Assembly: GCA_934591635.1 (NCBI GenBank)
Contig: CAKTPI010000003.1
Coordinates: 62,001-126,000 of the forward strand
DNA length: 64,000 nt
From: an uncultured Oscillospiraceae bacterium
GTDB taxonomy: Bacteria; Bacillota; Clostridia; Oscillospirales; Oscillospiraceae
Reading direction: 5' to 3'
A program made the position numbers and the translations under genes. Positions 1 to 64,000 of this stretch are shown piece by piece; within the stretch, counting starts at the first letter, position 1; every line of letters starts with the position of its first letter. Under the pieces are notes generated by a model that saw nothing but the letters and a program-made list of their open reading frames with translations, had not been told where the DNA came from and did not search any database.

Positions 1-1638
1 GATGGATATAATGTGGAGGATGTGCTTCGTTCTGCCTATGCGGAGCTGCAGCGTGTCCAGAAGCAGATGCATCAGCTGGAAGAAAAGATGCAGTCTGGCG
101 CAACGGAAAGTGAACTAAAGGAATATGATGCGCTCTCTAACCGATTCCAGGCTGGCGGCGGCTATGAAATGGATGTGGAAGTTGACAAAATCTGTAATGG
201 CCTGGGCATCTCTCAGGAGCAGCGCGGCCAAGAGTTTTCCAGTCTGTCCGGCGGTGAAAAAACCAGGGTGAATCTCGCTCGTCTCCTACTGGAAAAGACA
301 GATATCCTACTTTTGGACGAGCCTACAAATCATCTGGATTTAAATAGTGTGGAGTGGTTGGAGGCATATATCAAGGCATTCAAGGGGACGGTGCTTGCTA
401 TCTCCCATGACCGGTATTTTATTGACCAGGTTGCAGATCGGGTAATCGAAATCGTGGATGGCCACGCAGAATTCTATTCCGGCAACTATTCCTTCTACAT
501 GGATGAGAAGCAGGCCCGCTTTGACTTGCAAATGAAGCAATATGAGCAGGAGCAGGCGAAGCTCAAACAGCTGGGGTATACGGTAGAACGGATGAAGGGA
601 TGGGGCATCAATAACCGAACTCTCTACCGTCGGGCGATGTCCATTCAGCACCGTATGGAGCGGATTCGTAAGACGGAGAAGCCGAAGGCAGAACGAACCA
701 TGAAGGCTTCTTTCGGTGAAAAAGAGTTTTCTGGTGATGTGGTATTCAAGTTGAAAAATGTTTCCAAATGCTTTGGAGACAGGACATTGTTTTCGGATGT
801 CAATATGAATGTGGAAGCAGGGGAACGGATTGCATTGCTGGGTGACAATGGCACCGGAAAATCCACGTTTATTAAGTGCCTGCTGGGAGAGGAAGACTGC
901 GGAGGCAAAATTCAGTTTGGCCCTACGGTGAAATGGGGCTATCTGCCTCAAATCATCCATTTTGATCACCCGGAACGCAGCCTGTACGATACAATGCTTT
1001 ATGAAAAAAACTGTACACCGCAGACTGCGCGTGACCGCCTGGGAGCGTTTATGTTCCAGGGAGAGGACGTATTTAAAACGGTCGGAAATCTTTCCGGCGG
1101 CGAGCAGTCGCGTCTTCGGCTGTGTATGCTGATGGATGAGAAGATCAACCTTCTAATTCTGGATGAGCCCACAAACCATTTGGATATTGCTTCCCGGGAA
1201 TGGGTGGAGGCAGCAATAGAAGAGTTCGAAGGCGTACTTCTGTTTGTTTCCCATGACCGCTATTTTATTGAAAAGTTTGCAGAACGTATTTGGCTCCTGA
1301 AGGATGGAACAATCCGCGATTTCCGCTGCGGCTATCAAAAATATCGTGCAATCCTGGAACATGAAGCAGCTGCAAGGCAACCGGTAAAGCAGCCTCCGAA
1401 AGAAAGAAAGGAAAAGCCAAAGGGGGGCACCAAGGATTCTGACAAGCTGGTGCGTCGCCTGGAGCGGGAGATTGAGAAACAGGAAGCGACCATTGCAGAA
1501 ATGGATAAAAAAATCCAGGCTGCCGCAGCTGATTATCAAGAATTGAGTCGGCTGATGGAAGAGAAGGAAGGTGCCGAGGCGCGGCTTATGGATTTGATGG
1601 AGCAGTGGGAAACAGCTCAATCTGACCTTAGCAATTGA
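1..1638 (+). CDS. ABC-F family ATPase, 5' end outside window
   Basis: Soluble duplicated-ATPase protein of the ABC-F class, which act on ribosomes rather than as transporters. The frame is open from base 1, so the true start and the first Walker A lie upstream; the GTG at 13 is only the first internal start codon. Visible in order: first signature LSGGEKTRV and Walker B DILLLDEPTNHLD, the inter-domain linker, second Walker A GDNGTGKST, second signature LSGGEQSRL, second Walker B LLILDEPTNHLD, then a charged coiled-coil tail of about 80 residues. No transmembrane segment is present. Whether it is a housekeeping (Uup/YdiF-like) or antibiotic-protection type cannot be decided from this part. Confidence 0.93.
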   Translation, partial: DGYNVEDVLRSAYAELQRVQKQMHQLEEKMQSGATESELKEYDALSNRFQAGGGYEMDVEVDKICNGLGISQEQRGQEFSSLSGGEKTRVNLARLLLEKTDILLLDEPTNHLDLNSVEWLEAYIKAFKGTVLAISHDRYFIDQVADRVIEIVDGHAEFYSGNYSFYMDEKQARFDLQMKQYEQEQAKLKQLGYTVERMKGWGINNRTLYRRAMSIQHRMERIRKTEKPKAERTMKASFGEKEFSGDVVFKLKNVSKCFGDRTLFSDVNMNVEAGERIALLGDNGTGKSTFIKCLLGEEDCGGKIQFGPTVKWGYLPQIIHFDHPERSLYDTMLYEKNCTPQTARDRLGAFMFQGEDVFKTVGNLSGGEQSRLRLCMLMDEKINLLILDEPTNHLDIASREWVEAAIEEFEGVLLFVSHDRYFIEKFAERIWLLKDGTIRDFRCGYQKYRAILEHEAAARQPVKQPPKERKEKPKGGTKDSDKLVRRLEREIEKQEATIAEMDKKIQAAAADYQELSRLMEEKEGAEARLMDLMEQWETAQSDLSN

Positions 1639-1663
1639 CACACGGGAAAAATAGGCATATAAT
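1635..1663 (+). promoter_or_regulatory. Consensus sigma-A promoter for mrp/apbC
   Basis: The -35 TTGACA (1635-1640) and -10 TATAAT (1658-1663) are both perfect, with a 17-bp spacer. The -35 overlaps the TGA stop codon of the ABC-F gene. Transcription should start near 1670, shortly before the ATG at 1696. Confidence 0.9.
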
Positions 1664-1695
1664 AGTCATATCAATGATCGAGGAGCGAATAACAA

Positions 1696-2520
1696 ATGAG
1701 TTCTTGCAACGGAAATTGTTCCAGCTGTGGCTCTGATTGCGGGGATCGCAAGACAGAAAGTCTGCTGGCTCAGCTAAATCCGAAATCTACAGTGAAAAAG
1801 GTGATTGCTGTTGTTTCTGGAAAAGGCGGCGTTGGTAAATCCACGGTTACGTCCATGTTGGCAGTGGCAATGGCGCGGGAAGGGAAGCGCGTAGGCGTGC
1901 TGGACGCAGATATTACCGGCCCGTCTGCACCGACTGCATTTGGGGTCAGAGAGTGCCAGGGAGCTAATGAGGATGGCCTTTATCCTGCACTGACCCGTAC
2001 CGGTATTCAGGTGATGTCCATTAATCTGTTACTTGACAATCCTGCAGATCCTGTTGTTTGGCGGGGGCCTGTGATTGCCGGTGCGGTGAAGCAATTTTGG
2101 ACAGATGTAATTTGGGAGAATGTTGACTATCTTTTTGTGGATATGCCTCCCGGAACCGGAGATGTTCCGCTGACTGTTTTTCAGAGCTTGCCGGTCAATG
2201 GAATTATCATTGTTACCAGTCCGCAGGATCTGGTAGCTATGATCGTGAATAAGGCAGTTAAAATGGCCAATATGATGCATATTCCTGTGTTGGGCTTTGT
2301 GGAGAATTATTCTTACCTCCAGTGTCCGGACTGTGGGAAGAAAATCAATGTGTTTGGCAAGAGTCATCTGGATGAAATTGCAGCCGAAAATAGTTTGCCT
2401 ATCCTGGCCCGCCTTCCCATTGACCCTGCTGTGGCTGAAGCCTACGATCATGGCCAGATGGAAACGGTAAATACAGATGTGCTTGCAGGAGCGGTTAAGG
2501 CTATAAAAAATGCCGAATAA
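1696..2520 (+). CDS. apbC: Mrp/NBP35-family iron-sulfur carrier ATPase
   Basis: P-loop ATPase of the Mrp/ApbC/NBP35 family, which bind and hand over Fe-S clusters in the cytoplasm. The 274-aa product has a Cys-rich N-terminus (CNGNCSSCGSDC) and a deviant Walker A GKGGVGKST at about residue 42. The family motif DMPPGTGD is near residue 150, and a CPDCGKK pair near residue 214 fits the C-terminal cluster-binding CxxC. The start is set by GGAG ten bases upstream of the ATG. It has its own consensus promoter and a strong terminator, so it is probably monocistronic. Symbol choice between mrp and apbC is arbitrary. Confidence 0.93.
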   Translation: MSSCNGNCSSCGSDCGDRKTESLLAQLNPKSTVKKVIAVVSGKGGVGKSTVTSMLAVAMAREGKRVGVLDADITGPSAPTAFGVRECQGANEDGLYPALTRTGIQVMSINLLLDNPADPVVWRGPVIAGAVKQFWTDVIWENVDYLFVDMPPGTGDVPLTVFQSLPVNGIIIVTSPQDLVAMIVNKAVKMANMMHIPVLGFVENYSYLQCPDCGKKINVFGKSHLDEIAAENSLPILARLPIDPAVAEAYDHGQMETVNTDVLAGAVKAIKNAE

Positions 2521-2526
2521 ATCGAA

Positions 2527-2567
2527 TGCTGGGCTTCTCAACATCCTGAGAAACCCAGCACTTTTTT
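2527..2567 (+). terminator. Rho-independent terminator after apbC
   Basis: A 14-bp stem (arms 2527-2540 and 2547-2560, one G-T pair) is followed by six T residues. It ends just before the convergent gene at 2582. Confidence 0.9.
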
Positions 2568-2581
2568 ACAATTTTATAATT

Positions 2582-3445
2582 TTATAATTTATAATCGTAA
2601 ACAAACCAAACGCCAAGTAAGGCTGCTGCAAAAGGAGAGTACTTGAGCAGTGCATCTGGTGAGATGGAGATGACACTAAATCCAAAGTAATCCATTGCAT
2701 AAAAGAGTGCACAGCAGAGAGCCGCGGAAAGCACTGCTCTCGTTAAATTTTTACCAATGGTATTAGAAAAAAAGAAGGTATAGAGTAGTCCGATAACTGG
2801 ATTTGCCGCAGTAAAAAGAATGCAGAGTAATGGATTGAAGAGGCTGACCAACAGAGCTACGGCCAGCACGCTTACCAGTGCGACAGGGGCAGATTCCGCA
2901 ACTACTGCGGGAAGAAATGCATTCAGAGCCCAATTTGCCGCTAAATCCAATGCTACAGCTGCCACAATGCAGACAATGCGAAGAAGGAACCAGGATATAA
3001 AGGAACGCCCGGTTGGAATCACAAAATTCATTAAGTGAATTAAAAAGCAAAGGATAATAAGCGATAGGAGCTGTGAGCAGAGCAGGGAAAGCGTTGAGCA
3101 TGCTGAGTAACTGATAATTAGAATATCGTTTCGAAAGAGAGCAAAGGGGAGTGGTGCTAGATACTGATTTAAATTCCATGGCTTTAGGGAATACACTGTG
3201 ACAGTTGCAACGTAAACAAAAAGAAGTTCCAGAAAGCCGGAGATGGAGCGGTTAACAGTACAGTGCTGTCCGAAAAATAACCGCAGGACAAACCCAATTC
3301 CAAGAAAAAATACAATTACAAGTGCAAAGAGAAGAATTGTGTTTTCTAGGTTCGCTGGAACTAACGCGTTGGCGTTATCTAAAAAAGATTGAATCGTTTC
3401 GATTAATCGATCCGCCCCTAACGCAGAGAACCAATCTATCTGCAT
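2582..3445 (-). CDS. Polytopic membrane protein of unknown function
   Basis: I do not recognise the family. The 287-aa protein is very hydrophobic with roughly seven to eight predicted membrane segments, starting near residues 37-60 and ending with one that runs almost to the C-terminus (KYSPFAAALLGVWFVYDYKL). The short non-membrane N-terminus (about 35 residues) is the only sizeable soluble part. No signal peptide, catalytic motif or transporter signature is visible. The start is supported by AGGAGGG seven bases upstream and a consensus promoter further up. It is transcribed alone, convergent with apbC. A loose CvpA-like appearance was considered but is not supported by any specific motif. 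Confidence 0.75.
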   Translation of the reverse strand: MQIDWFSALGADRLIETIQSFLDNANALVPANLENTILLFALVIVFFLGIGFVLRLFFGQHCTVNRSISGFLELLFVYVATVTVYSLKPWNLNQYLAPLPFALFRNDILIISYSACSTLSLLCSQLLSLIILCFLIHLMNFVIPTGRSFISWFLLRIVCIVAAVALDLAANWALNAFLPAVVAESAPVALVSVLAVALLVSLFNPLLCILFTAANPVIGLLYTFFFSNTIGKNLTRAVLSAALCCALFYAMDYFGFSVISISPDALLKYSPFAAALLGVWFVYDYKL

Positions 3446-3477
3446 GAAAGCCCTCCTGATGAAAAAACTACCAAGAA

Positions 3478-3506
3478 ATTATATCCCAAAAAGGAACGAA
3501 AATCAA
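3478..3506 (-). promoter_or_regulatory. Sigma-A promoter for the membrane protein gene
   Basis: Read on the minus strand: -35 TTGATT (3506-3501), 17-bp spacer, -10 TATAAT (3483-3478). It lies 33 bases upstream of the start codon. Confidence 0.8.
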
Positions 3507-3544
3507 CGTTACAAATAAAATATTAAGAAAGTTCTAATGATAAG

Positions 3545-3574
3545 AAAAACCTCCGCCATTTCTGACGGAGGTTT
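3545..3574 (-). terminator. Terminator after rplL
   Basis: Minus-strand stem AAACCTCCGTC / GGCGGAGGTTT followed by a T-run. It ends the rplJ-rplL transcript. Confidence 0.85.
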
Positions 3575-3595
3575 CAATATGAAGCATCAAATCAA

Positions 3596-3967
3596 TTACT
3601 TGATTTCGGCAGTAGCGCCAGCTTCCTTCAACTCGGCAACCAGCTTCTCGGCATCTTCCTTGGAGATGGCTTCCTTCAGGGTCTTGGGGCAGTTGTCAAC
3701 CAGATCCTTGGCATCCTTCAGGCCCAGGCCGGTAGCAGCGCGGACAACCTTGATAACGCCCAGCTTAGAAGCGCCAGCTTCCTTCAGAATAACATCAAAC
3801 TCGGTCTTCTCTTCCACAACCTCAGCAGCAGCAACGGGAGCGGCAACAGCGGCGGCAGCAGCAGAAACACCAAAGGTCTCCTCCAGGGTGTGAACCAGCT
3901 CGGACAGCTCCAGAACAGTCAGGCCCTTAACTTCTTCAACGATAGCAGCAATCTTTTCGCTAGCCAT
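3596..3967 (-). CDS. rplL: 50S ribosomal protein L7/L12
   Basis: Stalk protein of the large ribosomal subunit that recruits translation GTPases; it binds L10 as dimers. The 123-aa length is normal. The N-terminal dimerisation helix ([15 protein letters not shown]) is followed by the Ala-rich hinge (about residues 36-50) and the C-terminal domain with [19 protein letters not shown] and the final [16 protein letters not shown] lies upstream of the ATG. It is the last gene of the rplJ-rplL unit, with a terminator directly downstream. Confidence 0.98.
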
Positions 3968-4024
3968 GGTAAAATCCTCCTAAATTATGTTTTGTTTTGA
4001 GTGAATGGAATTACGAAGCCAAAA

Positions 4025-4540
4025 TCAAGCTTCGGCGGCAGCTCCGCCTTCCTTCTGCTGCCGGATCTGATCCAGGACACAGGCAAGGCTGGAGATAGGA
4101 GCCAGGAAAGTACCGAGAACCTGAGCAACCAGAGCATTCTTGCTGGGCAGCTCACCGAAACCATTCAGGGCATCTACAGAAAGGACAGAGCCTTCCACGA
4201 TGCCGCCCTTAATGGATAGGACGTTCTTGTTCTTCTTGGCAAACTCGCACACGATACGAGCAGGGGCGATGGGGTCGCCGGTGGTGGAAGCCATAGCGGT
4301 AGTACCGTTCAGAACATGGCTAAAATCGTAACCTGCATTTTTGGTCGCGAAATTGGTCAGAGTGTTCTTAACAACGGAGTACTCAACACCGGCCTCACGG
4401 AACTGCTTACGCAGCTCGGTATCCTGAGCAACAGTGATACCCTTGTAATCAACAAAAACCACGGAAGTAGCTTCCTGAATTTTGCCGGTCAGGGATTCAA
4501 CAACTGCCTTCTTGCTCTCAAGAACCTTTGCGTTGGGCAT
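4025..4540 (-). CDS. rplJ: 50S ribosomal protein L10
   Basis: Stalk base protein that anchors L7/L12 dimers on 23S rRNA; in bacteria it also represses its own operon by binding the mRNA leader. 171 aa beginning MPNAKVLESKK. An upstream in-frame start at 4594 exists but falls inside the leader hairpin, while the ATG at 4540 has GGAGGTG at the right distance, so 4540 is chosen. It ends in an Ala-rich tail (GGAAAEA). It is co-transcribed with rplL from its own promoter and an attenuated leader. Confidence 0.97.
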   Translation of the reverse strand: MPNAKVLESKKAVVESLTGKIQEATSVVFVDYKGITVAQDTELRKQFREAGVEYSVVKNTLTNFATKNAGYDFSHVLNGTTAMASTTGDPIAPARIVCEFAKKNKNVLSIKGGIVEGSVLSVDALNGFGELPSKNALVAQVLGTFLAPISSLACVLDQIRQQKEGGAAAEA

Positions 4541-4554
4541 AATTTTCACCTCCG

Positions 4555-4585
4555 AAAAATAAAAATGTCTTCCTGCCAGAAGACA
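4555..4585 (-). terminator. Attenuator hairpin in the L10 leader
   Basis: Minus-strand stem TGTCTTC / GAAGACA around a 6-nt loop, followed by TTTTTATTTTT (4565-4555), just upstream of the rplJ ribosome-binding site. An overlapping alternative pairing with the GTCTTTCTGTC just upstream could act as antiterminator. Confidence 0.75.
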
Positions 4586-4661
4586 GAAAGACACGCTGAA
4601 ATTATTTATCCGCGCACCTCGGCAGGATTTATGCTTTCAAGCACCTGCTGTCTTTGGCAAC
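4555..4661 (-). ncRNA. L10 leader (ribosomal autoregulatory mRNA element)
   Basis: The minus-strand sequence between the rplJ promoter and ATG carries the two conserved strands of the L10 leader: GCCAAAGACAGCAGGTGC (4658-4641) and TAAATCCTGCCGAGGTGCG (4632-4613), which pair as AGCAGG/CCTGCC with the known bulges. A terminator-like hairpin follows (4585-4566). This is the known arrangement for feedback by the L10(L12)4 complex through premature termination. Confidence 0.88.
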
Positions 4662-4667
4662 TCAGAT

Positions 4668-4696
4668 ATGATAGCACATAGCAGTGCAATTGTCAA
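4668..4696 (-). promoter_or_regulatory. Promoter of the rplJ-rplL unit
   Basis: Minus strand: perfect -35 TTGACA (4696-4691), 17-bp spacer, -10 TATCAT (4673-4668). The predicted start near 4661 coincides with the beginning of the L10 leader. Confidence 0.88.
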
Positions 4697-4723
4697 GTTA
4701 TTTATAAAAACTTTTTTGCCTGA

Positions 4724-4760
4724 TTTATAAAAACTCCCGGGACATTAAGTGCCCCGGGAG
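4724..4760 (-). terminator. Terminator after rplA
   Basis: Minus-strand stem CTCCCGGG / CCCGGGAG (4760-4734) followed by an AT-rich tract beginning TTTTTAT. It separates the rpmG-rplA transcript from the independent rplJ promoter. Confidence 0.85.
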
Positions 4761-4769
4761 CAAAAACAA

Positions 4770-5462
4770 TTACAAATACTTTGCGGTAGAAACCTTCACG
4801 CCGGGACCCATGGTGGATGCCACGGTGCAGGATCGGATATACTGGCCCTTGGCAGCGGAGGGCTTTGCCTTCACAACAGCCTTCACCAGAGTGTCCATGT
4901 TCTCGGTCAACTTCTCGGAACCGAAAGAAACCTTGCCGATGGGGCAATGGATGATGTTTGTCTTGTCCAGACGGTACTCAACCTTACCGGCTTTAATTTC
5001 CTTGACGGCAGCGCCGACATTGGGGGTAACAGTACCCGCCTTGGGGGAGGGCATCAAGCCCTTGGGGCCCAGAACCTTACCAAGACGGCCAACAATGCCC
5101 ATCATGTCGGGAGCAGCGACAACAACGTCAAAATCAAACCAGTTCTCCTTGGTGATCTTCTCGACCAGCTCCATGCCGCCAACATAGTCAGCGCCAGCCT
5201 CTTTAGCCTCATCAACCTTGGCATCCTTAGCAAACACAAGAACGCGGCGGGTCTTACCGGTACCATTGGGCAGAACCACGGCACCACGAACCTGCTGGTC
5301 AGCGTGACGGGAGTCGACACCTAACTTGATGTGGATTTCAACGGTCTCATCGAATTTAGCAGAAGCACCCTTCACAACCAAATCCAGAGCTTCGGTGGGA
5401 TCATACTGAACGGAGCGGTCAATCAGTTTGGCGCTCTCCTTATACTTTTTGCCTCTAAACAA
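4770..5462 (-). CDS. rplA: 50S ribosomal protein L1
   Basis: Large-subunit protein of the L1 stalk, controlling release of E-site tRNA; it commonly represses its own operon. 230 aa with the family pattern [47 protein letters not shown] and a final [12 protein letters not shown]. The start codon is TTG (5462-5460), chosen because AAGGAGG sits eight bases upstream and no ATG or GTG fits; the residue after it (F) replaces the more usual basic start. It follows rplK with 77 bp between, containing a perfect CCGAAAT/ATTTCGG hairpin. Confidence 0.97.
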
Positions 5463-5539
5463 TTTTTTATCCTCCTTAAAGTGGTGATGCGGAATAATCC
5501 TCCCACATTTCCGAAATCGAATTTCGGATTAGCAAATTA

Positions 5540-5965
5540 TCAATCAACAACAACAACGCCCATGGAGCGGCAGGTACCAGCGACCTGGCTCTCTGCTGCT
5601 TCCTGAGAAGCGACGTTCAAATCGGGCAGCTTGGTTTTGGCGATCTCAGCAATCTGAGCCTTGGTGATGGTGCCAACCTTGGTCTTGTTGGGGACGCCGG
5701 AACCCTTGTCCAGACCGATTGCCTTCATAATCAGCATGGGGGTCGGAGGAGTCTTGGTGATAAAGGTAAAGCTGCGATCCGCGTAAACGGTGATGACAAC
5801 AGGAATCTTGTAGCCCTCCATGTCCTTGGTACGGGCGTTGAATTCCTTGATGAAAGCAGCAATATTTACACCGTGCTGACCCAGGGCAGGGCCAACAGGG
5901 GGGGAAGCGGTTGCCTTAGCGGCGTTGATCTGAAGCTTAATAATGCCAGTGACTTTCTGTGCCAT
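5540..5965 (-). CDS. rplK: 50S ribosomal protein L11
   Basis: Binds 23S rRNA at the GTPase-associated centre. 141 aa, normal length. It begins [20 protein letters not shown] and contains [14 protein letters not shown] and the C-terminal rRNA-binding domain ending [12 protein letters not shown]. An in-frame codon three positions upstream is rejected in favour of the ATG at 5965, which has GGAGGTGC at proper distance. It lies between nusG and rplA, the usual order. Confidence 0.98.
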
Positions 5966-6068
5966 AATAAGCACCTCCTGAATAAAATGTGGTAATATGC
6001 GCTGTGCGCATTTCTTGCGGGGTTTTCACCCCTCCCACGTTCCGGCCGGAAATTCCGACCCGATGCGT

Positions 6069-6599
6069 TTACTGGGAAATTACTTCCACCTGATCAAGCT
6101 CGAACTCGACGGTGGTTTCACGGCCAAACATAGAAACAATTACATTGACCGAGTTGTTTTCGACCTCAATGCTCTCGACCGTGCCGGTGAAAGAAGTCAA
6201 AGGACCATCCATAATACGGACGGTATCGCCAACAGAATAGTTAACAACGATCTCCTTTTTCTCCACGCCCATGGCGTAGACCTCCTCATCGGTAAGGGGG
6301 GTGGGATCGTTGCTGGAAGAACCTACGAAGCCAGTTACTCCGCGAACGTTCCGAATCACGTGCCAGGTATCATCGCTGTATACCATTTTCACAAGAACGT
6401 AACCGGGATAAACCTTTCGGTCAAAAGTCTTGCTTACACCGGATTCCGTGATCTCGGTAACGGTCTCCAGCGGAATGGACACCGCGAGAATCTGATCCTG
6501 CAAATGGCGGGATTCGACTGTCTTCTCAATTGTTGCCTTCACGGTGTTTTCGTAGCCGGAGTAGGTATGCACGACATACCATTTTGCAGTTTCCGTCAT
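6069..6599 (-). CDS. nusG: Transcription termination/antitermination factor NusG
   Basis: Elongation factor that binds RNA polymerase and couples it to Rho or the ribosome. 176 aa: an N-terminal NGN domain (WYVVHTYSGYENTVKATIEK, then PGYVLVKMVYSDDTWHVIRN) and a C-terminal KOW domain near residue 125 (VGDTVRIMDGPLTSFTGTVE). The ribosome-binding site is weak (AGGTACAAGTC before the ATG), which suggests coupling to secE 10 bp upstream. Confidence 0.97.
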   Translation of the reverse strand: MTETAKWYVVHTYSGYENTVKATIEKTVESRHLQDQILAVSIPLETVTEITESGVSKTFDRKVYPGYVLVKMVYSDDTWHVIRNVRGVTGFVGSSSNDPTPLTDEEVYAMGVEKKEIVVNYSVGDTVRIMDGPLTSFTGTVESIEVENNSVNVIVSMFGRETTVEFELDQVEVISQ

Positions 6600-6609
6600 G
6601 ACTTGTACC

Positions 6610-6840
6610 TTAGTGGAAAGCGCCGATCAGGGCATCAATTCCGACCTGTGCCACAAAGTCAAACAGCCAGATGAACACGCCAACCGCAACAACGCAGCCG
6701 ACTACAATGGCTGTATTCTTCAGAACCTGCTTTGGGGTGGGCCAAACGACTTTTTTCAGTTCGCTACGAAGCTCACGGAAATACTTGCAGACCTTTCCCC
6801 AGGTTCTTTTGAACCAGTTTTCCTTTTTCACATCTGCCAT
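6610..6840 (-). CDS. secE: Preprotein translocase subunit SecE
   Basis: Small essential subunit of the SecYEG channel. 76 aa with an amphipathic region WFKRTWGKVCKYFRELRSEL, the conserved KKVVWPTPKQVLKNT, and one membrane segment (about residues 47-68). Single-span form typical of Firmicutes. It lies between rpmG and nusG, which is the standard gene order and confirms the assignment. Confidence 0.97.
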   Translation of the reverse strand: MADVKKENWFKRTWGKVCKYFRELRSELKKVVWPTPKQVLKNTAIVVGCVVAVGVFIWLFDFVAQVGIDALIGAFH

Positions 6841-6853
6841 GTCGGGAACCTCC

Positions 6854-7003
6854 TTACTTCGTCTCAGTGTGAACGGTGTGCTTCTTGCAGAATCTGCAAT
6901 ACTTCTTCATCTCGAGACGGTCAGGATCGTTCTTCTTGTTCTTCATGGAATTGTAGTTTCTCTGCTTGCACTCAGAGCATCTCAAAGTGACTTTAACGCG
7001 CAT
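6854..7003 (-). CDS. rpmG: 50S ribosomal protein L33
   Basis: A 49-codon gene: [17 protein letters not shown] at the N-terminus and two CxxC pairs (CSEC and CRFC), so the zinc-binding C+ form of L33, ending [18 protein letters not shown] precedes the ATG. It is first in the rpmG-secE-nusG-rplK-rplA transcript, with a consensus promoter 120 bp upstream. Confidence 0.96.
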
Positions 7004-7126
7004 AACGGCACCTCCTTAATACTGCCTCCCTGTATCACTCCAGCTAGATAGATTTAGGACTATAAATAGCCACATCCGGAGCTGAAAAAAGGCGCACAGA
7101 CACAGCCTCTTTTCACAGGTAGAAGT

Positions 7127-7155
7127 ATTCTAGCATAGGGGGGGACTAAAGTCAA
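7127..7155 (-). promoter_or_regulatory. Promoter of the rpmG-secE-nusG-rplK-rplA operon
   Basis: Minus strand: -35 TTGACT (7155-7150), 17-bp spacer, -10 TAGAAT (7132-7127). It leaves an untranslated leader of about 115 bases before rpmG. Confidence 0.85.
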
Positions 7156-7209
7156 CAATATTTTTGAAAAAATACAGAATTTTACCTTGTGTTTTCGTGT
7201 GCAGTCCGA

Positions 7210-7230
7210 TACAATACGGTATATATTGTA
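7210..7230. repeat. Inverted repeat upstream of ruvX
   Basis: TACAATA-7 nt-TATTGTA, a perfect 7-bp inverted repeat ending 17 bases before the ruvX ATG. It could be an operator or part of a promoter region; nothing else supports either. Confidence 0.4.
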
Positions 7231-7247
7231 TTTTGGAGGAAGTACGT

Positions 7248-7664
7248 ATGAAAATCATGGGAATTGACTACGGTGATGCGCGAACTGGAGTGGCAATTTC
7301 AGATCTTTTGTGTACAATTGTCGGAACAACCGCGGTGGTGCCGAGTCGGAATACGGAAAGGGCAGTTGCGGACATCGCTCGTATGGCAAAAGAGAATCAG
7401 GTCGGGGAGATTGTTGTAGGGCTCCCTAAAAATATGGACGGTACAGAAGGCGCGCGTGCGCAGCTTTGCCGGGAATTTGCTGAAATTCTTCACGAGGCCA
7501 CGGGCCTACCTGTGGCAATGTGGGACGAACGAAGGACCACAGTAGAGGCGCATCATATTTTGTCTGCCCATAACTACCACGGCAAAAAGCGCAAGGAGAC
7601 AGTGGATGCAGTTGCCGCATCGCTGATTCTGGAAGGATACCTTACATTTAAAAAGGGACAGTGA
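7248..7664 (+). CDS. ruvX: RuvX/YqgF pre-16S rRNA nuclease
   Basis: RNase H-fold nuclease that matures the 16S rRNA 5' end; older annotations call it a putative Holliday junction resolvase. 138 aa, standard length. Motifs: MGIDYGDARTGVAISD at the N-terminus (catalytic Asp), IVVGLPKNMDGTEG in the middle, WDERRTTVEAH, and VDAVAASLILEGYL at the C-terminus. The frame is open 28 codons further upstream, but the ATG at 7248 has GGAGGA at the correct distance and matches family N-termini. Confidence 0.94.
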   Translation: MKIMGIDYGDARTGVAISDLLCTIVGTTAVVPSRNTERAVADIARMAKENQVGEIVVGLPKNMDGTEGARAQLCREFAEILHEATGLPVAMWDERRTTVEAHHILSAHNYHGKKRKETVDAVAASLILEGYLTFKKGQ

Positions 7665-7692
7665 GTTCTCGCATGTCAATTTGATGAAAGAT

Positions 7693-7735
7693 GCAGCAGG
7701 AAGATTCGCGCTTATGAATCTTTCTGCTGCTTTTT
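7693..7735. terminator. Bidirectional terminator between ruvX and TauE/SafE genes
   Basis: 15-bp stem GCAGCAGGAAGATTC / GAATCTTTCTGCTGC (7693-7730) with one G-T pair, followed on the plus strand by TTTTTAT. It overlaps the 3' end of the convergent gene (stop at 7712). Confidence 0.85.
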
Positions 7736-8083
7736 ATATTTTAATTCCCGCAGAGCAGCGAGCAGGAGCAGCCCACCAAAAAGCTTCCGGAGAATGAGGG
7801 TGTTCCAGCCACTGCTGAGGATCGTAAAGCCAGCCGCAGCAATGCAGCCGGAGAGAATGGCTGGCAGAATGCGGCAAAAATGTGATCTTTTTCGCAGTAG
7901 ATAGATGATAGCAGTGATAAGAGCGGGAGGAATAAAAAAGAGCAGGTTGATATATTTTGCAGCGGGATAGTCCATCTCGCAGATCAATGTCAGCCAGATA
8001 ATTAGAAGACTTCCGCCGCCAATGCCAAGTCCGGATAAGAGACCGAGAGAAGAACTAACGAGAAGATTTAAGAAAAAAGGCAT
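7712..8083 (-). CDS. TauE/SafE-family half-size membrane protein (second of pair)
   Basis: A 123-aa protein with the N-terminal signature of the TauE/SafE permeases (LGLLSGLGIGGGSLLIIW) and four hydrophobic segments. Full-size family members (about 250 aa, eight segments) contain two such halves, so this probably pairs with the overlapping upstream gene. These permeases export sulfite, sulfoacetate or related small anions; the substrate here is unknown. The start at 8083 overlaps the previous gene by 16 bp. The last residues (KYKKQQKDS) are charged and cytoplasmic. Confidence 0.8.
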   Translation of the reverse strand: MPFFLNLLVSSSLGLLSGLGIGGGSLLIIWLTLICEMDYPAAKYINLLFFIPPALITAIIYLLRKRSHFCRILPAILSGCIAAAGFTILSSGWNTLILRKLFGGLLLLAALRELKYKKQQKDS

Positions 8084-8424
8084 CGAATACTACTCCAGAT
8101 TAAAATTAGCCCAAAGATGTGGTGGAGCCACTGGGCGGGGATGTGATTCCGCACGATGGCAGCACAGCTTCCTCCGAGTATACCGCCGAGAAAAAATGGA
8201 AGCATATCTGCAAACGGGATAGCGATGTATTGGCGATGAAAAAAGATTGTACATATACAAATTGGAAGCATAACGCTTAGCGATTGCTGAAAAAGAAAAT
8301 TGTCGTCCTCATGGCACAGCAGAGAAAGCATGGGAATCAGAACCAAACCGCCCCCAGTACCTAATATACCTGTAATGCTGCCGCTGATGAGGCCTGTGAA
8401 AGCGTAGCGAAGTGATTTGCTCAT
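8068..8424 (-). CDS. TauE/SafE-family half-size membrane protein (first of pair)
   Basis: A 118-aa protein, first of two overlapping genes. It carries the same glycine-rich motif near its N-terminus (GSITGILGTGGGLVLIPML) and three to four membrane segments. The equivalent motif in its partner suggests an ancestral internal duplication kept as separate genes, working as a heterodimer. GGAGGG lies upstream of the ATG. No lesion suggests it is a broken full-length gene; the overlap and two independent starts argue for functional halves. Confidence 0.8.
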   Translation of the reverse strand: MSKSLRYAFTGLISGSITGILGTGGGLVLIPMLSLLCHEDDNFLFQQSLSVMLPICICTIFFHRQYIAIPFADMLPFFLGGILGGSCAAIVRNHIPAQWLHHIFGLILIWSSIRCLFS

Positions 8425-8532
8425 TCGATTTTCCCTCCATAAAGATAGGATGCCAAAGATAAATGAATGTATGCAGGCATGCTGCTCCGCTTTGTGGAAT
8501 ATAGATGGGAGGGGAAGGAGCGTGACTTAGGC

Positions 8533-8961
8533 ATGGTTGTAAATCAAAAGTCTGCAAGTGCGTCGAAGTCTTTGCCTGTTAGACTTGCGCTTGGATGGTG
8601 CGTCGCAGTACTGGCAACATTAGCGGGGGCGCTGACGCTGTCAGCACTGATTTTAAGTGGCAGAACAGGGTGGGGGACAATAGGGTATGGAGCGATGGTT
8701 GTCCTGCTGCTGGCTTCTTACTTGGGATCGGCCTGCTCTTGCAAATTTGCGACAGGTCGAGGGCTTCTTAGTTGCGGTTTATTTGCGATGATTTATTTCT
8801 TTACACTCGTCTCAATTACAGTTTTGTTTTTTGGCAGCCAGTTTGGCACTGTTTGGCTGCTGGCAATACTGGTTGCAGGAGGCGCGGCTGCCGCAATGTT
8901 GATTCATTGCGCTCCAAAGCAGAACGGAGTTCGCAAAAAGAAGAGGAGAAGACTGAGATAA
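8533..8961 (+). CDS. TIGR04086-type four-helix membrane protein
   Basis: A 142-aa protein with four membrane segments (about residues 19-40, 48-67, 75-98, 103-122) and a very basic tail (KKKRRRLR). The pattern resembles the TIGR04086/YrzE family of small clostridial membrane proteins, whose function is unknown. The frame is open further upstream, but the ATG at 8533 is preferred since AAGGAG lies about 12 bases before it; the spacing is long, so the start is uncertain. It is divergent from the TauE/SafE pair. Confidence 0.65.
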   Translation: MVVNQKSASASKSLPVRLALGWCVAVLATLAGALTLSALILSGRTGWGTIGYGAMVVLLLASYLGSACSCKFATGRGLLSCGLFAMIYFFTLVSITVLFFGSQFGTVWLLAILVAGGAAAAMLIHCAPKQNGVRKKKRRRLR

Positions 8962-9190
8962 TAATGCCTGTTAAAGAAACAAGGTAAATACAATTTACTC
9001 AAACGATACAAAATGAAGGATGACTTGCAAAGTCTATATTTTGTGATTTATGCAGCCTACAGACACAAGATGTTGCCTTTTTGATTGAAAATGGTAAAAA
9101 CAAATGTTTTGCCTATTGATATGTTAACATAACAAAGTTAACATAAATCTTGTCATAATCTACAAATCTATCCTGTTTTTTACAAAAAGC
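8962..9190. other. AT-rich intergenic region with direct repeat
   Basis: No gene is visible. The stretch is AT-rich and contains GTTAACATAA twice (9123-9132 and 9137-9146), a 14-bp-period direct repeat about 50 bp upstream of the promoter at 9191. This spacing would suit a regulator binding two helical faces, but nothing more can be said. Confidence 0.4.
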
Positions 9191-9219
9191 TTGAATTTTT
9201 ACTAAAAATGGAGTATAGT
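9191..9219 (+). promoter_or_regulatory. Sigma-A promoter with a long leader before xerD
   Basis: -35 TTGAAT (9191-9196), 17-bp spacer, -10 TATAGT (9214-9219). The predicted start near 9226 is about 330 bases upstream of xerD. Confidence 0.72.
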
Positions 9220-9225
9220 GTACCT

Positions 9226-9557
9226 GTATCAAAAAACAGTGTGTATATTCCGCCTGCGGTATGCATATCGGTTTACGTTTGCGCTTGATGCTTTTCTTGA
9301 TCTTGCAGGTTCATTGTATGGTATTTTCCTCTTTTTGCCGGCCAAGCTTGTTTTGCGCTGTTGTGGCAGCGCCCTGAACCGGATTTTCTCTGATTTGGAT
9401 TCTTCAGCTTCCCAGACTGGATGATATATTTTCTGTGAGTGAATTTGCTCTGCAAATTTGCTATAGATATTTCTGCTTGGAGGTTTGACTCCTCTCTGTT
9501 TGCTCTCGTTGGCAGGCAGTGTGATTTTAGTTAGATAGAGTAGAGGTTAACTGGTTC
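9226..9557 (+). other. 330-nt untranslated leader of xerD, content unclear
   Basis: A 68-codon frame from GTG 9218 begins inside the promoter, has no ribosome-binding site and is not accepted. Small hairpins are visible: AATTTGC-TCT-GCAAATT (about 9443-9459) and GGAG-GTTTGA-CTCC just downstream. No known riboswitch or protein-binding leader was recognised. No clear Shine-Dalgarno precedes xerD apart from GAGG in TAGAGGTTAAC. Confidence 0.4.
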
Positions 9558-10442
9558 ATGCTAGACTTGATTCGTGCTTATGAGGATTATCTTATTAAGG
9601 TTAAACAAGCATCCGGCAATACCGTGTCCTCCTATATGCGTGACATTCGTCAATTTACTGACTGGCTGCATCAAAAGGAGGAAGATATTCAGGATGTGAC
9701 CAGCTTTGACATCAGTGAGTATCTGGAAGATATTCAGGCGCAAGGGAAGTCCGGTGCAACTGCTTCCCGTTCACTTGCCAGCCTGAAGAATTTCTTTTCC
9801 TATGCAGTTTCGTCCGGCTTCTTGAAGGCTTCTCCGGTGTTGAGCGAGATTCATGTAGAACGTGGGAAGAAGAAGCTACCGCAGGTGCTTACTGGAAAAG
9901 AAGTAGAGTTGCTGCTGGCACAGCCAGATTGCAGCGATGCAAAGGGTTACCGGGATAAGGCGATGCTGGAAGTAATGTATGCCACCGGGATGCGTGTTTC
10001 GGAGTTGATTGAGCTTAACGTGGACGATGTCAACCTGGAACTTGGAATGGTGAAGTGCGGCGGCGAGAAGAAGAGTCGGGTCATCCCACTTTACCCTGCG
10101 GCATTGCGATCCCTGGTGGATTATTTGCAGGAGGCTAGGCCGGTTCTGATTGTTGATCCGAGGCAGACCTCTCTGTTTGTCAACGTCAGCGGCACCCGTA
10201 TGAGCCGCCAAGGATTCTGGAAGATTTTGAAGTTTTACCAGACGAAGGCCGGCATTGAGAAAGAGATTACACCGCACACGCTTCGACATAGTTTTGCGGT
10301 TCACTTGCTGGAAAACGGCGCGGATTTGGGCTCTCTTCAGGAACTGATGGGACACAGTGATATTTCCTCTACGCAGCTGTACACCCATATGGTCAATCAG
10401 AAAATCAAGGCAGTATATCAAAAGTGTCATCCAAAAGCCTAA
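9558..10442 (+). CDS. xerD: Tyrosine recombinase XerD
   Basis: Site-specific recombinase that resolves chromosome dimers at dif. 294 aa: an N-terminal SAM-like DNA-binding domain (about residues 1-85) and a catalytic domain with Arg in ATGMRVSEL, Lys in GGEKKSR, HTLRHSFAVHLL (H-x-x-R), LMGHSDISSTQLYTH (His and the nucleophile Tyr). All five active-site residues are present and the length matches XerD. It follows a long leader and is closed by its own terminator. Confidence 0.93.
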   Translation: MLDLIRAYEDYLIKVKQASGNTVSSYMRDIRQFTDWLHQKEEDIQDVTSFDISEYLEDIQAQGKSGATASRSLASLKNFFSYAVSSGFLKASPVLSEIHVERGKKKLPQVLTGKEVELLLAQPDCSDAKGYRDKAMLEVMYATGMRVSELIELNVDDVNLELGMVKCGGEKKSRVIPLYPAALRSLVDYLQEARPVLIVDPRQTSLFVNVSGTRMSRQGFWKILKFYQTKAGIEKEITPHTLRHSFAVHLLENGADLGSLQELMGHSDISSTQLYTHMVNQKIKAVYQKCHPKA

Positions 10443-10478
10443 AGCAGCCTATCGCCAGAAAGGGCGGTAGGCTGCTTT
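10441..10478 (+). terminator. Terminator after xerD
   Basis: 16-bp stem AAAGCAGCCTATCGCC / GGCGGTAGGCTGCTTT with one mismatch, starting at the stop codon. The T-run is short. Confidence 0.8.
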
Positions 10479-10521
10479 GCAACATATACAAATGTAAATA
10501 TTTGCTTGTGGAGGAAAAATA

Positions 10522-10914
10522 ATGGAACAAGTATGCGATTTCTTAAAAAAGGCCGGAACCTATTTTCTTGCTACTGAAAAGGGGAGTCAGCCTCGGGTGC
10601 GCCCGTTTGGTACAGCTCATATTTTTGAAGGAAGGCTGTACATTCAGACTGGGAAAAAGAAAAAAGTGGCTGCTCAGATTCGGAACAATCCAAGAGTGGA
10701 GATTTGCGCCATGCATGATGGACGGTGGCTTCGTATTTCTGGGCAGCTGGAAGAGGATGATTGCCGGGATGCACGTGTATCTATGCTGGAGGCATACCCA
10801 TCCTTGAAAAAGATGTATGATCCGGATGATGGAAATACGGTAGTTTTTTATTTCAAAGATGCTGTTGCGGTATTTTCTTCCTTTACAGAGCCGGATGAGA
10901 TTGTCCGCTTTTAA
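10522..10914 (+). CDS. Pyridoxamine 5'-phosphate oxidase-like flavin-binding protein
   Basis: Split-barrel FMN-binding protein of the PNPOx-like superfamily, 130 aa. The N-terminal pattern (FLKKAGTYFLATEKGSQPRV, then RPFG) and the following strands (GRLYIQTGKKKKVAAQIRNN, VEICAMHDGRWLRISG) are typical of small clostridial members, often annotated as NimA-like or general stress FMN proteins. A true PdxH function is unlikely because the protein is too short. The redox substrate is unknown. GGAGG lies eight bases upstream of the ATG. Monocistronic. Confidence 0.85.
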   Translation: MEQVCDFLKKAGTYFLATEKGSQPRVRPFGTAHIFEGRLYIQTGKKKKVAAQIRNNPRVEICAMHDGRWLRISGQLEEDDCRDARVSMLEAYPSLKKMYDPDDGNTVVFYFKDAVAVFSSFTEPDEIVRF

Positions 10915-10953
10915 ACCAATAAAAGCTGCTACGGTCAAATGACAGGTGTTGCA

Positions 10954-10989
10954 GAGTAGCCCCGACAGTAATGTCTGTCGGGGCTACTC
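10954..10989. terminator. Perfect 15-bp hairpin after the PNPOx-like gene
   Basis: GAGTAGCCCCGACAG / CTGTCGGGGCTACTC with a 6-nt loop. The flanking T-run is weak (CTTGTATT), so it may be a terminator or mRNA-stabilising stem. Confidence 0.65.
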
Positions 10990-11090
10990 TTGTATTCGGT
11001 CTGCTGCACAATCTGCATTTTTGCACATAATGCAAAGGCCGCTCTCTCAATAAAAAGAAGGCGGGTGCTGCCGCGCCAATGCAATGACAT

Positions 11091-11127
11091 AAAAACCGAC
11101 CCATGATCGCAATCACAGGCCGGTTTT
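11091..11127 (-). terminator. Terminator after pfkA
   Basis: Minus-strand stem AAAACCGGCC / GGTCGGTTTT with the T-run contained in the right arm and extended by one more T. Confidence 0.7.
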
Positions 11128-11191
11128 CGCTTTCTTATGAACATTATCCCCGGTACCGCAGTAAAACTTCACTGGTAGGGGGGCAGGGAGG

Positions 11192-12163
11192 TCAGATGCC
11201 GGTCATTGCGGCCAAAACATCCACTTCCATTTGCTGGATACCCTTCTTCATGGCAAGGCCTTCGTCGATATCAACATCGGTAAAGCAGCCGTCGTGGGTG
11301 CAGACAATACGATTGGTTTTCCCGGCCAACAGCAGTTCCACAGCAAGATAGCCCATCTTTGTGGCATTTACACGGTCGCGCCCGGTGGGGCTGCCGCCGC
11401 GCTGAATATGACCGAGAACCGTCACACGGGGGTCAAGATCAATGGCGTCCTTGATTTTTGCGGCAATATCTGCTGCGGAGCCGGCACCCTCAGCTACGAC
11501 AATCATGTAGTGCGTAAAGCCGTTGAAACGCGCCTGACGGATCTTTTCGATAACATCCCGCTCGAAATCGATAGGTTCCTCGGGAACCAGCACGGCAGTT
11601 GCACCGCAGGCCAGTCCAACATACATCGCCAGGTAGCCAGCGTTGCGGCCCATCACTTCCACAACAGAGCACCGCTCATGGGATTGCATGGTGTCACGTA
11701 GCTTGTCGATACATTCAATGGCAGTATTGGCTGCAGTATCAAAGCCAATGCAATAGTTCGTACAGCTGATATCGTTGTCAATGGTGCCGGGAATGCCGAT
11801 CACGTTGATACCATATTTGCTCAGCTCCCGTGCGCCGCGGAATGTACCGTCACCGCCAATGGCGATGATGCCGTCTAGGCCAAGAAACTTACAGGTGGAC
11901 ACTGCACGCCGCTGGCCGTCCTCTGTCATGAACTCCTTGCTGCGGGCAGTATAGAGGATGGTACCACCACGATTAATAGTATGTGCTACACTTTTCTCGT
12001 CCAGACGGACAATGTCACCGGTAATCAGGCCGTTCCAGCCGCGCCGGATTCCATAGCATTCAATACCATGGTAGATGGCAGTACGTACCACAGCACGGAC
12101 GCAGGGATTCATGCCGGGAGCGTCGCCACCGCTAGTGAGAACACCAATTCTTTTTACACTCAT
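11192..12163 (-). CDS. pfkA: ATP-dependent 6-phosphofructokinase
   Basis: Glycolytic enzyme converting fructose 6-phosphate to fructose 1,6-bisphosphate in the cytoplasm. 323 aa, standard group A length. Motifs: GVLTSGGDAPGMN (ATP binding), IAIGGDGTFRGA, GIPGTIDNDI (catalytic Asp), EVMGRNAGYLA, LGHIQRGGSPTGRD. The Gly in GGDG and the Gly in PGTID (instead of Asp and Lys) are the known markers for ATP rather than pyrophosphate as phosphoryl donor. AGGAGG precedes the ATG. It is transcribed alone from a sigma-A promoter. Confidence 0.97.
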   Translation of the reverse strand: MSVKRIGVLTSGGDAPGMNPCVRAVVRTAIYHGIECYGIRRGWNGLITGDIVRLDEKSVAHTINRGGTILYTARSKEFMTEDGQRRAVSTCKFLGLDGIIAIGGDGTFRGARELSKYGINVIGIPGTIDNDISCTNYCIGFDTAANTAIECIDKLRDTMQSHERCSVVEVMGRNAGYLAMYVGLACGATAVLVPEEPIDFERDVIEKIRQARFNGFTHYMIVVAEGAGSAADIAAKIKDAIDLDPRVTVLGHIQRGGSPTGRDRVNATKMGYLAVELLLAGKTNRIVCTHDGCFTDVDIDEGLAMKKGIQQMEVDVLAAMTGI

Positions 12164-12201
12164 GATGTTTGCCTCCTGACGATGGAATTTTAGATAAGTT
12201 C

Positions 12202-12230
12202 ATTCTACTGTTTATTGCAGAAAAAGTAAA
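12202..12230 (-). promoter_or_regulatory. Promoter of pfkA
   Basis: Minus strand: -35 TTTACT (12230-12225), 17-bp spacer, -10 TAGAAT (12207-12202). The start codon is 39 bases further on. Confidence 0.7.
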
Positions 12231-12339
12231 GAAAATTTTTTGAAAACACAGCGTGCAAAACCTGATGAAGCAATGAACGCAGGCGGTCGATTCTGATACT
12301 ATTGAATGAGAAGCCGCCAGGGCAGAGGGGCTACCACAG

Positions 12340-12410
12340 GGGTTCAGAGGATTCATCCTCTGCTTTTTGTTTGAATCCTCTGAACGCAACAAAATAAAAA
12401 TTTTGTTGCG
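12340..12410. repeat. Two stacked perfect inverted repeats between pfkA and the Xer-like gene
   Basis: First: GTTCAGAGGATTCA ... TGAATCCTCTGAAC (14-bp arms, about 12341-12385). Second, immediately adjacent: CGCAACAAAAT-AAAA-ATTTTGTTGCG (11-bp arms, 12385-12410). The second overlaps the -35 of the promoter at 12406. They could be terminators for leftward or rightward read-through, or operators. The 302-bp gap holds no gene. Confidence 0.7.
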
Positions 12411-12434
12411 TTAGCAATGCAAATATGCTATAAT
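12406..12434 (+). promoter_or_regulatory. Promoter of the second Xer-like recombinase
   Basis: -35 TTGCGT (12406-12411), 17-bp spacer, perfect -10 TATAAT (12429-12434). The -35 lies inside the right arm of an 11-bp inverted repeat. Confidence 0.7.
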
Positions 12435-12465
12435 AAGAGCATCAAAGCTTCGGGAGGCTTTTTTC

Positions 12466-13467
12466 ATGCAGCGCTACAATGATTGTCCGCAGATCCTGCG
12501 GGAATTCCTTGTTTATCACGAAACCATCAAGGGCCAGTCTCCGCTGACCATTTCAGAATACTATCTGGACCTGCGGCTGTTCCTGCGCTTTATAAAACTG
12601 ATGCGCAACGATATGCCCATGAACACAGACCTGGAAACCATCAGCATCAAAGACATTGACCTGAGTTTTATTCGGGACATCGACACCAGCGATGTGTTTG
12701 ATTTCCTCTCCTACCTTGCCAACGACCGGCCGCTGAACCCGGATGTTCCAATGACCGATCACGGAATTGCCGCTTCGTCCAGAGCACGCAAGCTCTCTGC
12801 CATCAAATCCTTTTACAAATATCTGACCGTACGAACCAAGCAATTATCCGAAAACCCCGTTGCAGATTTAGAATATCCTAAGCTGCGTAAGAGTCTGCCA
12901 AAATATCTGACCATGGAGCAGTCTGCCGCGCTGCTGCAAGCCGTATCCGGCGCGAATGAGAAACGGGATTATGCCATACTGATGCTTTTCCTGAATTGCG
13001 GCATTCGGCGCAGTGAGCTGGTGGGGCTGAATTTGACGGATGTTTATGAAGACAGGATCCGCGTGGTTGGCAAAGGAAATAAAGAGCGATTCGTCTATTT
13101 TGGGACCGCGTGCAGAAAGGCCATTGATGCCTACATGGTGGAGCGCAGTGAAAAGACGCTGAGTGATAATCGGGCGCTCTTTGGGTCGCGGGACGGCAAC
13201 CGTATCAGCGTGACGGCGGTGCACCGTCTGGTAAAAAAGGCACTGCTGCAAGCCGGGCTGGACTCCACACAGTTTTCAGCGCACAAGCTCCGCCATACCG
13301 CTGCCACAATGATGCTCTCCGGCGGCGTGGATGTCAAAACCGTCCAAGAGGTTCTCGGCCACGAAAATCTCAATACCACGCAGATCTATACCCACATTGA
13401 AAATACAGAGTTAAAAATCGCAGCGGAAGCCAATCCCCTTTCCAAGCTGGATTTTTCTGAGAAATAA
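12466..13467 (+). CDS. Xer-like tyrosine recombinase (XerC type)
   Basis: 333-aa tyrosine recombinase with an extended N-terminal core-binding domain (about residues 1-140) and a complete catalytic domain: Arg in GIRRSELVGL, Lys in GKGNKER, HKLRHTAATMM, then VLGHENLNTTQIYTH with the nucleophile Tyr. It is about 30 residues longer than XerD at 9558, mostly from an insert around residues 45-95 (MNTDLETISIKDIDLSF region). The length and chromosomal context without phage genes fit a housekeeping XerC/CodV-type partner, but an integrase cannot be excluded. GGGAGG lies eight bases before the ATG. Confidence 0.85.
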   Translation: MQRYNDCPQILREFLVYHETIKGQSPLTISEYYLDLRLFLRFIKLMRNDMPMNTDLETISIKDIDLSFIRDIDTSDVFDFLSYLANDRPLNPDVPMTDHGIAASSRARKLSAIKSFYKYLTVRTKQLSENPVADLEYPKLRKSLPKYLTMEQSAALLQAVSGANEKRDYAILMLFLNCGIRRSELVGLNLTDVYEDRIRVVGKGNKERFVYFGTACRKAIDAYMVERSEKTLSDNRALFGSRDGNRISVTAVHRLVKKALLQAGLDSTQFSAHKLRHTAATMMLSGGVDVKTVQEVLGHENLNTTQIYTHIENTELKIAAEANPLSKLDFSEK

Positions 13468-13468
13468 G

Positions 13469-13497
13469 TTGATTTTCTTATAATAATATCATATAAT
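13469..13497 (+). promoter_or_regulatory. Promoter of the HTH membrane protein gene
   Basis: -35 TTGATT (13469-13474), 17-bp spacer, perfect -10 TATAAT (13492-13497). Confidence 0.8.
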
Positions 13498-13544
13498 GGA
13501 TTTTGCAACCAATTGTTGACATTATTTAAGACGGAGATTGCGAG

Positions 13545-14003
13545 ATGTCGATTGGAGAGCGGATCACGGAGCTGCGGAAAAAGGCCGACCTGTCTCAGGG
13601 ACAGCTTGCATCTTTGCTGGAGATTTCCAGGCAGGCTGTCAGCAAATGGGAAAATGACGCCTCCAGCCCGGATACCATTCGCTTAATCCAGCTGGCGGAT
13701 GCCCTGAACACGGATGTGGAATATCTGGCAACAGGAAAGCCGTCCAAGAAGAAAACAGAACGAATCTACATCAACGTCCCTGTCCCGGAAATCCGGGAAA
13801 AAGTCGTGGAAAAAATCGTAGAGAAGCCGGTCATTCAATACAAGTATGTGGAAAAACCAGTAATCCAAACAGTAGAACGCACGATTGAAAAGCCTGTGGT
13901 GAAGCGAGTCGTGCGGGTGCGCTATCTGCGAAACCCGGTAGAATTTGCTGTTCTTGGCGCCGTATGTCTTGCAATTGGCGTCGTAATTGGGCTTCTTTTC
14001 TAA
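13545..14003 (+). CDS. XRE-type HTH protein with repeated EKPV linker and membrane anchor
   Basis: 152 aa. Residues 4-60 are a Cro/CI helix-turn-helix (LRKKADLSQGQLASLLEISR, QAVSKWENDASSPD). Residues 66-125 form a charged linker with repeated EKPV units (VEKPVIQ twice, IEKPVVK once). One hydrophobic helix closes the protein (about 131-151, FAVLGAVCLAIGVVIGLLF). This is the layout of a membrane-tethered DNA-binding regulator. The linker resembles surface or sensor spacer repeats and may form an extended beta or polyproline-like rod. Targets are unknown. GGAG lies eight bases before the ATG. Confidence 0.85.
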   Translation: MSIGERITELRKKADLSQGQLASLLEISRQAVSKWENDASSPDTIRLIQLADALNTDVEYLATGKPSKKKTERIYINVPVPEIREKVVEKIVEKPVIQYKYVEKPVIQTVERTIEKPVVKRVVRVRYLRNPVEFAVLGAVCLAIGVVIGLLF

Positions 14004-14017
14004 CCGTTTCAGTATTC

Positions 14018-14066
14018 AAATTTCCCCTGAATCAGCCGTATGCGCTTGATTCAGGGGAAATTTTTT
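14018..14066. terminator. Strong bidirectional terminator between the HTH gene and radA
   Basis: Perfect 17-bp stem AAATTTCCCCTGAATCA / TGATTCAGGGGAAATTT with T- and A-runs on both sides; it touches the radA stop codon. Confidence 0.9.
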
Positions 14067-15432
14067 ACAGTGCCGTTTCAATTGCCTCGCGGATATTGCG
14101 GACACGGTAAACGGTCAATCCTTCCGGGATATCCAGTTTTTCACTGCCGCCGCGGGGGATTATGCATTTTTTAAAACCCAGGCGTGCAATCTCTGCCAGG
14201 CGCTGATTCATGTGGGAAACGGAGCGGATCTCCCCTGTCATTCCAACTTCACCAATGGCGACCATATCATCCGGGATGCATTGATCCCGATAGGAGGATG
14301 CCAGCGCCAGCACAATGGGCAGATCCGCCCCCGGCTCGTCCAGGCGAAGGCCACCGATCACATTGATGTAAGCGTCAAACAGGCTCATTTTCATTCCTGC
14401 CCGCTTCTCCATCACGGCGAGCATCAAAACCGCACGATTGAATTCAAAGCCATCCGATGCCCTGCGTGGCACATTCAGCGTCGTTTTGGCGACAAGCGCC
14501 TGTACTTCCGCAAGCACAGGCCGGGTTCCCTCCATTACGCAGGAAACGCAGGTGCCGCTGGCCCCCTCCGGGCGGCCCTCCAGCAGCATTTGCGAGGGAT
14601 TAGGAACCTCTACAAGACCAGCATCCCGCATTTCGAATACGCCAATTTCATTGGTGGAGCCAAACCTGTTCTTTGCCGCCCGCAGAAGCCGATAGGAGGA
14701 ATTCGGGTCACCCTCAAAATACAGGACGCAGTCCACCATATGCTCCAGGACCTTGGGGCCGGCAATGTTCCCGTCCTTATTGATATGGCCAACCACAAAT
14801 ACAGTGATCCCGTTGGACTTGCTCAGCTGCATCATGGACATGGTGCAGTCCTTCACCTGGGACACACTTCCGGGCGAAGAATCGTTTTCCTCGTTGTAAA
14901 GCGTCTGGATAGAGTCAACGATCAGAATATCCGGCTTCGTCTCCGCAACGGCCTCCAGGATGTCAGATAGGCGCGTCTCTGAGAGCACAAAAAGCGCCTC
15001 GGGTGAAACACCCAGCCGCTCCGCCCGGAGCTTCAGCTGGCGCTCGCTCTCTTCGCCGGAGACGTAGAGTACCTTCCGCCCAGCGCAGAGGCTGTTGCAG
15101 ATCTGTAACAACAAGGTAGACTTGCCGATGCCTGGCGCGCCGCTGACCAGCACCAGTGAACCTGCCACTGCCCCGCCGCCCAGCACCCGGTCCAGTTCCC
15201 CCATGCCGGTTGAAAATCTGGTTTCACCATCAACGGGGATCTCCTGAAGCCGCTGCGGCCGTCTGCTCTGCCCTACTGGAGACGATTTTGCCCTGCTGCT
15301 GACGGCAGCAACAGGCTTTTCCATATGCTCCTCAATGGTGTTCCACGCGCCGCAGGCAGGGCATTTCCCCTGCCACCTGGGCGTTTCATTGCCGCAGTTG
15401 GTGCAGTAAAAAACTGTTTTTGCTTTTGCCAT
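14065..15432 (-). CDS. radA: DNA repair protein RadA
   Basis: RecA-related branch-migration helicase for recombination intermediates. 455 aa: N-terminal four-Cys zinc finger (YCTNCGNETPRWQGKCPACG), Walker A GAPGIGKST near residue 98, the RadA-specific KNRFG motif near 255, and a C-terminal Lon-protease-like domain lacking the protease active site. Three overlapping start codons occur; the ATG at 15432 is preferred because GGGGTGG lies just upstream, while GTG at 15441 would add three residues. It has its own promoter. Confidence 0.96.
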   Translation of the reverse strand: MAKAKTVFYCTNCGNETPRWQGKCPACGAWNTIEEHMEKPVAAVSSRAKSSPVGQSRRPQRLQEIPVDGETRFSTGMGELDRVLGGGAVAGSLVLVSGAPGIGKSTLLLQICNSLCAGRKVLYVSGEESERQLKLRAERLGVSPEALFVLSETRLSDILEAVAETKPDILIVDSIQTLYNEENDSSPGSVSQVKDCTMSMMQLSKSNGITVFVVGHINKDGNIAGPKVLEHMVDCVLYFEGDPNSSYRLLRAAKNRFGSTNEIGVFEMRDAGLVEVPNPSQMLLEGRPEGASGTCVSCVMEGTRPVLAEVQALVAKTTLNVPRRASDGFEFNRAVLMLAVMEKRAGMKMSLFDAYINVIGGLRLDEPGADLPIVLALASSYRDQCIPDDMVAIGEVGMTGEIRSVSHMNQRLAEIARLGFKKCIIPRGGSEKLDIPEGLTVYRVRNIREAIETAL

Positions 15433-15459
15433 CCCATCCACCCCATTTTTGTTTCCTTG

Positions 15460-15488
15460 ATTATACCATCTCCGTCAAGCAGATGCAA
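15460..15488 (-). promoter_or_regulatory. Promoter of radA
   Basis: Minus strand: -35 TTGCAT (15488-15483), 17-bp spacer, perfect -10 TATAAT (15465-15460). The -35 sits inside the last codons of cwlD, so radA can be expressed independently of the sporulation gene before it. Confidence 0.8.
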
Positions 15489-16185
15489 GGAATTGGGAAA
15501 GGCTGGCAGAAATTACGCAACACAGCTTCTTTTGATAGTCAGCGGCAGAAAGCAGCGCTTCCTCCTGTGGATTGGACAGGAACCCGCATTCCACCAGTAC
15601 GCCTGGGGCGTTTATTTTATCCAGAAGGTATATGCCGCTCCCCTGCTTTGCTCTGCGATTGCTCCCGGGCTTCAGTGCGGAAACCAGTGCGTCCTGCAAT
15701 TGCTTTGCAAGCTCCTGGCTGCCTGCGGAACTTGCATAGAAAACCTGTGCGCCGCTGTACTTTCCCTCTGGAAAGGTATTTTGATGGATGCTGACCAGAA
15801 TGGGGTTGTACGTTCGTTCAACGATTCGAACGCGCTGCTTTAAATCAGACACCTTTTTCTGCGCAATGGTCTGCCCGGCGGTATAAACGGACGTATCCGT
15901 CGTGCGGATCATTACAGTATCGTATCCAAGCAGATGGAGCAGATCATTCAAGCGCAGCGAGATTTGAAGATTGAATGTACTCTCGTTTTTCCCGGTACAA
16001 GAGATTGCTCCCCCATCCTCCCCGCCGTGCCCCGGATCGATCACAATGCGATGCAGCCGCTCCATGGGAACCATTTCCGAGATAACCGAAACCGTTTGAT
16101 TGCCGAGAAGCGTTCCAAACAGGAACAGCCCGATCACCAGGCTGTAAAACATCAGGACGTTCCCTCTCCCCTTTCGCTGACTCAT
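15475..16185 (-). CDS. cwlD: Germination-type N-acetylmuramoyl-L-alanine amidase CwlD
   Basis: Zinc amidase (Amidase_3) needed in spore formers to make muramic-delta-lactam in cortex peptidoglycan. 236 aa: one N-terminal membrane anchor/signal (residues about 11-29), IDPGHGGEDGG (first Zn His), NESTFNLQIS (Zn Glu), LVSIHQNTF (second His) and VECGFLSNPQEE (catalytic Glu). The ATG at 16185 has AGAGGTG at the right distance; upstream TTG/GTG codons overlap that site. Divergent from the cotJ operon, which fits joint sporulation control. Confidence 0.92.
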   Translation of the reverse strand: MSQRKGRGNVLMFYSLVIGLFLFGTLLGNQTVSVISEMVPMERLHRIVIDPGHGGEDGGAISCTGKNESTFNLQISLRLNDLLHLLGYDTVMIRTTDTSVYTAGQTIAQKKVSDLKQRVRIVERTYNPILVSIHQNTFPEGKYSGAQVFYASSAGSQELAKQLQDALVSALKPGSNRRAKQGSGIYLLDKINAPGVLVECGFLSNPQEEALLSAADYQKKLCCVISASLSQFLASA

Positions 16186-16202
16186 AAGCAACACCTCTAT
16201 GA

Positions 16203-16256
16203 ATTCTATGCGCCTGATCGATTGGGATGAACATCCTCCACGTTATGGCATAGAAT
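16203..16256. promoter_or_regulatory. Divergent CATAGAAT boxes of cwlD and cotJ (candidate sigma-E -10s)
   Basis: The same octamer CATAGAAT occurs on the minus strand at 16210-16203 facing cwlD and on the plus strand at 16249-16256 facing cotJ. It differs at one position from the B. subtilis sigma-E -10 (CATACAAT type). No convincing -35 was found for either, so this is a candidate only. Confidence 0.45.
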
Positions 16257-16260
16257 GACC

Positions 16261-16285
16261 CGGAATGACATTTTCAGTCATTCCG
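16261..16285 (+). repeat. Hairpin in the cotJ leader
   Basis: Perfect 9-bp inverted repeat CGGAATGAC / GTCATTCCG, ending directly before the TAAGGAGG of cotJAB. It may protect or regulate the mRNA. Confidence 0.55.
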
Positions 16286-16299
16286 TAAGGAGGGTTTTT

Positions 16300-16743
16300 A
16301 TGCAACAAAAACAGGAACTGCCCACCGGGATGGGGAAGCTCCCGGCGGTCGCGCCGCTGGCTAACCCCTATGTTCCCTTCCAGGCAGATAATCCAGAGCA
16401 GTACGAAATGAATCAGGGCCTGATCCGTGGGACCATGTATCCAGGGCTTGACTTGCCCTTCAAGGGTATGGTGAACAAGACCCCGCTGCCCCAATCTGCC
16501 TTGGCTGAGCTGCAGGAGCTGGGCTTTGCGGTCCAGGAGCTGGCGCTGTATCTGGATACCCACCGGGATGATACGGAAGCGCTGGCGCTGTACCGCCGCT
16601 ATCAGCGCACGTACCACGACAAGCGAATGGAATATTCCGAAACCTACGGCCCCCTGAGCCACATGGAGCCAATCACCGCAGCAGAATACAATTGGCTCAA
16701 TGACCCATGGCCTTGGGAATACTGCGCCAATAAGGAGGGCTGA
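16300..16743 (+). CDS. cotJA/cotJB: CotJA-CotJB fusion spore coat protein
   Basis: 147 aa. Residues about 20-60 match CotJA (PLANPYVPFQ, NPEQYEMNQGLIRGTMYPGL, DLPFKGMVN). Residues about 68-147 match CotJB (ELGFAVQELALYLDTHRDD, ALALYRRYQ, then GPLSHMEP and NDPWPWE). The two proteins are normally separate adjacent genes in Bacillus; here they form one continuous frame without an intervening stop. AAGGAGGG precedes the ATG at 16300; the frame is open 15 codons further upstream but across the leader hairpin. It is followed after 2 bp by cotJC, so the operon is cotJ(AB)-cotJC. Confidence 0.85.
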   Translation: MQQKQELPTGMGKLPAVAPLANPYVPFQADNPEQYEMNQGLIRGTMYPGLDLPFKGMVNKTPLPQSALAELQELGFAVQELALYLDTHRDDTEALALYRRYQRTYHDKRMEYSETYGPLSHMEPITAAEYNWLNDPWPWEYCANKEG

Positions 16744-16745
16744 CC

Positions 16746-16938
16746 ATGTTTTCTTATGACAAAAAGCTGCAATACCCGGTGAAAATCAAGAACCCCAACC
16801 CCAATCTGGCCAAAATCATTCTGACCCAATACGGCGGCCCCGACGGCGAACTGGGCGCAAGCCTCCGCTACCTATCCCAACGCTACTCCATGCCCTTCGA
16901 CGAGCTGAAAGGGCTGCTGACGGATATCGGGACCGAAG
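16746..16938 (+). pseudogene. cotJC: cotJC, 5' fragment (interrupted gene, probably restorable)
   Basis: N-terminal 64 codons of the manganese-catalase-like coat protein CotJC (MFSYDKKLQYPVKIKNPNPN ... LKGLLTDIGTE). AAGGAGGG precedes the ATG. It keeps the first metal ligand, Glu35 in DGELGAS. After the 10-bp core at 16929-16938 the frame enters foreign DNA, giving an 83-codon frame with an unrelated tail (ASELFRSGFST...) that stops at 16997. The missing 3' part is intact 34.5 kb away at 51475-51888 and continues in the same phase, so this is a gene split by insertion rather than a decayed one. Confidence 0.93.
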
Positions 16939-18580
16939 CATCGGAACTGTTCCGCTCTGGCTTTTCTACCCCTGGAGTCAGTTTCTTCATTGTGTAAGCC
17001 CATCGAAAAGGTAATAAATGAAGATAGACGCTGATATGTCCGCCGTCCTCTATCACCATTTTTTCGAGCAGTTGGGTGTAAACCTCGTCCTCCGCTTCTA
17101 CGCCGGAGAGGATATCATTGACTGCGGCTTTGGCTGAAACCATCAGCTCCTCTTCCCGCCGGAAAAGCTCTTCCTGCTGGGACACACTGGCAAGGAGCGC
17201 TTGCTGCGCTTCGATGGCGGCATCCTGTTTTTCCCGCTCTGCAAGGTATTTCTCTCTGGATAGTTCCCCGGAGAGGTACAAATCCAGCAGCTTCTCCTTT
17301 TTCACCTCGCAGCTCTCAATCAACCGCCGGGCGGCCTCGGTGCCAAAGCCGGACATATCCTGTTGGATCACCAGCCGAATCGCTTTCAAGAGATCATCTG
17401 TAACCTTACCTTTGTCAAGCCGAAGCTGCCGCATGACCAGGCACATAATATGGATAGCATCCTCATTGCGAATACCTGGGCCGGTGCAGCCTACTTGGTT
17501 TCCAGCAACATCAATACGGGGCTGTCCATTCTTGCTGGCCTCATAACAGCGCCACCCTTTATAGCGGCTCCCGTCCTTTCTGGTTTTGTATCGAGCGACG
17601 TAGCTGGAACCGCAGCAGCCGCATTTGATTTTCCCGGAAAAGGGATAGCGATTTGAGTGTTTGGATTTCCCTTTCATGGAATCGGATCGCTCATCCAGAA
17701 TCCGATTGGCTTCATTGAACAATTCCCTGGAAATGATGGGTTCGTGATGATCCTTGAGAATCACAAATTCCTCCTGCCCTCTGTTGCATTTCTTGTTATG
17801 GGACAGATAATCCGGGGTATAGGTTTTCTTTTGGACCAGATCGCCGCAGTATTTTTCGTTACGGAGCAGCCGCAGGATAACAGTATTAGACCATTCCTTG
17901 ACCCGCATCGGGTAAATTCCCGCCTCCCGCAGCTCCCGGGCAATCACATGAGTGCCCTTCCCCTCTCGAACAAATTTCTGGAAAATCAGCCGTACCACAT
18001 CGGCTCCATCCGAATTGATGGTCATTTTTCCACTGGCAACATCATAGCCCAGCATACTTCTTCCGAATACAACGCCCTGCTCCATCTGCCGTTTCTGACC
18101 CCATTTGACTCGCTCAGAGGTCCTTCGGCTCTCCTCCTGGGCAATGGAGGACATAATGGCCAAACGTAGCTCCGCATCGCCATCCAGGGTGTTGATGTTG
18201 TCATTCATAAAGATAACGCCAACGCCCAATTCCTTCAGTTCCCGGGTATAAGAGATGCTGTCCAGCGTATTTCTGGCAAAACGGGATATTTCCTTGGTCA
18301 CAATCAAATCCAGCTCACCATTCTTGGCGCAGACAATCATCCGATTAAATGCCTTCCGTTTTTTTGTAGTTGTACCTGACAGGCCCTCATCAGCAAACAC
18401 CTCGAAAAGCTCCCAATCCTGGTGGCACTGGATATACTGGCGAAAGAATCGCTGTTGGCTCTCAAAGGAATTGGCTTGATCCTCATTGTCCGTAGAAACA
18501 CGGCAGTAGGCGGCGACACGTTTTTTCGTCTGCTGGAATCGGCGTTCCTGATTCATAAGCTCATAGCGTCCAATCGACAC
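16883..18580 (-). CDS. Large serine recombinase of the cotJC element
   Basis: Resolvase/invertase-type large serine recombinase. 565 aa: N-terminal catalytic domain (KKRVAAYCRVSTDNEDQAN, nucleophile Ser29; SRFARNTLD; MSSIAQEESRRTSERVKWG), recombinase domain (about 175-280), zinc ribbon (KCGCCGSSYVARY ... WRCYEA), a Cys in GCTGPGI, and a coiled-coil (about 410-510). The start is GTG 18580, eight bases after AAGGAGGGG. The 3' end crosses the attL core, so the final 14 residues and the stop codon are antisense cotJC sequence. In the excised circle the frame would continue 42 residues into the other end, stopping at 51345. Confidence 0.93.
   Translation of the reverse strand: MSIGRYELMNQERRFQQTKKRVAAYCRVSTDNEDQANSFESQQRFFRQYIQCHQDWELFEVFADEGLSGTTTKKRKAFNRMIVCAKNGELDLIVTKEISRFARNTLDSISYTRELKELGVGVIFMNDNINTLDGDAELRLAIMSSIAQEESRRTSERVKWGQKRQMEQGVVFGRSMLGYDVASGKMTINSDGADVVRLIFQKFVREGKGTHVIARELREAGIYPMRVKEWSNTVILRLLRNEKYCGDLVQKKTYTPDYLSHNKKCNRGQEEFVILKDHHEPIISRELFNEANRILDERSDSMKGKSKHSNRYPFSGKIKCGCCGSSYVARYKTRKDGSRYKGWRCYEASKNGQPRIDVAGNQVGCTGPGIRNEDAIHIMCLVMRQLRLDKGKVTDDLLKAIRLVIQQDMSGFGTEAARRLIESCEVKKEKLLDLYLSGELSREKYLAEREKQDAAIEAQQALLASVSQQEELFRREEELMVSAKAAVNDILSGVEAEDEVYTQLLEKMVIEDGGHISVYLHLLPFRWAYTMKKLTPGVEKPERNSSDASVPISVSSPFSSSKGME
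16929..16953. other. attL: core plus element arm
   Basis: Core GGGACCGAAG (16929-16938); the element arm GAAGCATCGGAACTGTTCC runs 16935-16953. Its reverse complement matches 18 of 19 bases at 51452-51470. Symmetry places the crossover dinucleotide GG at 16929-16930. Confidence 0.82.
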
Positions 18581-18663
18581 GAAATGCCCCTCCTTTTTAG
18601 TTTTTACAGCAGCTTCAAGAAAGTTGAAGATTGCCAATTTTCTCGTACGTAAAAGCACCGAGC

Positions 18664-18870
18664 CTAAGCCCGGTGCTTGCAGTGTTCCTTGGTATATCGC
18701 TTTTCAATCTCCGTTATACAGCGTTTCGTTTGCGAACAGGTAAGAAGATTCCTTTTTTCCAGGGAATAGAGAATGGATTTCTGCAAATAAAGTAAAAAAT
18801 CCGAGTATTGCGGTTCCATCAGATTGGGAGCCGGTTCTTCAACATATGAATACTCCTTCGGCTTCAGCAA
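18664..18870 (-). CDS. Small protein upstream of the recombinase (candidate accessory/RDF)
   Basis: 68 aa, start TTG 18870 with GGGGAGG six bases upstream. No domain recognised. Centre and C-terminus look helical and basic (YSDFLLYLQKSILYSLEKRN, CITEIEKRYTKEHC), with an acidic, Pro-containing N-terminus. It is transcribed with and 83 bp ahead of the recombinase. Small ORFs in this position accompany many clostridial large serine recombinases; recombination directionality factors of such enzymes are usually small, sequence-diverse and encoded nearby, so that role is possible but unproven. Confidence 0.65.
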   Translation of the reverse strand: MLKPKEYSYVEEPAPNLMEPQYSDFLLYLQKSILYSLEKRNLLTCSQTKRCITEIEKRYTKEHCKHRA

Positions 18871-18934
18871 GGCAGACCTCCCCCTGCCCTATTCTATTGC
18901 CTTGCCAAAAGATTCATGTCTTGCTCAAGAGCAG

Positions 18935-18970
18935 AATCAGCGCTGGGAGTTAATTCTCCCAACGCTGATT
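18935..18970. terminator. Hairpin after the foldase gene
   Basis: 15-bp stem AATCAGCGCTGGGAG / CTCCCAACGCTGATT with one mismatch, between the small ORF's upstream region and the 3' end of the foldase gene. The T-run is poor in both directions. Confidence 0.6.
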
Positions 18971-18984
18971 TCTATGACCCCTGT

Positions 18985-20124
18985 CTAATCTTCGCTTTCA
19001 GCATAAACGATTGCGGAAGATTCCTTCAGCTGTGCCAGTCTGGCCTCCATTTTTGCATTAACGTGCTCGGCGTAAATATCATCCGCCAGTGCAGCAGAAA
19101 GTTCATCAGTCAACGCAACTGCTCCGCCTGGGACGTCCTTCAGGTAATACAAAATATGCACATTGTCGCCAAACACCACCGGCTGGGTATAGTCCCCGGG
19201 AGACTGCATGTCCTGCCCGAAAGCAGCCTGGATAAAGGCGTCTTCCCACAGAATGGAATCCTGGTGGACCTGATAGCCAGTTCTATAGAATTCCTCATCA
19301 TCGAAAGCGGTATCCTCGCCGTACTCAGCAATCAGGGACTGAAAGGATTCCCCCTTGTCAAGGCGGGCATAAATATCATCCGTTTTCTCCTTGACGGAAG
19401 CCAGCCTGGACTCGTCGTCCTCGCCGCTGGCGGAAAGCATGATCTGGAGCACAGCGCGATAACCGTCCGGGCGATACCAGACCTCTCCTCCGCTGGCCAA
19501 AGCAGTTTCAAAGGCTGCAATATCACTTCCGTAGGCACTCTTGCCGCTTTCCACCCGCTGCTCATAGCCCGCCTGAATATCCTGCTGCATAATCTCCGGC
19601 TCCCCGTCCATCAGCCATTGCTCATATTTTTGGGAAGCCATAGCATTGCGGTAGTAGTTCTCCATATACTCCAGCGTATAGCCGCTGCTGGTCATGTAGG
19701 TTTCCGCCAGCTTTTCCGCCGAAAGTCCATCGTCCTCTGCGCCGTCCAGGTAAGATGCGAAATAGCGCTCTGCCTGCTGCAGAAGTGTATCCATGGCTGC
19801 CTGCGCCGAGGCCGTAATGGAAGCATCATCTTCCTCAGACATGTCGTAGCACCCGTGCGCCGTCATATCCTGGGTCAGCAGGCGGTCATCCACCAGCTCA
19901 TGGAGCGCCGAGTCGCGGATAATCTCCAGCACACTGTCATCCGTTCCGTCAATTCCGTATTGGCTCATCCGGCCGCTGACAGAGTCAATCATCGTGTCCA
20001 GCTCGGATTGAAAAATCGCATCTCCATTTACCGTGACCACCGCCGAATCATCTTCTGCCAACGCCGGAACAGAACAGGCAATCACCAATAACACAGCCAG
20101 AACCGCACATATCCATTGTTTCAT
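18985..20124 (-). CDS. Secreted SurA/PrsA-like foldase (peptidyl-prolyl isomerase family)
   Basis: 379 aa with an N-terminal signal (about residues 1-23). The signal contains a lipobox-like VIAC at Cys17 and also an AxA site (PALA before EDD), so lipoprotein and free secretion are both possible. A SurA-N/PrsA-type chaperone domain follows (VVTVNGDAIFQSELDTMIDS). The region about 225-345 resembles a degenerate parvulin domain (YRAVLQIMLSAS, LDKGESFQSLIAEYGED, VVFGDNVHILYYLKDVPG). It probably assists folding of exported proteins such as the secreted glycosidases in this element. Confidence 0.8.
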   Translation of the reverse strand: MKQWICAVLAVLLVIACSVPALAEDDSAVVTVNGDAIFQSELDTMIDSVSGRMSQYGIDGTDDSVLEIIRDSALHELVDDRLLTQDMTAHGCYDMSEEDDASITASAQAAMDTLLQQAERYFASYLDGAEDDGLSAEKLAETYMTSSGYTLEYMENYYRNAMASQKYEQWLMDGEPEIMQQDIQAGYEQRVESGKSAYGSDIAAFETALASGGEVWYRPDGYRAVLQIMLSASGEDDESRLASVKEKTDDIYARLDKGESFQSLIAEYGEDTAFDDEEFYRTGYQVHQDSILWEDAFIQAAFGQDMQSPGDYTQPVVFGDNVHILYYLKDVPGGAVALTDELSAALADDIYAEHVNAKMEARLAQLKESSAIVYAESED

Positions 20125-20190
20125 TTTTTCAGCTCCATATCTTAAATGGCGGCGGGAGAATCTCCCGCCGCCGAATGGGAAAGAGGGATA

Positions 20191-22620
20191 TTACTCGGTA
20201 ACAGTGATGGTGCCAGTCAGGCCGCCAACCTCAATGGTGTATTCACCAGCCTCCAGGGTCAGATCCATCTGAAGCACGCGCCAGCTGCCGCCTTCGACGG
20301 TCATGATCTTCTCGGCCACGACCTCGCCGTTGGCAGTTGCCTGAGCAATGGTGAAGCCGTCCGCGCCGTTGTTGCGCAACAGGGCGTAAATGGTGAAGGG
20401 CTCACCGGCCTTGGCCACGTTGGTGGTGTAGACCACAGTGTTGATGCTGCCGGAGCTGCCTTCTTCTTCACGGACTTCCTGGGCGATGGGCAGGATCAGG
20501 CAAGAGTACTTGAAGTCGGGATCCTGGCCATAGCTCATGCCGAACTGGTAGGTAACCAGCGGATCGCCATAGTTGTTGGGAGAAGCATGGTTGGGATCGT
20601 CCTCCATCAGAGCCTGGACGATCAAACGGACATAGTTGGAAGCACCCTGATCGCCGGCCAGATCCTTCCACTGCGCATCGTCGCTAAGCACATCGCGGGC
20701 GATTTCCTTGTTGATGATGCCGCCAGGCTGACGGTCACCGAAAATCAGGTCAGCATAGATCCAGGGAGAGGTGCCGGTAACAAAGCCACCCTCGGTGGAG
20801 CCGTGGTCAGCAGCCTGGCTGTAAGACAGGTACAGCACGGCATCCGCATTGCTCAGAGTGTAGACAGTGGGTTCGGTGCCATTCAGGGACAGGACGATGG
20901 GCTTGCCCAGATCCTGCGCATCTTCAATGAACAGTTCGGTAGCATCGTTGATGGTACCGTAGTCACCAACCACAACGTCGGCGTCTTCCATATTGTCAAC
21001 AACCGTAGCGCCCTTTTCAGCAAAGTACTTCTTGTAGCCTTCCTCGGCAGCAGCGGAGGAAGCTTCCACATAAACCTTGGCGTCCTTGCTCAGAGGCAGC
21101 AGATCGTTGTCGTTCTTCACCAGGACGGCAGATTCGGCCTGCAGGCGCTCGGTCAGCTCTACCTCGTAGGGATTACGGGCAGCACGCAGCTCTTCGTCAT
21201 TGGTGATGGCAGTCTGGTTGGCAGCCCACTCAGTGCTGGTGCACAGCTCAACAGCCGCGTCAACATCGCAGTAAGGATTCTCAAACAGGCCCTTGTTGAA
21301 CTTGAACCGCAGGATGCGGGTGGCAGCCTGGTCAACATTTGCCTTCTCCACCTCGCCGGTGCTCAAGCCGTCGATAATGGCCTGAGGATAGTTGCTGGAG
21401 GGAGAGCTTTCCCAGTCAGAGTAGTCGCGGATCATGGAGCCGGAGCCGAACATGTCGGTGCCATTCTCCAGAGCGTCATTATACAGCCAGCCGATGGTCT
21501 GCTGACCCAGGTCAACGCCTTCGGAGGTGATGCCGGTCATACGGCCGGGGTTGCTGGGACCGCCGCCCAGGGCCCACCAGTCGGAGACGACAACGCCTTC
21601 GAAGCCCAGGGTGTCGCGCAGATAGCTCATGGTGGCCTTGTCCCACTTAACGTCAACGGTGTTGGAAATGCCGGTGCCGCCGCAGTTGGTCATGACCCAC
21701 TCAGAGCCAGCGGACAGAGCAGCAGTCCAGCCCACCATCCAGTTGTCGAAGTTCTGGGCAACAGAGCGGGCCTTACCAAAGCTGGAATCGCCGCCTCGGC
21801 CGATCCAGTGCTTGGTGCAGGAAGCCAGGCCGTTCTCTTCCAGGCCGCGGATCTCTTCATGCACGATGGAGGCAATGTACTCGGGATTCTCGCCGTACTG
21901 GGCGCCGATTTCGTTGGCATAGGGCTCAAAGGTCACGTGGATACCCACAGCACGCATGGCCTTGCCATAGTAGCAGGCAAGCTCATAAGCCAGCTCAGGG
22001 TCATTGGCGGTGCCGAAGGCCTCGTGAGCCTTGTCGATGTAGCCGCCGAAAGCGTTGTACTCGCGGTCGGAGGTAATGACCATGGGCACAGCCAGGCGCT
22101 CGGCCTCGGCAGCAGCCTGCAGATTATTCAGAGTATTGGTGATGGTCTCGGGTGTGCCGTTCAGGTTGAACAACTGGCAGGTCAGGGCATATTCCTGAAC
22201 CATCTTCACCGCATCCACAAGCTGGGTGTTCACACAGAACAGGAGGCCGACTTCCTCTTCAGGAGTCATCTGGGCGATCAAGTCGGCGACACGGGCATCA
22301 GTGTCAACGCGCCAATCCTCATAAACGTCCAGGGTGCCGTTTTTGTTCATGTCTTTGAACTTCAGGCCGTCCACCTCAAGGATGGGGGTAACGCCTTCCA
22401 CATAGGTCAGCTTGACCTGACCAGTGATCTCGTCTGCTTCGATGGTTGCATAGTCGCAGCGCTGCTCCAGGCGCGCCTTTTCGGCAGCAGCCTCTTCGGA
22501 GTTGGCCGAAGCATTCATCTGGTTCGCGATATCTGCTGCATTTGCGGGCGCTTCTGCAAAGGCGATGCTGATGCAGCCGAGTATCATGACCAGGGCCAAT
22601 AATACGGACAGTTTTTTCAT
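20191..22620 (-). CDS. Secreted glycoside hydrolase family 3 enzyme
   Basis: 809 aa. Signal peptide at 1-23 (KKLSVLLALVMILGCISIAFAEA). A Ca-loop-like motif near residue 85 (DMNKNGTLDVYEDWR) leads into the GH3 barrel: KHWIGRGG near 270, nucleophile region GVVVSDWWALGG near 347. The GH3 C-terminal domain and a fibronectin-like end domain follow (GEYTIEVGGLTGTITVTE). Most likely a beta-glucosidase or related exo-enzyme; substrate not determinable. Start ATG 22620 chosen for its signal peptide and AAAGGAG. No lipobox, sortase motif or S-layer domain. Confidence 0.9.
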   Translation of the reverse strand: MKKLSVLLALVMILGCISIAFAEAPANAADIANQMNASANSEEAAAEKARLEQRCDYATIEADEITGQVKLTYVEGVTPILEVDGLKFKDMNKNGTLDVYEDWRVDTDARVADLIAQMTPEEEVGLLFCVNTQLVDAVKMVQEYALTCQLFNLNGTPETITNTLNNLQAAAEAERLAVPMVITSDREYNAFGGYIDKAHEAFGTANDPELAYELACYYGKAMRAVGIHVTFEPYANEIGAQYGENPEYIASIVHEEIRGLEENGLASCTKHWIGRGGDSSFGKARSVAQNFDNWMVGWTAALSAGSEWVMTNCGGTGISNTVDVKWDKATMSYLRDTLGFEGVVVSDWWALGGGPSNPGRMTGITSEGVDLGQQTIGWLYNDALENGTDMFGSGSMIRDYSDWESSPSSNYPQAIIDGLSTGEVEKANVDQAATRILRFKFNKGLFENPYCDVDAAVELCTSTEWAANQTAITNDEELRAARNPYEVELTERLQAESAVLVKNDNDLLPLSKDAKVYVEASSAAAEEGYKKYFAEKGATVVDNMEDADVVVGDYGTINDATELFIEDAQDLGKPIVLSLNGTEPTVYTLSNADAVLYLSYSQAADHGSTEGGFVTGTSPWIYADLIFGDRQPGGIINKEIARDVLSDDAQWKDLAGDQGASNYVRLIVQALMEDDPNHASPNNYGDPLVTYQFGMSYGQDPDFKYSCLILPIAQEVREEEGSSGSINTVVYTTNVAKAGEPFTIYALLRNNGADGFTIAQATANGEVVAEKIMTVEGGSWRVLQMDLTLEAGEYTIEVGGLTGTITVTE

Positions 22621-22663
22621 ACAGGGGTAACTCCTTTCTTTCGCTGGGGCAAAATATTCATCC

Positions 22664-22711
22664 ACGTGTTAAATACACGTAAACTACTGCTGTCTCGTTA
22701 ATAGTGTAGCA
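22664..22711 (-). promoter_or_regulatory. Extended -10 promoter and palindromic operator of the GH3 gene
   Basis: Minus strand TGCTACACT (22711-22703) is an extended -10 without a good -35. Between it and the gene lies a perfect palindrome ACGTGT-TAAAT-ACACGT (22664-22680), placed about +16 to +32. Likely a repressor or activator site. The 305-bp gap contains no gene. Confidence 0.5.
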
Positions 22712-22845
22712 TAATCTTTGGTTTGTCTCCTCAGAAATTCAGATACATTAGACAGAAATTTCCCGTCTCATCTGTCTTGCTTTGGCAGAATCCAACACAC
22801 AAGCCAGAAAAACGGGCAACACTGTATTTCACAAGTCCCCGTCTA

Positions 22846-22889
22846 TGCAAAAGGACGCACCGCAGATCACATACGGCACGTCCTTTGCA
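22846..22889 (-). terminator. Hairpin after the CBM9-like gene
   Basis: Minus strand TGCAAAGGACG ... CGTCCTTTTGCA, 11- to 12-bp arms with a long loop, 37 bp after the CBM9-like stop codon. No clear T-run. Confidence 0.5.
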
Positions 22890-22925
22890 TTGGCTCTGAA
22901 GAAATACAAGGCAGGATGAGGAATC

Positions 22926-23711
22926 TTAATCAGCCAGCGTTACAGAGCCCCATTCGCTGGGAGCTTTATTAATTTTCTGGGAGCCAGTCCATGCCAGCTG
23001 AGGAATGTACTCAGTTCCGGGGCAGGGATAGCTGATATCGGTAATGGCGAAATTGCAGGAGAGCACATCGCCGGACTGAGGCGCATAGACCTCAATATTC
23101 TTGTTAGAGAAGCAGGCCCAGGGAATCACAGCCTCCCAGGTAAAGCCGGTGGTGGTCATTTCCACGGCGCACTGATAGCCTTCCAGTACGCTCTCGCCGC
23201 CGTCCATGCCAACGCTGACAAAACGTTCGCGGCTTTCCTTGGGCACCATGGAGCGGTCGATGGCAGTATCCCAATAGGGTTCGTCCATCACGAAGTAGAC
23301 CAGGAAGTCCTTGGTGCCATACTCCTCCCGATCAGGATCCGCAGTAGGATCAGTAGAAATATAGAGCTTCAGGTTATCCTCGCCGTCGATGGGCAGCATC
23401 TCAATGGCACCCAAGGGGGTGTCCTCTGTCACCTCAGCAGCCATGTAAAGATTCTCTTCATCCCAGGCCAAGTAAAAGTTTGCAGAGCAGTCGTTCTCGC
23501 CCTGCCAGACAACCACATCCCGAATGACCTGGCTGGCGTCCTTTACGACGGCGGGAGAGTCCAGATTCCATTCGTCCAGCTTGCCATCAATGGTGATCGA
23601 TTCCATCTTGTGCGCAGTAATGCCGGGGCGCGCAACCTCTTCCGCCATCGCAGGGACAGCCAGAGTCAAGGCAGCCATCAAACCGGCTGCAATTCGAAAC
23701 AGTTTGTTCAT
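22926..23711 (-). CDS. Secreted CBM9-like carbohydrate-binding protein
   Basis: 261 aa with a signal peptide (NKLFRIAAGLMAALTLAVPAMA). The rest is one CBM9/DOMON-like domain: ITIDGKLDEWNLDSPAV at the start, FYLAWDEENLYMAAEVTEDT in the middle, IYIST-type strand LKLYISTDPTADPD, and a terminal WGSVTLAD. Such domains bind sugar ends and are usually attached to enzymes; here it stands alone. It is clearly paralogous to the protein at 43688 (shared DGxLxEW, AWDEENLY, STDPxADPDR, IDRSMV, YPCPG/DLPCPG). Start ATG 23711 has AAAGGAG eight bases upstream. No anchor motif. Confidence 0.82.
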   Translation of the reverse strand: MNKLFRIAAGLMAALTLAVPAMAEEVARPGITAHKMESITIDGKLDEWNLDSPAVVKDASQVIRDVVVWQGENDCSANFYLAWDEENLYMAAEVTEDTPLGAIEMLPIDGEDNLKLYISTDPTADPDREEYGTKDFLVYFVMDEPYWDTAIDRSMVPKESRERFVSVGMDGGESVLEGYQCAVEMTTTGFTWEAVIPWACFSNKNIEVYAPQSGDVLSCNFAITDISYPCPGTEYIPQLAWTGSQKINKAPSEWGSVTLAD

Positions 23712-23915
23712 TTTGTGTGCTCCTTTCAATTGCGGAATATCACTTTATGCCATTTTCCGTGCCTATATCATATCATGATTTTTAAGAACGGAAGCACGAG
23801 AATTCCACACAACCCTAGGAAAATCCTGCACGATGCTCTCAAAGCGAGAAAATCGCAAACAAAAGCCGTACAAAATTGGACGGGCGCAGGCCCGTCCCAT
23901 TGCGTGTATCGGAGA

Positions 23916-24096
23916 TTACTCCGACACGGTGATAACGATGGAATTATCGCCGACAGTAAGCGTATGCTCACCAACGCCCTCCAGAGGTACATCGATTGTG
24001 ACGACCACGAAAGAGCCGCCCTCCACACTGATGTACTTGCTGGCCAGGACCACGTTGTCTTCCATCACTTCCACCATCGCCACGCTTTTATTTTAT
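23916..24096 (-). pseudogene. Remnant of a GH3 C-terminal domain
   Basis: About 57 codons ending in a stop, without a start. The translated end (EDNVVLASKYISVEGGSFVV ... LTVGDNSIVITVSE) aligns with the end of the GH3 enzyme at 20191 (GEVVAEKIMTVEGGSWRVLQ ... GGLTGTITVTE). A 20-nt hairpin (23878-23897, GGACGGGC/GCCCGTCC) and TTTT follow it as a leftover terminator. The rest of the 23712-24279 gap holds only the promoter regions. Confidence 0.75.
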
Positions 24097-24210
24097 AGTT
24101 CAGCGTTGCCTGATTCCCTATGAAAATTCGGTATAAAACGCGTGCGTTTCGAGCAATCTCATTTAAAATGGTAAAATCCGACATTGCATACTGAAAATTT
24201 CAATACTATG

Positions 24211-24239
24211 CTGAATTTTCCAGTCAGTTGTGCTATACT
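24211..24239 (+). promoter_or_regulatory. Extended -10 promoter of the YesN-like regulator
   Basis: TGCTATACT (24231-24239) is an extended -10 with a weak -35 CTGAAT (24211-24216) at 17 bp. Confidence 0.6.
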
Positions 24240-24279
24240 AATTAGGAGATGTAAACGAATCGAAAGGAGCATGTCGAAA

Positions 24280-25746
24280 ATGTATCGTGTTCTCATCGTG
24301 GATGATGAAATTCCTGCGCTCCGATTTATCAGCTCTATCATTGAGCAGTTTTCCAACGGCTTCCACGTCCTTGGTACTACCTCCAGCGGAGAACTGGCGC
24401 TGGATTTTCTGCAAAAGAACTCCGTGGACCTTCTGCTGACGGACATCAGCATGTACGGAATGAATGGCATTGAGCTGGCCAAGGAGGCCCGGCGACTCCA
24501 GCCGAACATTCACATCATCATTATCAGCGGCTATGGTGAGTTCGAATACGCCCAAGGAGCCATTCAAGCCGGCGTAGACGATTACCTGCTCAAACCGATC
24601 AGCATCAGCAAAATGTCCGCTACTCTGCAAAGCATCCAAAAGAAGATGGAGACCGAAAGCTTGGGGCGTTCCGGCTACATTCTGGCCGCTCTGGCCTGCG
24701 GCCAACCGTACAATGAAGAGCTTGCCCGACAGCTGTTCCGCCAATCCAACTACCGCTTTGCCTACCTCCGCTGGGGAAACCTGGATATGACCCTTCCTAA
24801 GTTTCTCAGCGCAACATCCATGGTGCGGCAGCCGGACGCTCACTTTCAAATTCTATTGGGCCGGGATAACGACGAGCGGATTCTGATTGCCGAAGACGAC
24901 AGCGCAGAGGAGTTTCTTTCCCAGCTCAGCGTGTACATCACCAAGCCAGGCAATCTTGCCACTTGGACGGCGGTGTACACGCCTTTCAGCCGCCCCATTG
25001 ATACGCTGCCCGGCTTCATTGAACTTGCTATCAATATGATATACCAGAAAACAGTGATCGGAAAGCACCAGATCCTCCAGTTAGCCGGTGGCTCCAGCCA
25101 GGACCGCATTAAGCTGCCTGTCTCCGATCTGAAGCAGCTGAGCTATTTTGTCAGCTCCGGCAAGACCGGCATGGTGAAAACCTACTTTTCCACTCTGGCT
25201 GCCGGGTGGGAGCGCTCTCAGATGCCCCAGCGGCAAGTATGGCATATGGTCCGGCAGATCATCCACCAGGTTGGAGCTGCGCGTCCACAGGTATTCAATC
25301 GGCTGGAAGAGATTTTGCAGGAGTTCAACGGAACCATCCAGCGTGTCAGCACCTACGGCGATATGATGACAAAGGTCTATGATCTGCTGTTTGACGAGGA
25401 AAGCCCACGGGAGCGCCGCATGAGCACCCAGGAACTATTTGAGTACGCCACCAGCTATATTCAGGAAAATTACGCCCAACCATTGAGCATGCAGAGCGTC
25501 TGTGATGAAATTGGGATCTCGCAGACCTATCTGAGTCGCCTGTTCCGTAAGTACAGCGACACCACTTTCAACGCCTACCTGACCCAATGCCGCATGGAGA
25601 CTGCTAAAAGGCTCCTGCGTGAAAAACCGGACCTGCTGCTGTACGATGTGGCCGCCTGCGTCGGTTATGAAGACTCTTCCTATTTCACCAAGGTTTTCCG
25701 CCAATATACCGGCCAAACCCCCTCACAATGGGCCAGCGGAGGATGA
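24280..25746 (+). CDS. YesN-type response regulator, AraC output domain
   Basis: 488 aa. N-terminal receiver with the acidic pair VDDE, phospho-acceptor Asp55 (LLLTDISMYGMNG) and Lys in YLLKPIS. Middle region of unknown fold (about 125-380). C-terminal AraC/XylS HTH (MQSVCDEIGISQTYLSRLFR and VAACVGYEDSSYFTKVFRQY, TGQTPSQW). It pairs with the YesM-like kinase at 44814, and the two flank the minus-strand sugar operon. ATG 24280 is chosen over ATG 24271 because AAAGGAG is ten rather than one base away. Probably activates the carbohydrate operon. Confidence 0.92.
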   Translation: MYRVLIVDDEIPALRFISSIIEQFSNGFHVLGTTSSGELALDFLQKNSVDLLLTDISMYGMNGIELAKEARRLQPNIHIIIISGYGEFEYAQGAIQAGVDDYLLKPISISKMSATLQSIQKKMETESLGRSGYILAALACGQPYNEELARQLFRQSNYRFAYLRWGNLDMTLPKFLSATSMVRQPDAHFQILLGRDNDERILIAEDDSAEEFLSQLSVYITKPGNLATWTAVYTPFSRPIDTLPGFIELAINMIYQKTVIGKHQILQLAGGSSQDRIKLPVSDLKQLSYFVSSGKTGMVKTYFSTLAAGWERSQMPQRQVWHMVRQIIHQVGAARPQVFNRLEEILQEFNGTIQRVSTYGDMMTKVYDLLFDEESPRERRMSTQELFEYATSYIQENYAQPLSMQSVCDEIGISQTYLSRLFRKYSDTTFNAYLTQCRMETAKRLLREKPDLLLYDVAACVGYEDSSYFTKVFRQYTGQTPSQWASGG

Positions 25747-25774
25747 CCTCTGAGCGTTTTCCACAAACACAAAT

Positions 25775-25819
25775 ACGCCCCCTGGCGGACCGATTCTATA
25801 TCGGTTCGTCAGGGGGTGC
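25775..25819. terminator. Terminator between the yesN-like and GH2 genes
   Basis: Long imperfect stem GCCCCCTGGCGGACCGAT ... ATCGGTTCGTCAGGGGGTGC; serves both convergent genes. Confidence 0.75.
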
Positions 25820-25835
25820 TTTCGTATCTTTGCGG

Positions 25836-28800
25836 TCAGGTCCGTGCCGTGTTCTGCATTGCTCTTGCAAGCTCCGTCACACCTGTTTGCGCGGTAACCG
25901 TACCAAGGATAAATCCGTAGCGATATTCCACGTCATGGGGCAAATATTCTTCATGCGTAGCAACCCTCGACCAGGAGTCGTCGCCGCCAATACCGATTTG
26001 AACGGCATTCAGGCGCAGGATCGTATGCATCTGCGCCTCCAACTCATAGGGGTGGGTGCCTCGGTCCAATTCCTCCGATGTGTAATGCAGCGCAGAAAAA
26101 TCCATAGTCCCCTTGGCCGCCGCCAGCAGGCCAAAACCAGTTTCATCTGTCAGCGCCACATACCGGGTCCCTACATGATTTCCTGTCTCGGAAGACTGGA
26201 CGTATGGGAAGAAATTATCAGTCACCGTGCTCTCCCATCTTCCCACTGTCGTCCCCTTGTACCGATCGATATAAGTCTCCTCCGGGCCATTGCCGAACCA
26301 GGTCAAATGCTCATATTCTATCGGTACCTGCATGCTCATGCCTGCCACGGGAAGATACACCAGGTTTTCGTCGTAATTTGGGGTAATCGTTACGTCCGCA
26401 GCAAGATATCCGCCGCCATAGACAGTATAAGTTACATCCAATGCAAGATCGTTCAAAGCGGGATAGCTCCCACAGATGGTAACGGTTACTGTACCATCCT
26501 GGTTCTGATTTGCCTCAAAGGACCGCACCAGGTAATCACCCTTCTCCCGCCACATGCCAATATAGATATTAAGCCCTGCGCCGAAGGCGCGGTCATTATC
26601 TGTACTTGCTCGGAAGAAATCACCCTCAGGGCCGTTCCCCTGCACCAACAGATCCCGCCATCCGCCGGTATCGTCCAGGCCCTGGCAAAGCGTCACCCGG
26701 CCCAGTTTCGCATCAAAGGATACGCGAAGCGTCGGCGTTTCTACAAGCACTGCATCGTTCTCCCGGTGCAGCGTCGCCTGAGGCTGTGCTGCTGCCTCAG
26801 GCGCAGGCGACATATCAGGCGTGATCTCAAACTGCTGATGGGCTATCTCAAAATATGCCGGAAGCATCCCGCTGGAATCTTTCAGCCGAAGAGAGAGATT
26901 CAGAAAATACTCGCTTCCGGCCCGCAGCTCCTTTTGCTCCAGAACAAAGGGAATTTGGATTGCAGCACAGCCGGGCTGGTTGGTCACAGTGTCCACATTG
27001 GGGATATGCAGCTGACTTTCTTCCACGATTCCCTGCTGTAAAACCGCATCGTCCCGCTTAAGTTCCCAAAGGAGCTCATATTTCTCGCCAATATCCGTAA
27101 ACAGGAAGAAGTTTTGCAGTTCCACAACGCCATGGGAAGCGTCTATATCTCGGAATTTTACCTGCTGGTAGTGGTAGCACACCTCGGCCATCTCCGGCTG
27201 AACGGTTCGGTCCGGCAGCAGCAGGCCGTTGGCACAAAAATTATCATCGTGCACCCGCTCGCCGAAGTCACCGCCGTAGCCGAAAAAAACAGTGTCATCC
27301 GCAGCGGTCTGGTAGATAGACTGATCAACAAAATCCCAAATGAACCCGCCCTGGAGGTTGCGGTAGGTATCGAAGGCATCCCAATATTCATCAAAATTGC
27401 CCTCGGAATTGCCCATTGCATGCTCATATTCGCACTCGATCATGGGCAGAGCCGCATCGCTTTCGCCATACTCCCGCAGCACCTCGACCCGATAGTACAT
27501 GCCGGAATACACATCAATGCCGGTTTCGGTCATCAACCGCGCCTGCTCATAGTGCCATGGGCGGTCGGCAGTCTCGGCGTGAAGCACACGCATGGTTCCC
27601 TCCGGGTCTGGGTATTCCTGTATCAGGATGGTGCGCAAGATCTCTGGGTTCTTGCATTCGTTGCCCAGCGACCACATAACAACGCTGGCATGGTTTCGAT
27701 CCCGGCGTACCATATTGTATTCCCGGTCCAGAATGGAGGCAGTCATAAATTCGGTAATGCGCTCGTTTTCATAAATCATGTTGGAGTGACATTCCAGATT
27801 TGCCTCATCCACCACGTAGATCCCATATTTGTCGCATAGGTAATACCAATAGGGGCTATTGGGATAGTGAGAAGTTCGCACCGCATTGATGTTGTTTTCC
27901 AGCAGAATACGGATATCCTCCTCCATCACCGATTTGGGCAAGGCATAGCCGTATTCCGGGTGGGTCTCATGGCGGTTAACGCCTCGGAAACAGATAGGCT
28001 GACCATTGATTCGAATCAGGTCAGCGTCATCGGTGCGCCCCTCAAACCAGCCGGAATCTGTGGCCTTATAGGTGATCTTCCGAAAGCCAACCTGAGCGGA
28101 TTCATAAACTGTGCCTGTTTCTGTCCGTTCCTCCAGCACCAGCGTATAAAGGTATGGATCCTCGGCACTCCACTTTCGTGGAGCCGACATCGGAATTGAA
28201 AAAGCAAGACAGGTTTCCTCCCCTGCCGGGACGTTGGCTTCCAGATCAGCATCCGTCAGAGGCAATTCAATGCCATCCGCATTATACAGGTGCAACATTA
28301 CCTGTGCCATCTGGGGAGCGGCAGTATAGTTTTTTACTATGACATCTACAAGAAGCGTACTGTCCGTAAAAGTCTCGTCGAAGTCGGTAACAATAGAAAA
28401 ATCCCGCACGCGAGTCTGGGGAGCAGCATAGCAGTATACATCCCGAAAAATGCCGGAAAGGTCAAAGTAGTCCTGATCCTCCAGCCAAGAGCCATCGCAC
28501 CATCTGTAAACCTTCATGGCAATGATATTCTCTCCGCCATAATTGACGTAATCCGTAATGTCGAATTCGTCGGTGGTGAAGGAATCCTCCGCATAGCCCA
28601 CTTGCATTCCGTTCACCCAGAGGTAAAAGGCGGAATCCACCCCCTCAAAATCCAGATAGACCCGCTTTCCATCCCAATCCGTTGGAATCTGGAAGCTACG
28701 CCGGTACAAACCGACGGGGTTATAGGTCGTGGGGGCCTTGGGTAGATCTCGGGGATAACCAATGTCCTCATTACCGAAGTTCCGGGCAAACTTCTGGGTG

Positions 28801-29219
28801 GTGTTTGTATAAATAGGATGATCATAGCCCTGGGTCTGCCAGACAGAGGGCACAAAAATTGCATTCCAGGCAGAATCGTCAAAATCTGTCCGAAAGAAAT
28901 CCGTATCGGGGCTTCCATCGAATGCGGAAGGGCTTTCGTAATAGGAAAATCGCCATTCGGTCTGGCTGAGCAGCAGGTAATATGGAGACAGAGATTTTTC
29001 ATAATCCACAGCAGCGCGGATGGCAGCGGTCTTAGTTTCATAGGGAATAGAATCAGCCCGCGCAGGCTCCCGGCCGATCTGTACAATGTCACAGCTGCGG
29101 CTGCCGGCAGCGCCAGTGATATCACCATCCCATTCCTGCCCCGTCCAGGTCACACCGTTAGCGCAAACGCAGAGGCAGAACGCAAGCAGCAGTGCAATCA
29201 AAGTGGGGAAAATCTTCAT
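25836..29219 (-). CDS. Secreted glycoside hydrolase family 2 (LacZ-type beta-galactosidase-like)
   Basis: 1127 aa, the size of LacZ-type GH2 enzymes but exported: signal peptide at 1-20 (KIFPTLIALLLAFCLCVCANG). Order: sugar-binding jelly roll, Ig-like domain, barrel with FRGVNRHETHPEYGY, acid/base Glu near 520 (MWSLGNECKN) and nucleophile Glu near 594 (MIECEYEHAMGN), then the LacZ domain 4/5 region. ATG 29219 overlaps the stop of the adenylating-enzyme gene (ATGA), showing translational coupling. It is the last gene of the long minus-strand operon. Specificity is assigned only to family level. Confidence 0.93.
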   Translation of the reverse strand: MKIFPTLIALLLAFCLCVCANGVTWTGQEWDGDITGAAGSRSCDIVQIGREPARADSIPYETKTAAIRAAVDYEKSLSPYYLLLSQTEWRFSYYESPSAFDGSPDTDFFRTDFDDSAWNAIFVPSVWQTQGYDHPIYTNTTQKFARNFGNEDIGYPRDLPKAPTTYNPVGLYRRSFQIPTDWDGKRVYLDFEGVDSAFYLWVNGMQVGYAEDSFTTDEFDITDYVNYGGENIIAMKVYRWCDGSWLEDQDYFDLSGIFRDVYCYAAPQTRVRDFSIVTDFDETFTDSTLLVDVIVKNYTAAPQMAQVMLHLYNADGIELPLTDADLEANVPAGEETCLAFSIPMSAPRKWSAEDPYLYTLVLEERTETGTVYESAQVGFRKITYKATDSGWFEGRTDDADLIRINGQPICFRGVNRHETHPEYGYALPKSVMEEDIRILLENNINAVRTSHYPNSPYWYYLCDKYGIYVVDEANLECHSNMIYENERITEFMTASILDREYNMVRRDRNHASVVMWSLGNECKNPEILRTILIQEYPDPEGTMRVLHAETADRPWHYEQARLMTETGIDVYSGMYYRVEVLREYGESDAALPMIECEYEHAMGNSEGNFDEYWDAFDTYRNLQGGFIWDFVDQSIYQTAADDTVFFGYGGDFGERVHDDNFCANGLLLPDRTVQPEMAEVCYHYQQVKFRDIDASHGVVELQNFFLFTDIGEKYELLWELKRDDAVLQQGIVEESQLHIPNVDTVTNQPGCAAIQIPFVLEQKELRAGSEYFLNLSLRLKDSSGMLPAYFEIAHQQFEITPDMSPAPEAAAQPQATLHRENDAVLVETPTLRVSFDAKLGRVTLCQGLDDTGGWRDLLVQGNGPEGDFFRASTDNDRAFGAGLNIYIGMWREKGDYLVRSFEANQNQDGTVTVTICGSYPALNDLALDVTYTVYGGGYLAADVTITPNYDENLVYLPVAGMSMQVPIEYEHLTWFGNGPEETYIDRYKGTTVGRWESTVTDNFFPYVQSSETGNHVGTRYVALTDETGFGLLAAAKGTMDFSALHYTSEELDRGTHPYELEAQMHTILRLNAVQIGIGGDDSWSRVATHEEYLPHDVEYRYGFILGTVTAQTGVTELARAMQNTART

Positions 29220-30730
29220 CCCTGCTTCATCCTTTCTGCCAAGGCCGCCCGGTTCAGTTTCATACTGGCAGTATGTGGCAGTTCCTCCAGGTGCACATAT
29301 ACATCCGGCAGCATATACCGGGCCAGCCGGGCCTTTAGCTCCTTTTGGAGCGTTTTTTCTGAAAGGCTGCCAGTGTAGAAACACCAGAGATTTCCCTTCT
29401 CCCTGTCAAACAGCACACAGCCATCCTGCCAGCCGGGGATACTCCCCAGTGCGGCCTCCACCTCGCCCAGCTCCATGCGATAACCCATGTGCTTGATCTG
29501 ACTGTCCCGACGGCCCAGTACGATCAACTGGCCATCCTCTCGCAGGTAACCGATATCACCGCCTCGGTAGAATCGTTCACAATTTCCGCGGCCCAGAGGA
29601 TCAACCACCCATGCGTTCTGTGTGCGGACAGCATCCCGGTGATAGCCAACAGACACCCAGGGACTATGCAGCAGCATCTCCCCCGGGACGCCGGGAGCCG
29701 CCTGCTCTCCGTTTTCATCCAGAAAGAGGATATGCGTCAGAGCAAAGGGCTTCCCCACCGGCAGCCGCTCTCCAATTCTGGGCGGGCCGGTGACCTTCCC
29801 CACCGCAACAGAGAACATTTCAGTGGAACCATAAAAATGCCACCAGGAGGCATTAGGCGTTGCCTGCATCCACGCTTTCAGCGGGGGCCAGGACATGGAT
29901 TCACCAGACATGATGCCATAGCGCAGCTCTGGAAGGCACCCGGAGGTCAGCACTCCGGCATTTACCGCAACCGCAAAGCTGGATGGCGTCATAGTCAGTT
30001 CCGTCACGTGTTCCCGGTTCAGACACTCGATCAGTTTTTTGGGGAAGGTCAGCACGCCGGCAGGCAGCAGGTAGACAGTTGCCCCCAAAGCCACCGGCGG
30101 AAAAATGTCAATAATGGAATTGGCATAGAAAAAAGGTGACTGATTGCCGAAAAGCACTGTTTCATCAAAATTGTAAGTTTCAATGGTTGCCTGCGTCCAA
30201 TGCAAATAACTAAAATGTGTCTGAATGGAGCCCTTGGGAACGCCAGTGGAGCCACTGGTGTACAGAATAGACATCGGGTCATACACGCTGGAGTGACGGC
30301 GAATCATTTCAAGTTTTACCTTGTCGATGGAGTGCTCCGCAGCCGCTCCATAGTCAAGCACATGGGAAAAGGCAAAATCCAACTGGCGCAGTGCCCTTTC
30401 CCCCCGTTCATCCGTCAAAATCGTACTGGGGGACAGCAGCTCCAGAAGCTGGCGCAGCCGCTCCGGGGGCATGGAAATATCCAAGGGAGCATAAGCACAG
30501 CCAGCGTACAGCACACCGTAAAGGGCCGGAATGTTGCGGATGCTCCTGGCATCCAGCAGCAGCGCCACGGCGGAACCGGGGGCGGCAGTCTCGCTCAGGG
30601 CAGAGCCAATGCGCTGGGCCGCCTCCAGCAGAACGGCATACGTCAGCGTTTCCCGGTCATCATAGAAGGCAGTGCGCTCCGGCACCCGGTCCGCAGTGGC
30701 CTCCAGGTATTCCAGCATATTGGAAAACAT
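29216..30730 (-). CDS. Stand-alone adenylating enzyme A1 (DltA/NRPS A-domain-like)
   Basis: 504 aa ANL-superfamily enzyme. Motifs: LYTSGSTGVPKGS (P-loop, about 157-168), WHFYGSTEM, RGGDIGY, GRRDSQIKHMGYRMELGEVE (hinge) and a C-terminal Lys in SMKLNRAAL. It should activate a carboxylic acid as AMP ester and load the carrier protein at 34942. At the position where amino-acid-activating enzymes have Asp binding the substrate amine, it has Ala203 (FFYANSIIDIF), so its substrate may not be an alpha-amino acid. ATG 30730 has AAGGAG ten bases upstream. Confidence 0.88.
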   Translation of the reverse strand: MFSNMLEYLEATADRVPERTAFYDDRETLTYAVLLEAAQRIGSALSETAAPGSAVALLLDARSIRNIPALYGVLYAGCAYAPLDISMPPERLRQLLELLSPSTILTDERGERALRQLDFAFSHVLDYGAAAEHSIDKVKLEMIRRHSSVYDPMSILYTSGSTGVPKGSIQTHFSYLHWTQATIETYNFDETVLFGNQSPFFYANSIIDIFPPVALGATVYLLPAGVLTFPKKLIECLNREHVTELTMTPSSFAVAVNAGVLTSGCLPELRYGIMSGESMSWPPLKAWMQATPNASWWHFYGSTEMFSVAVGKVTGPPRIGERLPVGKPFALTHILFLDENGEQAAPGVPGEMLLHSPWVSVGYHRDAVRTQNAWVVDPLGRGNCERFYRGGDIGYLREDGQLIVLGRRDSQIKHMGYRMELGEVEAALGSIPGWQDGCVLFDREKGNLWCFYTGSLSEKTLQKELKARLARYMLPDVYVHLEELPHTASMKLNRAALAERMKQG

Positions 30731-30832
30731 TGTATTCACACTCCTTGAATTTGATCGGATGCATCCGAGGATCCTATATATCCCCAAGCAATCCTTCCTG
30801 GTACAAATGTGCTTTTCCCCTATCCGCCGAAT

Positions 30833-31897
30833 TTATTCCTCCTTCGGGGACGACTCAAAAGCTGGGAGGTTTGCAAACCAAGCCTGGGCAGCGAGGTCAT
30901 AGCTTTCGTAGGCGGGGTCATCCCGATGGTCAGGAAGTTCAAAGCGCTCCAGCAGATCCTCTCCCAGCTTATGAGAAAGGGTGATGCTTCCCTTTACATT
31001 CAGATGCTGCCAGTCGGCAAAGTCCGAGGAATAGCGCAGACCGAAGCGCAAATTCGGATCGTTGTAGTTAATGCCCGCCACGCCGTACTCCTCTGCCAAT
31101 GCCCACAGGGCATTGTAATACATATGATCCCCAGCGTAATCTGGATTGGGCAGGCCAATGAGCAGCACCTGGATTCCCTTCTCCTGACACAGCTCAAAAA
31201 TTTTCCGGGCATATTGCTCTTCCTTATCACTCATGCTGCGTTTGACGTCGGTCCACACCATGCTGGGACGCTGATGGTGCTCCACCACGTCCATTTCGAT
31301 GAAGCCTTTCCAATTTTCGCCCCGTCCGCCGTTGCTTGGCGGGATGGCAAAATCGCTCCAAGTTACGGTTTCGTAGTTGCTGTGCACCTGAGGAAGACCC
31401 AGGATGTAGTCCAGTGCGTCGGAAGGCTGCTCTACGCAGGCAAGGATCGCCCCAACACGATTCTCCATTCCCCGAATGCCAAAGGTAGACAGGATCGTAC
31501 GCCCTCGTCTGGAATACTCCTGCGTATAGACAGCGGGTTTGGCGTCCAGCAGAATCACCTTCGGGCACTGCGTTTTCAATGCTTCCCGGATAACATAGTA
31601 GCTGATCCAAAACGGCTGCTCTGCGCTGCACAGGTCATAGGCTGCAATGCCGTAGTCTGCCCACAGCACATTTGGATTCACCCCTGCATACACCATGCTG
31701 GTTCCCACTGCCAGGACGTCCACAGACTGCTCCGGCTGACGATACAAATTCACCATGCTGCAAATGCCATAATCATTTTTAGGAGTGAGCACATAGGTGG
31801 CATAGCCAATCAGCAGCACTGCGAGGAACGAAAAAAGCACCAAACGGATTCCAAAGAACACCAGGCCCCTCCTATGGGACAACGCCTGCTTTGCCAT
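30833..31897 (-). CDS. Membrane-anchored SGNH-type protein (DltD/AlgJ-like)
   Basis: 354 aa with one N-terminal membrane segment (about 11-37) and an extracytoplasmic domain. The SGNH pattern is visible: nucleophile region VLAVGTSMVYAG near residue 68 and the terminal DWQHLNVKGS (Asp-x-x-His) near 296, with a block-III-like LLIGLPNPDYAGD. Such proteins work next to MBOAT acyltransferases (DltD in teichoic acid D-alanylation, AlgJ/AlgX in alginate acetylation), passing an acyl group to a polymer. It sits 14 bp after the MBOAT gene. Confidence 0.8.
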   Translation of the reverse strand: MAKQALSHRRGLVFFGIRLVLFSFLAVLLIGYATYVLTPKNDYGICSMVNLYRQPEQSVDVLAVGTSMVYAGVNPNVLWADYGIAAYDLCSAEQPFWISYYVIREALKTQCPKVILLDAKPAVYTQEYSRRGRTILSTFGIRGMENRVGAILACVEQPSDALDYILGLPQVHSNYETVTWSDFAIPPSNGGRGENWKGFIEMDVVEHHQRPSMVWTDVKRSMSDKEEQYARKIFELCQEKGIQVLLIGLPNPDYAGDHMYYNALWALAEEYGVAGINYNDPNLRFGLRYSSDFADWQHLNVKGSITLSHKLGEDLLERFELPDHRDDPAYESYDLAAQAWFANLPAFESSPKEE

Positions 31898-31911
31898 CTC
31901 TCTCCCCCCTG

Positions 31912-33420
31912 TCAGAATTGAGCATACACAAATGCCGTACCGTCAAATCCAGCTCCGTAGACGCCAAAAATCAGGATCGTCAGCATCAGCAGCAAAAGGA
32001 TCGGCCAGCGTACCCAGACCGGGGATGCTGCCAGACACACGCAAAAATCTTTTTTACGTTCGCACAATAAGTCCACCATTAGGAGAACAGACAGGGCAAT
32101 GCTCAAAATAACCCACTCCCGCCCAGCCATAATCGCCGTCATGTTGTCAGCAAAGCCGGAAAGTCTCCAGCTTCCAAACACCTGACGCAGAATAGAAAGG
32201 CCCTGCCGGGGGCTGGCTGTAAAGGCAAACGCCTGGGCCGCAGCAATCAAAAGCCAGGTACGCACCAGACGAACCGGCGTCATCCAGCCCCGTTTGGGCA
32301 GCCTCAATGCACGATTCAGCTTTTTTACCGCTGGATCCAAGAGCATAGCGGCAGCCATCAATACGCCAAAATAGCCTCCATACGCCACTGCGTTCCAGTT
32401 GGCTGTGTGCCAAAGGCCTATCAGCAGAAAAACCAGCAGTGTCGCCAGTGCAGTTGGTACCATTCGCCCAGCCTTCTTGCCAAAGAGTTTGGAAGCACTG
32501 CGACCCAAGGCGATTCCCGCCCGGCCGGTCGTCAAAGGGTACATCAAATAAGTACGGAACCAACCACCCAAGGTAATATGCCAGCGCCGCCAATACTCCG
32601 CAACACTCTGGGAAAAGAACGGTCGTCGGAAATTCTCGGGCAACTCCACGCCAAACATCCGTGAAATCCCCCGCACCACATCCATGCCGCCGGAAAAATC
32701 CGCATACAGCCGTACCGCGTAACATACAAGCCCGCCCGCTGCCAGATAGCCCGGCAGCGGTTCATCCGTAAGCATTGCAGCGGTTATGGGGGCCATGCGG
32801 TCTGCAATCACCAGTTTCTTAAAAAAGCCCCACAACATCAGCTGAAATCCGGCAGTCAACTGCACCGGCTCCAGCATATGTCCTGTGAAAAGCTGACTGC
32901 CCAGCTCCTTCCAGGTTGAAATTGGCCCCTGCGCCAGCTGTGGGAAATACCCCAGGAACAGCCAGGTTTTCATTGGATTTCGTGGGATTTCCACTCTGTC
33001 CCAATAAATGTCCACAAGCAGCCCCGCCGACTGAAAGGTGAAGTAGCTCAAGCCCAGCACACTTCCCGGCAGCCATTCCGGGAACAGACGGTACTCGTTC
33101 TTGAGCATCGTCTGCAGGAGTTCGTCCAAATTGGAGGAATATTTCATCAGCGCCATCATACCAAAATCCAGAACCAGCAGCAGTACCAGCAACCGTCTTC
33201 GATAAACCGCGCGGCCACGCAGCGCGGTCAATCCCAGGCCACCCAGCCAGGTCAGCAGTGCGATAGCTGACAGATAGGCCGCACTGTGCCACCCGGCGTA
33301 CACAATAAACACAGCGCTTGCCGCCAAAAGCCCCATAGGGCGTATTTTCAGCGGCAGGAAATAAGTCACAAGCAGTGCAGCGGACACAAAAATCAGAAAT
33401 TCAAAGGATAAAATTGACAT
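31912..33420 (-). CDS. MBOAT-family O-acyltransferase (DltB/AlgI-like)
   Basis: 502 aa polytopic membrane enzyme that moves an acyl group across or at the membrane. MBOAT landmarks: FRRPFFSQSVAEYWRRWHIT, the following LGGWFRTYLMYPL, and the invariant His in LIGLWHTANWNAVAYG near 337. About ten to twelve membrane segments. ATG 33420 follows a weak GGGGGCG site; a TTG four codons upstream is also possible. The gene lies between adenylating enzyme A2 and the SGNH protein, the same company as in dlt operons. Confidence 0.93.
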   Translation of the reverse strand: MSILSFEFLIFVSAALLVTYFLPLKIRPMGLLAASAVFIVYAGWHSAAYLSAIALLTWLGGLGLTALRGRAVYRRRLLVLLLVLDFGMMALMKYSSNLDELLQTMLKNEYRLFPEWLPGSVLGLSYFTFQSAGLLVDIYWDRVEIPRNPMKTWLFLGYFPQLAQGPISTWKELGSQLFTGHMLEPVQLTAGFQLMLWGFFKKLVIADRMAPITAAMLTDEPLPGYLAAGGLVCYAVRLYADFSGGMDVVRGISRMFGVELPENFRRPFFSQSVAEYWRRWHITLGGWFRTYLMYPLTTGRAGIALGRSASKLFGKKAGRMVPTALATLLVFLLIGLWHTANWNAVAYGGYFGVLMAAAMLLDPAVKKLNRALRLPKRGWMTPVRLVRTWLLIAAAQAFAFTASPRQGLSILRQVFGSWRLSGFADNMTAIMAGREWVILSIALSVLLMVDLLCERKKDFCVCLAASPVWVRWPILLLLMLTILIFGVYGAGFDGTAFVYAQF

Positions 33421-33473
33421 AAACGCCCCCAATCCCGATTTTACAAGCTTTGCGAAGGCCCGCAGGAATGCGC

Positions 33474-34937
33474 TTATGGGTCGGCCTTCAGTGCCATCCG
33501 ATCAATCTTTCCGCTGGGTGTACGTGGAAGCTCATCCCGATGTGAAACAACATCCGGGAGCATGTATCTGGGTAAAGCCGTCTTCAACGCAGCTTTCACT
33601 GCCTTTGGCTCTGCTGTGCCGGTATAGGCAGCGCATATCTTTTCGCGCTCGGTATTGTACCAGCAGCAGCCCAAGTCAATGCCAGGAACAACGTTCAGGG
33701 CACATTCGATTTCTCCCAACTCAATGCGGTAGCCGTTGCGCTTGATCTGGCCATCTCGACGGCCCAGGAACAGCAGTTCTCCCTGATCATTATAGGTGCC
33801 CAGGTCTCCCGTTCTGTAAATGGTTTCGGCAATTTGTGGGCGCAGTGGATTCTGCACAAAGGCAGCAGCTGTTTTTTCCGGCGCATTATAATAGCCTCTG
33901 GCCAGACAGGTGCCGGTGACGCAGATCTCCCCATCCAGCAGCAGAATTCTGGTATTGGCACAGGGGAATCCCACTGGTAACGTATCACCGTCGTCAAAAT
34001 GCCTGTCTACCCGATACCAGGCGCATACGTCAGTTATTTCCGTGGGACCATACATATTTACGTAATCCGCCTCCGGCAAAACCGCCTGCCACAGGTTCAG
34101 TGTGCGGCATGGCATCACCTCGCCGCAGAAAAATACACGGCGCAGCTCCGGCAGGCTGCCCTGCCTCAGCACCTGTGCATTCACCAGAGCGGACAGCGCC
34201 GACGGTACCCAAAAAATCGTATCAATATGTTGGGTGCGAAGCGTATTCATCAATCGCTTTGGGAACATGAAATCACTACGGGAAATGAGAAATACACTGC
34301 CTGTCATGGCCATAGCGCAGTAAATGTCCAGCACCGAATTGTCGAAATAAAATGGGGCCTGACTGCCAAACCGCACGCCTTGGGGCAGCCTCAGTGCCGT
34401 GCAGGCCCACTGCACAAAATCGATCACGCTGCGATGGGCGATCGATACCCCTTTGGGCACACCAGTGGAGCCGCTGGTAAAGAGCACGTATAGCAAATCC
34501 GTATCGATCTGCTCCCGCCGGCGGACATTCAGCAGGGCCTCATTGACCTGCTCCTCCATCTGGGAGAGCGAACACACTGTCGCATCTCCCGCCAGCATTC
34601 GTGCAGCATCCTCCAGCTCGCCCTCGCAAAGGATAAGCTTGGGCTGCAGCACCTTGGCAATAACTTTCATCCGGGCCAAAGGCATCCCAGTATCCAGCGG
34701 CGTATAAAAGCAGCCAGCATAAACCGCTCCCAGCATGACCGCAATGCAGACAGGACGCTTCTCCATAAGGATCAACACCGGCGACTGGGTGGGGAGCCGC
34801 TCTGCGATCCAGCTGCCAATCTGCTTGGCCCGGGTCATAACCTCGCCCCATGTCAACTTCTCGACAGGAGAATCAAAAGCGACAGCACTGGGTGAGAAGC
34901 AGGCAGCACATTCCAACCAATCCAGAACATTTCTCAT
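33474..34937 (-). CDS. Stand-alone adenylating enzyme A2 (DltA-like)
   Basis: 487 aa ANL enzyme with every adenylation motif: FTSGSTGVPKGVS (about 153-165), NMYGPTEIT, YRTGDLGTYNDQG, GRRDGQIKRNGYRIELGEIE, and catalytic Lys in RTPSGKIDRMAL. The substrate-amine Asp is present at Asp199 (FYFDNSVLDIY, as in DltA's FDxSVxDIY). It therefore probably activates D-alanine or another small amino acid for the carrier protein encoded 4 bp upstream. The sequence is clearly distinct from A1, so the two are not a recent duplication. Confidence 0.9.
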   Translation of the reverse strand: MRNVLDWLECAACFSPSAVAFDSPVEKLTWGEVMTRAKQIGSWIAERLPTQSPVLILMEKRPVCIAVMLGAVYAGCFYTPLDTGMPLARMKVIAKVLQPKLILCEGELEDAARMLAGDATVCSLSQMEEQVNEALLNVRRREQIDTDLLYVLFTSGSTGVPKGVSIAHRSVIDFVQWACTALRLPQGVRFGSQAPFYFDNSVLDIYCAMAMTGSVFLISRSDFMFPKRLMNTLRTQHIDTIFWVPSALSALVNAQVLRQGSLPELRRVFFCGEVMPCRTLNLWQAVLPEADYVNMYGPTEITDVCAWYRVDRHFDDGDTLPVGFPCANTRILLLDGEICVTGTCLARGYYNAPEKTAAAFVQNPLRPQIAETIYRTGDLGTYNDQGELLFLGRRDGQIKRNGYRIELGEIECALNVVPGIDLGCCWYNTEREKICAAYTGTAEPKAVKAALKTALPRYMLPDVVSHRDELPRTPSGKIDRMALKADP

Positions 34938-34941
34938 GAGT

Positions 34942-35175
34942 TCAACTCCGATAGCGGCGCACCAGTTTCAGCATAGACGCGGCGCTGTTGAAATTTTCTG
35001 GCTCAATATCGCCGATAGCGATATGGATATTGAACGCGTCATCCAGAGCCGCAATGATCTGGGTCAGCTCCAGGGAATCAACAACGCCATCATCTACCAA
35101 AGCCGTTTCCGTCGCAAAGTCTATGTCCTCATCTACCTCCGCCAGTGCCTCCAATAAGATTTCCATATCATCCAT
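34942..35175 (-). CDS. Acyl/aminoacyl carrier protein (DltC-like)
   Basis: 77 aa four-helix carrier protein. The phosphopantetheine attachment Ser34 lies in DDGVVDSLELTQII. Acidic, as usual. ATG 35175 has AAGGAGG at eight bases; the frame is open 18 codons further but without a site. It is the single carrier for two adenylating enzymes in this operon. No phosphopantetheinyl transferase gene is present in the window. Confidence 0.9.
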   Translation of the reverse strand: MDDMEILLEALAEVDEDIDFATETALVDDGVVDSLELTQIIAALDDAFNIHIAIGDIEPENFNSAASMLKLVRRYRS

Positions 35176-35230
35176 TTGTTTTCCTCCTTGCAGAGTCTGT
35201 TTGCCTGAGCGTCCCAAAGCAGGGGGCACT

Positions 35231-35272
35231 CAGGCAAGCATATTCTGCCTGCCCCCCACTTCCGCGGGGGGC
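35231..35272 (-). repeat. Hairpins between the ABC ATPase and carrier genes
   Basis: Minus strand: GCCCCCC / GGGGGGC (35272-35251), then CAGGCA / TTGCCTG around 35252-35231, sharing bases. No T-run follows, so more likely an mRNA processing or partial-attenuation structure between the transport and acylation halves of the operon. Confidence 0.55.
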
Positions 35273-35283
35273 AAGATCAGATT

Positions 35284-36393
35284 TTAGTCATTGATACGCT
35301 TCTCGGTTTCTGGATCAAACAGGTGGAGCTTCGTCGTGTTGGGGACCAGCAGCAGTTCCTTCTGCGTCGGGGCGGTTTCCCCAGTGTACTTGAACACCAC
35401 GACCTTCTCCCCTACCCGGACATAGACCAGGTATGCGTCGCCCAATGGCTCGATCGAATCTACATGGGCGGAGATGGAATTTGCGTCTTTCTCCGTCAGC
35501 TCAAAGTCAGATGGACGAATACCAAGATCCACCTTTTTTCCGGCATAGGGGGCTAAGCAGGTTTTCAAATTCTCGGGGATTTTCAGCTGGAATGCGCCGC
35601 CATCCAATGTATCGCCCTTGACAGTGCAAGGGAAAAGATTGATCTGAGGAGTACCCAGAAATCCTGCCACAAACTCATTGGCCGGATGGTCATACAGCTC
35701 GTTGGGGGTACCCTGCTGCATGATGTGGCCGTCCTTCATCAACACGATGTGGTCGGCCATTGTCATGGCCTCGGTCTGGTCGTGTGTGACGTAGATGGTG
35801 GTAATACCCAGCTTCTCCTGGATTTTTTTCAATTCGTAGCGCACTTGGTCGCGGAGTTTTGCGTCCAGATTACCCAAAGGCTCATCCAAGAGAAAAACCT
35901 GAGGGTCACGCACCAAGGCACGCCCCAGAGCCACACGCTGACGCTGACCGCCGGAAAGCTCTGCGGGCTTACGGTCCAGCAGCTGCTCGATGGAAAGCAT
36001 CTTCGCCATGTAATCCACCCGTCTGTCAATCTCCTCCTTGGGAGCTTTCTTTGTTTTCAGAGCAAAGGACATATTCTCACGAACGGTCATGTTGGGGTAC
36101 AGAGCGTACTCCTGGAATACCATAGCAATGTTCCGCTCCTGCGGGGGAACAAACGTTTTGTCCTTTCCCTTGCCCTTAGCGGATGTCATCACCGCATCGC
36201 CAAAGAGTATCTCGCCGTTCGCTGGGTGCAGCAGACCCGCAATGCAGTGCATGGCCGTGGACTTTCCGCAGCCAGAGGGACCAAGAAACACGCAGAACTC
36301 GCCGTCTTTGATTTCCAAATTCAGTTTGTCCAGCACATAGGATTTACCCTTGTTGTAGGATACACTCATATCCTTGATTGTAATAGAAGCCAT
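35284..36393 (-). CDS. Sugar ABC transporter ATPase (MsmK/UgpC type)
   Basis: 369 aa cytoplasmic ATPase of the CUT1 class. Walker A GPSGCGKST (38-46), Q-loop FQEYALYP, signature LSGGQRQRVALGRAL, Walker B FLLDEPLGNLD, switch His in YVTHDQTEAM, and a C-terminal regulatory OB domain (about 240-369, with LGIRPSDFELTE). It energises the permeases encoded at 38335 and 39230. Many clostridia use one shared MsmK for several sugar importers; here a dedicated copy lies in the operon. Confidence 0.95.
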   Translation of the reverse strand: MASITIKDMSVSYNKGKSYVLDKLNLEIKDGEFCVFLGPSGCGKSTAMHCIAGLLHPANGEILFGDAVMTSAKGKGKDKTFVPPQERNIAMVFQEYALYPNMTVRENMSFALKTKKAPKEEIDRRVDYMAKMLSIEQLLDRKPAELSGGQRQRVALGRALVRDPQVFLLDEPLGNLDAKLRDQVRYELKKIQEKLGITTIYVTHDQTEAMTMADHIVLMKDGHIMQQGTPNELYDHPANEFVAGFLGTPQINLFPCTVKGDTLDGGAFQLKIPENLKTCLAPYAGKKVDLGIRPSDFELTEKDANSISAHVDSIEPLGDAYLVYVRVGEKVVVFKYTGETAPTQKELLLVPNTTKLHLFDPETEKRIND

Positions 36394-36429
36394 ATGCTCA
36401 CTTTCCTCTCTTTTGGGTTGCTCCGGGCC

Positions 36430-38313
36430 TTACGCACCGAAGGCTTCCACGTCGATACCGAAGCCATACTCATACAGGGGATTCTCAATGTCCTTGGGAA
36501 GATCCTCCCGCTGGTTTTCCACCTGCTCCATGGTCTTCGGGATCTGGAAGGGAAGCTTGCCGGTGATGGCGGTCTCGCCGTACAAGGCATCTGCCACAGC
36601 CTCCGCGCCGCAGGTGACGCCGGGGCGGTAGACCAGCAGCACACTGTCAGAAGCTTCACTGATGGGTGTCAGCACATAGGCGCGGTTCATGATGACCACC
36701 GAAACTACGTTTGCTCCGGCTGTTTTCAGTGCGTTCACAAGCGCCACTTGCTCCTGGGGGAATTTCAGGTCTGCAGCCGTCCACTCCGGGTCATGGGTTC
36801 CACTCTTCTCCCCCACCACAACGATGGCTGTGGTGCCGCTGAGATCATCCGGGACTTCTTCCGCAGTTTCGATATAAGTCACATTGCCGGTCCCTGCCTT
36901 GGCAGTCAATGCATCCAGAATGGTCGTGCCTTCAATTTCAATCGGTTCTTTGGCTGTCCAACCACTGTTCAAAGCGCGGACATTCTGTGCCAGAGAACCA
37001 GCGACCACAAGTTTTTGCCCAGCAAGAGCGGAAGCGTTTTCATATTTCACCAATGTAAAGGAACGGGCAGCCGCCTCTTTCGCTACGGCCTTGTGAGCCT
37101 CGGTGCCCACGTTGTTGTATACGGCATCCTCGTCTACATAAGGATTTTCAAAGATGCCCAGCCGGAACTTGGCAATCAAAATACGGCGGCAGGCGTCAGT
37201 CAAACGCGCCTCGTCTACTTCGTCAACCAATTCAGCGCTGGAACGTACGCCCATGCCGCCCAAGATATCTGCCCCAGCCTTGGTCGCGCCTACAAAATTC
37301 AAGCCCCAGTCTGTTTGTATCATGCCGGTATAGCCCAACTCGCCCCGGAGAAGATCGGTCATGACAGCGGCAGACTGGTCAGCGGAATTCTCCACTGCGT
37401 CACCACCCAGCACTGGGACAGTGGAATACCCATAGGGCATCACAGCCGCAACACCCGCCGCAATGGCCGCCTTAAAGCCAGCAAGATGCAGCTCCAGAGA
37501 ATCCTCGCGGATGGTCAGAGGAGTGCCGTCAACGCCGCCTGTCTGTGCACCCGCACCGGGAAAATGCTTCACTGTGGCAATGACAGAGTCGGAGGTCAAT
37601 TCACTCCCACCCTGCAGTGCCTGAACAGCAGCGGTAATCAAGCTCTGCACCACCTCGGTGTCCTCACTGTAACATTCCTGATTTCGCCCCCACCGGGGAT
37701 CGGTGATCAGGTCAGCATCCGGGGACAGGGCCATGCGAATACCCACAGCCATCAGCTCTTCTTTCAGCACGGTGTTCAGCGCTGTTACCAGTTCCGGGTC
37801 ATTGGCAGCCCCTTGGTTCACCTCATCAGGCAGGAAGGTCGCATCACTGATAAAAGCCGCTCCTGCCTCGGTATCCATGGAGAAAACTACCGGGATGCCC
37901 AGCTCACTGGCTTCACTCAGCTCCTGGATTTCGTTGGTGCGCTGGGCCGCGTCCGCAGCGGAGTCAAAAGCATACTCATAAATCAGGGCAAAGCCTACGT
38001 TGCTGCCCGTAAACCAACTGTCCTTCTTACTTACCAGGGTCAGGTGCACCATCTGGGCCGCCTTTTGCTCTGGAGTCATCTGGCTGAGCAAATCCTCAGC
38101 CCGCTCTTCAGCAGGAAGGCGCCAGTCCTCATAGGGGTCGAGAATTCCATTGTCGTTCAGGTCCTTGAAAGAGTAGCCGTCAACTTCAATGATATTTTTG
38201 ACTCTCGCTTCCAGCGTTGGCTGCTGGTATTCGGCGGCGTGCGCCGGCAGTGCTGAAAGGGTCAGCGCCGCGGCCGCAGCAAACGCAGCGAGTTTCTTGA
38301 AGGGATGTTTCAT
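36430..38313 (-). CDS. Secreted glycoside hydrolase family 3 enzyme
   Basis: 627 aa with signal peptide ending PAHAA (about residue 27). DLNDNGILDPYEDWR near 47, SMDTEAG, KHFPGAGAQ near 249, nucleophile region GMIQTDWG near 334, and the GH3 C-terminal alpha/beta domain to the end (NPLYEYGFG). AAGGAGG lies ten bases before the ATG. Related to but distinct from the GH3 enzymes at 20191 and 40324. Beta-glucosidase-like; an N-acetylhexosaminidase is less likely because its His-Asp dyad motif is not seen. It lies between transporter genes in the operon. Confidence 0.92.
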   Translation of the reverse strand: MKHPFKKLAAFAAAAALTLSALPAHAAEYQQPTLEARVKNIIEVDGYSFKDLNDNGILDPYEDWRLPAEERAEDLLSQMTPEQKAAQMVHLTLVSKKDSWFTGSNVGFALIYEYAFDSAADAAQRTNEIQELSEASELGIPVVFSMDTEAGAAFISDATFLPDEVNQGAANDPELVTALNTVLKEELMAVGIRMALSPDADLITDPRWGRNQECYSEDTEVVQSLITAAVQALQGGSELTSDSVIATVKHFPGAGAQTGGVDGTPLTIREDSLELHLAGFKAAIAAGVAAVMPYGYSTVPVLGGDAVENSADQSAAVMTDLLRGELGYTGMIQTDWGLNFVGATKAGADILGGMGVRSSAELVDEVDEARLTDACRRILIAKFRLGIFENPYVDEDAVYNNVGTEAHKAVAKEAAARSFTLVKYENASALAGQKLVVAGSLAQNVRALNSGWTAKEPIEIEGTTILDALTAKAGTGNVTYIETAEEVPDDLSGTTAIVVVGEKSGTHDPEWTAADLKFPQEQVALVNALKTAGANVVSVVIMNRAYVLTPISEASDSVLLVYRPGVTCGAEAVADALYGETAITGKLPFQIPKTMEQVENQREDLPKDIENPLYEYGFGIDVEAFGA

Positions 38314-38334
38314 AAAAATTTGTCCTCCTTGAAA

Positions 38335-39228
38335 TTATGATGCGGTGACAGCGCCGCTCATTTGGCCGGAAATCAGGTACTTGCCCATAAAAATGTACAA
38401 TACCAACACCGGCAAAGCGAGAATCAGGGAACCAGCCATCTGAACATTGAATTCAGCAGCCATGGTGCCGGCCAATTCGTTCAGAGCAATGGTTGCGGGC
38501 TTGGAATCGTAGCCGCCCAGCACCAGCGCAAACAACATCTCATTCCAGATGGAGGTACACTGGAAGACGAATACGGTGATGGTGGCAATTCTCGTATTTG
38601 GCACCACGATCTTGCGGTAAATCTGCCAAACCCCGTTGCCATCGATCATGGCCTGACGGATCAGCGCATCCGGCACATCTGCATAATAGCCCCGCATCAT
38701 CACAGTACACATGGGCATACCGAACACCGTATGCACCATCACCAGGCCCCAGATATTATCATATAGATCAAGAGCGTTGACAGTTTGCAGCAGCGGGATC
38801 AGGATTGCCTGAAAGGGCAGATAAGTAGCCGCAACCAGGGCAATAAAGAATACATTGTTCAGCCGGAATTTCCATTTGCTCAATGCATATGCGCACACGG
38901 AACCCAGAAATACAGAGCCCGCCGCGCCCAGCAGCGTCACCGCAAGACTCGTCAGCAGAGGCACCCCTAACTCCTCCATGGCGCTGGCGTAACCCTCCAG
39001 CGTCCAGGTGGACGGGGGCGTAATGGGAGTAGAAGTCATCACCTCACTGTTGGTTTTGAAGGAGGTCATGACAGTGCCCCAAAACGGAAGCATGTAGAAA
39101 ACCAGAAAAACGACCATAATGGCGTAATACAGCATATGCAGAACCGTTGTGTGCCATCTCGGCTTGATCCGCACGGTCTGCGCCTGCTGGGCCTCCCGGG
39201 TGCGTTCGATGCTTATGTTATCCTGCAT
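38335..39228 (-). CDS. Sugar ABC transporter permease (MalG-like)
   Basis: 297 aa, six membrane segments, with the EAA-loop equivalent QAMIDGNGVWQIYRKIVVP and a short N-terminal cytoplasmic tail. Second CUT1 permease. The gene is 1 bp from the MalF-like gene, ensuring equal synthesis. Confidence 0.94.
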   Translation of the reverse strand: MQDNISIERTREAQQAQTVRIKPRWHTTVLHMLYYAIMVVFLVFYMLPFWGTVMTSFKTNSEVMTSTPITPPSTWTLEGYASAMEELGVPLLTSLAVTLLGAAGSVFLGSVCAYALSKWKFRLNNVFFIALVAATYLPFQAILIPLLQTVNALDLYDNIWGLVMVHTVFGMPMCTVMMRGYYADVPDALIRQAMIDGNGVWQIYRKIVVPNTRIATITVFVFQCTSIWNEMLFALVLGGYDSKPATIALNELAGTMAAEFNVQMAGSLILALPVLVLYIFMGKYLISGQMSGAVTAS

Positions 39229-39229
39229 A

Positions 39230-40261
39230 TCAGTTCCTCCTGTTTGTCCAATAGGTCAGAGGCAGAATCAGCACCAGCACGAGGGCCAGCAGGAAGCAGC
39301 TGATTGCTGCGGAGTAAGCGAAATTATTGCTCTGGAAGGCTTCGTTATACATCCAGATAGGCAGCGTCCACGCCGAGGAAGTGGTATATCCCACCAGAGA
39401 AACGATGAAATCAAAGGACCGCAGAGCATACATGGCCAGAATGGTGATGCAGCTGCCCATGGCACCCTTCAGCTGGGGAATAATCAACTTCATGTAAATG
39501 CGGGGCATATAAGCGCTGTCCAGTTTGGCGGCGTTGATGATATTGGTAGGCACATTCTTAATGGCTGCCAGGAAAATCACCGCCACATAACCAGAGAACT
39601 GCCAGACCATGGCAATGATAATGGATAGCATGATAGTTCTGTTGGACGAGGCCCACATGAGGTGCCCGTTTTTCATAGCCCCAGCTACATCCACCCCGAG
39701 AATGCTCAGGAAGGAATTCAGTACACCGCCGGTAGGGCGATACATATAGGCCCATACGGTCCCCGTGACCACGAAGGACAGGGCAAATGGCAGCAGAATC
39801 AGAGTGCGGAATACAGCAGTCCCCCGCAGCCCCTGGTCCATCAATAGCGCCAGGCCAAGGCCAAGCAGCAGACACAGCGGAATCAGGCAGAACAGCAGCA
39901 GCGTATTGCGCAGCGCAGGCCAGAAATTAGGGCTGGCAAACATCTTGGCATAGTTGCCGAACCCGCCCCAGCCATAGCTTGCCTCCAGCACACCGTCCTC
40001 CCAGTTGGAAACTGAAACCCACAAGTTCCAGCCCAAAGAAACATATACGAAGTAAATCAGCAGCGCCGCCGGGATACATATCCAAATCAGCGGATGCCTG
40101 TCAAAGAATCGGCTGACCGGCGCAACTGTATTTGGCACGAACCGACGTGCCAACTGATAGCATAGAATCACAGCCGCAACGATTCCAGCACCCAGCCAGA
40201 ACTGGCCGTTGGAAAAAGTCATATAGCCAAAGTTTTCAAAGAATTCAGAAATTTGTTCCAT
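39230..40261 (-). CDS. Sugar ABC transporter permease (MalF-like)
   Basis: 343 aa with an additional N-terminal membrane segment (about 20-38) and a second near 60-72 before the six-segment core. EAA-loop equivalent INAAKLDSAYMPRIYMKLIIP. Partner of the MalG-like permease; together with the ATPase at 35284 and the binding protein at 42296 it forms a complete CUT1 importer. Confidence 0.94.
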   Translation of the reverse strand: MEQISEFFENFGYMTFSNGQFWLGAGIVAAVILCYQLARRFVPNTVAPVSRFFDRHPLIWICIPAALLIYFVYVSLGWNLWVSVSNWEDGVLEASYGWGGFGNYAKMFASPNFWPALRNTLLLFCLIPLCLLLGLGLALLMDQGLRGTAVFRTLILLPFALSFVVTGTVWAYMYRPTGGVLNSFLSILGVDVAGAMKNGHLMWASSNRTIMLSIIIAMVWQFSGYVAVIFLAAIKNVPTNIINAAKLDSAYMPRIYMKLIIPQLKGAMGSCITILAMYALRSFDFIVSLVGYTTSSAWTLPIWMYNEAFQSNNFAYSAAISCFLLALVLVLILPLTYWTNRRN

Positions 40262-40323
40262 AGGCGAACCCTCCGTTCTTTCTGGGGAGGAGACAGAGTT
40301 TTCCCCTCTGTCTCCTGCCTATT

Positions 40324-42306
40324 TCATTTATCGTAGCTCAGGCCCCAGCCGTAGTCATAGAGGGGGTTTTCCAGGTCAAAGGATACGTCGCCCTCCTGGG
40401 CATTGACAGATTCCATGTCCCGGGGGAATTGCATGGGAGTTTTGCCAGTGGGGTTGTTCAGGCCGAACAGGGTTTCACCGATTGCAATACCGCCCTGCGC
40501 ACCGGGATAATAGGCTTCCAGAATTGCGTTGGTGTTCTCATCGCACCATGTCAGGATGTAGGGGCGGCCTCCGGTGACAACGGTGATGACAGTTTTGCCG
40601 GAGGCGACGGCTGCTTCAAGAATTTCCTGTTGACTGGACACAATCTCCAGGGTGTCATAGCCCCACACCGGATCGTGCTGATAGCTGGGCTCGCCGATAG
40701 AAACAATAATCACATCGGCCTGCTGGGCCAGCTCCTTGATGACCTCTACGTCCTCCTTCTCAGTCAGGACGGTGGTGTTTTCGCCGGCATAAGCGGCCAC
40801 TGCATCGGCAATGGTCATGCCCTCCTGTGCCGAGGACCAGCCGCCCACCAGGGAGTCCATGTCAAAAGCACGGGGACCGCACACCAGAATGGTTTGCTCG
40901 GCATCGGGATCCAGGGGCAGTGCACCGTCATTCTTCAGCAGAGTCATGGCTTCCTCAGCTGCCTGGAGGTTCACCTTCTGACTCTCCTCGTTGCCCACAA
41001 AGGAAACAGCGTAATCCACGTCACAATAGGGATTCTCGAACATTCCCATCTCAAACTTGACCTTGACAATACGGGTTGCAGCCGCGGTGAGGATGGCTTC
41101 ATCGATCTTGCCCTCCTGGGTGTACTCCTCCATCAGGTCGATCAGACGGATGGATTCGCCGCCAATGCCATCCACACGGCTCTGGGTAACACCGATGAGG
41201 ATCGCTTCTTCATCGGAGACCTCTTCGCCTGTCATTGTTCCCAGGGCTTCCTGGATGGCCCAGATCATACCCCAGTCAGTCTGGATGATGCCCTCGAAGC
41301 CCATCTCATCCCGGAGCAGATCCTGCAGCGTTGCTTTGGAGCCGATGGCAGAATTCTCCATATCCAATGCCAGCGGCACAGAATAGTAAGGCATAATGGA
41401 AGCAACATTCACTCCCAGCGCTGCATAATAGGGCTTCAGGTGAATCTGCAGAGTCTCTTCACTGGAGATGATTGGAGAGGTATCCTTTCCCTCCATCTGA
41501 GGACCTGCACCGGGGAAGTGCTTCATGCAGGCAACAATGGAGCCGGTGTTCAGGCCATCGCTGCCGTTCTGGAATGCAACGACCTGAGCCGTGACCATCT
41601 GGGTCACCAAATCGGGATCCTCACCGAAGGTCTCCATCACCCGGCCCCAGCGGGGCTCGGAGGCGATATCGGCCTCAGGGGACAGCGTCATGCGCACACC
41701 CACGGCCAAATGCTCGTCACGGGCAATCTCCGCCAGCTTCGTAACCAGCTCTTCGTCACGGGTGGCGGCCAGTGCCAGGTTGTGAGGGGTAACAGTAGCG
41801 CCGGAAACATAGCTCAGGCCGTGGACAGAGTCCATGGACACCAGCACAGGCACACCCAAACGAGACGCTTCCGCATACTCCTGGATGGTATTCATGGTGG
41901 TGGCTGCCGCCTCCACGCTATTCAGCTCTCGGATCAGCAGCATTCCAATGCCGTAATCCGTACAGTAATCTTCCAGATAGGGAGCGATTTTGCCGTCTGC
42001 CCTGGGCAGATAGGTGGGGTGCTGCATCTGGGCAATCTTCTCCCGGGCGGTCATCTGGTTCACCAGGTCAGCGGCACGGGTCTGCGCGTCCTGCCGCCAA
42101 TCCTCGTAAACATCCAGCGTGCCGTTTCCATTCAGATCAATGAACTGGTAGCCGTCCGCTTCAATAATGGACTTGCTGTGGGGATTCAGCTCCGGCTGCT
42201 CATAGGTCTCGCTTTCGGCAAAGACGGTACCGGCCAGCAAGGTGGCCATCATAGTGGCGGCGCTGAGCACTGCCGCGCTCCGCCGGATCAAATTTTTAAT
42301 CAACAA
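40324..42306 (-). CDS. Secreted glycoside hydrolase family 3 enzyme
   Basis: 660 aa with a signal peptide (to about residue 31, GTVFAESE). DLNGNGTLDVYEDWRQD near 60, VSMDSVHGLSYV, KHFPGAGPQ near 263, nucleophile GIIQTDWGM near 343, and a C-terminal domain ending NPLYDYGWGLSYDK. The start is TTG 42306, which has AGGAG nine bases upstream and overlaps the binding-protein gene by 11 bp, so it is translationally coupled. Family-level beta-glucosidase-like assignment. Confidence 0.92.
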   Translation of the reverse strand: MLIKNLIRRSAAVLSAATMMATLLAGTVFAESETYEQPELNPHSKSIIEADGYQFIDLNGNGTLDVYEDWRQDAQTRAADLVNQMTAREKIAQMQHPTYLPRADGKIAPYLEDYCTDYGIGMLLIRELNSVEAAATTMNTIQEYAEASRLGVPVLVSMDSVHGLSYVSGATVTPHNLALAATRDEELVTKLAEIARDEHLAVGVRMTLSPEADIASEPRWGRVMETFGEDPDLVTQMVTAQVVAFQNGSDGLNTGSIVACMKHFPGAGPQMEGKDTSPIISSEETLQIHLKPYYAALGVNVASIMPYYSVPLALDMENSAIGSKATLQDLLRDEMGFEGIIQTDWGMIWAIQEALGTMTGEEVSDEEAILIGVTQSRVDGIGGESIRLIDLMEEYTQEGKIDEAILTAAATRIVKVKFEMGMFENPYCDVDYAVSFVGNEESQKVNLQAAEEAMTLLKNDGALPLDPDAEQTILVCGPRAFDMDSLVGGWSSAQEGMTIADAVAAYAGENTTVLTEKEDVEVIKELAQQADVIIVSIGEPSYQHDPVWGYDTLEIVSSQQEILEAAVASGKTVITVVTGGRPYILTWCDENTNAILEAYYPGAQGGIAIGETLFGLNNPTGKTPMQFPRDMESVNAQEGDVSFDLENPLYDYGWGLSYDK

Positions 42307-43663
42307 GGTTCCAATCTCCTTTCACGCTTGCTTCCTTCAGTACATTTACAATTTTATTGGCGAAATATTCCGCGTCATGGTCGGAAGAGGTGGCAAACTC
42401 CTGAATCTGGGTTTGCAGACTGGTGGAGGCGCTCCAGGGCAAAGCCGTACCGTGGGTGAAGCTGGGATACACCTTGGTTCCCTCATCCAGCAGCTGATCC
42501 TTGAATTTCAGAGTCAGCTCGCAGTAGGTATCGTCGGGGGTATCGTTATAGGGAGAAATGGATTCTTTCAAGGCAGAGAAGGAGGTCTGTACCTCCGGGG
42601 TGGATACATTATAGGCCCAACGGACACCTGCATTCACGTCAGCAGAGTCATTGCTGACCACAAAACCGTCAATGCACATGCCGAACCAACCCTCAGTGCC
42701 GGGGAAGGTGAAGATGCCGTAGTCCTCGCCGTAGACCTGCCCCATGCTGGTCATCAGCGGCTGCATCCACGCGCCCATGATCTGCATGGCATAAGTACCA
42801 GCCACCACCTGGCCGGACGCCTCGTACCAATCCCGACTGGAATGGTCAGGAGCTACGTAGTCCATGAGCTTTGCGTAGGTGGACAGGACCTTGGTCACGT
42901 CCTCCACATTGTAATTACCGTTAATGAAATCCTCATAGATCTGCGGGTCGGTGCCCAGCATAATGTCCTCGAACACCTGGCTGGCGGGCCAACCCTTGCG
43001 GTCGCCCAAATCAATGGGGTAGCTCCCCTCTGGCATCTTCTCTGCCAGCTGATCGCACAGACTCCAGAATTCGTCCCAGGTGATATCCTCGTGGTCAGGA
43101 ATTTCAATACCGAGTTCTTCAAAAACGTGAATGTTATAGAAGATGACATTGGACTTGTGGATACCGATGGGCACAATATACTTGTTGCCATCGGAGGCAG
43201 TACACAACTCCTCCAGGCCGGGCAGCGCGCGTTCACTCAGATCGGCATAATCCCAAACCTGATTCAGATTCAGCAGCATGCCGGACTGTAAATAGGGCTC
43301 GATCTCCTGACCGGGATGGGCCTGAAAGGTCTCGGGGCTCTTGCCGGCCTGCTGAAGTACCTTGACCTTCATGACCATGGCACCGCCTGCTCCGCCGGGG
43401 ATGGCATTGGACTTGGCCTTGATCTTGCCATATGTATCCTTGAAGCCATCCACCACGCTTTCAATGGCGTCCTTCTCGCCTCCGGCCGTCCACCAGTGAT
43501 AGACGTTAACGGTCCCCTTCTCTCCAACATCTTCCAGGATGGCAGGGATGTCCATCTCGTCAGCATCCTTCTTCTCGTTCTTGGCTGCCAGCGCACTCAG
43601 CGGAAACGCAGAGACGGCCAGAGCCGCAGCCAGCGCCAGGGCACAGAGCTTTTTCAATTTCAT
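42296..43663 (-). CDS. Extracellular sugar-binding protein of the CUT1 importer
   Basis: 455 aa family 1 solute-binding protein. Signal peptide KLKKLCALALAAALAVSAFP ending SALA. Mature part: NVYHWWTAGGEKDAIESVVD, FQAHPGQEIEPYL, WDEFWSLCDQLAEKMPEG. There is no lipobox Cys, unusual for a Gram-positive binding protein, so it may be retained by an uncleaved signal or by partners. It is followed by coupled GH3 translation. Confidence 0.93.
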   Translation of the reverse strand: MKLKKLCALALAAALAVSAFPLSALAAKNEKKDADEMDIPAILEDVGEKGTVNVYHWWTAGGEKDAIESVVDGFKDTYGKIKAKSNAIPGGAGGAMVMKVKVLQQAGKSPETFQAHPGQEIEPYLQSGMLLNLNQVWDYADLSERALPGLEELCTASDGNKYIVPIGIHKSNVIFYNIHVFEELGIEIPDHEDITWDEFWSLCDQLAEKMPEGSYPIDLGDRKGWPASQVFEDIMLGTDPQIYEDFINGNYNVEDVTKVLSTYAKLMDYVAPDHSSRDWYEASGQVVAGTYAMQIMGAWMQPLMTSMGQVYGEDYGIFTFPGTEGWFGMCIDGFVVSNDSADVNAGVRWAYNVSTPEVQTSFSALKESISPYNDTPDDTYCELTLKFKDQLLDEGTKVYPSFTHGTALPWSASTSLQTQIQEFATSSDHDAEYFANKIVNVLKEASVKGDWNLVD

Positions 43664-43687
43664 ATCTTACTCTCCCTTGTATATGAA

Positions 43688-44500
43688 TCAATCGACAAAG
43701 GTCAGAGTTCCCCACAGGCTGGGGTTCTCGTCCACATTGTAGGCAGAGGGGGTACGGTCCTTGCCGGAAAGGTCGGCGGAGGACTGCATACGCAGGCTGT
43801 GGATACCCGGGCAGGGCAGATCAACGTCCAGCACAGACAGATCGAAGCCGATGCTCTCGCCGGCCTGAGGGACCAGCTGCGGGATTTGGTCGTTGGAGAA
43901 GTTGTGAAGGGGAATCTTGCTTTCCCACACGATGCCGCCGTCAATAGAAACGATAGCCGCCTCGTAGTCGTCGAACACCTGCTCGTCACCATACTCGCCC
44001 TGGGTCTCCCAGCCCTTGGTATCGGCTACCATGGAACGATCAATGTAGTTGAAGAAATCATATTCATCCTTATACTTGTCGGCGGACTGCACCAACCGCC
44101 AATCGGTCGAATCATAAGCAGTGCGGTCAGGATCCGCGTCGGGATCGGTGCTCAGGAACAGGATAACAGCGTCCAGCTCGTCCAGAGGGAAGCCTTCCCG
44201 GTAGACCAGAGGGGTATCGTCCAGGATCTTCATGGCGAAGTAGAGGTTTTCCTCATCCCACATAGCGTACAGCTCCACAGAGCAATCCGCTTCGCCGTCC
44301 CAGTGTTCGATTTGGTCAATGATCTGGCTGTCGGAATCAATACGCAAGCATTTGGTGGTGTCCCACTCGCTCAGGTCGCCGTCAATGACCACCTCACCGG
44401 CTTTGGGGGCTTCCAAGTTTTTCTCGGAATATGCCTGCGCGTTGGTGGCAAAGCCAAGCACCACTGCCAACGCCAGCAGCATGGAGACGATTTTTTTCAT
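43688..44500 (-). CDS. Secreted CBM9-like carbohydrate-binding protein
   Basis: 270 aa, signal peptide to about residue 23 (GFATNAQAYS). A single CBM9-like domain: VVIDGDLSEWDTTKCL, AMWDEENLYFAMKILDDTP, FLSTDPDADPDR, VDLPCPG, and terminal LWGTLTFVD. Paralogue of the protein at 22926. AAGGAGG lies before ATG 44500. It is the first gene of the minus-strand carbohydrate operon; the upstream -10 TATAAT (44563-44558) lacks a good -35, which suits activator control. Confidence 0.82.
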   Translation of the reverse strand: MKKIVSMLLALAVVLGFATNAQAYSEKNLEAPKAGEVVIDGDLSEWDTTKCLRIDSDSQIIDQIEHWDGEADCSVELYAMWDEENLYFAMKILDDTPLVYREGFPLDELDAVILFLSTDPDADPDRTAYDSTDWRLVQSADKYKDEYDFFNYIDRSMVADTKGWETQGEYGDEQVFDDYEAAIVSIDGGIVWESKIPLHNFSNDQIPQLVPQAGESIGFDLSVLDVDLPCPGIHSLRMQSSADLSGKDRTPSAYNVDENPSLWGTLTFVD

Positions 44501-44669
44501 AGTCAATTTCCTCCTTAAAAATGTGCGGGGTCGGGTATTCCCGCTTCTTTCGGCTTTATTATAAATTCGTTCTTCTCCGCACACCCAAAAGGATTCGGCA
44601 CCCTTTTATGCAAAAATACAGCAAACCTCCTAAAAATAGGAATATCCAACACATTACTGAAGAATATCC

Positions 44670-44717
44670 AGCACAAAGCGGTTTGTGCTATGTTTTTTCG
44701 AACGGTTATGATATAAT
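44670..44717 (+). promoter_or_regulatory. Palindrome and extended -10 promoter of the YesM-like gene
   Basis: Perfect AGCACAAA-GCGG-TTTGTGCT palindrome (44670-44689) immediately upstream of an extended -10 TGATATAAT (44709-44717) that lacks a -35. This layout suggests a regulator bound in the -35 region. The 44501-44813 gap holds no gene. Confidence 0.6.
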
Positions 44718-44813
44718 CACTTCGTATCAGTCAAGTGGGGCTCATCTCTACTGTGACGTCCCAGTATCCCATAATAGGAAATATATAAATAACGCCGCAT
44801 TGGAGAGTTCGAT

Positions 44814-46574
44814 ATGCGTCTAAGTGTTAAAATGATCCTGCTTTTCTCGGTTATCATGGCGATCTCAATCTTTTTTCTCTCTTCCTACTCGATACAATCG
44901 TCAGTGGATGGGGCAGCAAAATACACCGCCTCACGCTTCGCAAACATGAGCACCAGCATCAGCCTGGACATCGGGCAGGATATCGACATGAAGCGTTTGA
45001 CCCTCAGTACGCTGTCCGGCGACGCCTCTTTTCTCTCCGCTGTGAATCAGTTTGTCCGTGACGACAGTGATGAGCAGAAAATGGGGCTGATGGCCCGCGC
45101 GGCCGCCTTGCAGCAGATGTATCAATCGCCGTTGGTGGAGCAGTATTCCTGTGTAGCGTTCTTCAATACCGACGGAAAATATTTTGCCAGCACCATGAAC
45201 AAGGATAATGCCTCCCCGGACACCAGCACCCTGGTGAAGGCGCTGGGCACCAGTCCCCGGGAGCTGATTCTCTCTCCCTGCCAGAATCTGTTCTCTCACG
45301 ATCCCCGCGTTCAGGTATATGGTCTGATTGAGCCGCTGTGGTATCACGACAAGCTCCTGGGCTATCTGGCCGCACTGGATGAATACAGTTCCATTGAGCA
45401 TATCATGGATTTTGTAGACAACAGCGATGAGGTGATGGTACAAGCAGTTTTTAATGACGGCTCCCTGTTCTATGCCAGCAGAGAAGGTATGCCGGATTTC
45501 CCTCTGGATATGGTTGAAAATGAATTAACCAGTTGGACGGATTCAGAAACTCAGACAATTTATGACGTGCGCCACACCTATATCCCCTCCGTCCAGCTCC
45601 ATCTTTTCCTTGCACAGGATCAGGCAGTTACCATTCAGGGAAACAGAATTATTCGCCAAAACATGATCCGCCGGGCTTTGGTGATCATGCTTCCAGCCTT
45701 GCTGGTAATTACGCTGCTCTCCCTTGGGCTGACCCGCTCTATTCGCCGTCTGACTCAAAAAGTACGGCGCACCCCATCCGATGAAATCTGGCTGAACGGC
45801 TCCGCTGCCCTGCAAGCGCTGAACCAAACCGTCACCTCTCCCACCGATAAAGAAATCCACACGCTGGAGCTTGCCTATAACCATATGATGACCCAACTTC
45901 GGAACAGTGCCGTCAACGAGCTTGCTCTGCGGGAAGGCGCGCTTCAAGCTCAGCTCAGTGCTTTGCAAACCCAGATCAACCCCCACTTTATCTACAACAC
46001 CCTGAACATTATCTCCGCAAAGTCTATGGAGAGCGGCAACTTGGAAGTCATCGAAATCTGCGACCAGTTTGCTTCCATGCTCCGTTACTCCACCGACACC
46101 CGCTCCCGCGTTGCCACATTACAGGAGGAAATTGAAAATATCTTCGACTATCTTATGCTGGCCAAGGCCCGGTACGAGGAAAATCTGGAATTTGTCATTG
46201 ACGTGCCCGAGGCCCTGCATCACATCATAGTGCCAAAGCTTACCCTACAACCCCTGGTGGAAAACGCCATAACCCACGGCTTCGATGGCAAGAATATCCT
46301 GCGCAAGCTCTCCATCATTGGCACTGTTACCTCCGCGAATCTGATTTTAACCATTCGAGACAACGGCACCGGCTTCTCTGATGAAATGCTGGAAAGCCTG
46401 CGCCGCCGTATTCGGGAAATTGACAGCGGTAACGTCTCCATCGAAAAATCCGGCGGTCATATCGGCCTCATTAACACCTGCCTGCGCCTGCACTATTACA
46501 GCAAGGGCCGCATGCATATCACCATCCATAACGACAACGGTGCCGTCATTACCCTGACCATGCCTGTCGCTTGA
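44814..46574 (+). CDS. YesM-type sensor histidine kinase
   Basis: 586 aa. Two membrane segments (about 7-29 and 285-308) enclose a Cache-like extracellular sensor. Then a HAMP-like region, the His_kinase domain with phospho-acceptor His in QTQINPHFIYNTLNIIS (near 391), and an ATPase domain with VENAITHGF, IRDNGTGF and GGHIGLINTCLRLHY. The partner regulator is encoded at 24280, same strand, 19 kb away. A nearby palindrome suggests regulated expression. Confidence 0.93.
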   Translation: MRLSVKMILLFSVIMAISIFFLSSYSIQSSVDGAAKYTASRFANMSTSISLDIGQDIDMKRLTLSTLSGDASFLSAVNQFVRDDSDEQKMGLMARAAALQQMYQSPLVEQYSCVAFFNTDGKYFASTMNKDNASPDTSTLVKALGTSPRELILSPCQNLFSHDPRVQVYGLIEPLWYHDKLLGYLAALDEYSSIEHIMDFVDNSDEVMVQAVFNDGSLFYASREGMPDFPLDMVENELTSWTDSETQTIYDVRHTYIPSVQLHLFLAQDQAVTIQGNRIIRQNMIRRALVIMLPALLVITLLSLGLTRSIRRLTQKVRRTPSDEIWLNGSAALQALNQTVTSPTDKEIHTLELAYNHMMTQLRNSAVNELALREGALQAQLSALQTQINPHFIYNTLNIISAKSMESGNLEVIEICDQFASMLRYSTDTRSRVATLQEEIENIFDYLMLAKARYEENLEFVIDVPEALHHIIVPKLTLQPLVENAITHGFDGKNILRKLSIIGTVTSANLILTIRDNGTGFSDEMLESLRRRIREIDSGNVSIEKSGGHIGLINTCLRLHYYSKGRMHITIHNDNGAVITLTMPVA

Positions 46575-46646
46575 CCGTGCGGCTATCAGAATAGGTGGAC
46601 GGTAAAATGGATGCCTTGCATGACCGTTTCAATGAAATAAAAACGC

Positions 46647-46915
46647 GGGGCTGTCTCAAGATGATTTTTTAAAATCATTCGAGGCAACCCTTTTTTGGGG
46701 TACAGAGCAGGGAAAAAGTGGCCAATTATACCGAAAAACAGCACACAAAATCAGGGGGGCAGGTTTTGCCTCTCAAAAAGTGTACTGTTTTTCTTTTACA
46801 CACTATGCAGCAAACAGATGTTTCTCAACCGGCCTGTTTGTATTCCAAAGCCCGACTCTCCGCGAAAGCCGGGCTTTGTATTCTTTTAGAGGCTGCCTCT
46901 TTGTGAGACAGCCCC
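46647..46915. mobile_element. MITE-like 269-bp unit with GGGGCTGTCTCA ends
   Basis: Perfect 12-bp terminal inverted repeats GGGGCTGTCTCA (46647-46658) and TGAGACAGCCCC (46904-46915). The left part folds into a terminator-like stem (to 46690) with TTTTTT. It codes for nothing recognisable; short frames inside are not accepted. No target duplication is visible. Similar ends are common in Firmicute insertion sequences, so it may be a deletion derivative. It also supplies transcription termination for the YesM-like gene. Confidence 0.6.
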
Positions 46916-47002
46916 ATATCAAAATTGCAGTATGTTTATCGTTTTTTGGACTTCTGCGGTACAGGACGGGAAAAACCAGCGAGGCAAATTTGCAAATTCA
47001 AC

Positions 47003-47737
47003 TTATTCTTTAACGTAGGTCACAATATCTCCCATTGGGTTCCGTTCCGTTGCACCAGAATAGGTATCCGCAGTCTGATCAATGGCAGTATCTTCATGAC
47101 CAATCAACAAAACGGCTACGGCCGTATAATCTTCGGGGATTCCCAAGGCCGTACGATAATCTTCCTGCTTTTCGCCATTCAGGGCTATGGTGGGAGAAGA
47201 TATGATCTTGCTTCCGTATCCCAGCAGTCGGGCGGTAACAGACATGTTCTGACACGCAAGGCCTGCGTTAAGTTCAGCACCCGTCGAACAGGAAATCACA
47301 ATCGCTAACGGGGCATCGGCAATTCCGGCTTTCACCGCAGATGTATTCCGTGTGGCAAAAGCGTTATCATCGGCGGAGGGGGCATTTCCAGCGTCCGCGC
47401 CGCTTTCAGGGGCTCCTGCCGGAACTGCGCCGGTTGGTATAGCATTGCTCATGTCGTCTGCGATCTGCTGCAAAACAGAAGAACTTGTGATCACCGAAAA
47501 ATGCCAGGGCTGTTGATTCATGGCGCTTGGAGCATTGACTCCTGAAAGGAGGATGGTTTCAATGTCATCCTCAGAAACAGCTTCATCCGTGAAATACTGC
47601 GTAGTTGGGATGTCCTTCACCAATTCCACCGCTTCGTTGACCGAGTTCTCCACACCGCCGCTTTGCTGGCCGCAGCCGGTCAACAGACAGAGTAATAGCA
47701 GCAGTAATCCCGCTGTGTGTAAAAGATGCTTTTTCAT
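47003..47737 (-). CDS. Exported nitroreductase-family lipoprotein
   Basis: 244 aa. Signal peptide with a clear lipobox (LLTGC, Cys22) followed by a Gln/Gly-rich linker. The rest is a nitroreductase fold: LLSGVNAPSAMNQQPWHFSV (flavin-binding region), then a low-complexity insert (PTGAVPAGAPESGADAGNAP), CSTGAELNAGLACQNMSVTA and a C-terminal GIPEDYTAVAVLLIG. Most family members are cytoplasmic FMN enzymes, so a surface-anchored form is uncommon and its reductant is unclear. It is the last gene of the CotH group by strand, 60 bp after CotH. Confidence 0.85.
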   Translation of the reverse strand: MKKHLLHTAGLLLLLLCLLTGCGQQSGGVENSVNEAVELVKDIPTTQYFTDEAVSEDDIETILLSGVNAPSAMNQQPWHFSVITSSSVLQQIADDMSNAIPTGAVPAGAPESGADAGNAPSADDNAFATRNTSAVKAGIADAPLAIVISCSTGAELNAGLACQNMSVTARLLGYGSKIISSPTIALNGEKQEDYRTALGIPEDYTAVAVLLIGHEDTAIDQTADTYSGATERNPMGDIVTYVKE

Positions 47738-47797
47738 GTACGCTCCTCCATTGTCATGATGTAAGATATTTGTAGCTTTCCGCTGATAGTGACTTTA

Positions 47798-49897
47798 TTA
47801 TCGTTTTTTGGGTCTTCTGCGATACAAAACCGCAAAAAGCATCGCCGCGGCAAAAAAAAGCAGAGACACTCCGTACAGGATCAGATTCCCTGCGGACGCT
47901 GCCGAGGAGGTACCTCCAGCGCCGCCGGGGAAGCTACCCATAGACGGTCTGCCATCGGAATTGCCGTTGCCGCCATTCTGTGCGTTTTCGTCCGTTTGCT
48001 GGGTATTGTCAGAGGCATTCTGCTTTCCTCCTGCAAATTGGGAGAAATCGAATCCGTTTGGCGGTTCGCCACCGAACTGAGATGCGTCAAATCCATCCTG
48101 CATTTCACCGCCGAACTGGAACGGGTCGAAATCAACGGACGGTGTATTTTCAGACCCGGCGAACACACCCGGCGCAGTCTGCGTTTCAGACGTGCCTTGT
48201 GCCACGTCCGGCGCATCTGAGACATTTTCAGAGGCCGTCGGCGCATTGAAGCCAAACCCACCGCCGGTATTCATACTGCCCATCACGCTGATATCCAGCG
48301 CGGACGCATCCACCAACGCATCACTGCCGCGCTGCTCCGCTTCGGTGGAAGGAATCGTCCCGTCAAGCTGCCCTTGGATGGATTCGCCCCGCAGCTTCAC
48401 CACTTGATAGAGGGTATCGACCGCTGTCAGATATTCATCATAGGAATAGAACGCAGTAGGGTCTGTCTCCACAAGCTCGTCGATCTGGCCGCGCACCCGC
48501 TCATAGAAAGCGTCAAATCCGCCGCCATTGATGTATTCACTCACGAGCTGCTGCAAATAGGCATAATACTGCCTATGGTATGTTTCATTCTCCATCAGCG
48601 TGTCGAAGAAATCTGTGCCGGAAAACGCATTGTCGATGGCATCGTTTACAACGTCGGTAGCGTCACTGCCGCTCCCCATGCCGCCGAGGGAAAGGTTATA
48701 ATCCCAAGGAATCAGATTCAGCCTTCCTCCAGCTTCATAGAGATAGTAGTTGTGCGCCATCATGCCGGACAGGCTGTCCTCATTGACGGAGAATACATGG
48801 ACAGCCATATAGCGAAGCAGGTTGTCGATGTCCATATAGGCATCAAGATCATTGCCCTCCGAAATGTTTTTAAGGGCGGTGACCACACGCTTTTGGTCGG
48901 TCTTCGTGGTCTTTGTGATCTCGCCGTCCCAGATGGTTTCATAGCTGTCCAACTCATCATCCACATAATTCAGATCCGCGCCGCCTCCTCCCATGGAGAA
49001 GCCGCCCATGCCGCCTCTAAAATTGAAATTCATTGACGGACGTTCCCCAGAATCAGTCGGGGGCTCCGCCGAGTTTTCACTCCTCGAACCCGACTTTTGA
49101 GATGGGGCAAAGGCATCATCTGACATCTGGCCGGGAGCGGCGGGAGGATTCGCCTGATTGGAATTTCCCTGCGTATCCGGCGGGGGCACGTTGCCAAAAT
49201 CCATGTTATCAAAGTCGATGTTGCCAAAGTCGATATCACCGAAATCTTTTCCGCCGCCGAAATTCATGCTGTCCGGCTTGTAGAGTTCTCCGCTTTGCGC
49301 CCCGTAGTTGCGGAGCATAAAGCTGTCCTCCACCGCTTCCAGCGCGAGGTAAACGCCCCAATACTCGCCATTGACGGAGATTTTGGCGTAATTGTAAAGA
49401 GAGGCATCCGCTCCGAGATACTGGTACATATCGTAGATCAGCGCCTCTTTCATATTGGTGGCATCGGCGTAGTTATTGTTCAGGATCAGCTTGTCCAATC
49501 CGAAGCAGGTCTGTCCGTCTACGTAATGGTCAAATTCCAGTTTGAAGCTGTAGCGGTCGGTAGTGGGATCGCTGGCGATGGAGGTCAGGCTGGTGTTGCC
49601 TTTAGGTCGAATGGCGACGCGGTAAAAGGCTGTGCCGTTGACTTCTACATCGCACTGGTAATATTCCTCCGCCGTGGCGTTGACCAGCATATCATTCCAG
49701 TCCGCGTCATCCATCAAAAAATTGACCGTCAGAATGCTGCCAGTATCGAAGAGTTCCGTTTCATACTCCATGGAAATGCCCGTATCTCCCATTGCTGCTG
49801 CGATTTGACTGGAAAACGCAACTGCACAAAGGCATAGACAGACAGCGACCGCCATGACCACAGCAATGATTTTCGTGATGTGTTTATGAGCGATCAT
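47798..49897 (-). CDS. CotH-family secreted protein kinase homologue, membrane-anchored
   Basis: 699 aa. Signal/anchor at about 8-31. CotH kinase landmarks: RVAIRPKGNTS, DRYSFKLEFDHY, LDKLILNNNYAD, GVYLALEAVEDSFMLRNYG, GELYKPD and NLIPWDYNLSLGG. Two low-complexity Asn/Gln/Pro/Gly-rich regions (about 225-295 and 545-665) and a C-terminal membrane segment with a basic end (YRRRPKKR). CotH of B. subtilis is a spore-coat protein kinase; homologues in clostridia also occur outside spore contexts, commonly next to VTC-domain and DUF4956 genes as here. GGAGG precedes the ATG. Confidence 0.9.
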   Translation of the reverse strand: MIAHKHITKIIAVVMAVAVCLCLCAVAFSSQIAAAMGDTGISMEYETELFDTGSILTVNFLMDDADWNDMLVNATAEEYYQCDVEVNGTAFYRVAIRPKGNTSLTSIASDPTTDRYSFKLEFDHYVDGQTCFGLDKLILNNNYADATNMKEALIYDMYQYLGADASLYNYAKISVNGEYWGVYLALEAVEDSFMLRNYGAQSGELYKPDSMNFGGGKDFGDIDFGNIDFDNMDFGNVPPPDTQGNSNQANPPAAPGQMSDDAFAPSQKSGSRSENSAEPPTDSGERPSMNFNFRGGMGGFSMGGGGADLNYVDDELDSYETIWDGEITKTTKTDQKRVVTALKNISEGNDLDAYMDIDNLLRYMAVHVFSVNEDSLSGMMAHNYYLYEAGGRLNLIPWDYNLSLGGMGSGSDATDVVNDAIDNAFSGTDFFDTLMENETYHRQYYAYLQQLVSEYINGGGFDAFYERVRGQIDELVETDPTAFYSYDEYLTAVDTLYQVVKLRGESIQGQLDGTIPSTEAEQRGSDALVDASALDISVMGSMNTGGGFGFNAPTASENVSDAPDVAQGTSETQTAPGVFAGSENTPSVDFDPFQFGGEMQDGFDASQFGGEPPNGFDFSQFAGGKQNASDNTQQTDENAQNGGNGNSDGRPSMGSFPGGAGGTSSAASAGNLILYGVSLLFFAAAMLFAVLYRRRPKKR

Positions 49898-49909
49898 GTG
49901 CTTCCTCCG

Positions 49910-50581
49910 TTACGACAGATATTCGCCGTTGTAGCTGACAAGGGTCGCGTTCTCGACGCCGGGCAGACGGGAGATCAGGTTGACAAAGCTGGTGGACGCA
50001 TCCTTGGTGCGCAGTTCCGCAGTCAACTCGATTCCGGCAGTAGTAATGGTTTTGGATTTGACGATGTAGTGCTCGGTATCTTTGCTGAGAATATCCAACA
50101 CGGCGTTTTCTGCTTCCTCGTCTGCGCAGTTCATCACAAGGATGTAGGGATTGTTGTGAATTTTGCGGTTGGCGAACAGCAGAAGGATCACACCGATGAT
50201 GGCGGATCCGATGACAGCCAGCTGGATCATGCCTGCACCAATGACAATGCCCACCGCCAGCGACCAGAACAGGAACACGATCTCCACTGGCTCCTTGATA
50301 GCGGTACGAAAACGGACGATGGAGAGCGCACCTACCATGCCCAGGGACAGCACCACATTGGATGTGACCGCTATAATGACCAGTGTGGTGACAAGGGACA
50401 GGCCAACAAGCGTCAGCGCAAAACCGCTGGAATACATGACCCCGGTCAGCGTTTTCTTATAGATCATAAAAATATACAAACCGATTACCAGCGCAACTGC
50501 CAGGCCGATAACGGTGTCAAGAATCGAGAACTCGGAAATGTTCTCTAAAAAACTGGACTTGAAAATGTCATTAAAGCTCAT
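49910..50581 (-). CDS. DUF4956 membrane protein
   Basis: 223 aa with about four membrane segments (roughly 20-38, 45-68, 95-125) and the conserved MVGALSIVRFRTAIKEP. A soluble C-terminal domain follows (NPYILVMNCADEEAENAVLD). Function unknown. Family members co-occur with VTC-domain and CotH proteins. ATG 50581 has GGGAG upstream; the open frame further upstream overlaps the VTC gene and is rejected. Confidence 0.85.
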   Translation of the reverse strand: MSFNDIFKSSFLENISEFSILDTVIGLAVALVIGLYIFMIYKKTLTGVMYSSGFALTLVGLSLVTTLVIIAVTSNVVLSLGMVGALSIVRFRTAIKEPVEIVFLFWSLAVGIVIGAGMIQLAVIGSAIIGVILLLFANRKIHNNPYILVMNCADEEAENAVLDILSKDTEHYIVKSKTITTAGIELTAELRTKDASTSFVNLISRLPGVENATLVSYNGEYLS

Positions 50582-50612
50582 GTTCGTTTCTCCCTCACCA
50601 TCAATATTTAAT

Positions 50613-51305
50613 TTAACCAAACCGGCGGCATGCACCGTATTTTGAGAATGCCTGTTGGCGAAGCTCACCTGATTGAAGCAGACATCGAATGATTTCCGGC
50701 AAAAAGGCATCAAATTTTACCTCTAAAATGATATCGCCGGGTGCGTCTGCTGCGCTGATGTCAGGAATTATACCGCCCGCAAAATCTCTTTGAAACAGAC
50801 TAGTTCGGATACTGGAATCAAAGGTCACACGAACATTCCCAACACTGTAAACATACGGTTCCCGCACATAGGATACCAGCACACGGGGTCTGAGCTGCTG
50901 TGTTTTCATTTTACAGTACAGCTCCCGAACCAGCGATTCCGGGTGCTCCAACATCCACGGCCCCGGTGAGTCAAGAATTCGTTGATAATCTTCTGTTGTC
51001 AATGGTGCATCGATCTTCATGCATAAATCATTGTGCTTGATCTTTTTCTCCAGCGCGATGAACGAAAGGTCATCGTTGTAATAACGGATACGAAATTTCT
51101 CTCTTTTTGGCAAACCGTTAATTTTTTCACGTAGCGCTTTGTCCCCGTAGTTATCAAAATAAATACTTCGGATCGTATAAAGTCCGTCTACACCCGCGTG
51201 CGGATCGCACTTCATAACAGTCTTAAGCCGCTGTCTGAGCGCCTGGCGATCGGCTGAGTTAATTTGATATTTCAACTCATGCCGGTAGTTCCCGGAAAGC
51301 TCCAT
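50613..51305 (-). CDS. VTC-domain (polyphosphate polymerase-like) protein
   Basis: 230 aa cytoplasmic VTC tunnel-fold domain: YRHELKYQINSADRQALRQR, YTIRSIYFDNYGD, REKFRIRYYN, ALEKKIKHNDLCMKI, RPRVLVSYVREPYVY, and ILEVKFDAFLPEII. In yeast this domain makes polyphosphate; the bacterial role is not established. It is the first gene of the VTC-DUF4956-CotH operon and the rightmost cargo gene. The 169 bp upstream to the attR core hold no other gene. Confidence 0.88.
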   Translation of the reverse strand: MELSGNYRHELKYQINSADRQALRQRLKTVMKCDPHAGVDGLYTIRSIYFDNYGDKALREKINGLPKREKFRIRYYNDDLSFIALEKKIKHNDLCMKIDAPLTTEDYQRILDSPGPWMLEHPESLVRELYCKMKTQQLRPRVLVSYVREPYVYSVGNVRVTFDSSIRTSLFQRDFAGGIIPDISAADAPGDIILEVKFDAFLPEIIRCLLQSGELRQQAFSKYGACRRFG

Positions 51306-51451
51306 TGTAATCCCCCTTTTTTCGTTGTAAAGTACAAATCAATTTTAAAGGGGCACCCTAAAATGTACTTGAAAAGCATAATAAAAATTCAGGCATGAAA
51401 CCAGCGCCTTAGCACCAAGAGCACTGGACTCGTCCACATGTCTGATACATT

Positions 51452-51484
51452 GGAACATTTCCGATGCTTCTCTGGGGACCGAAG
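51452..51484. other. attR: element arm plus core
   Basis: Element arm GGAACATTTCCGATGCTTC (51452-51470), four bases, then core GGGACCGAAG (51475-51484). Crossover GG predicted at 51475-51476. The joined attP would be a 48-bp palindrome with 18 of 19 arm bases paired. Confidence 0.82.
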
Positions 51485-51888
51485 AGCTGGGGCATTTGGA
51501 GATGATTGGGGCGATCGTGCATCAGCTGACGCGGAATTTAAAGGATAGTCAGATGAAGGATCCGGCGTTTGCACCCTATTTTGTGGATCATACTGCCGGC
51601 GTTTACCCCGCTTCGGCAGCGGGGACACCGTGGAGCGCGGCAACCATGCAGGTGACGGGAGATCCGATTACAGATTTGACAGAGGACCTGGCGGCGGAAC
51701 AAAAAGCTAGAACGACTTACGACAATATTTTACGGGTCAGTGACGACCCGGATGTAAACGATGTGATTAAATTCCTTCGAGCGAGAGAAATTGTGCATTT
51801 TCAGCGTTTTGGTGAAGCAATCCAATTACTTCGTGACAAACTGAATCAAAAAAATGTTTACTTTATGAATCCTGCGATTGATATTTGA
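51475..51888 (+). pseudogene. cotJC: cotJC, 3' fragment (interrupted gene, probably restorable)
   Basis: Codons 62-198 of CotJC, starting at GGG ACC GAA GAG in the core. It contains four of the five manganese-catalase-type ligands: Glu65 and His68 (GTEELGHLEM), Glu136 (DLAAEQKARTTYD) and His169 (IVHFQRFGEA), plus VDHTAGVYP and MQVTGDPITDLTEDL. The frame is intact to its stop. No proper start or ribosome-binding site exists here, so it should be silent until the element is excised and it rejoins 16746-16938. Confidence 0.94.
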
Positions 51889-51893
51889 GAAAA

Positions 51894-51921
51894 TGCCGCC
51901 GTTTCTTGCGAGACGGCGGCA
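51894..51921. terminator. Terminator after cotJC and the histidine kinase gene
   Basis: TGCCGCCGT / ACGGCGGCA stem, with TTTT on the minus-strand side. After excision it would end the complete cotJ operon. Confidence 0.7.
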
Positions 51922-51938
51922 AAATCAGTATAAGACGC

Positions 51939-52826
51939 TTAGGTCAGCGAGAAAGATACACGGATGCAAAGCTTACCATCTGAATAGACGGCGTGAATTT
52001 GCCCATCCATTTTTTCGGTAAGGAGTTTTGCAATCGATAACCCGAGGCCGGTGGCGCTACCCGCACTACTAACGGTAAAGAAACGGTCAAAAAGTTGCTC
52101 GGCTTGGACATGTGTCAAATCAGGAGCTGTATTTGTAAAAGAGATTACTCCGTCAGTGGTCAGGGCAACCTGTAAATCTCCACCGGAGTATTTGACTGCA
52201 TTCCCTAAAATGTTGTCAAATACTCGCAGCAGCATTTCTTTATCCAGACTTCGGAGCACCGGCTGCGCAGAAAGCTGGATATTCGGTGTAATGCCATGCT
52301 GGACGAGCAATTCAAAAGATGCGGCAAGACTTTGCTCCAAAATATCATTGATGCATACCACTTCCCTACTCCCCTGCGGTGCATTGGCATTCAGCATGGA
52401 GTACTGGAACAGCTCTTCCGTCAGATTGCGCATTGCATTGGTACGTTCCCGGATGACCGTCAAATACCGGACTGCTTTTTCGGTTTGCGGTTCCTGCTCC
52501 AACAAATCCAGGTAACCACAGATAGCGGTCAGTGGTGTCCGTAAATCATGTGAGACGTTGGTGATTGCTGTTTTTAACTCTGCATCTCCGTTTTGCAGCT
52601 TTTGCCGCTGCCTGTGCAGGACTTGCAGATGGGCGTTTATATCAGATGCAAAGCTGCGAACACTGCGATTGCGGGAAGAGACAGAAATTGGGCTGTTGGT
52701 ATCAATACGGAGTTTGTCGCTTATTTCTGCTGTAACTTCCCGGAGATCTTTGTGAAGCAGAATGAGGTCGATTGAAAGAAAGATAATACCAGAAATAAGA
52801 ACAGCAATCAGCGCAATCTCTATCAT
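51939..52826 (-). CDS. Sensor histidine kinase of an ABC-linked two-component system
   Basis: 295 aa. One N-terminal membrane segment (about 2-24), no extracellular sensor, phospho-acceptor His in AITNVSHDLRTPLTAICGY (near 93), then N, G1 and G2 boxes (DNILGNAVKYS, GLGLSIAKLLTEKM). Intramembrane-sensing kinases of this build respond together with ABC transporters to cell-envelope peptides. It is last in the operon with the regulator at 54646 and the transporter genes between. Confidence 0.92.
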   Translation of the reverse strand: MIEIALIAVLISGIIFLSIDLILLHKDLREVTAEISDKLRIDTNSPISVSSRNRSVRSFASDINAHLQVLHRQRQKLQNGDAELKTAITNVSHDLRTPLTAICGYLDLLEQEPQTEKAVRYLTVIRERTNAMRNLTEELFQYSMLNANAPQGSREVVCINDILEQSLAASFELLVQHGITPNIQLSAQPVLRSLDKEMLLRVFDNILGNAVKYSGGDLQVALTTDGVISFTNTAPDLTHVQAEQLFDRFFTVSSAGSATGLGLSIAKLLTEKMDGQIHAVYSDGKLCIRVSFSLT

Positions 52827-52835
52827 ATGATCCCC

Positions 52836-53651
52836 TTACTTTAGACGTTCCTTTTTGAAGATTTCAACACCCAAAAAACTCGCAATAAGCGTTATGCAGA
52901 CGGATGCAAGGGTAGAAAATATTGGGTTAGCCACTTCCCTGTTCGCAAGTAAAATCGCCTGTCCGCTGGGCAGCGTGTTTACAGCAAACTGATATATACG
53001 CCGTAGGGTGCCGGAAATGTAACTGGGATTTGGCTGCGATTCGCCAATTTCGATCCCATTTGCGGTAATAACGGCTTCGGAGATCGTTTCTGGCTCATTT
53101 AAAGAATTGTACATTACACTTGCGGCGACAATCAGAAGCAGCATCAGCAAAATAGAGAGAACGGCTGACTTGGCTTGGCTTTGTACGAGTATACCAATCA
53201 ATGTCAATAAAGCGGCATTGGCCGCGGTAAGCGCCAAAATCTGCAATGTGTAAAGAACCAATTGCGTTACAGGAGAAGTAAACCAGCCAAAACGAATAAT
53301 TCCGACAATGCCGCCCAGTGCCCATCCGAGCAGAATCAAGAAGCTGCCGGCAAGAGCAGTGACCAAAAAAGAACCGTAAATTGTTTGGCGGGAATGACCT
53401 GCAATTACTTTATTTCGGATTGTACCATCCTGATATTCTGTTCCCAAGAAAAGACTGATAAAGACGGCTTGCAAGAGGCAAAGAAACGGAAGCGTATTCA
53501 TCACAATTTCATCGGTGGTGAAAGCGTCTCCTTCGCCGGTTTTAAGCATAATAAGGAAAAACATGGACATCGCCAATGCGCCAAGTACGCAAAGTCGCAG
53601 AACACCGCTGAAACGCAGGCGACGGAAGGACGCGCTGAGAAGTTTACGCAT
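52836..53651 (-). CDS. ABC-2 type transporter permease
   Basis: 271 aa with six hydrophobic segments (the first at about 17-37) and the ABC-2 pattern FLGTEYQDGTIRNKVIAGHSR. Start overlaps the ATPase gene by 8 bp. Resembles permeases of antimicrobial-peptide self-protection exporters (lantibiotic immunity type); the substrate is not inferable. Confidence 0.87.
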   Translation of the reverse strand: MRKLLSASFRRLRFSGVLRLCVLGALAMSMFFLIMLKTGEGDAFTTDEIVMNTLPFLCLLQAVFISLFLGTEYQDGTIRNKVIAGHSRQTIYGSFLVTALAGSFLILLGWALGGIVGIIRFGWFTSPVTQLVLYTLQILALTAANAALLTLIGILVQSQAKSAVLSILLMLLLIVAASVMYNSLNEPETISEAVITANGIEIGESQPNPSYISGTLRRIYQFAVNTLPSGQAILLANREVANPIFSTLASVCITLIASFLGVEIFKKERLK

Positions 53652-54558
53652 TATGCTCGCCTCCCATCAGATTCAGATAAAAGCTTTCGAGGCTTTCGTC
53701 ATTTTCGACCATCGAAATGATTGCGCACCCTTCCTTCGCAGCATTCATTGCAAACTCGGTAACCTGAATCTTGCTGTAAATATCCGCAGTGGAATTGCTG
53801 GAAATACGGTAGTCAGCTCCAAGTTCGTCCAGTACGCGGGCCAAACCTGGCAGATTACTTGCTTCAACCCGGATGCACTTTTGACTGACCTTTTCGAGCA
53901 CATCTGCACTAATTTCCTTGATGATTTTGCCGTTATCAATAAAGCCATAGTGCGTTGCCAGGCGGGATAATTCGTCGAGAATATGGCTGGCAATCAAAAC
54001 AGTGATGCCCTGCTCACGATTCAACTTGAGAATCAACTCGCGAATTTCAATAATTCCCTGTGGATCCAAGCCATTGATTGGCTCGTCGAGCACCAGCAAA
54101 TCCGGATTACCGGCAAGTGCTATGGCAATGCCTAAACGCTGACGCATTCCCAAGGAAAAATTTTTAACCTTTTTTTCACCGATCCCATCCAGTCCGACCA
54201 AATGAAGCAGCTGACCTGCTCCGTCGTCAGAGGGAATGCCTAAGATGCGGTATTGCTGGAAAATGTTTTCCCGTGCAGATAGATCCAGGTAAATAGACGG
54301 CGTTTCGACCACAGCTCCCATTCTGCGACGTGCGCGGCTAATCTTTCGGTCAGAATTTTGAATGCCGCAAATAGTGTACTTGCCGGAAGTTGGCTCCTGC
54401 AGCCCGCAAATAATACGGATGAGTGTGGTTTTGCCGGCACCATTTCGACCCACCAAACCATAAATTGATCCTTTGGGTACGTGCATCGACAGTTCGTCTA
54501 AGACTGTGACCTTCCGGTAAAGTTTGGAAAGGTTATTTGTTTCAAGCATATATTCCAT
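53644..54558 (-). CDS. ABC transporter ATP-binding protein
   Basis: 304 aa ATPase with Walker A GRNGAGKTT, Q-loop-containing AVVETPSIYLDL, signature FSLGMRQRLGIAIAL (variant, in place of LSGG), Walker B LLVLDEPINGLD and H-switch IASHILDE. The C-terminal 80 residues resemble those of bacitracin/lantibiotic exporters. GGAGG lies eight bases from the ATG. Partner of the overlapping permease. Confidence 0.93.
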   Translation of the reverse strand: MEYMLETNNLSKLYRKVTVLDELSMHVPKGSIYGLVGRNGAGKTTLIRIICGLQEPTSGKYTICGIQNSDRKISRARRRMGAVVETPSIYLDLSARENIFQQYRILGIPSDDGAGQLLHLVGLDGIGEKKVKNFSLGMRQRLGIAIALAGNPDLLVLDEPINGLDPQGIIEIRELILKLNREQGITVLIASHILDELSRLATHYGFIDNGKIIKEISADVLEKVSQKCIRVEASNLPGLARVLDELGADYRISSNSTADIYSKIQVTEFAMNAAKEGCAIISMVENDESLESFYLNLMGGEHNA

Positions 54559-54645
54559 AAACGAAACCTCCTTTGCTTGATAAAAGAATCATACAAGCAA
54601 AAGGTTGAGAAAACGGATAATAAAAAGGTTAAGAAAACGTTGAGA

Positions 54646-55320
54646 TTAAGAAGACTCGCTTTTTATCAGTCGAAAGCCAATACCCCATACAGATTCAATG
54701 TATTCCTGCCCTAAAACAGCGCTGATTTTTTTTCGAAGATGGCTGATGTGCGTCTTCAAAGAGCTTTCCGTACAGTCCGGAGTGTCACGGGAAATTTTAT
54801 CGAGAATTATGGATTTTGCAACAACTTGCCCTGGATTCTGCATCAAGAGCTTCAAAATTGCATATTCGGTACGTGTCAGGCGAAGTGCTTCACCCGCAGC
54901 GAATACGACATGAGAAGACATGTCCATTGTAAGGGCGCCATAGTGGTATTTAGGGGCCGTTGATGAACTTGCATGCTCCCGAAAGCGCACCATGACACGC
55001 GCTAGAAGTTCCTGCGTGTCAAACGGTTTTTCCAAATAATCTGTTGCACCGTCCAACAGAAGAGAAACTTTATCCTGGATTGCGGACTTTGCACTCACTA
55101 CAATAACAGGAATATTCTGAATTTTTGGCAAAATTTGTTCGCCGGTCAGCCCGGGCAACATTAAATCCAGTAGAATCAAGTCGGGTGTTTTCTCCTTTAA
55201 CAGAAGTAAAGCTTCTGTTCCTGAAAAAGCCCGAAGAGTATGATATCCTGCACGTTCCAAAACTTCCTGTTCCAAATTCCCGATGGATTCGTCGTCATCT
55301 ATGATAAGAATAGTCTGCAA
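54646..55320 (-). CDS. OmpR-family response regulator
   Basis: 224 aa. Receiver domain (LIIDDDESIG, acceptor Asp in LILLDLMLPG, Lys in YLEKPFD) and winged-helix DNA-binding domain (LRLTRTEYAILKLLMQNPGQ, HISHLRKKI, SVWGIGFRL). The likely start is TTG 55320, eight bases after GGAG; no ATG fits near the conserved beginning. It drives the ABC transporter and kinase genes downstream. Confidence 0.92.
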   Translation of the reverse strand: MQTILIIDDDESIGNLEQEVLERAGYHTLRAFSGTEALLLLKEKTPDLILLDLMLPGLTGEQILPKIQNIPVIVVSAKSAIQDKVSLLLDGATDYLEKPFDTQELLARVMVRFREHASSSTAPKYHYGALTMDMSSHVVFAAGEALRLTRTEYAILKLLMQNPGQVVAKSIILDKISRDTPDCTESSLKTHISHLRKKISAVLGQEYIESVWGIGFRLIKSESS

Positions 55321-55363
55321 ATTTGTCTCTCCTTCCTTTAAAATATCCAAAAAAGCAGTAAAT

Positions 55364-55378
55364 GCAACCAATAGTTGC
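55364..55378. repeat. Small palindrome upstream of the response-regulator gene
   Basis: GCAAC-CAATA-GTTGC, perfect 5-bp arms, about 45 bases before the TTG start. Possible operator for autoregulation. Confidence 0.35.
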
Positions 55379-55413
55379 TATAAATCGGCGAAATTTACAA
55401 CTCGTATTACAAA

Positions 55414-55443
55414 GCATGCCTCTCCTGTGTAGGAAAGGCATGC
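55414..55443 (-). terminator. Terminator after ispA
   Basis: Minus strand GCATGCCTTTCCT / AGGAGAGGCATGC stem with one mismatch, followed by TTTG. Confidence 0.65.
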
Positions 55444-55458
55444 AAATATACGTTGGAA

Positions 55459-56334
55459 TTAAGCGCGTCGTGTTGCGAGGCTTTCGGCCAGTGCAATTAA
55501 ATCCATTGTATCCTCAAACGGCGCCAAAGAGGAAATTGCAGCATCCGTGTACCGCTGCACGAGAGCCACACATTTTTCCAGGCCATACAGCCGTACAAAA
55601 GTATTTTTCTGCTCATCGGCGCCGACAGCTTTGCCAAGCTCATCGGTTGTGCCAATGACATCCAGCATATCGTCCCGAATCTGAAACGCCAGCCCTAAGC
55701 AGTCGGCAAATTTAGCAGCCGCTTTGATTTGTTCTTCGCTGGCATTACCTGCAATGGCACCCAGCACGCATGCGGCATTAATGAGCGCTCCTGTTTTGCG
55801 GGTTTGGATATCCAGTACCTCCTGCTCGGTACATTCTCTTTCCTCGCTGAGAATGTCCAGTACCTGACCGCCGACCATTCCTAGGGAGCCGGCATTTTCT
55901 GCAAGGATGCCAATTGCTGTAGATATGTTCTCTGGTTTTGACAGGTGTGCAGAAGCAGCCATGGAAAATGCATCCGTCAGCAGTGCGTCACCGGCTAAAA
56001 AAGCGATTGCTTCACCGTAAACTTTGTGATTTGTCGGGCGGCCGCGGCGGTAGTCATCGTTATCCATACAGGGCAAATCATCATGAATGAGACTGTATGT
56101 GTGAATCATTTCAACGGCAGCTGCAAAAGGGGCTGCATCCTGCCAATCCCCACCGCTTAAGCGGCAGAACTCTAACGTAAGGATAGGACGAAGCCGCTTT
56201 CCACCGGACAGAAGACTGTACGCCATTGCTTCATAAAGAAGCTTTTGAGGCTCATTTTTGAATTTGGAAATGTACTGGGTCAAATATGCCTCGATATAAT
56301 CATGGTATTTCCGAAAACGCTGCTCACTGCTCAT
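55459..56334 (-). CDS. ispA: Polyprenyl synthetase, farnesyl-diphosphate synthase type
   Basis: Condenses isopentenyl diphosphate with allylic diphosphates. 291 aa with the first Asp-rich motif DDLPCMDNDD, LLSGGKRLRP upstream, KTGALI, and the second motif FQIRDDMLD. The chain-length region before the first motif (MIHTYSLIHDD) fits short-chain products. ATG 56334 has GGAGGAGG upstream and overlaps xseB by 11 bp. In many Firmicutes this gene follows xseB, as here. Confidence 0.95.
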   Translation of the reverse strand: MSSEQRFRKYHDYIEAYLTQYISKFKNEPQKLLYEAMAYSLLSGGKRLRPILTLEFCRLSGGDWQDAAPFAAAVEMIHTYSLIHDDLPCMDNDDYRRGRPTNHKVYGEAIAFLAGDALLTDAFSMAASAHLSKPENISTAIGILAENAGSLGMVGGQVLDILSEERECTEQEVLDIQTRKTGALINAACVLGAIAGNASEEQIKAAAKFADCLGLAFQIRDDMLDVIGTTDELGKAVGADEQKNTFVRLYGLEKCVALVQRYTDAAISSLAPFEDTMDLIALAESLATRRA

Positions 56335-56557
56335 CGGCAAAGGCCTCCTCCACAGGGCTTCCATCTGGTGCGGTCATGATTTTCTTTACCTGAAGTTCCG
56401 CATCATCCAACAGCTTTCCGCAGCTGCGAATTAGTTCTGTGCCCTCCTGGAATAACCGCAAGGACTCCTCCAGCTCCACATCGCCTTTTTCCATGGCGCG
56501 AACGATCTGTTCCAGACGCTGCATGGATGCTTCGAAGGTTTGATTGTTGGGATTCAT
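56324..56557 (-). CDS. xseB: Exodeoxyribonuclease VII small subunit
   Basis: 77 aa with the standard pattern TFEASMQRLEQIVRAMEKGD, then VELEESLRLFQEGTELIRSC. Overlaps xseA by 4 bp (ATGA), so translationally coupled. Confidence 0.96.
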   Translation of the reverse strand: MNPNNQTFEASMQRLEQIVRAMEKGDVELEESLRLFQEGTELIRSCGKLLDDAELQVKKIMTAPDGSPVEEAFADEQ

Positions 56558-57765
56558 TTGTTTTCCTCCTTAACGTCGGTGACTGTGGCCCGCAGAGAGC
56601 CATCGGATAATTTGACATGAATTTCTTCCCCAGAGGCAGTTTGCTGGATAGAGTGCAAGACGGTACCTTCATCAGAACTTACGATGGAGTATCCTCTTGT
56701 CAGCACTTTTAGTGGACTCATAGCTTCCAGCTTGGCAGTTTCCCCAATAAAACGCTGCCTTTTTCGCTGAATTTGCTGCGTCTGAGCAGCTATCATACGG
56801 GCTTTCAGATGCTCCAGGCTCTGCTTCCGCTGCTCCAGATAACCGGTGGGGCTGACCAAAGCCGGAGACTGCGCTAGAACATTCAAACGCTGCCGGGCAT
56901 GCCGAAGTCTTACAGACAATGCTGACGCCATAGCAGATGCTGCCGCATCCAGGTTCTGCATCAATGCAGTTTGGTCGGGGACAGCTAATTCTGCTGCATT
57001 GGAGGGGGTTGCTGCCCGCAGATCTGCAACATAGTCGGATATGGTTACGTCCGGCTCATGGCCAACAGCTGAGATGACAGGAATCTGAGATTCGTAGATT
57101 GCATAGGCAACGCGCTCATCGTTAAATGCCCATAAATCCTCAATGGATCCACCTCCACGCCCAACAATCAATAGATCGGCTAAGTGATAATGATTTGCGT
57201 AGCGAATTGCAGCTGCAATCTCACCGGGAGCTTCTGCTCCCTGCACCCGTACTGGCAGAAGCCGCACTTGCGTCAAGGGATAACGCTTATTCAGGATGCG
57301 AAGCATATCGTGGACAGCTGCACCGGCGGAACTGGTGACGATGCCGATCGTCCCAGGATACGGGGGTAATGGCTTTTTGTGTTCCGGTGCAAACAACCCC
57401 TGGGCGGCCAGCTTCGCTTTGAGTTGTTCAAATGCGGCATAAAGGTCACCAATGCCATCCATGCTCATTGCACTGCAATACAGCTGGTAGGCGCCATCTC
57501 GGGGATAGACTGTAATCCGCCCTAGAGCGATTACTTTCATTCCGTTTTCTGGACGGAAACGCAGACGGGCGGCATTTGTCTTGAACATAACGCATTTTAG
57601 CGCTGCATTTTCGTCCTTCAGGGTAAAGTAGTGGTGACCGGAAGGATACATCTTGTAATTGCTAATTTCACCACGGACAGCCAGCTGCATTAAAAGCCGA
57701 TCCTCATCCATCTTGCCGCGGATGTATTCATTTATCTGGGTTATAGAAAGAACCTGCTGCTGCAT
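56554..57765 (-). CDS. xseA: Exodeoxyribonuclease VII large subunit
   Basis: 403 aa: N-terminal OB domain (LSITQINEYIRGKMDEDRLL, GEISNYKMYPSGHHYFTLKD), catalytic domain (IGIVTSSAGAAVHDML, LIVGRGGGSIEDLWAFNDE, ISAVGHEPDVTISDYVADLR) and a C-terminal coiled coil ending in a small beta tail. Degrades single-stranded DNA to oligonucleotides. One bp after the M22-type gene. Confidence 0.97.
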   Translation of the reverse strand: MQQQVLSITQINEYIRGKMDEDRLLMQLAVRGEISNYKMYPSGHHYFTLKDENAALKCVMFKTNAARLRFRPENGMKVIALGRITVYPRDGAYQLYCSAMSMDGIGDLYAAFEQLKAKLAAQGLFAPEHKKPLPPYPGTIGIVTSSAGAAVHDMLRILNKRYPLTQVRLLPVRVQGAEAPGEIAAAIRYANHYHLADLLIVGRGGGSIEDLWAFNDERVAYAIYESQIPVISAVGHEPDVTISDYVADLRAATPSNAAELAVPDQTALMQNLDAAASAMASALSVRLRHARQRLNVLAQSPALVSPTGYLEQRKQSLEHLKARMIAAQTQQIQRKRQRFIGETAKLEAMSPLKVLTRGYSIVSSDEGTVLHSIQQTASGEEIHVKLSDGSLRATVTDVKEENK

Positions 57766-57766
57766 A

Positions 57767-58690
57767 TCATCCCTCCATCATACGGTGCGCTAGAACAGCA
57801 ACACCCATGGCGTTGTCGGTAGAATATTGTGGTTCTGCAAAAACGGGATGGAGCGGCTGCATTACTTGGCGCAGCATGGAATTAGAAGCGACGCCGCCAG
57901 AAAACACTACCGTGCAATTCGGGTACTGCTGAATCGCCTGCTGGGTCGCTTTAAAAACTGCAGATGCAATACAGCGCAGCGCAAAAGACGCCGTATCCGC
58001 GGGTGATGCGTTTTTTTCATGGTACTGCTGCACCTTGTTCTGCACACCGGAGAGAGAGAAAAAGCTGTTCTCACATTTGACAAGGAATACATCCTGCCGC
58101 TTTGACTGGGTGCTGAGCACATCCAGGTATTTGCCGGACGGAAATGGCAGCTGCAGAAGCTGGCCCGTGCGGTCGATCAGCTGTCCGGCAGAAATATCAG
58201 TTGTGCCGCCAATCTTGGTGCATACTACATTCTTCCCTTCCGGTTTCACCAACAATAACTCTGTTGTGCCGCCGGAGAGGTGCCACGCGAGGTGAGGACG
58301 ATCCATTAAATCCAACCTTCCTGCACTCCAGAGGGCTGCAGCAACATGCCCCTGCTGATGTGATACTGTAATCAGCGGCACATGAAACGCGTCCGATAAG
58401 AGCTTTGCGTGGGAATAGCCAACCATGAAGCACGGCATATAACTGCCTTCCACAGCACGAGGGCGCGTACTGACACCGACAGCATCAAGGCTTTTCTCCT
58501 CTATATCGGAAAACAGCCTGTCGGATAGCTCCGGCAGGCTCTTGATGTGAGAAAAAACAGCATCGGATTGACGCAGCCCTAACTCCCCCAGCTTCACAGG
58601 AAGGAGACGGGAACAGTTTGTGCCATTGATTCCGTTAAAGCTGGCGATGGATGTGGTGTAGTTGCTGGTATCAATTCCGATGACGTTCAT
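57767..58690 (-). CDS. TsaD/Kae1 paralogue (M22 peptidase-like family)
   Basis: 307 aa ASKHA-fold protein resembling the tRNA t6A enzyme TsaD. Visible: GIDTSNYTTSIA, metal-binding HQQGH in SHQQGHVAAAL (TsaD usually HMEGH), WHLSGGTTELLLV, and VVFSGGVASNSMLRQVM. It is shorter than TsaD (about 340 aa). In this operon position (nusB upstream, xseA downstream) it represents a separate clostridial branch, so I do not call it tsaD; its role in t6A synthesis is unproven. The ATG overlaps nusB by 4 bp. Confidence 0.82.
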   Translation of the reverse strand: MNVIGIDTSNYTTSIASFNGINGTNCSRLLPVKLGELGLRQSDAVFSHIKSLPELSDRLFSDIEEKSLDAVGVSTRPRAVEGSYMPCFMVGYSHAKLLSDAFHVPLITVSHQQGHVAAALWSAGRLDLMDRPHLAWHLSGGTTELLLVKPEGKNVVCTKIGGTTDISAGQLIDRTGQLLQLPFPSGKYLDVLSTQSKRQDVFLVKCENSFFSLSGVQNKVQQYHEKNASPADTASFALRCIASAVFKATQQAIQQYPNCTVVFSGGVASNSMLRQVMQPLHPVFAEPQYSTDNAMGVAVLAHRMMEG

Positions 58691-59154
58691 ATGCTCTCCT
58701 CGGTTTGTGTAGGGGCAAGGCTGCGGGCGAAAGAACCAAGGATACCGTTTACAAAGGAACCGGTGTCATCTCCGTCATATTTCTTTGCCAATCGCACTGC
58801 CTCAGAAATGGCAACACCGGTAGGTACATCGTCCATATACAGAATCTCGAAGATGGCAAGCTGCATCACACAGCGCGTCAGCCGGGAAATGCGGGAAACA
58901 TCCCAGCCAATGGAGAATTTGCCAATCTGTTCATTTAATTCCTCTGTACGGTTGGCTACGCCGGTGACAACGGTATCCAGATACCGAACCTGCGGGGCAT
59001 TGGGACGCTCAGCATATATTTCATTTTCTTGCGCCAACTTGGGATAATAATCCTTATCCAGTCGTTCGTTTACAAGCTGCTGCGGTTCTTCACCGGTGAA
59101 TTCCCGGCTATAAATCAAATGTACGGCCAGTTCTCTGGCATTTGCTCTTGTCAT
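58687..59154 (-). CDS. nusB: Transcription antitermination protein NusB
   Basis: 155 aa all-helical RNA-binding protein for rRNA antitermination. Motifs: TRANARELAVHLIYSREFTG, YLDTVVTGV, LTRCVMQLAIFEILYMDDVP, EAVRLAKKYDGDDTGSFVNG. ATG 59154 is chosen by homology and AAAGGCGGG; the open frame further upstream covers the preceding gene end. Confidence 0.95.
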   Translation of the reverse strand: MTRANARELAVHLIYSREFTGEEPQQLVNERLDKDYYPKLAQENEIYAERPNAPQVRYLDTVVTGVANRTEELNEQIGKFSIGWDVSRISRLTRCVMQLAIFEILYMDDVPTGVAISEAVRLAKKYDGDDTGSFVNGILGSFARSLAPTQTEESI

Positions 59155-59164
59155 ATACCCGCCT

Positions 59165-59530
59165 TTACTTGCGAACAATGCCACAGACATTGACATTTAC
59201 GGTCCGAACTTTGACGCCAGTCATGGACTCCACCGCGTTTACAATAGCGGCCTGGGCAGCCTGAGCGGTCTCTACAACACTTTCTCCGTAGCAAATGGTA
59301 ATGCTGCAGTCTACGCTGAGCGTATTGTCCTCGGCAATGAGAATTTTAACACCCTTGCCCCAATTTTTGCTGATCAAATCGGCAATGTCTGCACCCGGTT
59401 TGGTGACGATGCCCGCAATACCCTCAACATCGGAAATTGCATGTGCCACAATGGCAGCTACCACGTCCTCGGAGATCATGACGGTGCCATTTTCTTGGGC
59501 TTGGGTAATGTACTGCTTATATTCAGCCAT
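59165..59530 (-). CDS. Asp23/Gls24 family envelope stress protein
   Basis: 121 aa, one Asp23/Gls24 domain: NGTVMISEDVVAAIVAHAISDVEGIAG, KGVKILIAEDNTLSVDCSI, then SMTGVKVRTVNVNVCGIV. Members are abundant envelope-associated proteins; in Firmicutes a short form commonly precedes nusB. AGGAGG precedes the ATG. First gene of the six-gene operon to ispA. Confidence 0.94.
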   Translation of the reverse strand: MAEYKQYITQAQENGTVMISEDVVAAIVAHAISDVEGIAGIVTKPGADIADLISKNWGKGVKILIAEDNTLSVDCSITICYGESVVETAQAAQAAIVNAVESMTGVKVRTVNVNVCGIVRK

Positions 59531-59584
59531 AGTTGGTTCCTCCTATTCAATTGCCGTGATATTCGTCACAGCAAACTTTCGTAT

Positions 59585-59612
59585 ATTGTATCACAATTCC
59601 AGAAAAATACAA
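59585..59612 (-). promoter_or_regulatory. Promoter of the asp23-nusB-xse-ispA operon
   Basis: Minus strand: -35 TTGTAT (59612-59607), 16-bp spacer, -10 TACAAT (59590-59585). Confidence 0.65.
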
Positions 59613-59689
59613 CCATTTTCTTTAAATCTGCTGGAGCACAGAAATGTAAATACTGTGAGGAATTTTGGCAAATCATAGAGTGTGTTCAT

Positions 59690-59707
59690 ATTCAATTCAT
59701 GTTGAAT
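59690..59707. repeat. Inverted repeat upstream of the bile salt hydrolase gene
   Basis: ATTCAA-TTCATG-TTGAAT, perfect 6-bp arms, 53 bases before the ATG. Possible operator. Confidence 0.4.
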
Positions 59708-59760
59708 TGCTAGAATCCAATCAAGAGAATAGAAAAAAGAATGTTCGGAGGAATGGCCAA

Positions 59761-60750
59761 ATGTGTACTGCAGCAACTTATAAAACAAAGGATTTCTACT
59801 TTGGAAGAACGCTGGACTATGAGTTTTCCTATGGTGAGGAAATTGTGATCACACCACGTAATTTTCCACTCCCTTTTCGGCATTTGCCGGAGATAAAGCG
59901 ACACTACGCAATCATAGGCGTGGCGCATGTGGCAGGCAATACTGCCCTATACTATGATGCAATCAATGAAAAAGGGCTTGGAATGGCCGGACTGAATTTT
60001 GTCGGAAATGCGGATTATAAGATGCCTGCCGACGGAGTGGATAATGTTGCCTCCTTTGAGTTTATCCCCTGGGTTCTGAGTCAGTGCGGTAGTATTCAGG
60101 AGGTGCGGCAGCTTCTTTCACAGATGAACCTTGTAAATACAGCTTTTAACAACGCACTGCCTGCATCTCAGCTTCACTGGATCATTGCTGATAAAGATAG
60201 CGCAATCACGGTTGAATCCGTAAAAGACGGGCTGAGGGTATATGATAATCCGGCTGGAGTACTCACCAATAATCCTACTTTCCCGGAGCAGATGCTGAAT
60301 TTGAATAACTATATGCACCTATCGACCAAGGCACCGGAAAATCACTTTTCCAATAAGCTTCCACTGTATGCCCACAGCAGAGGCATGGGGGCTTTGGGAC
60401 TTCCGGGAGACCTGTCTTCCCAGTCGCGGTTTGTACGGGTTGCGTTTGTAAAGTTAAATTCTGTCTCTGCCGATTCGGATGCAGAGAGTATCAGCCAGTT
60501 TTTCCACATTCTGGGCGCTGTTGATCAGCAGCGCGGATGCTGCGAGGTATCGGATGGAAAATTTGAATATACGATTTATACCTCCTGCTGCAATGCCTCC
60601 AAGGGCGTTTATTACTACACCACTTATGATAACCACCAGATTACCGGAGTGGACATGTATAAAGAAAATTTGGATGGAAATACGCTGATTTGCTATCCGT
60701 TGATTACAGGTGAGCAGATCCGCCTGCAAAATGAGGAAAAATCGAAATAA
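59761..60750 (+). CDS. bsh: Bile salt hydrolase (choloylglycine hydrolase family)
   Basis: Ntn hydrolase releasing glycine or taurine from conjugated bile acids. 329 aa, the length of clostridial BSH. The start MCT puts the catalytic Cys at position 2 after Met removal; ATG 59761 has GGAGG upstream, and the 32 open codons before it are rejected for that reason. Other active-site regions: FGRTLDYE (Arg16, Asp19), INEKGLGMAGLNF, VLTNNPTF (Asn) and SQSRFVRVAF (Arg). The end (YTTYDNHQITGVDMYKENLD) matches BSH closely. Penicillin V acylase activity is a less likely alternative. Cytoplasmic, no signal peptide. Confidence 0.92.
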   Translation: MCTAATYKTKDFYFGRTLDYEFSYGEEIVITPRNFPLPFRHLPEIKRHYAIIGVAHVAGNTALYYDAINEKGLGMAGLNFVGNADYKMPADGVDNVASFEFIPWVLSQCGSIQEVRQLLSQMNLVNTAFNNALPASQLHWIIADKDSAITVESVKDGLRVYDNPAGVLTNNPTFPEQMLNLNNYMHLSTKAPENHFSNKLPLYAHSRGMGALGLPGDLSSQSRFVRVAFVKLNSVSADSDAESISQFFHILGAVDQQRGCCEVSDGKFEYTIYTSCCNASKGVYYYTTYDNHQITGVDMYKENLDGNTLICYPLITGEQIRLQNEEKSK

Positions 60751-60756
60751 ACGAGG

Positions 60757-60790
60757 AAAAAGCAGGCCCCAAATTGGGGCCTGCTTTTTA
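60757..60790. terminator. Bidirectional terminator between bsh and yajC
   Basis: Near-perfect stem AAAAAGCAGGCCCCAA / TTGGGGCCTGCTTTTT with a tiny loop; works for both converging genes. Confidence 0.92.
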
Positions 60791-60801
60791 TGGAACCAAT
60801 C

Positions 60802-61176
60802 TTATTTGACTTTTCTGGCAGCCTTTGCCTTAGCCTTGGCTTCCTGTGCCTTTTTGGCCTCTGCCTTCTTGGCCTCAGCAGCAGTTTCGTTGGTGGACAT
60901 GGCCCACTTTGCCAGTTCAACGCGCACCTGGTCGGCACTGGTCTCGATTACCAGCTTGTCATCCTTTACGCTGACAACAGTACCGCAGATGCCACCGATG
61001 GTGGTGATTTTGTCGCCAACCTTTACAGCGGAACGCATCTGCTCGGCTTCCTTCTTGCGCTTGTTTTCGGGACGAATCAGCATGAAATAGAACACGGCCA
61101 ACATCATCACCAGCATAATGAGCGTGCTGGTCATGCCACCGGCAGCAGAGGTTGCTTCAGTCAGAAAAAGATTCAT
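60802..61176 (-). CDS. yajC: Preprotein translocase subunit YajC
   Basis: 124 aa; one N-terminal membrane segment (about 14-34), then the YajC pattern FYFMLIRPENKRKKEAEQMR, VGDKITTIGGICGTVVSVKD. The C-terminus is a Lys/Ala-rich tail (KKAEAKKAQEAKAKAKAARK) longer than usual. Follows tgt, as in many bacteria. Confidence 0.95.
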   Translation of the reverse strand: MNLFLTEATSAAGGMTSTLIMLVMMLAVFYFMLIRPENKRKKEAEQMRSAVKVGDKITTIGGICGTVVSVKDDKLVIETSADQVRVELAKWAMSTNETAAEAKKAEAKKAQEAKAKAKAARKVK

Positions 61177-61244
61177 TGGGAAAACTCCTTTGTGTTTAAT
61201 ATCCTTTTTATTATAACATTACCCAGGGAAAAAGCAAGTGCGAA

Positions 61245-62375
61245 TTAAATCCTGCGGGCTAATTTTTCGGAATACTCCTGCCGAAATTGCTGGAAGGTAC
61301 CGTGATCCAAGGCATCGCGTATTCGTTCCATCAACTTGTTATAAAAATACAGATTGTGCATGACAGCCAAGCGCATGGCCAGCATTTCATCTGCGATGAA
61401 CAGATGCCGGATATAAGCTTTGGAGTAGCGGCGGCACACTGGGCAGTCACACTGTGGATCAATAGGCGATGTATCCAGCATGTATTTTGCATTCTTCAGG
61501 TTGATTGCACCTTCCCAAGTAAAGAGGCGTGCATGGCGGGCGTTTCGGGCGGGCATTACGCAATCGAAGAAGTCAACGCCCCGAGCCACGCTCTCAATGA
61601 TATTTGTAGGAGTGCCAACGCCCATGAGATAACGGGTTTTATTGACAGGCATATACTCTTCAACTGCTTCAATAATGTCGTACATCTCCTCAGCGGTTTC
61701 ACCTACAGCAAGACCGCCAATGGCATAACCCGGCAAATCCAGTTCTGCAATTCGTTGCATGTGGGAAATACGCAAATCCTGGTAGGTACCGCCTTGGTTG
61801 ATACCCCAGAGCATTTGCTGAGGATTCACCGTGCCCGGGAGGCTGTTCAAGCGGGCATTTTCTGCTTTGCAGCGTACCAGCCAACGGTAGGTGCGGTCAA
61901 TGCTTTTCTGTACATAGTCCCTGGGAGAGGGATTTTCGATGCATTCGTCAAAGGCCATGCAGATATCCGAGCCAAGGTTGGACTGAATCTGCATGCTTTC
62001 TTCCGGCCCCATAAAAATTTTATGGCCATCAATATGGGAAGAAAAGTACACACCCTCCTCTTTAATGCGGCGCAAGGAGGCCAAGCTAAACACCTGGAAG
62101 CCGCCAGAGTCTGTCAGTATGGGACCGTCCCAAGTCATGAACTTATGCAACCCTCCCAACTGTTTGACAACCGTGTCGGTTGGACGAAGATGCAAGTGGT
62201 AGGTATTGGACAGCTCTACCTGGCAGCCGATCTCCTTCAAATCTTTGGCGCTGAGCGCGCCTTTGATGGCCCCCTGTGTACCGACGTTCATAAACACAGG
62301 GGTCTGAACCACACCATGGGCACAGGTAAACTCTCCGCGTCTGGCTTTTCCTTCAGTCTTTTTTAGTTCAAACAT
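61245..62375 (-). CDS. tgt: Queuine tRNA-ribosyltransferase (bacterial TGT)
   Basis: Exchanges guanine-34 in tRNAs with GUN anticodons for a queuosine precursor. 376 aa: TPVFMNVGTQGAIKG, catalytic Asp in LTDSGGFQVFSL, ALDE-equivalent MAFDECIENP, GINQGGTYQDLR, nucleophile Asp in GVDFFDCVMPARNARH, and zinc ligands DCPVCRRYS plus a His in the following helices. ATG 62375 has GGAG eight bases upstream; the open frame above it is rejected. Confidence 0.97.
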   Translation of the reverse strand: MFELKKTEGKARRGEFTCAHGVVQTPVFMNVGTQGAIKGALSAKDLKEIGCQVELSNTYHLHLRPTDTVVKQLGGLHKFMTWDGPILTDSGGFQVFSLASLRRIKEEGVYFSSHIDGHKIFMGPEESMQIQSNLGSDICMAFDECIENPSPRDYVQKSIDRTYRWLVRCKAENARLNSLPGTVNPQQMLWGINQGGTYQDLRISHMQRIAELDLPGYAIGGLAVGETAEEMYDIIEAVEEYMPVNKTRYLMGVGTPTNIIESVARGVDFFDCVMPARNARHARLFTWEGAINLKNAKYMLDTSPIDPQCDCPVCRRYSKAYIRHLFIADEMLAMRLAVMHNLYFYNKLMERIRDALDHGTFQQFRQEYSEKLARRI

Positions 62376-62428
62376 TTTAACACTCCGTAGTTGTTTTTGA
62401 CCTTGGTCTCTCGAGTTCGATAGTGTCC

Positions 62429-62457
62429 ATTCTATCGCAAAGAACCCAAAAAGGCAA
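62429..62457 (-). promoter_or_regulatory. Promoter of tgt-yajC
   Basis: Minus strand: -35 TTGCCT (62457-62452), 17-bp spacer, -10 TAGAAT (62434-62429). The rest of the 62376-62752 gap holds only the terminator at 62628 and a second hairpin. Confidence 0.7.
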
Positions 62458-62627
62458 GCATCATTTCTCGCAAGGGTGCAGAGGCCTGCCAATTTTACGG
62501 AGCACCGGCTGATATGTGTTAGGGCTTACAGAGCATCCGGCAAATGCTGTATGAAGATACGCTTGCAACGGTGTACAAAGGGAACATAATAAAAAACTTA
62601 ATAATGGACTGCCAATCTTACACAAAG

Positions 62628-62660
62628 TACCGCCCAAACGAGACTACGGGCGGTATTTTT
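62628..62660 (+). terminator. Terminator upstream of the broken gene pair
   Basis: TACCGCCC / GGGCGGTA stem followed by TTTTT. A second long stem (AAAGGAG ... CTCCTTTTTT, about 62676-62724) follows before the next start codon. Confidence 0.75.
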
Positions 62661-62752
62661 GTATCATGGCGGAGAAAGGAGGAACTTCCCACGGGGCTTG
62701 ACTGAAAAGTTGAGCTCCTTTTTTCATGCCAAAAAACAGGAGGTAAATGCTT

Positions 62753-62945
62753 ATGGCAGATGATAAAACCACAAAAACGTCGGAACAGCCGGTAACGGAT
62801 ACCGGACCGGGCAAGGAAACGCCTCCCGCTCCCCCAAAAGAGCCAGAGAAGGTTTCCGTTTCCCCAGAGCCGGAAAAAAAGACGGAACCGGAGGTAAAGA
62901 ACCCGCAGGTTTCCGTCTATAACTTCGCTGAAATTCTCCAGAAAT
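62753..62945 (+). pseudogene. 5' fragment of an unrecognised gene
   Basis: ATG 62753 has AGGAGG nine bases upstream. About 60 codons of a Pro/Glu/Lys-rich, disordered N-terminus (GPGKETPPAPPKEPEKVSV, then NPQVSVYNFAEILQKYP). After about 62945 the frame continues to 63259 only as the antisense of the opposite-strand gene, so the real gene is cut here. No family recognised. Either a genuine rearrangement or an assembly join. Confidence 0.55.
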
Positions 62946-64000
62946 ATCCTCGATCAGACTGTTGGGCATGGCGTAGATGGCTTTCGTCAGAATACCGGCT
63001 AGCAGGTGGCTTGCCCGCTGGGATACCACGATGTGGTAATTGTAGGTGGTTTCTTCCAGCAGTGTGCAGGTCAGGGTTCCGCTGTGTTCCCGGTTCACCA
63101 GGGCCTGGGCGGTGTAGTAATACAGGAATGCCGCGTCCGCTTTCTTATTCAACACGGCATTCACCGCTTCCTCCCGGGTGTCGCAGACCAGCTTCTCACC
63201 ATTCTGCACATAGGATTCGTCGAACACGGCAGACTGATCTACCGTGGATACCACCTTGATCTCGCCGCTGAAATCAGACCGGGTGACCATGGTCATCCGC
63301 AGCGTCAGATAGGGCGCGGTGACGGCGCTGTTGGGCATCTCGGCGTTGCTCTGGGAATTGAGACGGTAATCAATGCACAGATCCGCGGAGCCGTCGGCAC
63401 GGTGGTTTAAGTATTCCTCTCTCGTCTCGCAGGGAACGAACCGATAGGCGACCCCGGCGTACTCCGCCAGGAACTTGAAGTAGTCCGGCAGAATGCCCTT
63501 GACCTCGCCGTTTTCCATATAGGAGTAAGGATACCGGGTGGGATCACAGATCACCGTCAGGGCCGTGTCACAGGTGCTGTACTGCGCGATCACCGCTTTT
63601 CCGCGTCGCTGTAGGATATGTTGTAGTTCTCGTAAAACTGGGGTTGTGCAGGTCTGTCTGCCAGTCGCCCTCGGTGGCGTTCATCTGGTCAATGGCGTAG
63701 TTGATCTTATCCAGCAGCTCCATATTGCCTTTCTGAACGATGGCATAGAACTCCGTGCTGTTGAATTTCTCAATAATCCGCTCATTCTGGGTCTGGCGCA
63801 GGGAGCTGGTGACAATGGCGTCCACCTTCCTACCCTGGAGTGGCCAGGGTCATATCCGCAAAGGAGGAGAAGTAGACGGCAGAATAAGTAAAACCGTGTT
63901 CCTGCGCAAAACTGTCAAAGTCCGCGTTCCGGAACCAGTTGTTGTAAAGGTGCTGCACCAAATACATCTTCTCCTGGGGATAATCTCCAGCCACTAGCCA
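62935..64000 (-). pseudogene. Broken protein with tandem solute-binding-type sensor domains
   Basis: Minus-strand remains of a bac_3 solute-binding-domain protein, such as those fused to signalling domains. Reading from the window edge: HLYNNWFRNADFDSFAQEHG ... FADMTLA, then a frameshift near 63835 (a TAG appears), DAIVTSSLRQTQNERIIEKF ... DWQTDLHN, a second shift near 63640, then a second domain (ICDPTRYPYSYMENGEVKG ... LVCDTREEAVNAVLN ... AMPNSLIEDISGEF). It ends at the junction with the fragment at 62753, where a membrane or output domain would be expected. Sequencing or assembly errors could explain the shifts. Confidence 0.75.

Follow-up and report, generated by a model that had tools for sequence, protein, structure and literature searches.

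Introduction

The literature available to us in part describes the programmed restoration of a gene by excision of mobile DNA in spore formers for a handful of genes and strains so far, with one element per gene. In the case of the skin elements, the recombinase of the Bacillus subtilis element and CD1234, the directionality factor of the Clostridioides difficile element, are both under the control of sigma-E and SpoIIID, according to the accessible part of the account (PMC5025042). The gin element, present in gerE of Bacillus cereus, is described as a non-phage island of 28.6 kb that encodes a serine recombinase together with an additional factor, GirX (PMC5595907). Other mother-cell genes are interrupted by SPbeta (spsM), vfbin (spoVFB), vrin (spoVR) and yin (yabG), which are excised by their own recombinases (PMC4191935, PMC10747680). 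In the heterocysts of Anabaena, which are terminal cells, a gene is restored through the developmental excision of the nifD, fdxN and hupL elements (PMC4191935). Our literature search, which covered sources outside subscription journals and preprints and several of them in part, retrieved no report of an intervening element in cotJC among the matches listed. Phage phi027 of C. difficile was considered as a possible cotJC interrupter and set aside because, in the accessible part of its description, it adjoins a cotJC homologue without interrupting it (PMC11222575).

Here we analyse a stretch of 64,000 nucleotides from an uncultured Oscillospiraceae bacterium (the window), whose cotJC gene is split. 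With a probability of roughly 0.8, we interpret the intervening DNA as a mobile island placed into codon 62 of cotJC by a large serine recombinase and likely cut out in the mother cell during sporulation, giving full-length CotJC, while the island is kept in the germ line.

Results

The cotJC gene of the window is interrupted by an element of 34,546 bp (positions 16931 to 51476, measured from GG to GG, with no strand assigned) that lies between two in-phase copies of GGGACCGAAG. The first-pass annotation had placed these copies at the two cotJC junctions in the same phase, and they indeed form the left (16929 to 16938, plus strand) and right (51475 to 51484, plus strand) attachment-site cores and occur nowhere else on the plus strand of the window. 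We infer that the first GG of the core is the crossover dinucleotide. The 5' piece of the gene then comprises codons 1 to 62 up to this GG (16746 to 16930, plus strand), and the 3' piece runs from codon 62 to the stop codon (51475 to 51888, plus strand). When positions 16746 to 16938 are fused to 51485 to 51888, the reading frame stays open and encodes a 198-aa CotJC that matches the Pfam Mn_catalase family at 1.4e-56, which bears out the earlier claim of an uninterrupted product. The five residues that had been named as ligands of the Mn-catalase type (E35, E65, H68, E136 and H169) are all present in the joined protein and align with solved Mn catalases; we take them to be the metal ligands. 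Unjoined, the 5' piece runs into the element and meets a stop after 83 codons, and the earliest possible start codon in the frame of the 3' piece is a TTG at position 51496, within the piece itself. The ends of the element carry inverted-repeat arms, GAAGCATCGGAACTGTTCC on the left (16935 to 16953, plus strand) and GGAACATTTCCGATGCTTC on the right (51452 to 51470, plus strand), which are complementary at 18 of 19 positions. The G+C content of the element is 0.531, and that of the flanks 0.491 and 0.486.

The interrupted gene, with its Mn_catalase-type product, belongs to a sporulation context, namely a cotJAB-cotJC operon beside cwlD. Directly 5' of cotJC, one reading frame encodes both the CotJA and the CotJB domain (Pfam CotJA and CotJB; 16255 to 16743, plus strand), and 5' of it the motif AC-N16-CATAGAATG (16231 to 16257, plus strand), read by eye, resembles a sigma-K promoter (or a sigma-E -10 box) when judged by what we take to be the consensus. 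A second cotJC may be present elsewhere in the genome of the window bacterium. The comparison with relatives having an intact cotJC, which the first-pass annotation had proposed, gave the expected picture: in all five relatives fetched the gene is uninterrupted, the order cwlD-cotJAB-cotJC is common to them and the window, and none of four element genes looked for in these five genomes with an empty site was found.

At its left end the element is abutted by a recombinase gene on the minus strand (16883 to 18658 for the ORF as listed, with a probable start at 18562), the last 46 nt of which lie antisense within cotJC. Its product combines the Pfam domains Resolvase, Recombinase and Zn_ribbon_recom (a zinc ribbon) in a single protein of the 450-700 aa class, which identifies it as a large serine recombinase. 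It also matches the integrase family phrog_95 and, below the model cut-off, the NCBIfam model of the fdxN recombinase XisF. Next to it lies a gene for a conserved small protein of 68 aa (18664 to 18870, minus strand; profile match 2.7e-23) that has no match in Pfam, NCBIfam or PHROG. Since 68 of 85 loci with an insertion at the same site (site 2, see below) encode this small protein next to the recombinase, we propose it as a candidate directionality factor for excision.

The remainder of the element is cargo. On the minus strand, a SurA/PpiC-like protein (18985 to 20124), a family 3 glycoside hydrolase (20191 to 22665) and a CBM9-like protein (22926 to 23729) are followed by a response regulator with an AraC-type DNA-binding domain on the plus strand (24184 to 25746), and then, again on the minus strand, by a glycoside hydrolase of family 2 (beta-galactosidase type; 25836 to 29384) and an AMP-binding enzyme (29216 to 30787). 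Further along are a weak MBOAT match (31912 to 33432), a second AMP-binding enzyme (33474 to 34937) and a phosphopantetheine carrier (34942 to 35229), and these are followed by a sugar ABC transporter (ATPase, two permeases and binding protein) together with two glycoside hydrolases of family 3 (35284 to 43663, minus strand), a CBM9-like protein on the minus and a sensor histidine kinase on the plus strand (43688 to 46574), and a nitroreductase, a CotH kinase, a DUF4956 protein and a VTC domain (47003 to 51305, minus strand). We do not regard the element as a prophage, because no phage structural, packaging or lysis genes were detected in a Pfam scan of its 21 larger proteins, and the integrase was the only phage family that PHROGs recognised among ten proteins (nine from clear or possible element genes and one from a small ORF at 46925). 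Likewise, it is not an integrative conjugative element by its content, as the proteins scanned include no relaxase, coupling-protein or mating-pair Pfam family. What it does share with sporulation gene-intervening elements is that a sporulation gene is hit, that a direct repeat permits an in-frame join, that it encodes its own serine recombinase and that the gene is uninterrupted in relatives. The initial assignment to the skin/SPbeta kind of element with a large serine recombinase is thus supported by the recombinase domains, the attachment-site anatomy, the empty site in relatives and the occurrence of the same layout in many genomes.

What the first-pass annotation could not reveal is the scale of the phenomenon, with four sites of insertion, several lineages of recombinase and as many as three elements per gene. 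The insertions in cotJC occur near codons 31, 62, 135 and 173 (sites 1 to 4), beside the metal-ligand codons, and the window element occupies the one near codon 62. These four places are the best-conserved DNA of cotJC, in line with what integrases in need of a reliable target would be expected to choose. Most junctions are abutted by one recombinase, and Intestinibacillus massiliensis harbours three elements within one cotJC. On the recombinase tree, the site labels require four changes, with a minimum of three and a mean of 29.5 after shuffling; the recombinase lineages are largely site-specific.

Split copies of cotJC are common. Cultured isolates that have one include Fusibacillus kribbianus, whose element measures 3.8 kb, and Hespellia stercorisuis DSM 15480. 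The loci of related recombinases contained CotJC pieces in 78 of 84 cases, and across three family draws both sides of a split were found in 82 of 271 CotJC-bearing genomes, six of these 82 also having a full-length copy listed; another full-length copy is kept in at least 8 of 79 genomes. The site-2 junction falls at the same codon in dozens of other genomes, isolates included. An in-frame join was obtained by script for 54 of the 55 records with both site-2 pieces, or 53 after G004, whose 3' contig is uninterrupted through the site, had been discounted. When the pieces were joined across all sites of a genome, the frame stayed open in 25 of the 30 genomes examined, and in 17 of the 22 that have two or three sites; the failures are G391, which hits a stop, and four incomplete cases. 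The last piece of G291 is found on the opposite strand. Contig ends mimic a split in single cases (G004 and G438, both discounted). Misassembly or contig ends were rejected as the general source of the pieces, because the boundaries fall into four clusters, with arms and cores in register, and because a control gene, encoding polyprenyl synthetase (55459 to 56364), was broken in only 2 of 117 genomes from the same draw. Annotators should expect that a cotJC that is no more than split will often be recorded as missing or broken.

In most genome pairs the recombinase is far less diverged than cotJC, and therefore many of the insertions may be recent, in which case an intact joined frame is weak evidence for use. 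The dN/dS medians of the two pieces, 0.22 and 0.20, were not relied on as proof of selection on split copies, because they derive from the 14 of 1,176 pairs with a measurable synonymous distance in both pieces and most of this divergence probably predates the insertions. In the five pairs in which recombinase and cotJC are both measurably diverged, the values are 0.04 and 0.11. The best surviving alternative draws on the same observations: ordinary islands would take conserved DNA of cotJC as their attachment site, killing a dispensable gene, with no programmed excision. It fits the spread of the recombination module between species more recently than the divergence of the host genes, which could have left the pieces intact through youth, and it fits the absence of any CotJC from 45 of 120 genomes. 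However, between a quarter and a third of the genomes that bear CotJC in three families show a split, with frames intact over one to three junctions, which is hard to square with repeated gene death, and both the low ratios in the five diverged pairs and the mother-cell appearance of the promoters of many elements (see below) argue against it; we consider it unlikely.

An exact search of viral contigs for the rejoined attP gave no hit. Allowing up to three mismatches, matches were obtained in 23 of 50 genomes, most of them attR; the single attP-like site, in G027, lies between two elements, and no free circle of the element was found among the 50 genomes.

Upstream of the small gene, a composite SpoIIID/sigma-E-like promoter, a pattern picked after the data were seen, is present in 11 of 31 clusters at site 2, versus 0.4 in shuffles, and missing in the other 20. 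The recombinases of sites 1, 3 and 4 have sigma-E-like sites in 2 of 31 cases and a looser composite match in one more, so that the promoter argument rests on site 2. No recognisable sigma-E, sigma-K or SpoIIID-like site precedes the small gene of the window. This last observation would suit a phase switch, in which excision happens at random in some growing cells and is not a developmental step, and the yin element in yabG is indeed described, in the accessible part of the report, as excised at every culture time point (PMC10747680). On the other hand, many relatives have the promoters just described, and a return to the OFF state would require re-insertion, with loss of the circle curing the lineage, which makes a phase switch more improbable still than gene death. 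That the window is a chimeric assembly, as the lack of synteny between its right flank and the five relatives might suggest and as the first-pass annotation had allowed for at the junctions, is untenable given the precise attachment-site anatomy, the empty site in those relatives and the recurrence of the junction codon in dozens of independent genomes, some of them from isolates.

Discussion

We favour the view that the cotJC element is excised in the mother cell, an event we infer from analogy with the described systems. The recombinase would recombine attL with attR once the neighbouring small protein, the proposed directionality factor, is made, and the sigma-E/SpoIIID-like promoter found in many of the elements would confine excision to the mother cell. 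For SprA, a toggle by the recombinase C-terminus has reportedly been observed. The excised circle would be lost along with the mother cell, and the spore-forming germ line would retain the island. Provided that excision works, insertion into cotJC would cost little, since only a cell destined to die needs the gene.

With rather less confidence, yet on balance, we favour a broader picture, in which at least five recombinase lineages (two of them at site 2) have made the four metal-ligand blocks of cotJC docking sites for islands across gut Clostridia. These islands, with defence, toxin-antitoxin or sugar-use genes, would be present one to three at once; in the mother cell, every one of them would be excised by its own recombinase as part of a single coordinated programme, and the spore-coat catalase would be a shared and almost cost-free harbour for mobile DNA. 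If excision is confirmed, programmed gene restoration would be routine in common gut bacteria, with several islands per gene and different recombinases at work in the same cell. The family would also offer a natural set of orthogonal groups of recombinase, attachment site and candidate directionality factor. It would make it possible to test directly why mobile DNA comes to reside in genes that only a dying cell uses, and it would provide a route by which gut Clostridia pass on islands with genes for defence or sugar use among themselves.

Compared with the cotJC elements, the nifD, fdxN and hupL elements of Anabaena belong to another organism and another programme and, to our knowledge, occur as one element per gene. 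SPbeta, vfbin, vrin and yin are prophages or prophage-like and, in the accessible parts of their descriptions, are reported from single or few strains, none of them in cotJC (PMC4191935, PMC10747680). The skin element in sigK of B. subtilis and C. difficile, as far as its description was available, resembles the cotJC element in having a large serine recombinase inside and in that excision restores a gene of the mother-cell programme, which for cotJC is our interpretation; the separate directionality factor CD1234 of C. difficile has as its possible counterpart the candidate small protein, which belongs to no database family. Unlike skin, the cotJC element targets the gene of a coat enzyme, not of a sigma factor, no prophage genes are among its proteins scanned, and there are four sites in one gene. 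The gin element, from what is accessible of its description, is like the cotJC element non-phage and of similar size, and it interrupts a sporulation gene with a short direct repeat at the junction (PMC5595907). However, gin has three recombinases and occupies one site of one gene in a few Bacillus, whereas the cotJC family extends over many species and four sites.

Results

An element splits cotJC in the window

The spore-coat gene cotJC is present in two pieces, the first 62 codons at 16746-16930 and the remainder of the gene at 51475-51888, separated by an element of 34,546 bp (16931-51476) whose G+C content is unlike that of either flank. As proposed in the first-pass annotation, the interrupted gene joins in frame: GGGACCGAAG is common to both junction sides in identical phase, and the joined frame of 198 codons is stop-free, matches Mn_catalase and retains all five of the residues that had been listed. 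An inverted repeat (18/19 bp) has one arm at each end of the element, on the element side, a layout that, as judged from the sequence, is that of a serine-integrase attP site. At 16255-16743, CotJA and CotJB domains are fused within a single reading frame.

Comparison with relatives having an intact cotJC revealed an empty site in all five. Each encodes an uninterrupted CotJC (80 to 86% identical), with CwlD, CotJAB and CotJC adjacent in the window's order and RadA and XerD nearby, and a search of the stretch for four of the element genes (recombinase, family-2 hydrolase, CotH and VTC) found none. The window's right flank is not common to these relatives.

A large serine recombinase adjoins the element's left end (16883-18658, minus strand). 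Its frame crosses the inferred crossover and continues for 46 nt in antisense cotJC; the protein tail would therefore change once the element leaves, and 36 of 48 recombinases at this codon (site 2, see below) likewise read past the crossover. The tail (16883-16930) is encoded in antisense host cotJC and would be swapped for another in the excised circle. The neighbouring gene (18664-18870, minus strand) encodes a 68-aa small protein that matches nothing in Pfam, NCBIfam or PHROGs. A hairpin, AAGCACCG-N10-CGGTGCTT followed by T's (18651-18678, minus strand), coincides in part with the end of the small gene, on the upstream side of the recombinase, and resembles a terminator or attenuator separating the two genes. 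The cargo includes genes for sugar use (three family 3 and one family 2 glycoside hydrolases, a sugar ABC transporter and CBM9-like proteins), AMP-binding enzymes, a histidine kinase, a response regulator and a nitroreductase-CotH-DUF4956-VTC group. A scan of the element proteins, covering the small ORFs in part, turned up no phage structural or conjugation families.

Related elements occupy four sites in cotJC

A recombinase scan with one genome per species, from which the best 80 of 104 relatives were taken together with 4 viral-contig loci, gave CotJC pieces in 78 of 84 loci; the other six are L019, L033, L082 and L083, and L036 and L068, which end at a contig end. Whole-genome searches found CotJC pieces in 79 of 79 genomes searched. 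Among records having both site-2 pieces, a script joined 54 of 55 with the frame preserved, the GG in codon 62 serving as the junction. Since the script required GG and an acidic pair after it, degraded junctions would drop out; one did (genome G071), and was joined at a later step. The join of genome G004 was discounted, leaving 53, because its 3' contig continues across the site without a break, in a different sequence. Of the joins starting at codon 1 to 3, 45 of 49 are at least 180 aa long, and the remaining four, which are shorter, have a further cut at site 3. The 23 elements lying wholly within fetched loci measure 2,958 to 34,546 bp; that of genome G053 is about 72 kb by genome coordinates. 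Outside the gut families, a Pelotomaculum MAG carries a site-2 element of 4.5 kb that includes an AbiE pair (locus L061). At locus L027 (G027:C35:20289), two site-2-type recombinases are present, and an attP-like site with 2 mismatches adjoins one of them at a distance of about 9 kb from the 5' piece of cotJC; this locus perhaps holds two elements in tandem. Locus L215 (genome G128) has two tandem cotJC 3' pieces (codons 59-197), about 3.5 kb apart.

The ends of the cotJC pieces cluster at four places, namely site 1 at codons 31-32 (core GGNGGNCC), site 2 at codon 62, site 3 at codons 134-136 (core GCAGCAGA) and site 4 at codons 172-175 (core TTCGGTGAAGCA), which flank E35, E65/H68, E136 and H169. 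When 54 coding sequences, 9 of them uninterrupted and 45 joined, were aligned, codons 31, 63, 136 and 172 were among the local maxima of nucleotide conservation, and the probability that four random places reach the mean conservation of the four sites is 0.00015; conservation also peaks at codons 7, 46, 97 and 190, and codon 173, as the position of site 4, ranks only within the top 22%. With one recombinase counted per genome and site, 16, 79, 11 and 4 were found no more than 600 bp from a junction at sites 1 to 4, respectively. In a tree built with FastTree, the site labels need 4 changes, the minimum being 3: sites 3 and 4 each form one clade, site 2 forms two, and site 1 versus the rest needs three changes. 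Single placements are unsure because of long branches.

Several elements can occupy one gene. In the isolate Intestinibacillus massiliensis (locus L072, genome G071), a stretch of about 76 kb on a single contig holds four cotJC pieces, all on the same strand and in the order of the gene, with gaps of about 24, 43 and 7 kb between them; the pieces join into an open 214-aa CotJC. Genome G397 likewise has four pieces in order on a single contig (about 48 kb), the join being open over the 195 codons examined. In total, 25 of 30 genomes tried join open across their junctions, including 17 of the 22 that have two or three sites, the last stretch being limited to 60 codons so that C-termini were checked in part; of the failures, four are incomplete and genome G391 hits a stop. 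In G291:C1 the third and last piece is reversed in strand relative to the others, as an inversion would produce, so plain excision would not join it.

Split cotJC genes are common in gut families

Three draws of 120 genomes each, from the families of genomes G014, G004 and G072, yielded 271 genomes matching CotJC once paralogues, taken to be the distant long matches under 45% identity, had been left out. Full-length CotJC only was found in 147, and both sides of at least one site in at least 82 (27, 28 and 27 per draw, a count that may take in single contig ends), 7 of which were already in the recombinase set (G014, G002, G045, G072, G011, G015 and G031). Among the matches listed, 6 of the split genomes also have a full-length copy, and both sides of sites 1 to 4 occur in at least 35, 44, 16 and 1 genomes; site 4 is mostly seen from one side (at least 22 genomes). 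In the G004 family draw, the control gene, a polyprenyl synthetase in the window's flank (55459-56364), is broken in 2 (G302 and G265) of 117 genomes; in G302 its two pieces (residues 43-114 and 115-299) lie on two contigs, which may reflect either a true split or a broken contig. Across the phylum, a draw of 149 genomes gave CotJC matches in 99, and at least 5 (G241, G494, G517, G559 and G572) have, by eye, both sides of a site among the matches listed; the habit is therefore concentrated in gut families. In G522:C2:792876-820939, a 28-kb stretch, several partial CotJC-like pieces come after a near full-length cotJC.

The small protein and its upstream region

The small protein is present in 73 of 85 loci sets, within 700 nt of a recombinase in 68. 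A database search returned 173 homologues; among the 120 listed, none has a Pfam domain and any name is hypothetical. Site-3 and site-4 recombinases have small upstream reading frames of their own, similar by eye within each group. Promoters were read with what we take to be the consensus forms for sigma and SpoIIID. ATA-N16-18-CATAnAnT occurs upstream in 36 of the 68 (0.31 in shuffles); because these sequences are related, the count was reduced to one per cluster, giving 5 of 31 versus 0.14 in shuffles. A composite with a SpoIIID-like GG.ACAA, a pattern chosen after the data had been seen, occurs in 11 of 31 clusters versus 0.4 in shuffles. Neither pattern is present in the window's upstream region.

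Discussion

We favour developmental excision as the explanation of these elements. The anatomy of integration was observed directly, and the steps that follow are those we infer from known systems. The recombinase would integrate the element into conserved ligand codons of cotJC, and during growth the element would be carried quietly, cotJC being split and not expressed. The mother cell would then express the small protein and the recombinase, recombination of attL with attR would yield joined cotJC, and the excised circle would be lost together with the mother cell. According to PMC5025042, sigma-E and SpoIIID control spoIVCA and the directionality factor CD1234.

For most genome pairs, divergence is far lower in the recombinase than in cotJC, and therefore the recombination module moves between species and returns to the same codon. 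The cargo of the small elements, as scanned in ten proteins from seven elements, includes AbiE pairs, a type I methyltransferase with an Mrr-like partner, a DUF4143 ATPase (PADLOC candidate PDC-S01) and a ParE-like toxin, as well as a hybrid kinase or short-chain dehydrogenase.

The element would work like skin and gin, of which each testable defining feature was found here, excision being proposed by analogy; for the excision factor that defines these systems, the small protein is only a candidate. Compared with skin and gin, what is new is the target gene, the use of four sites by several recombinase lineages, the presence of up to three elements per gene, and the wide spread.
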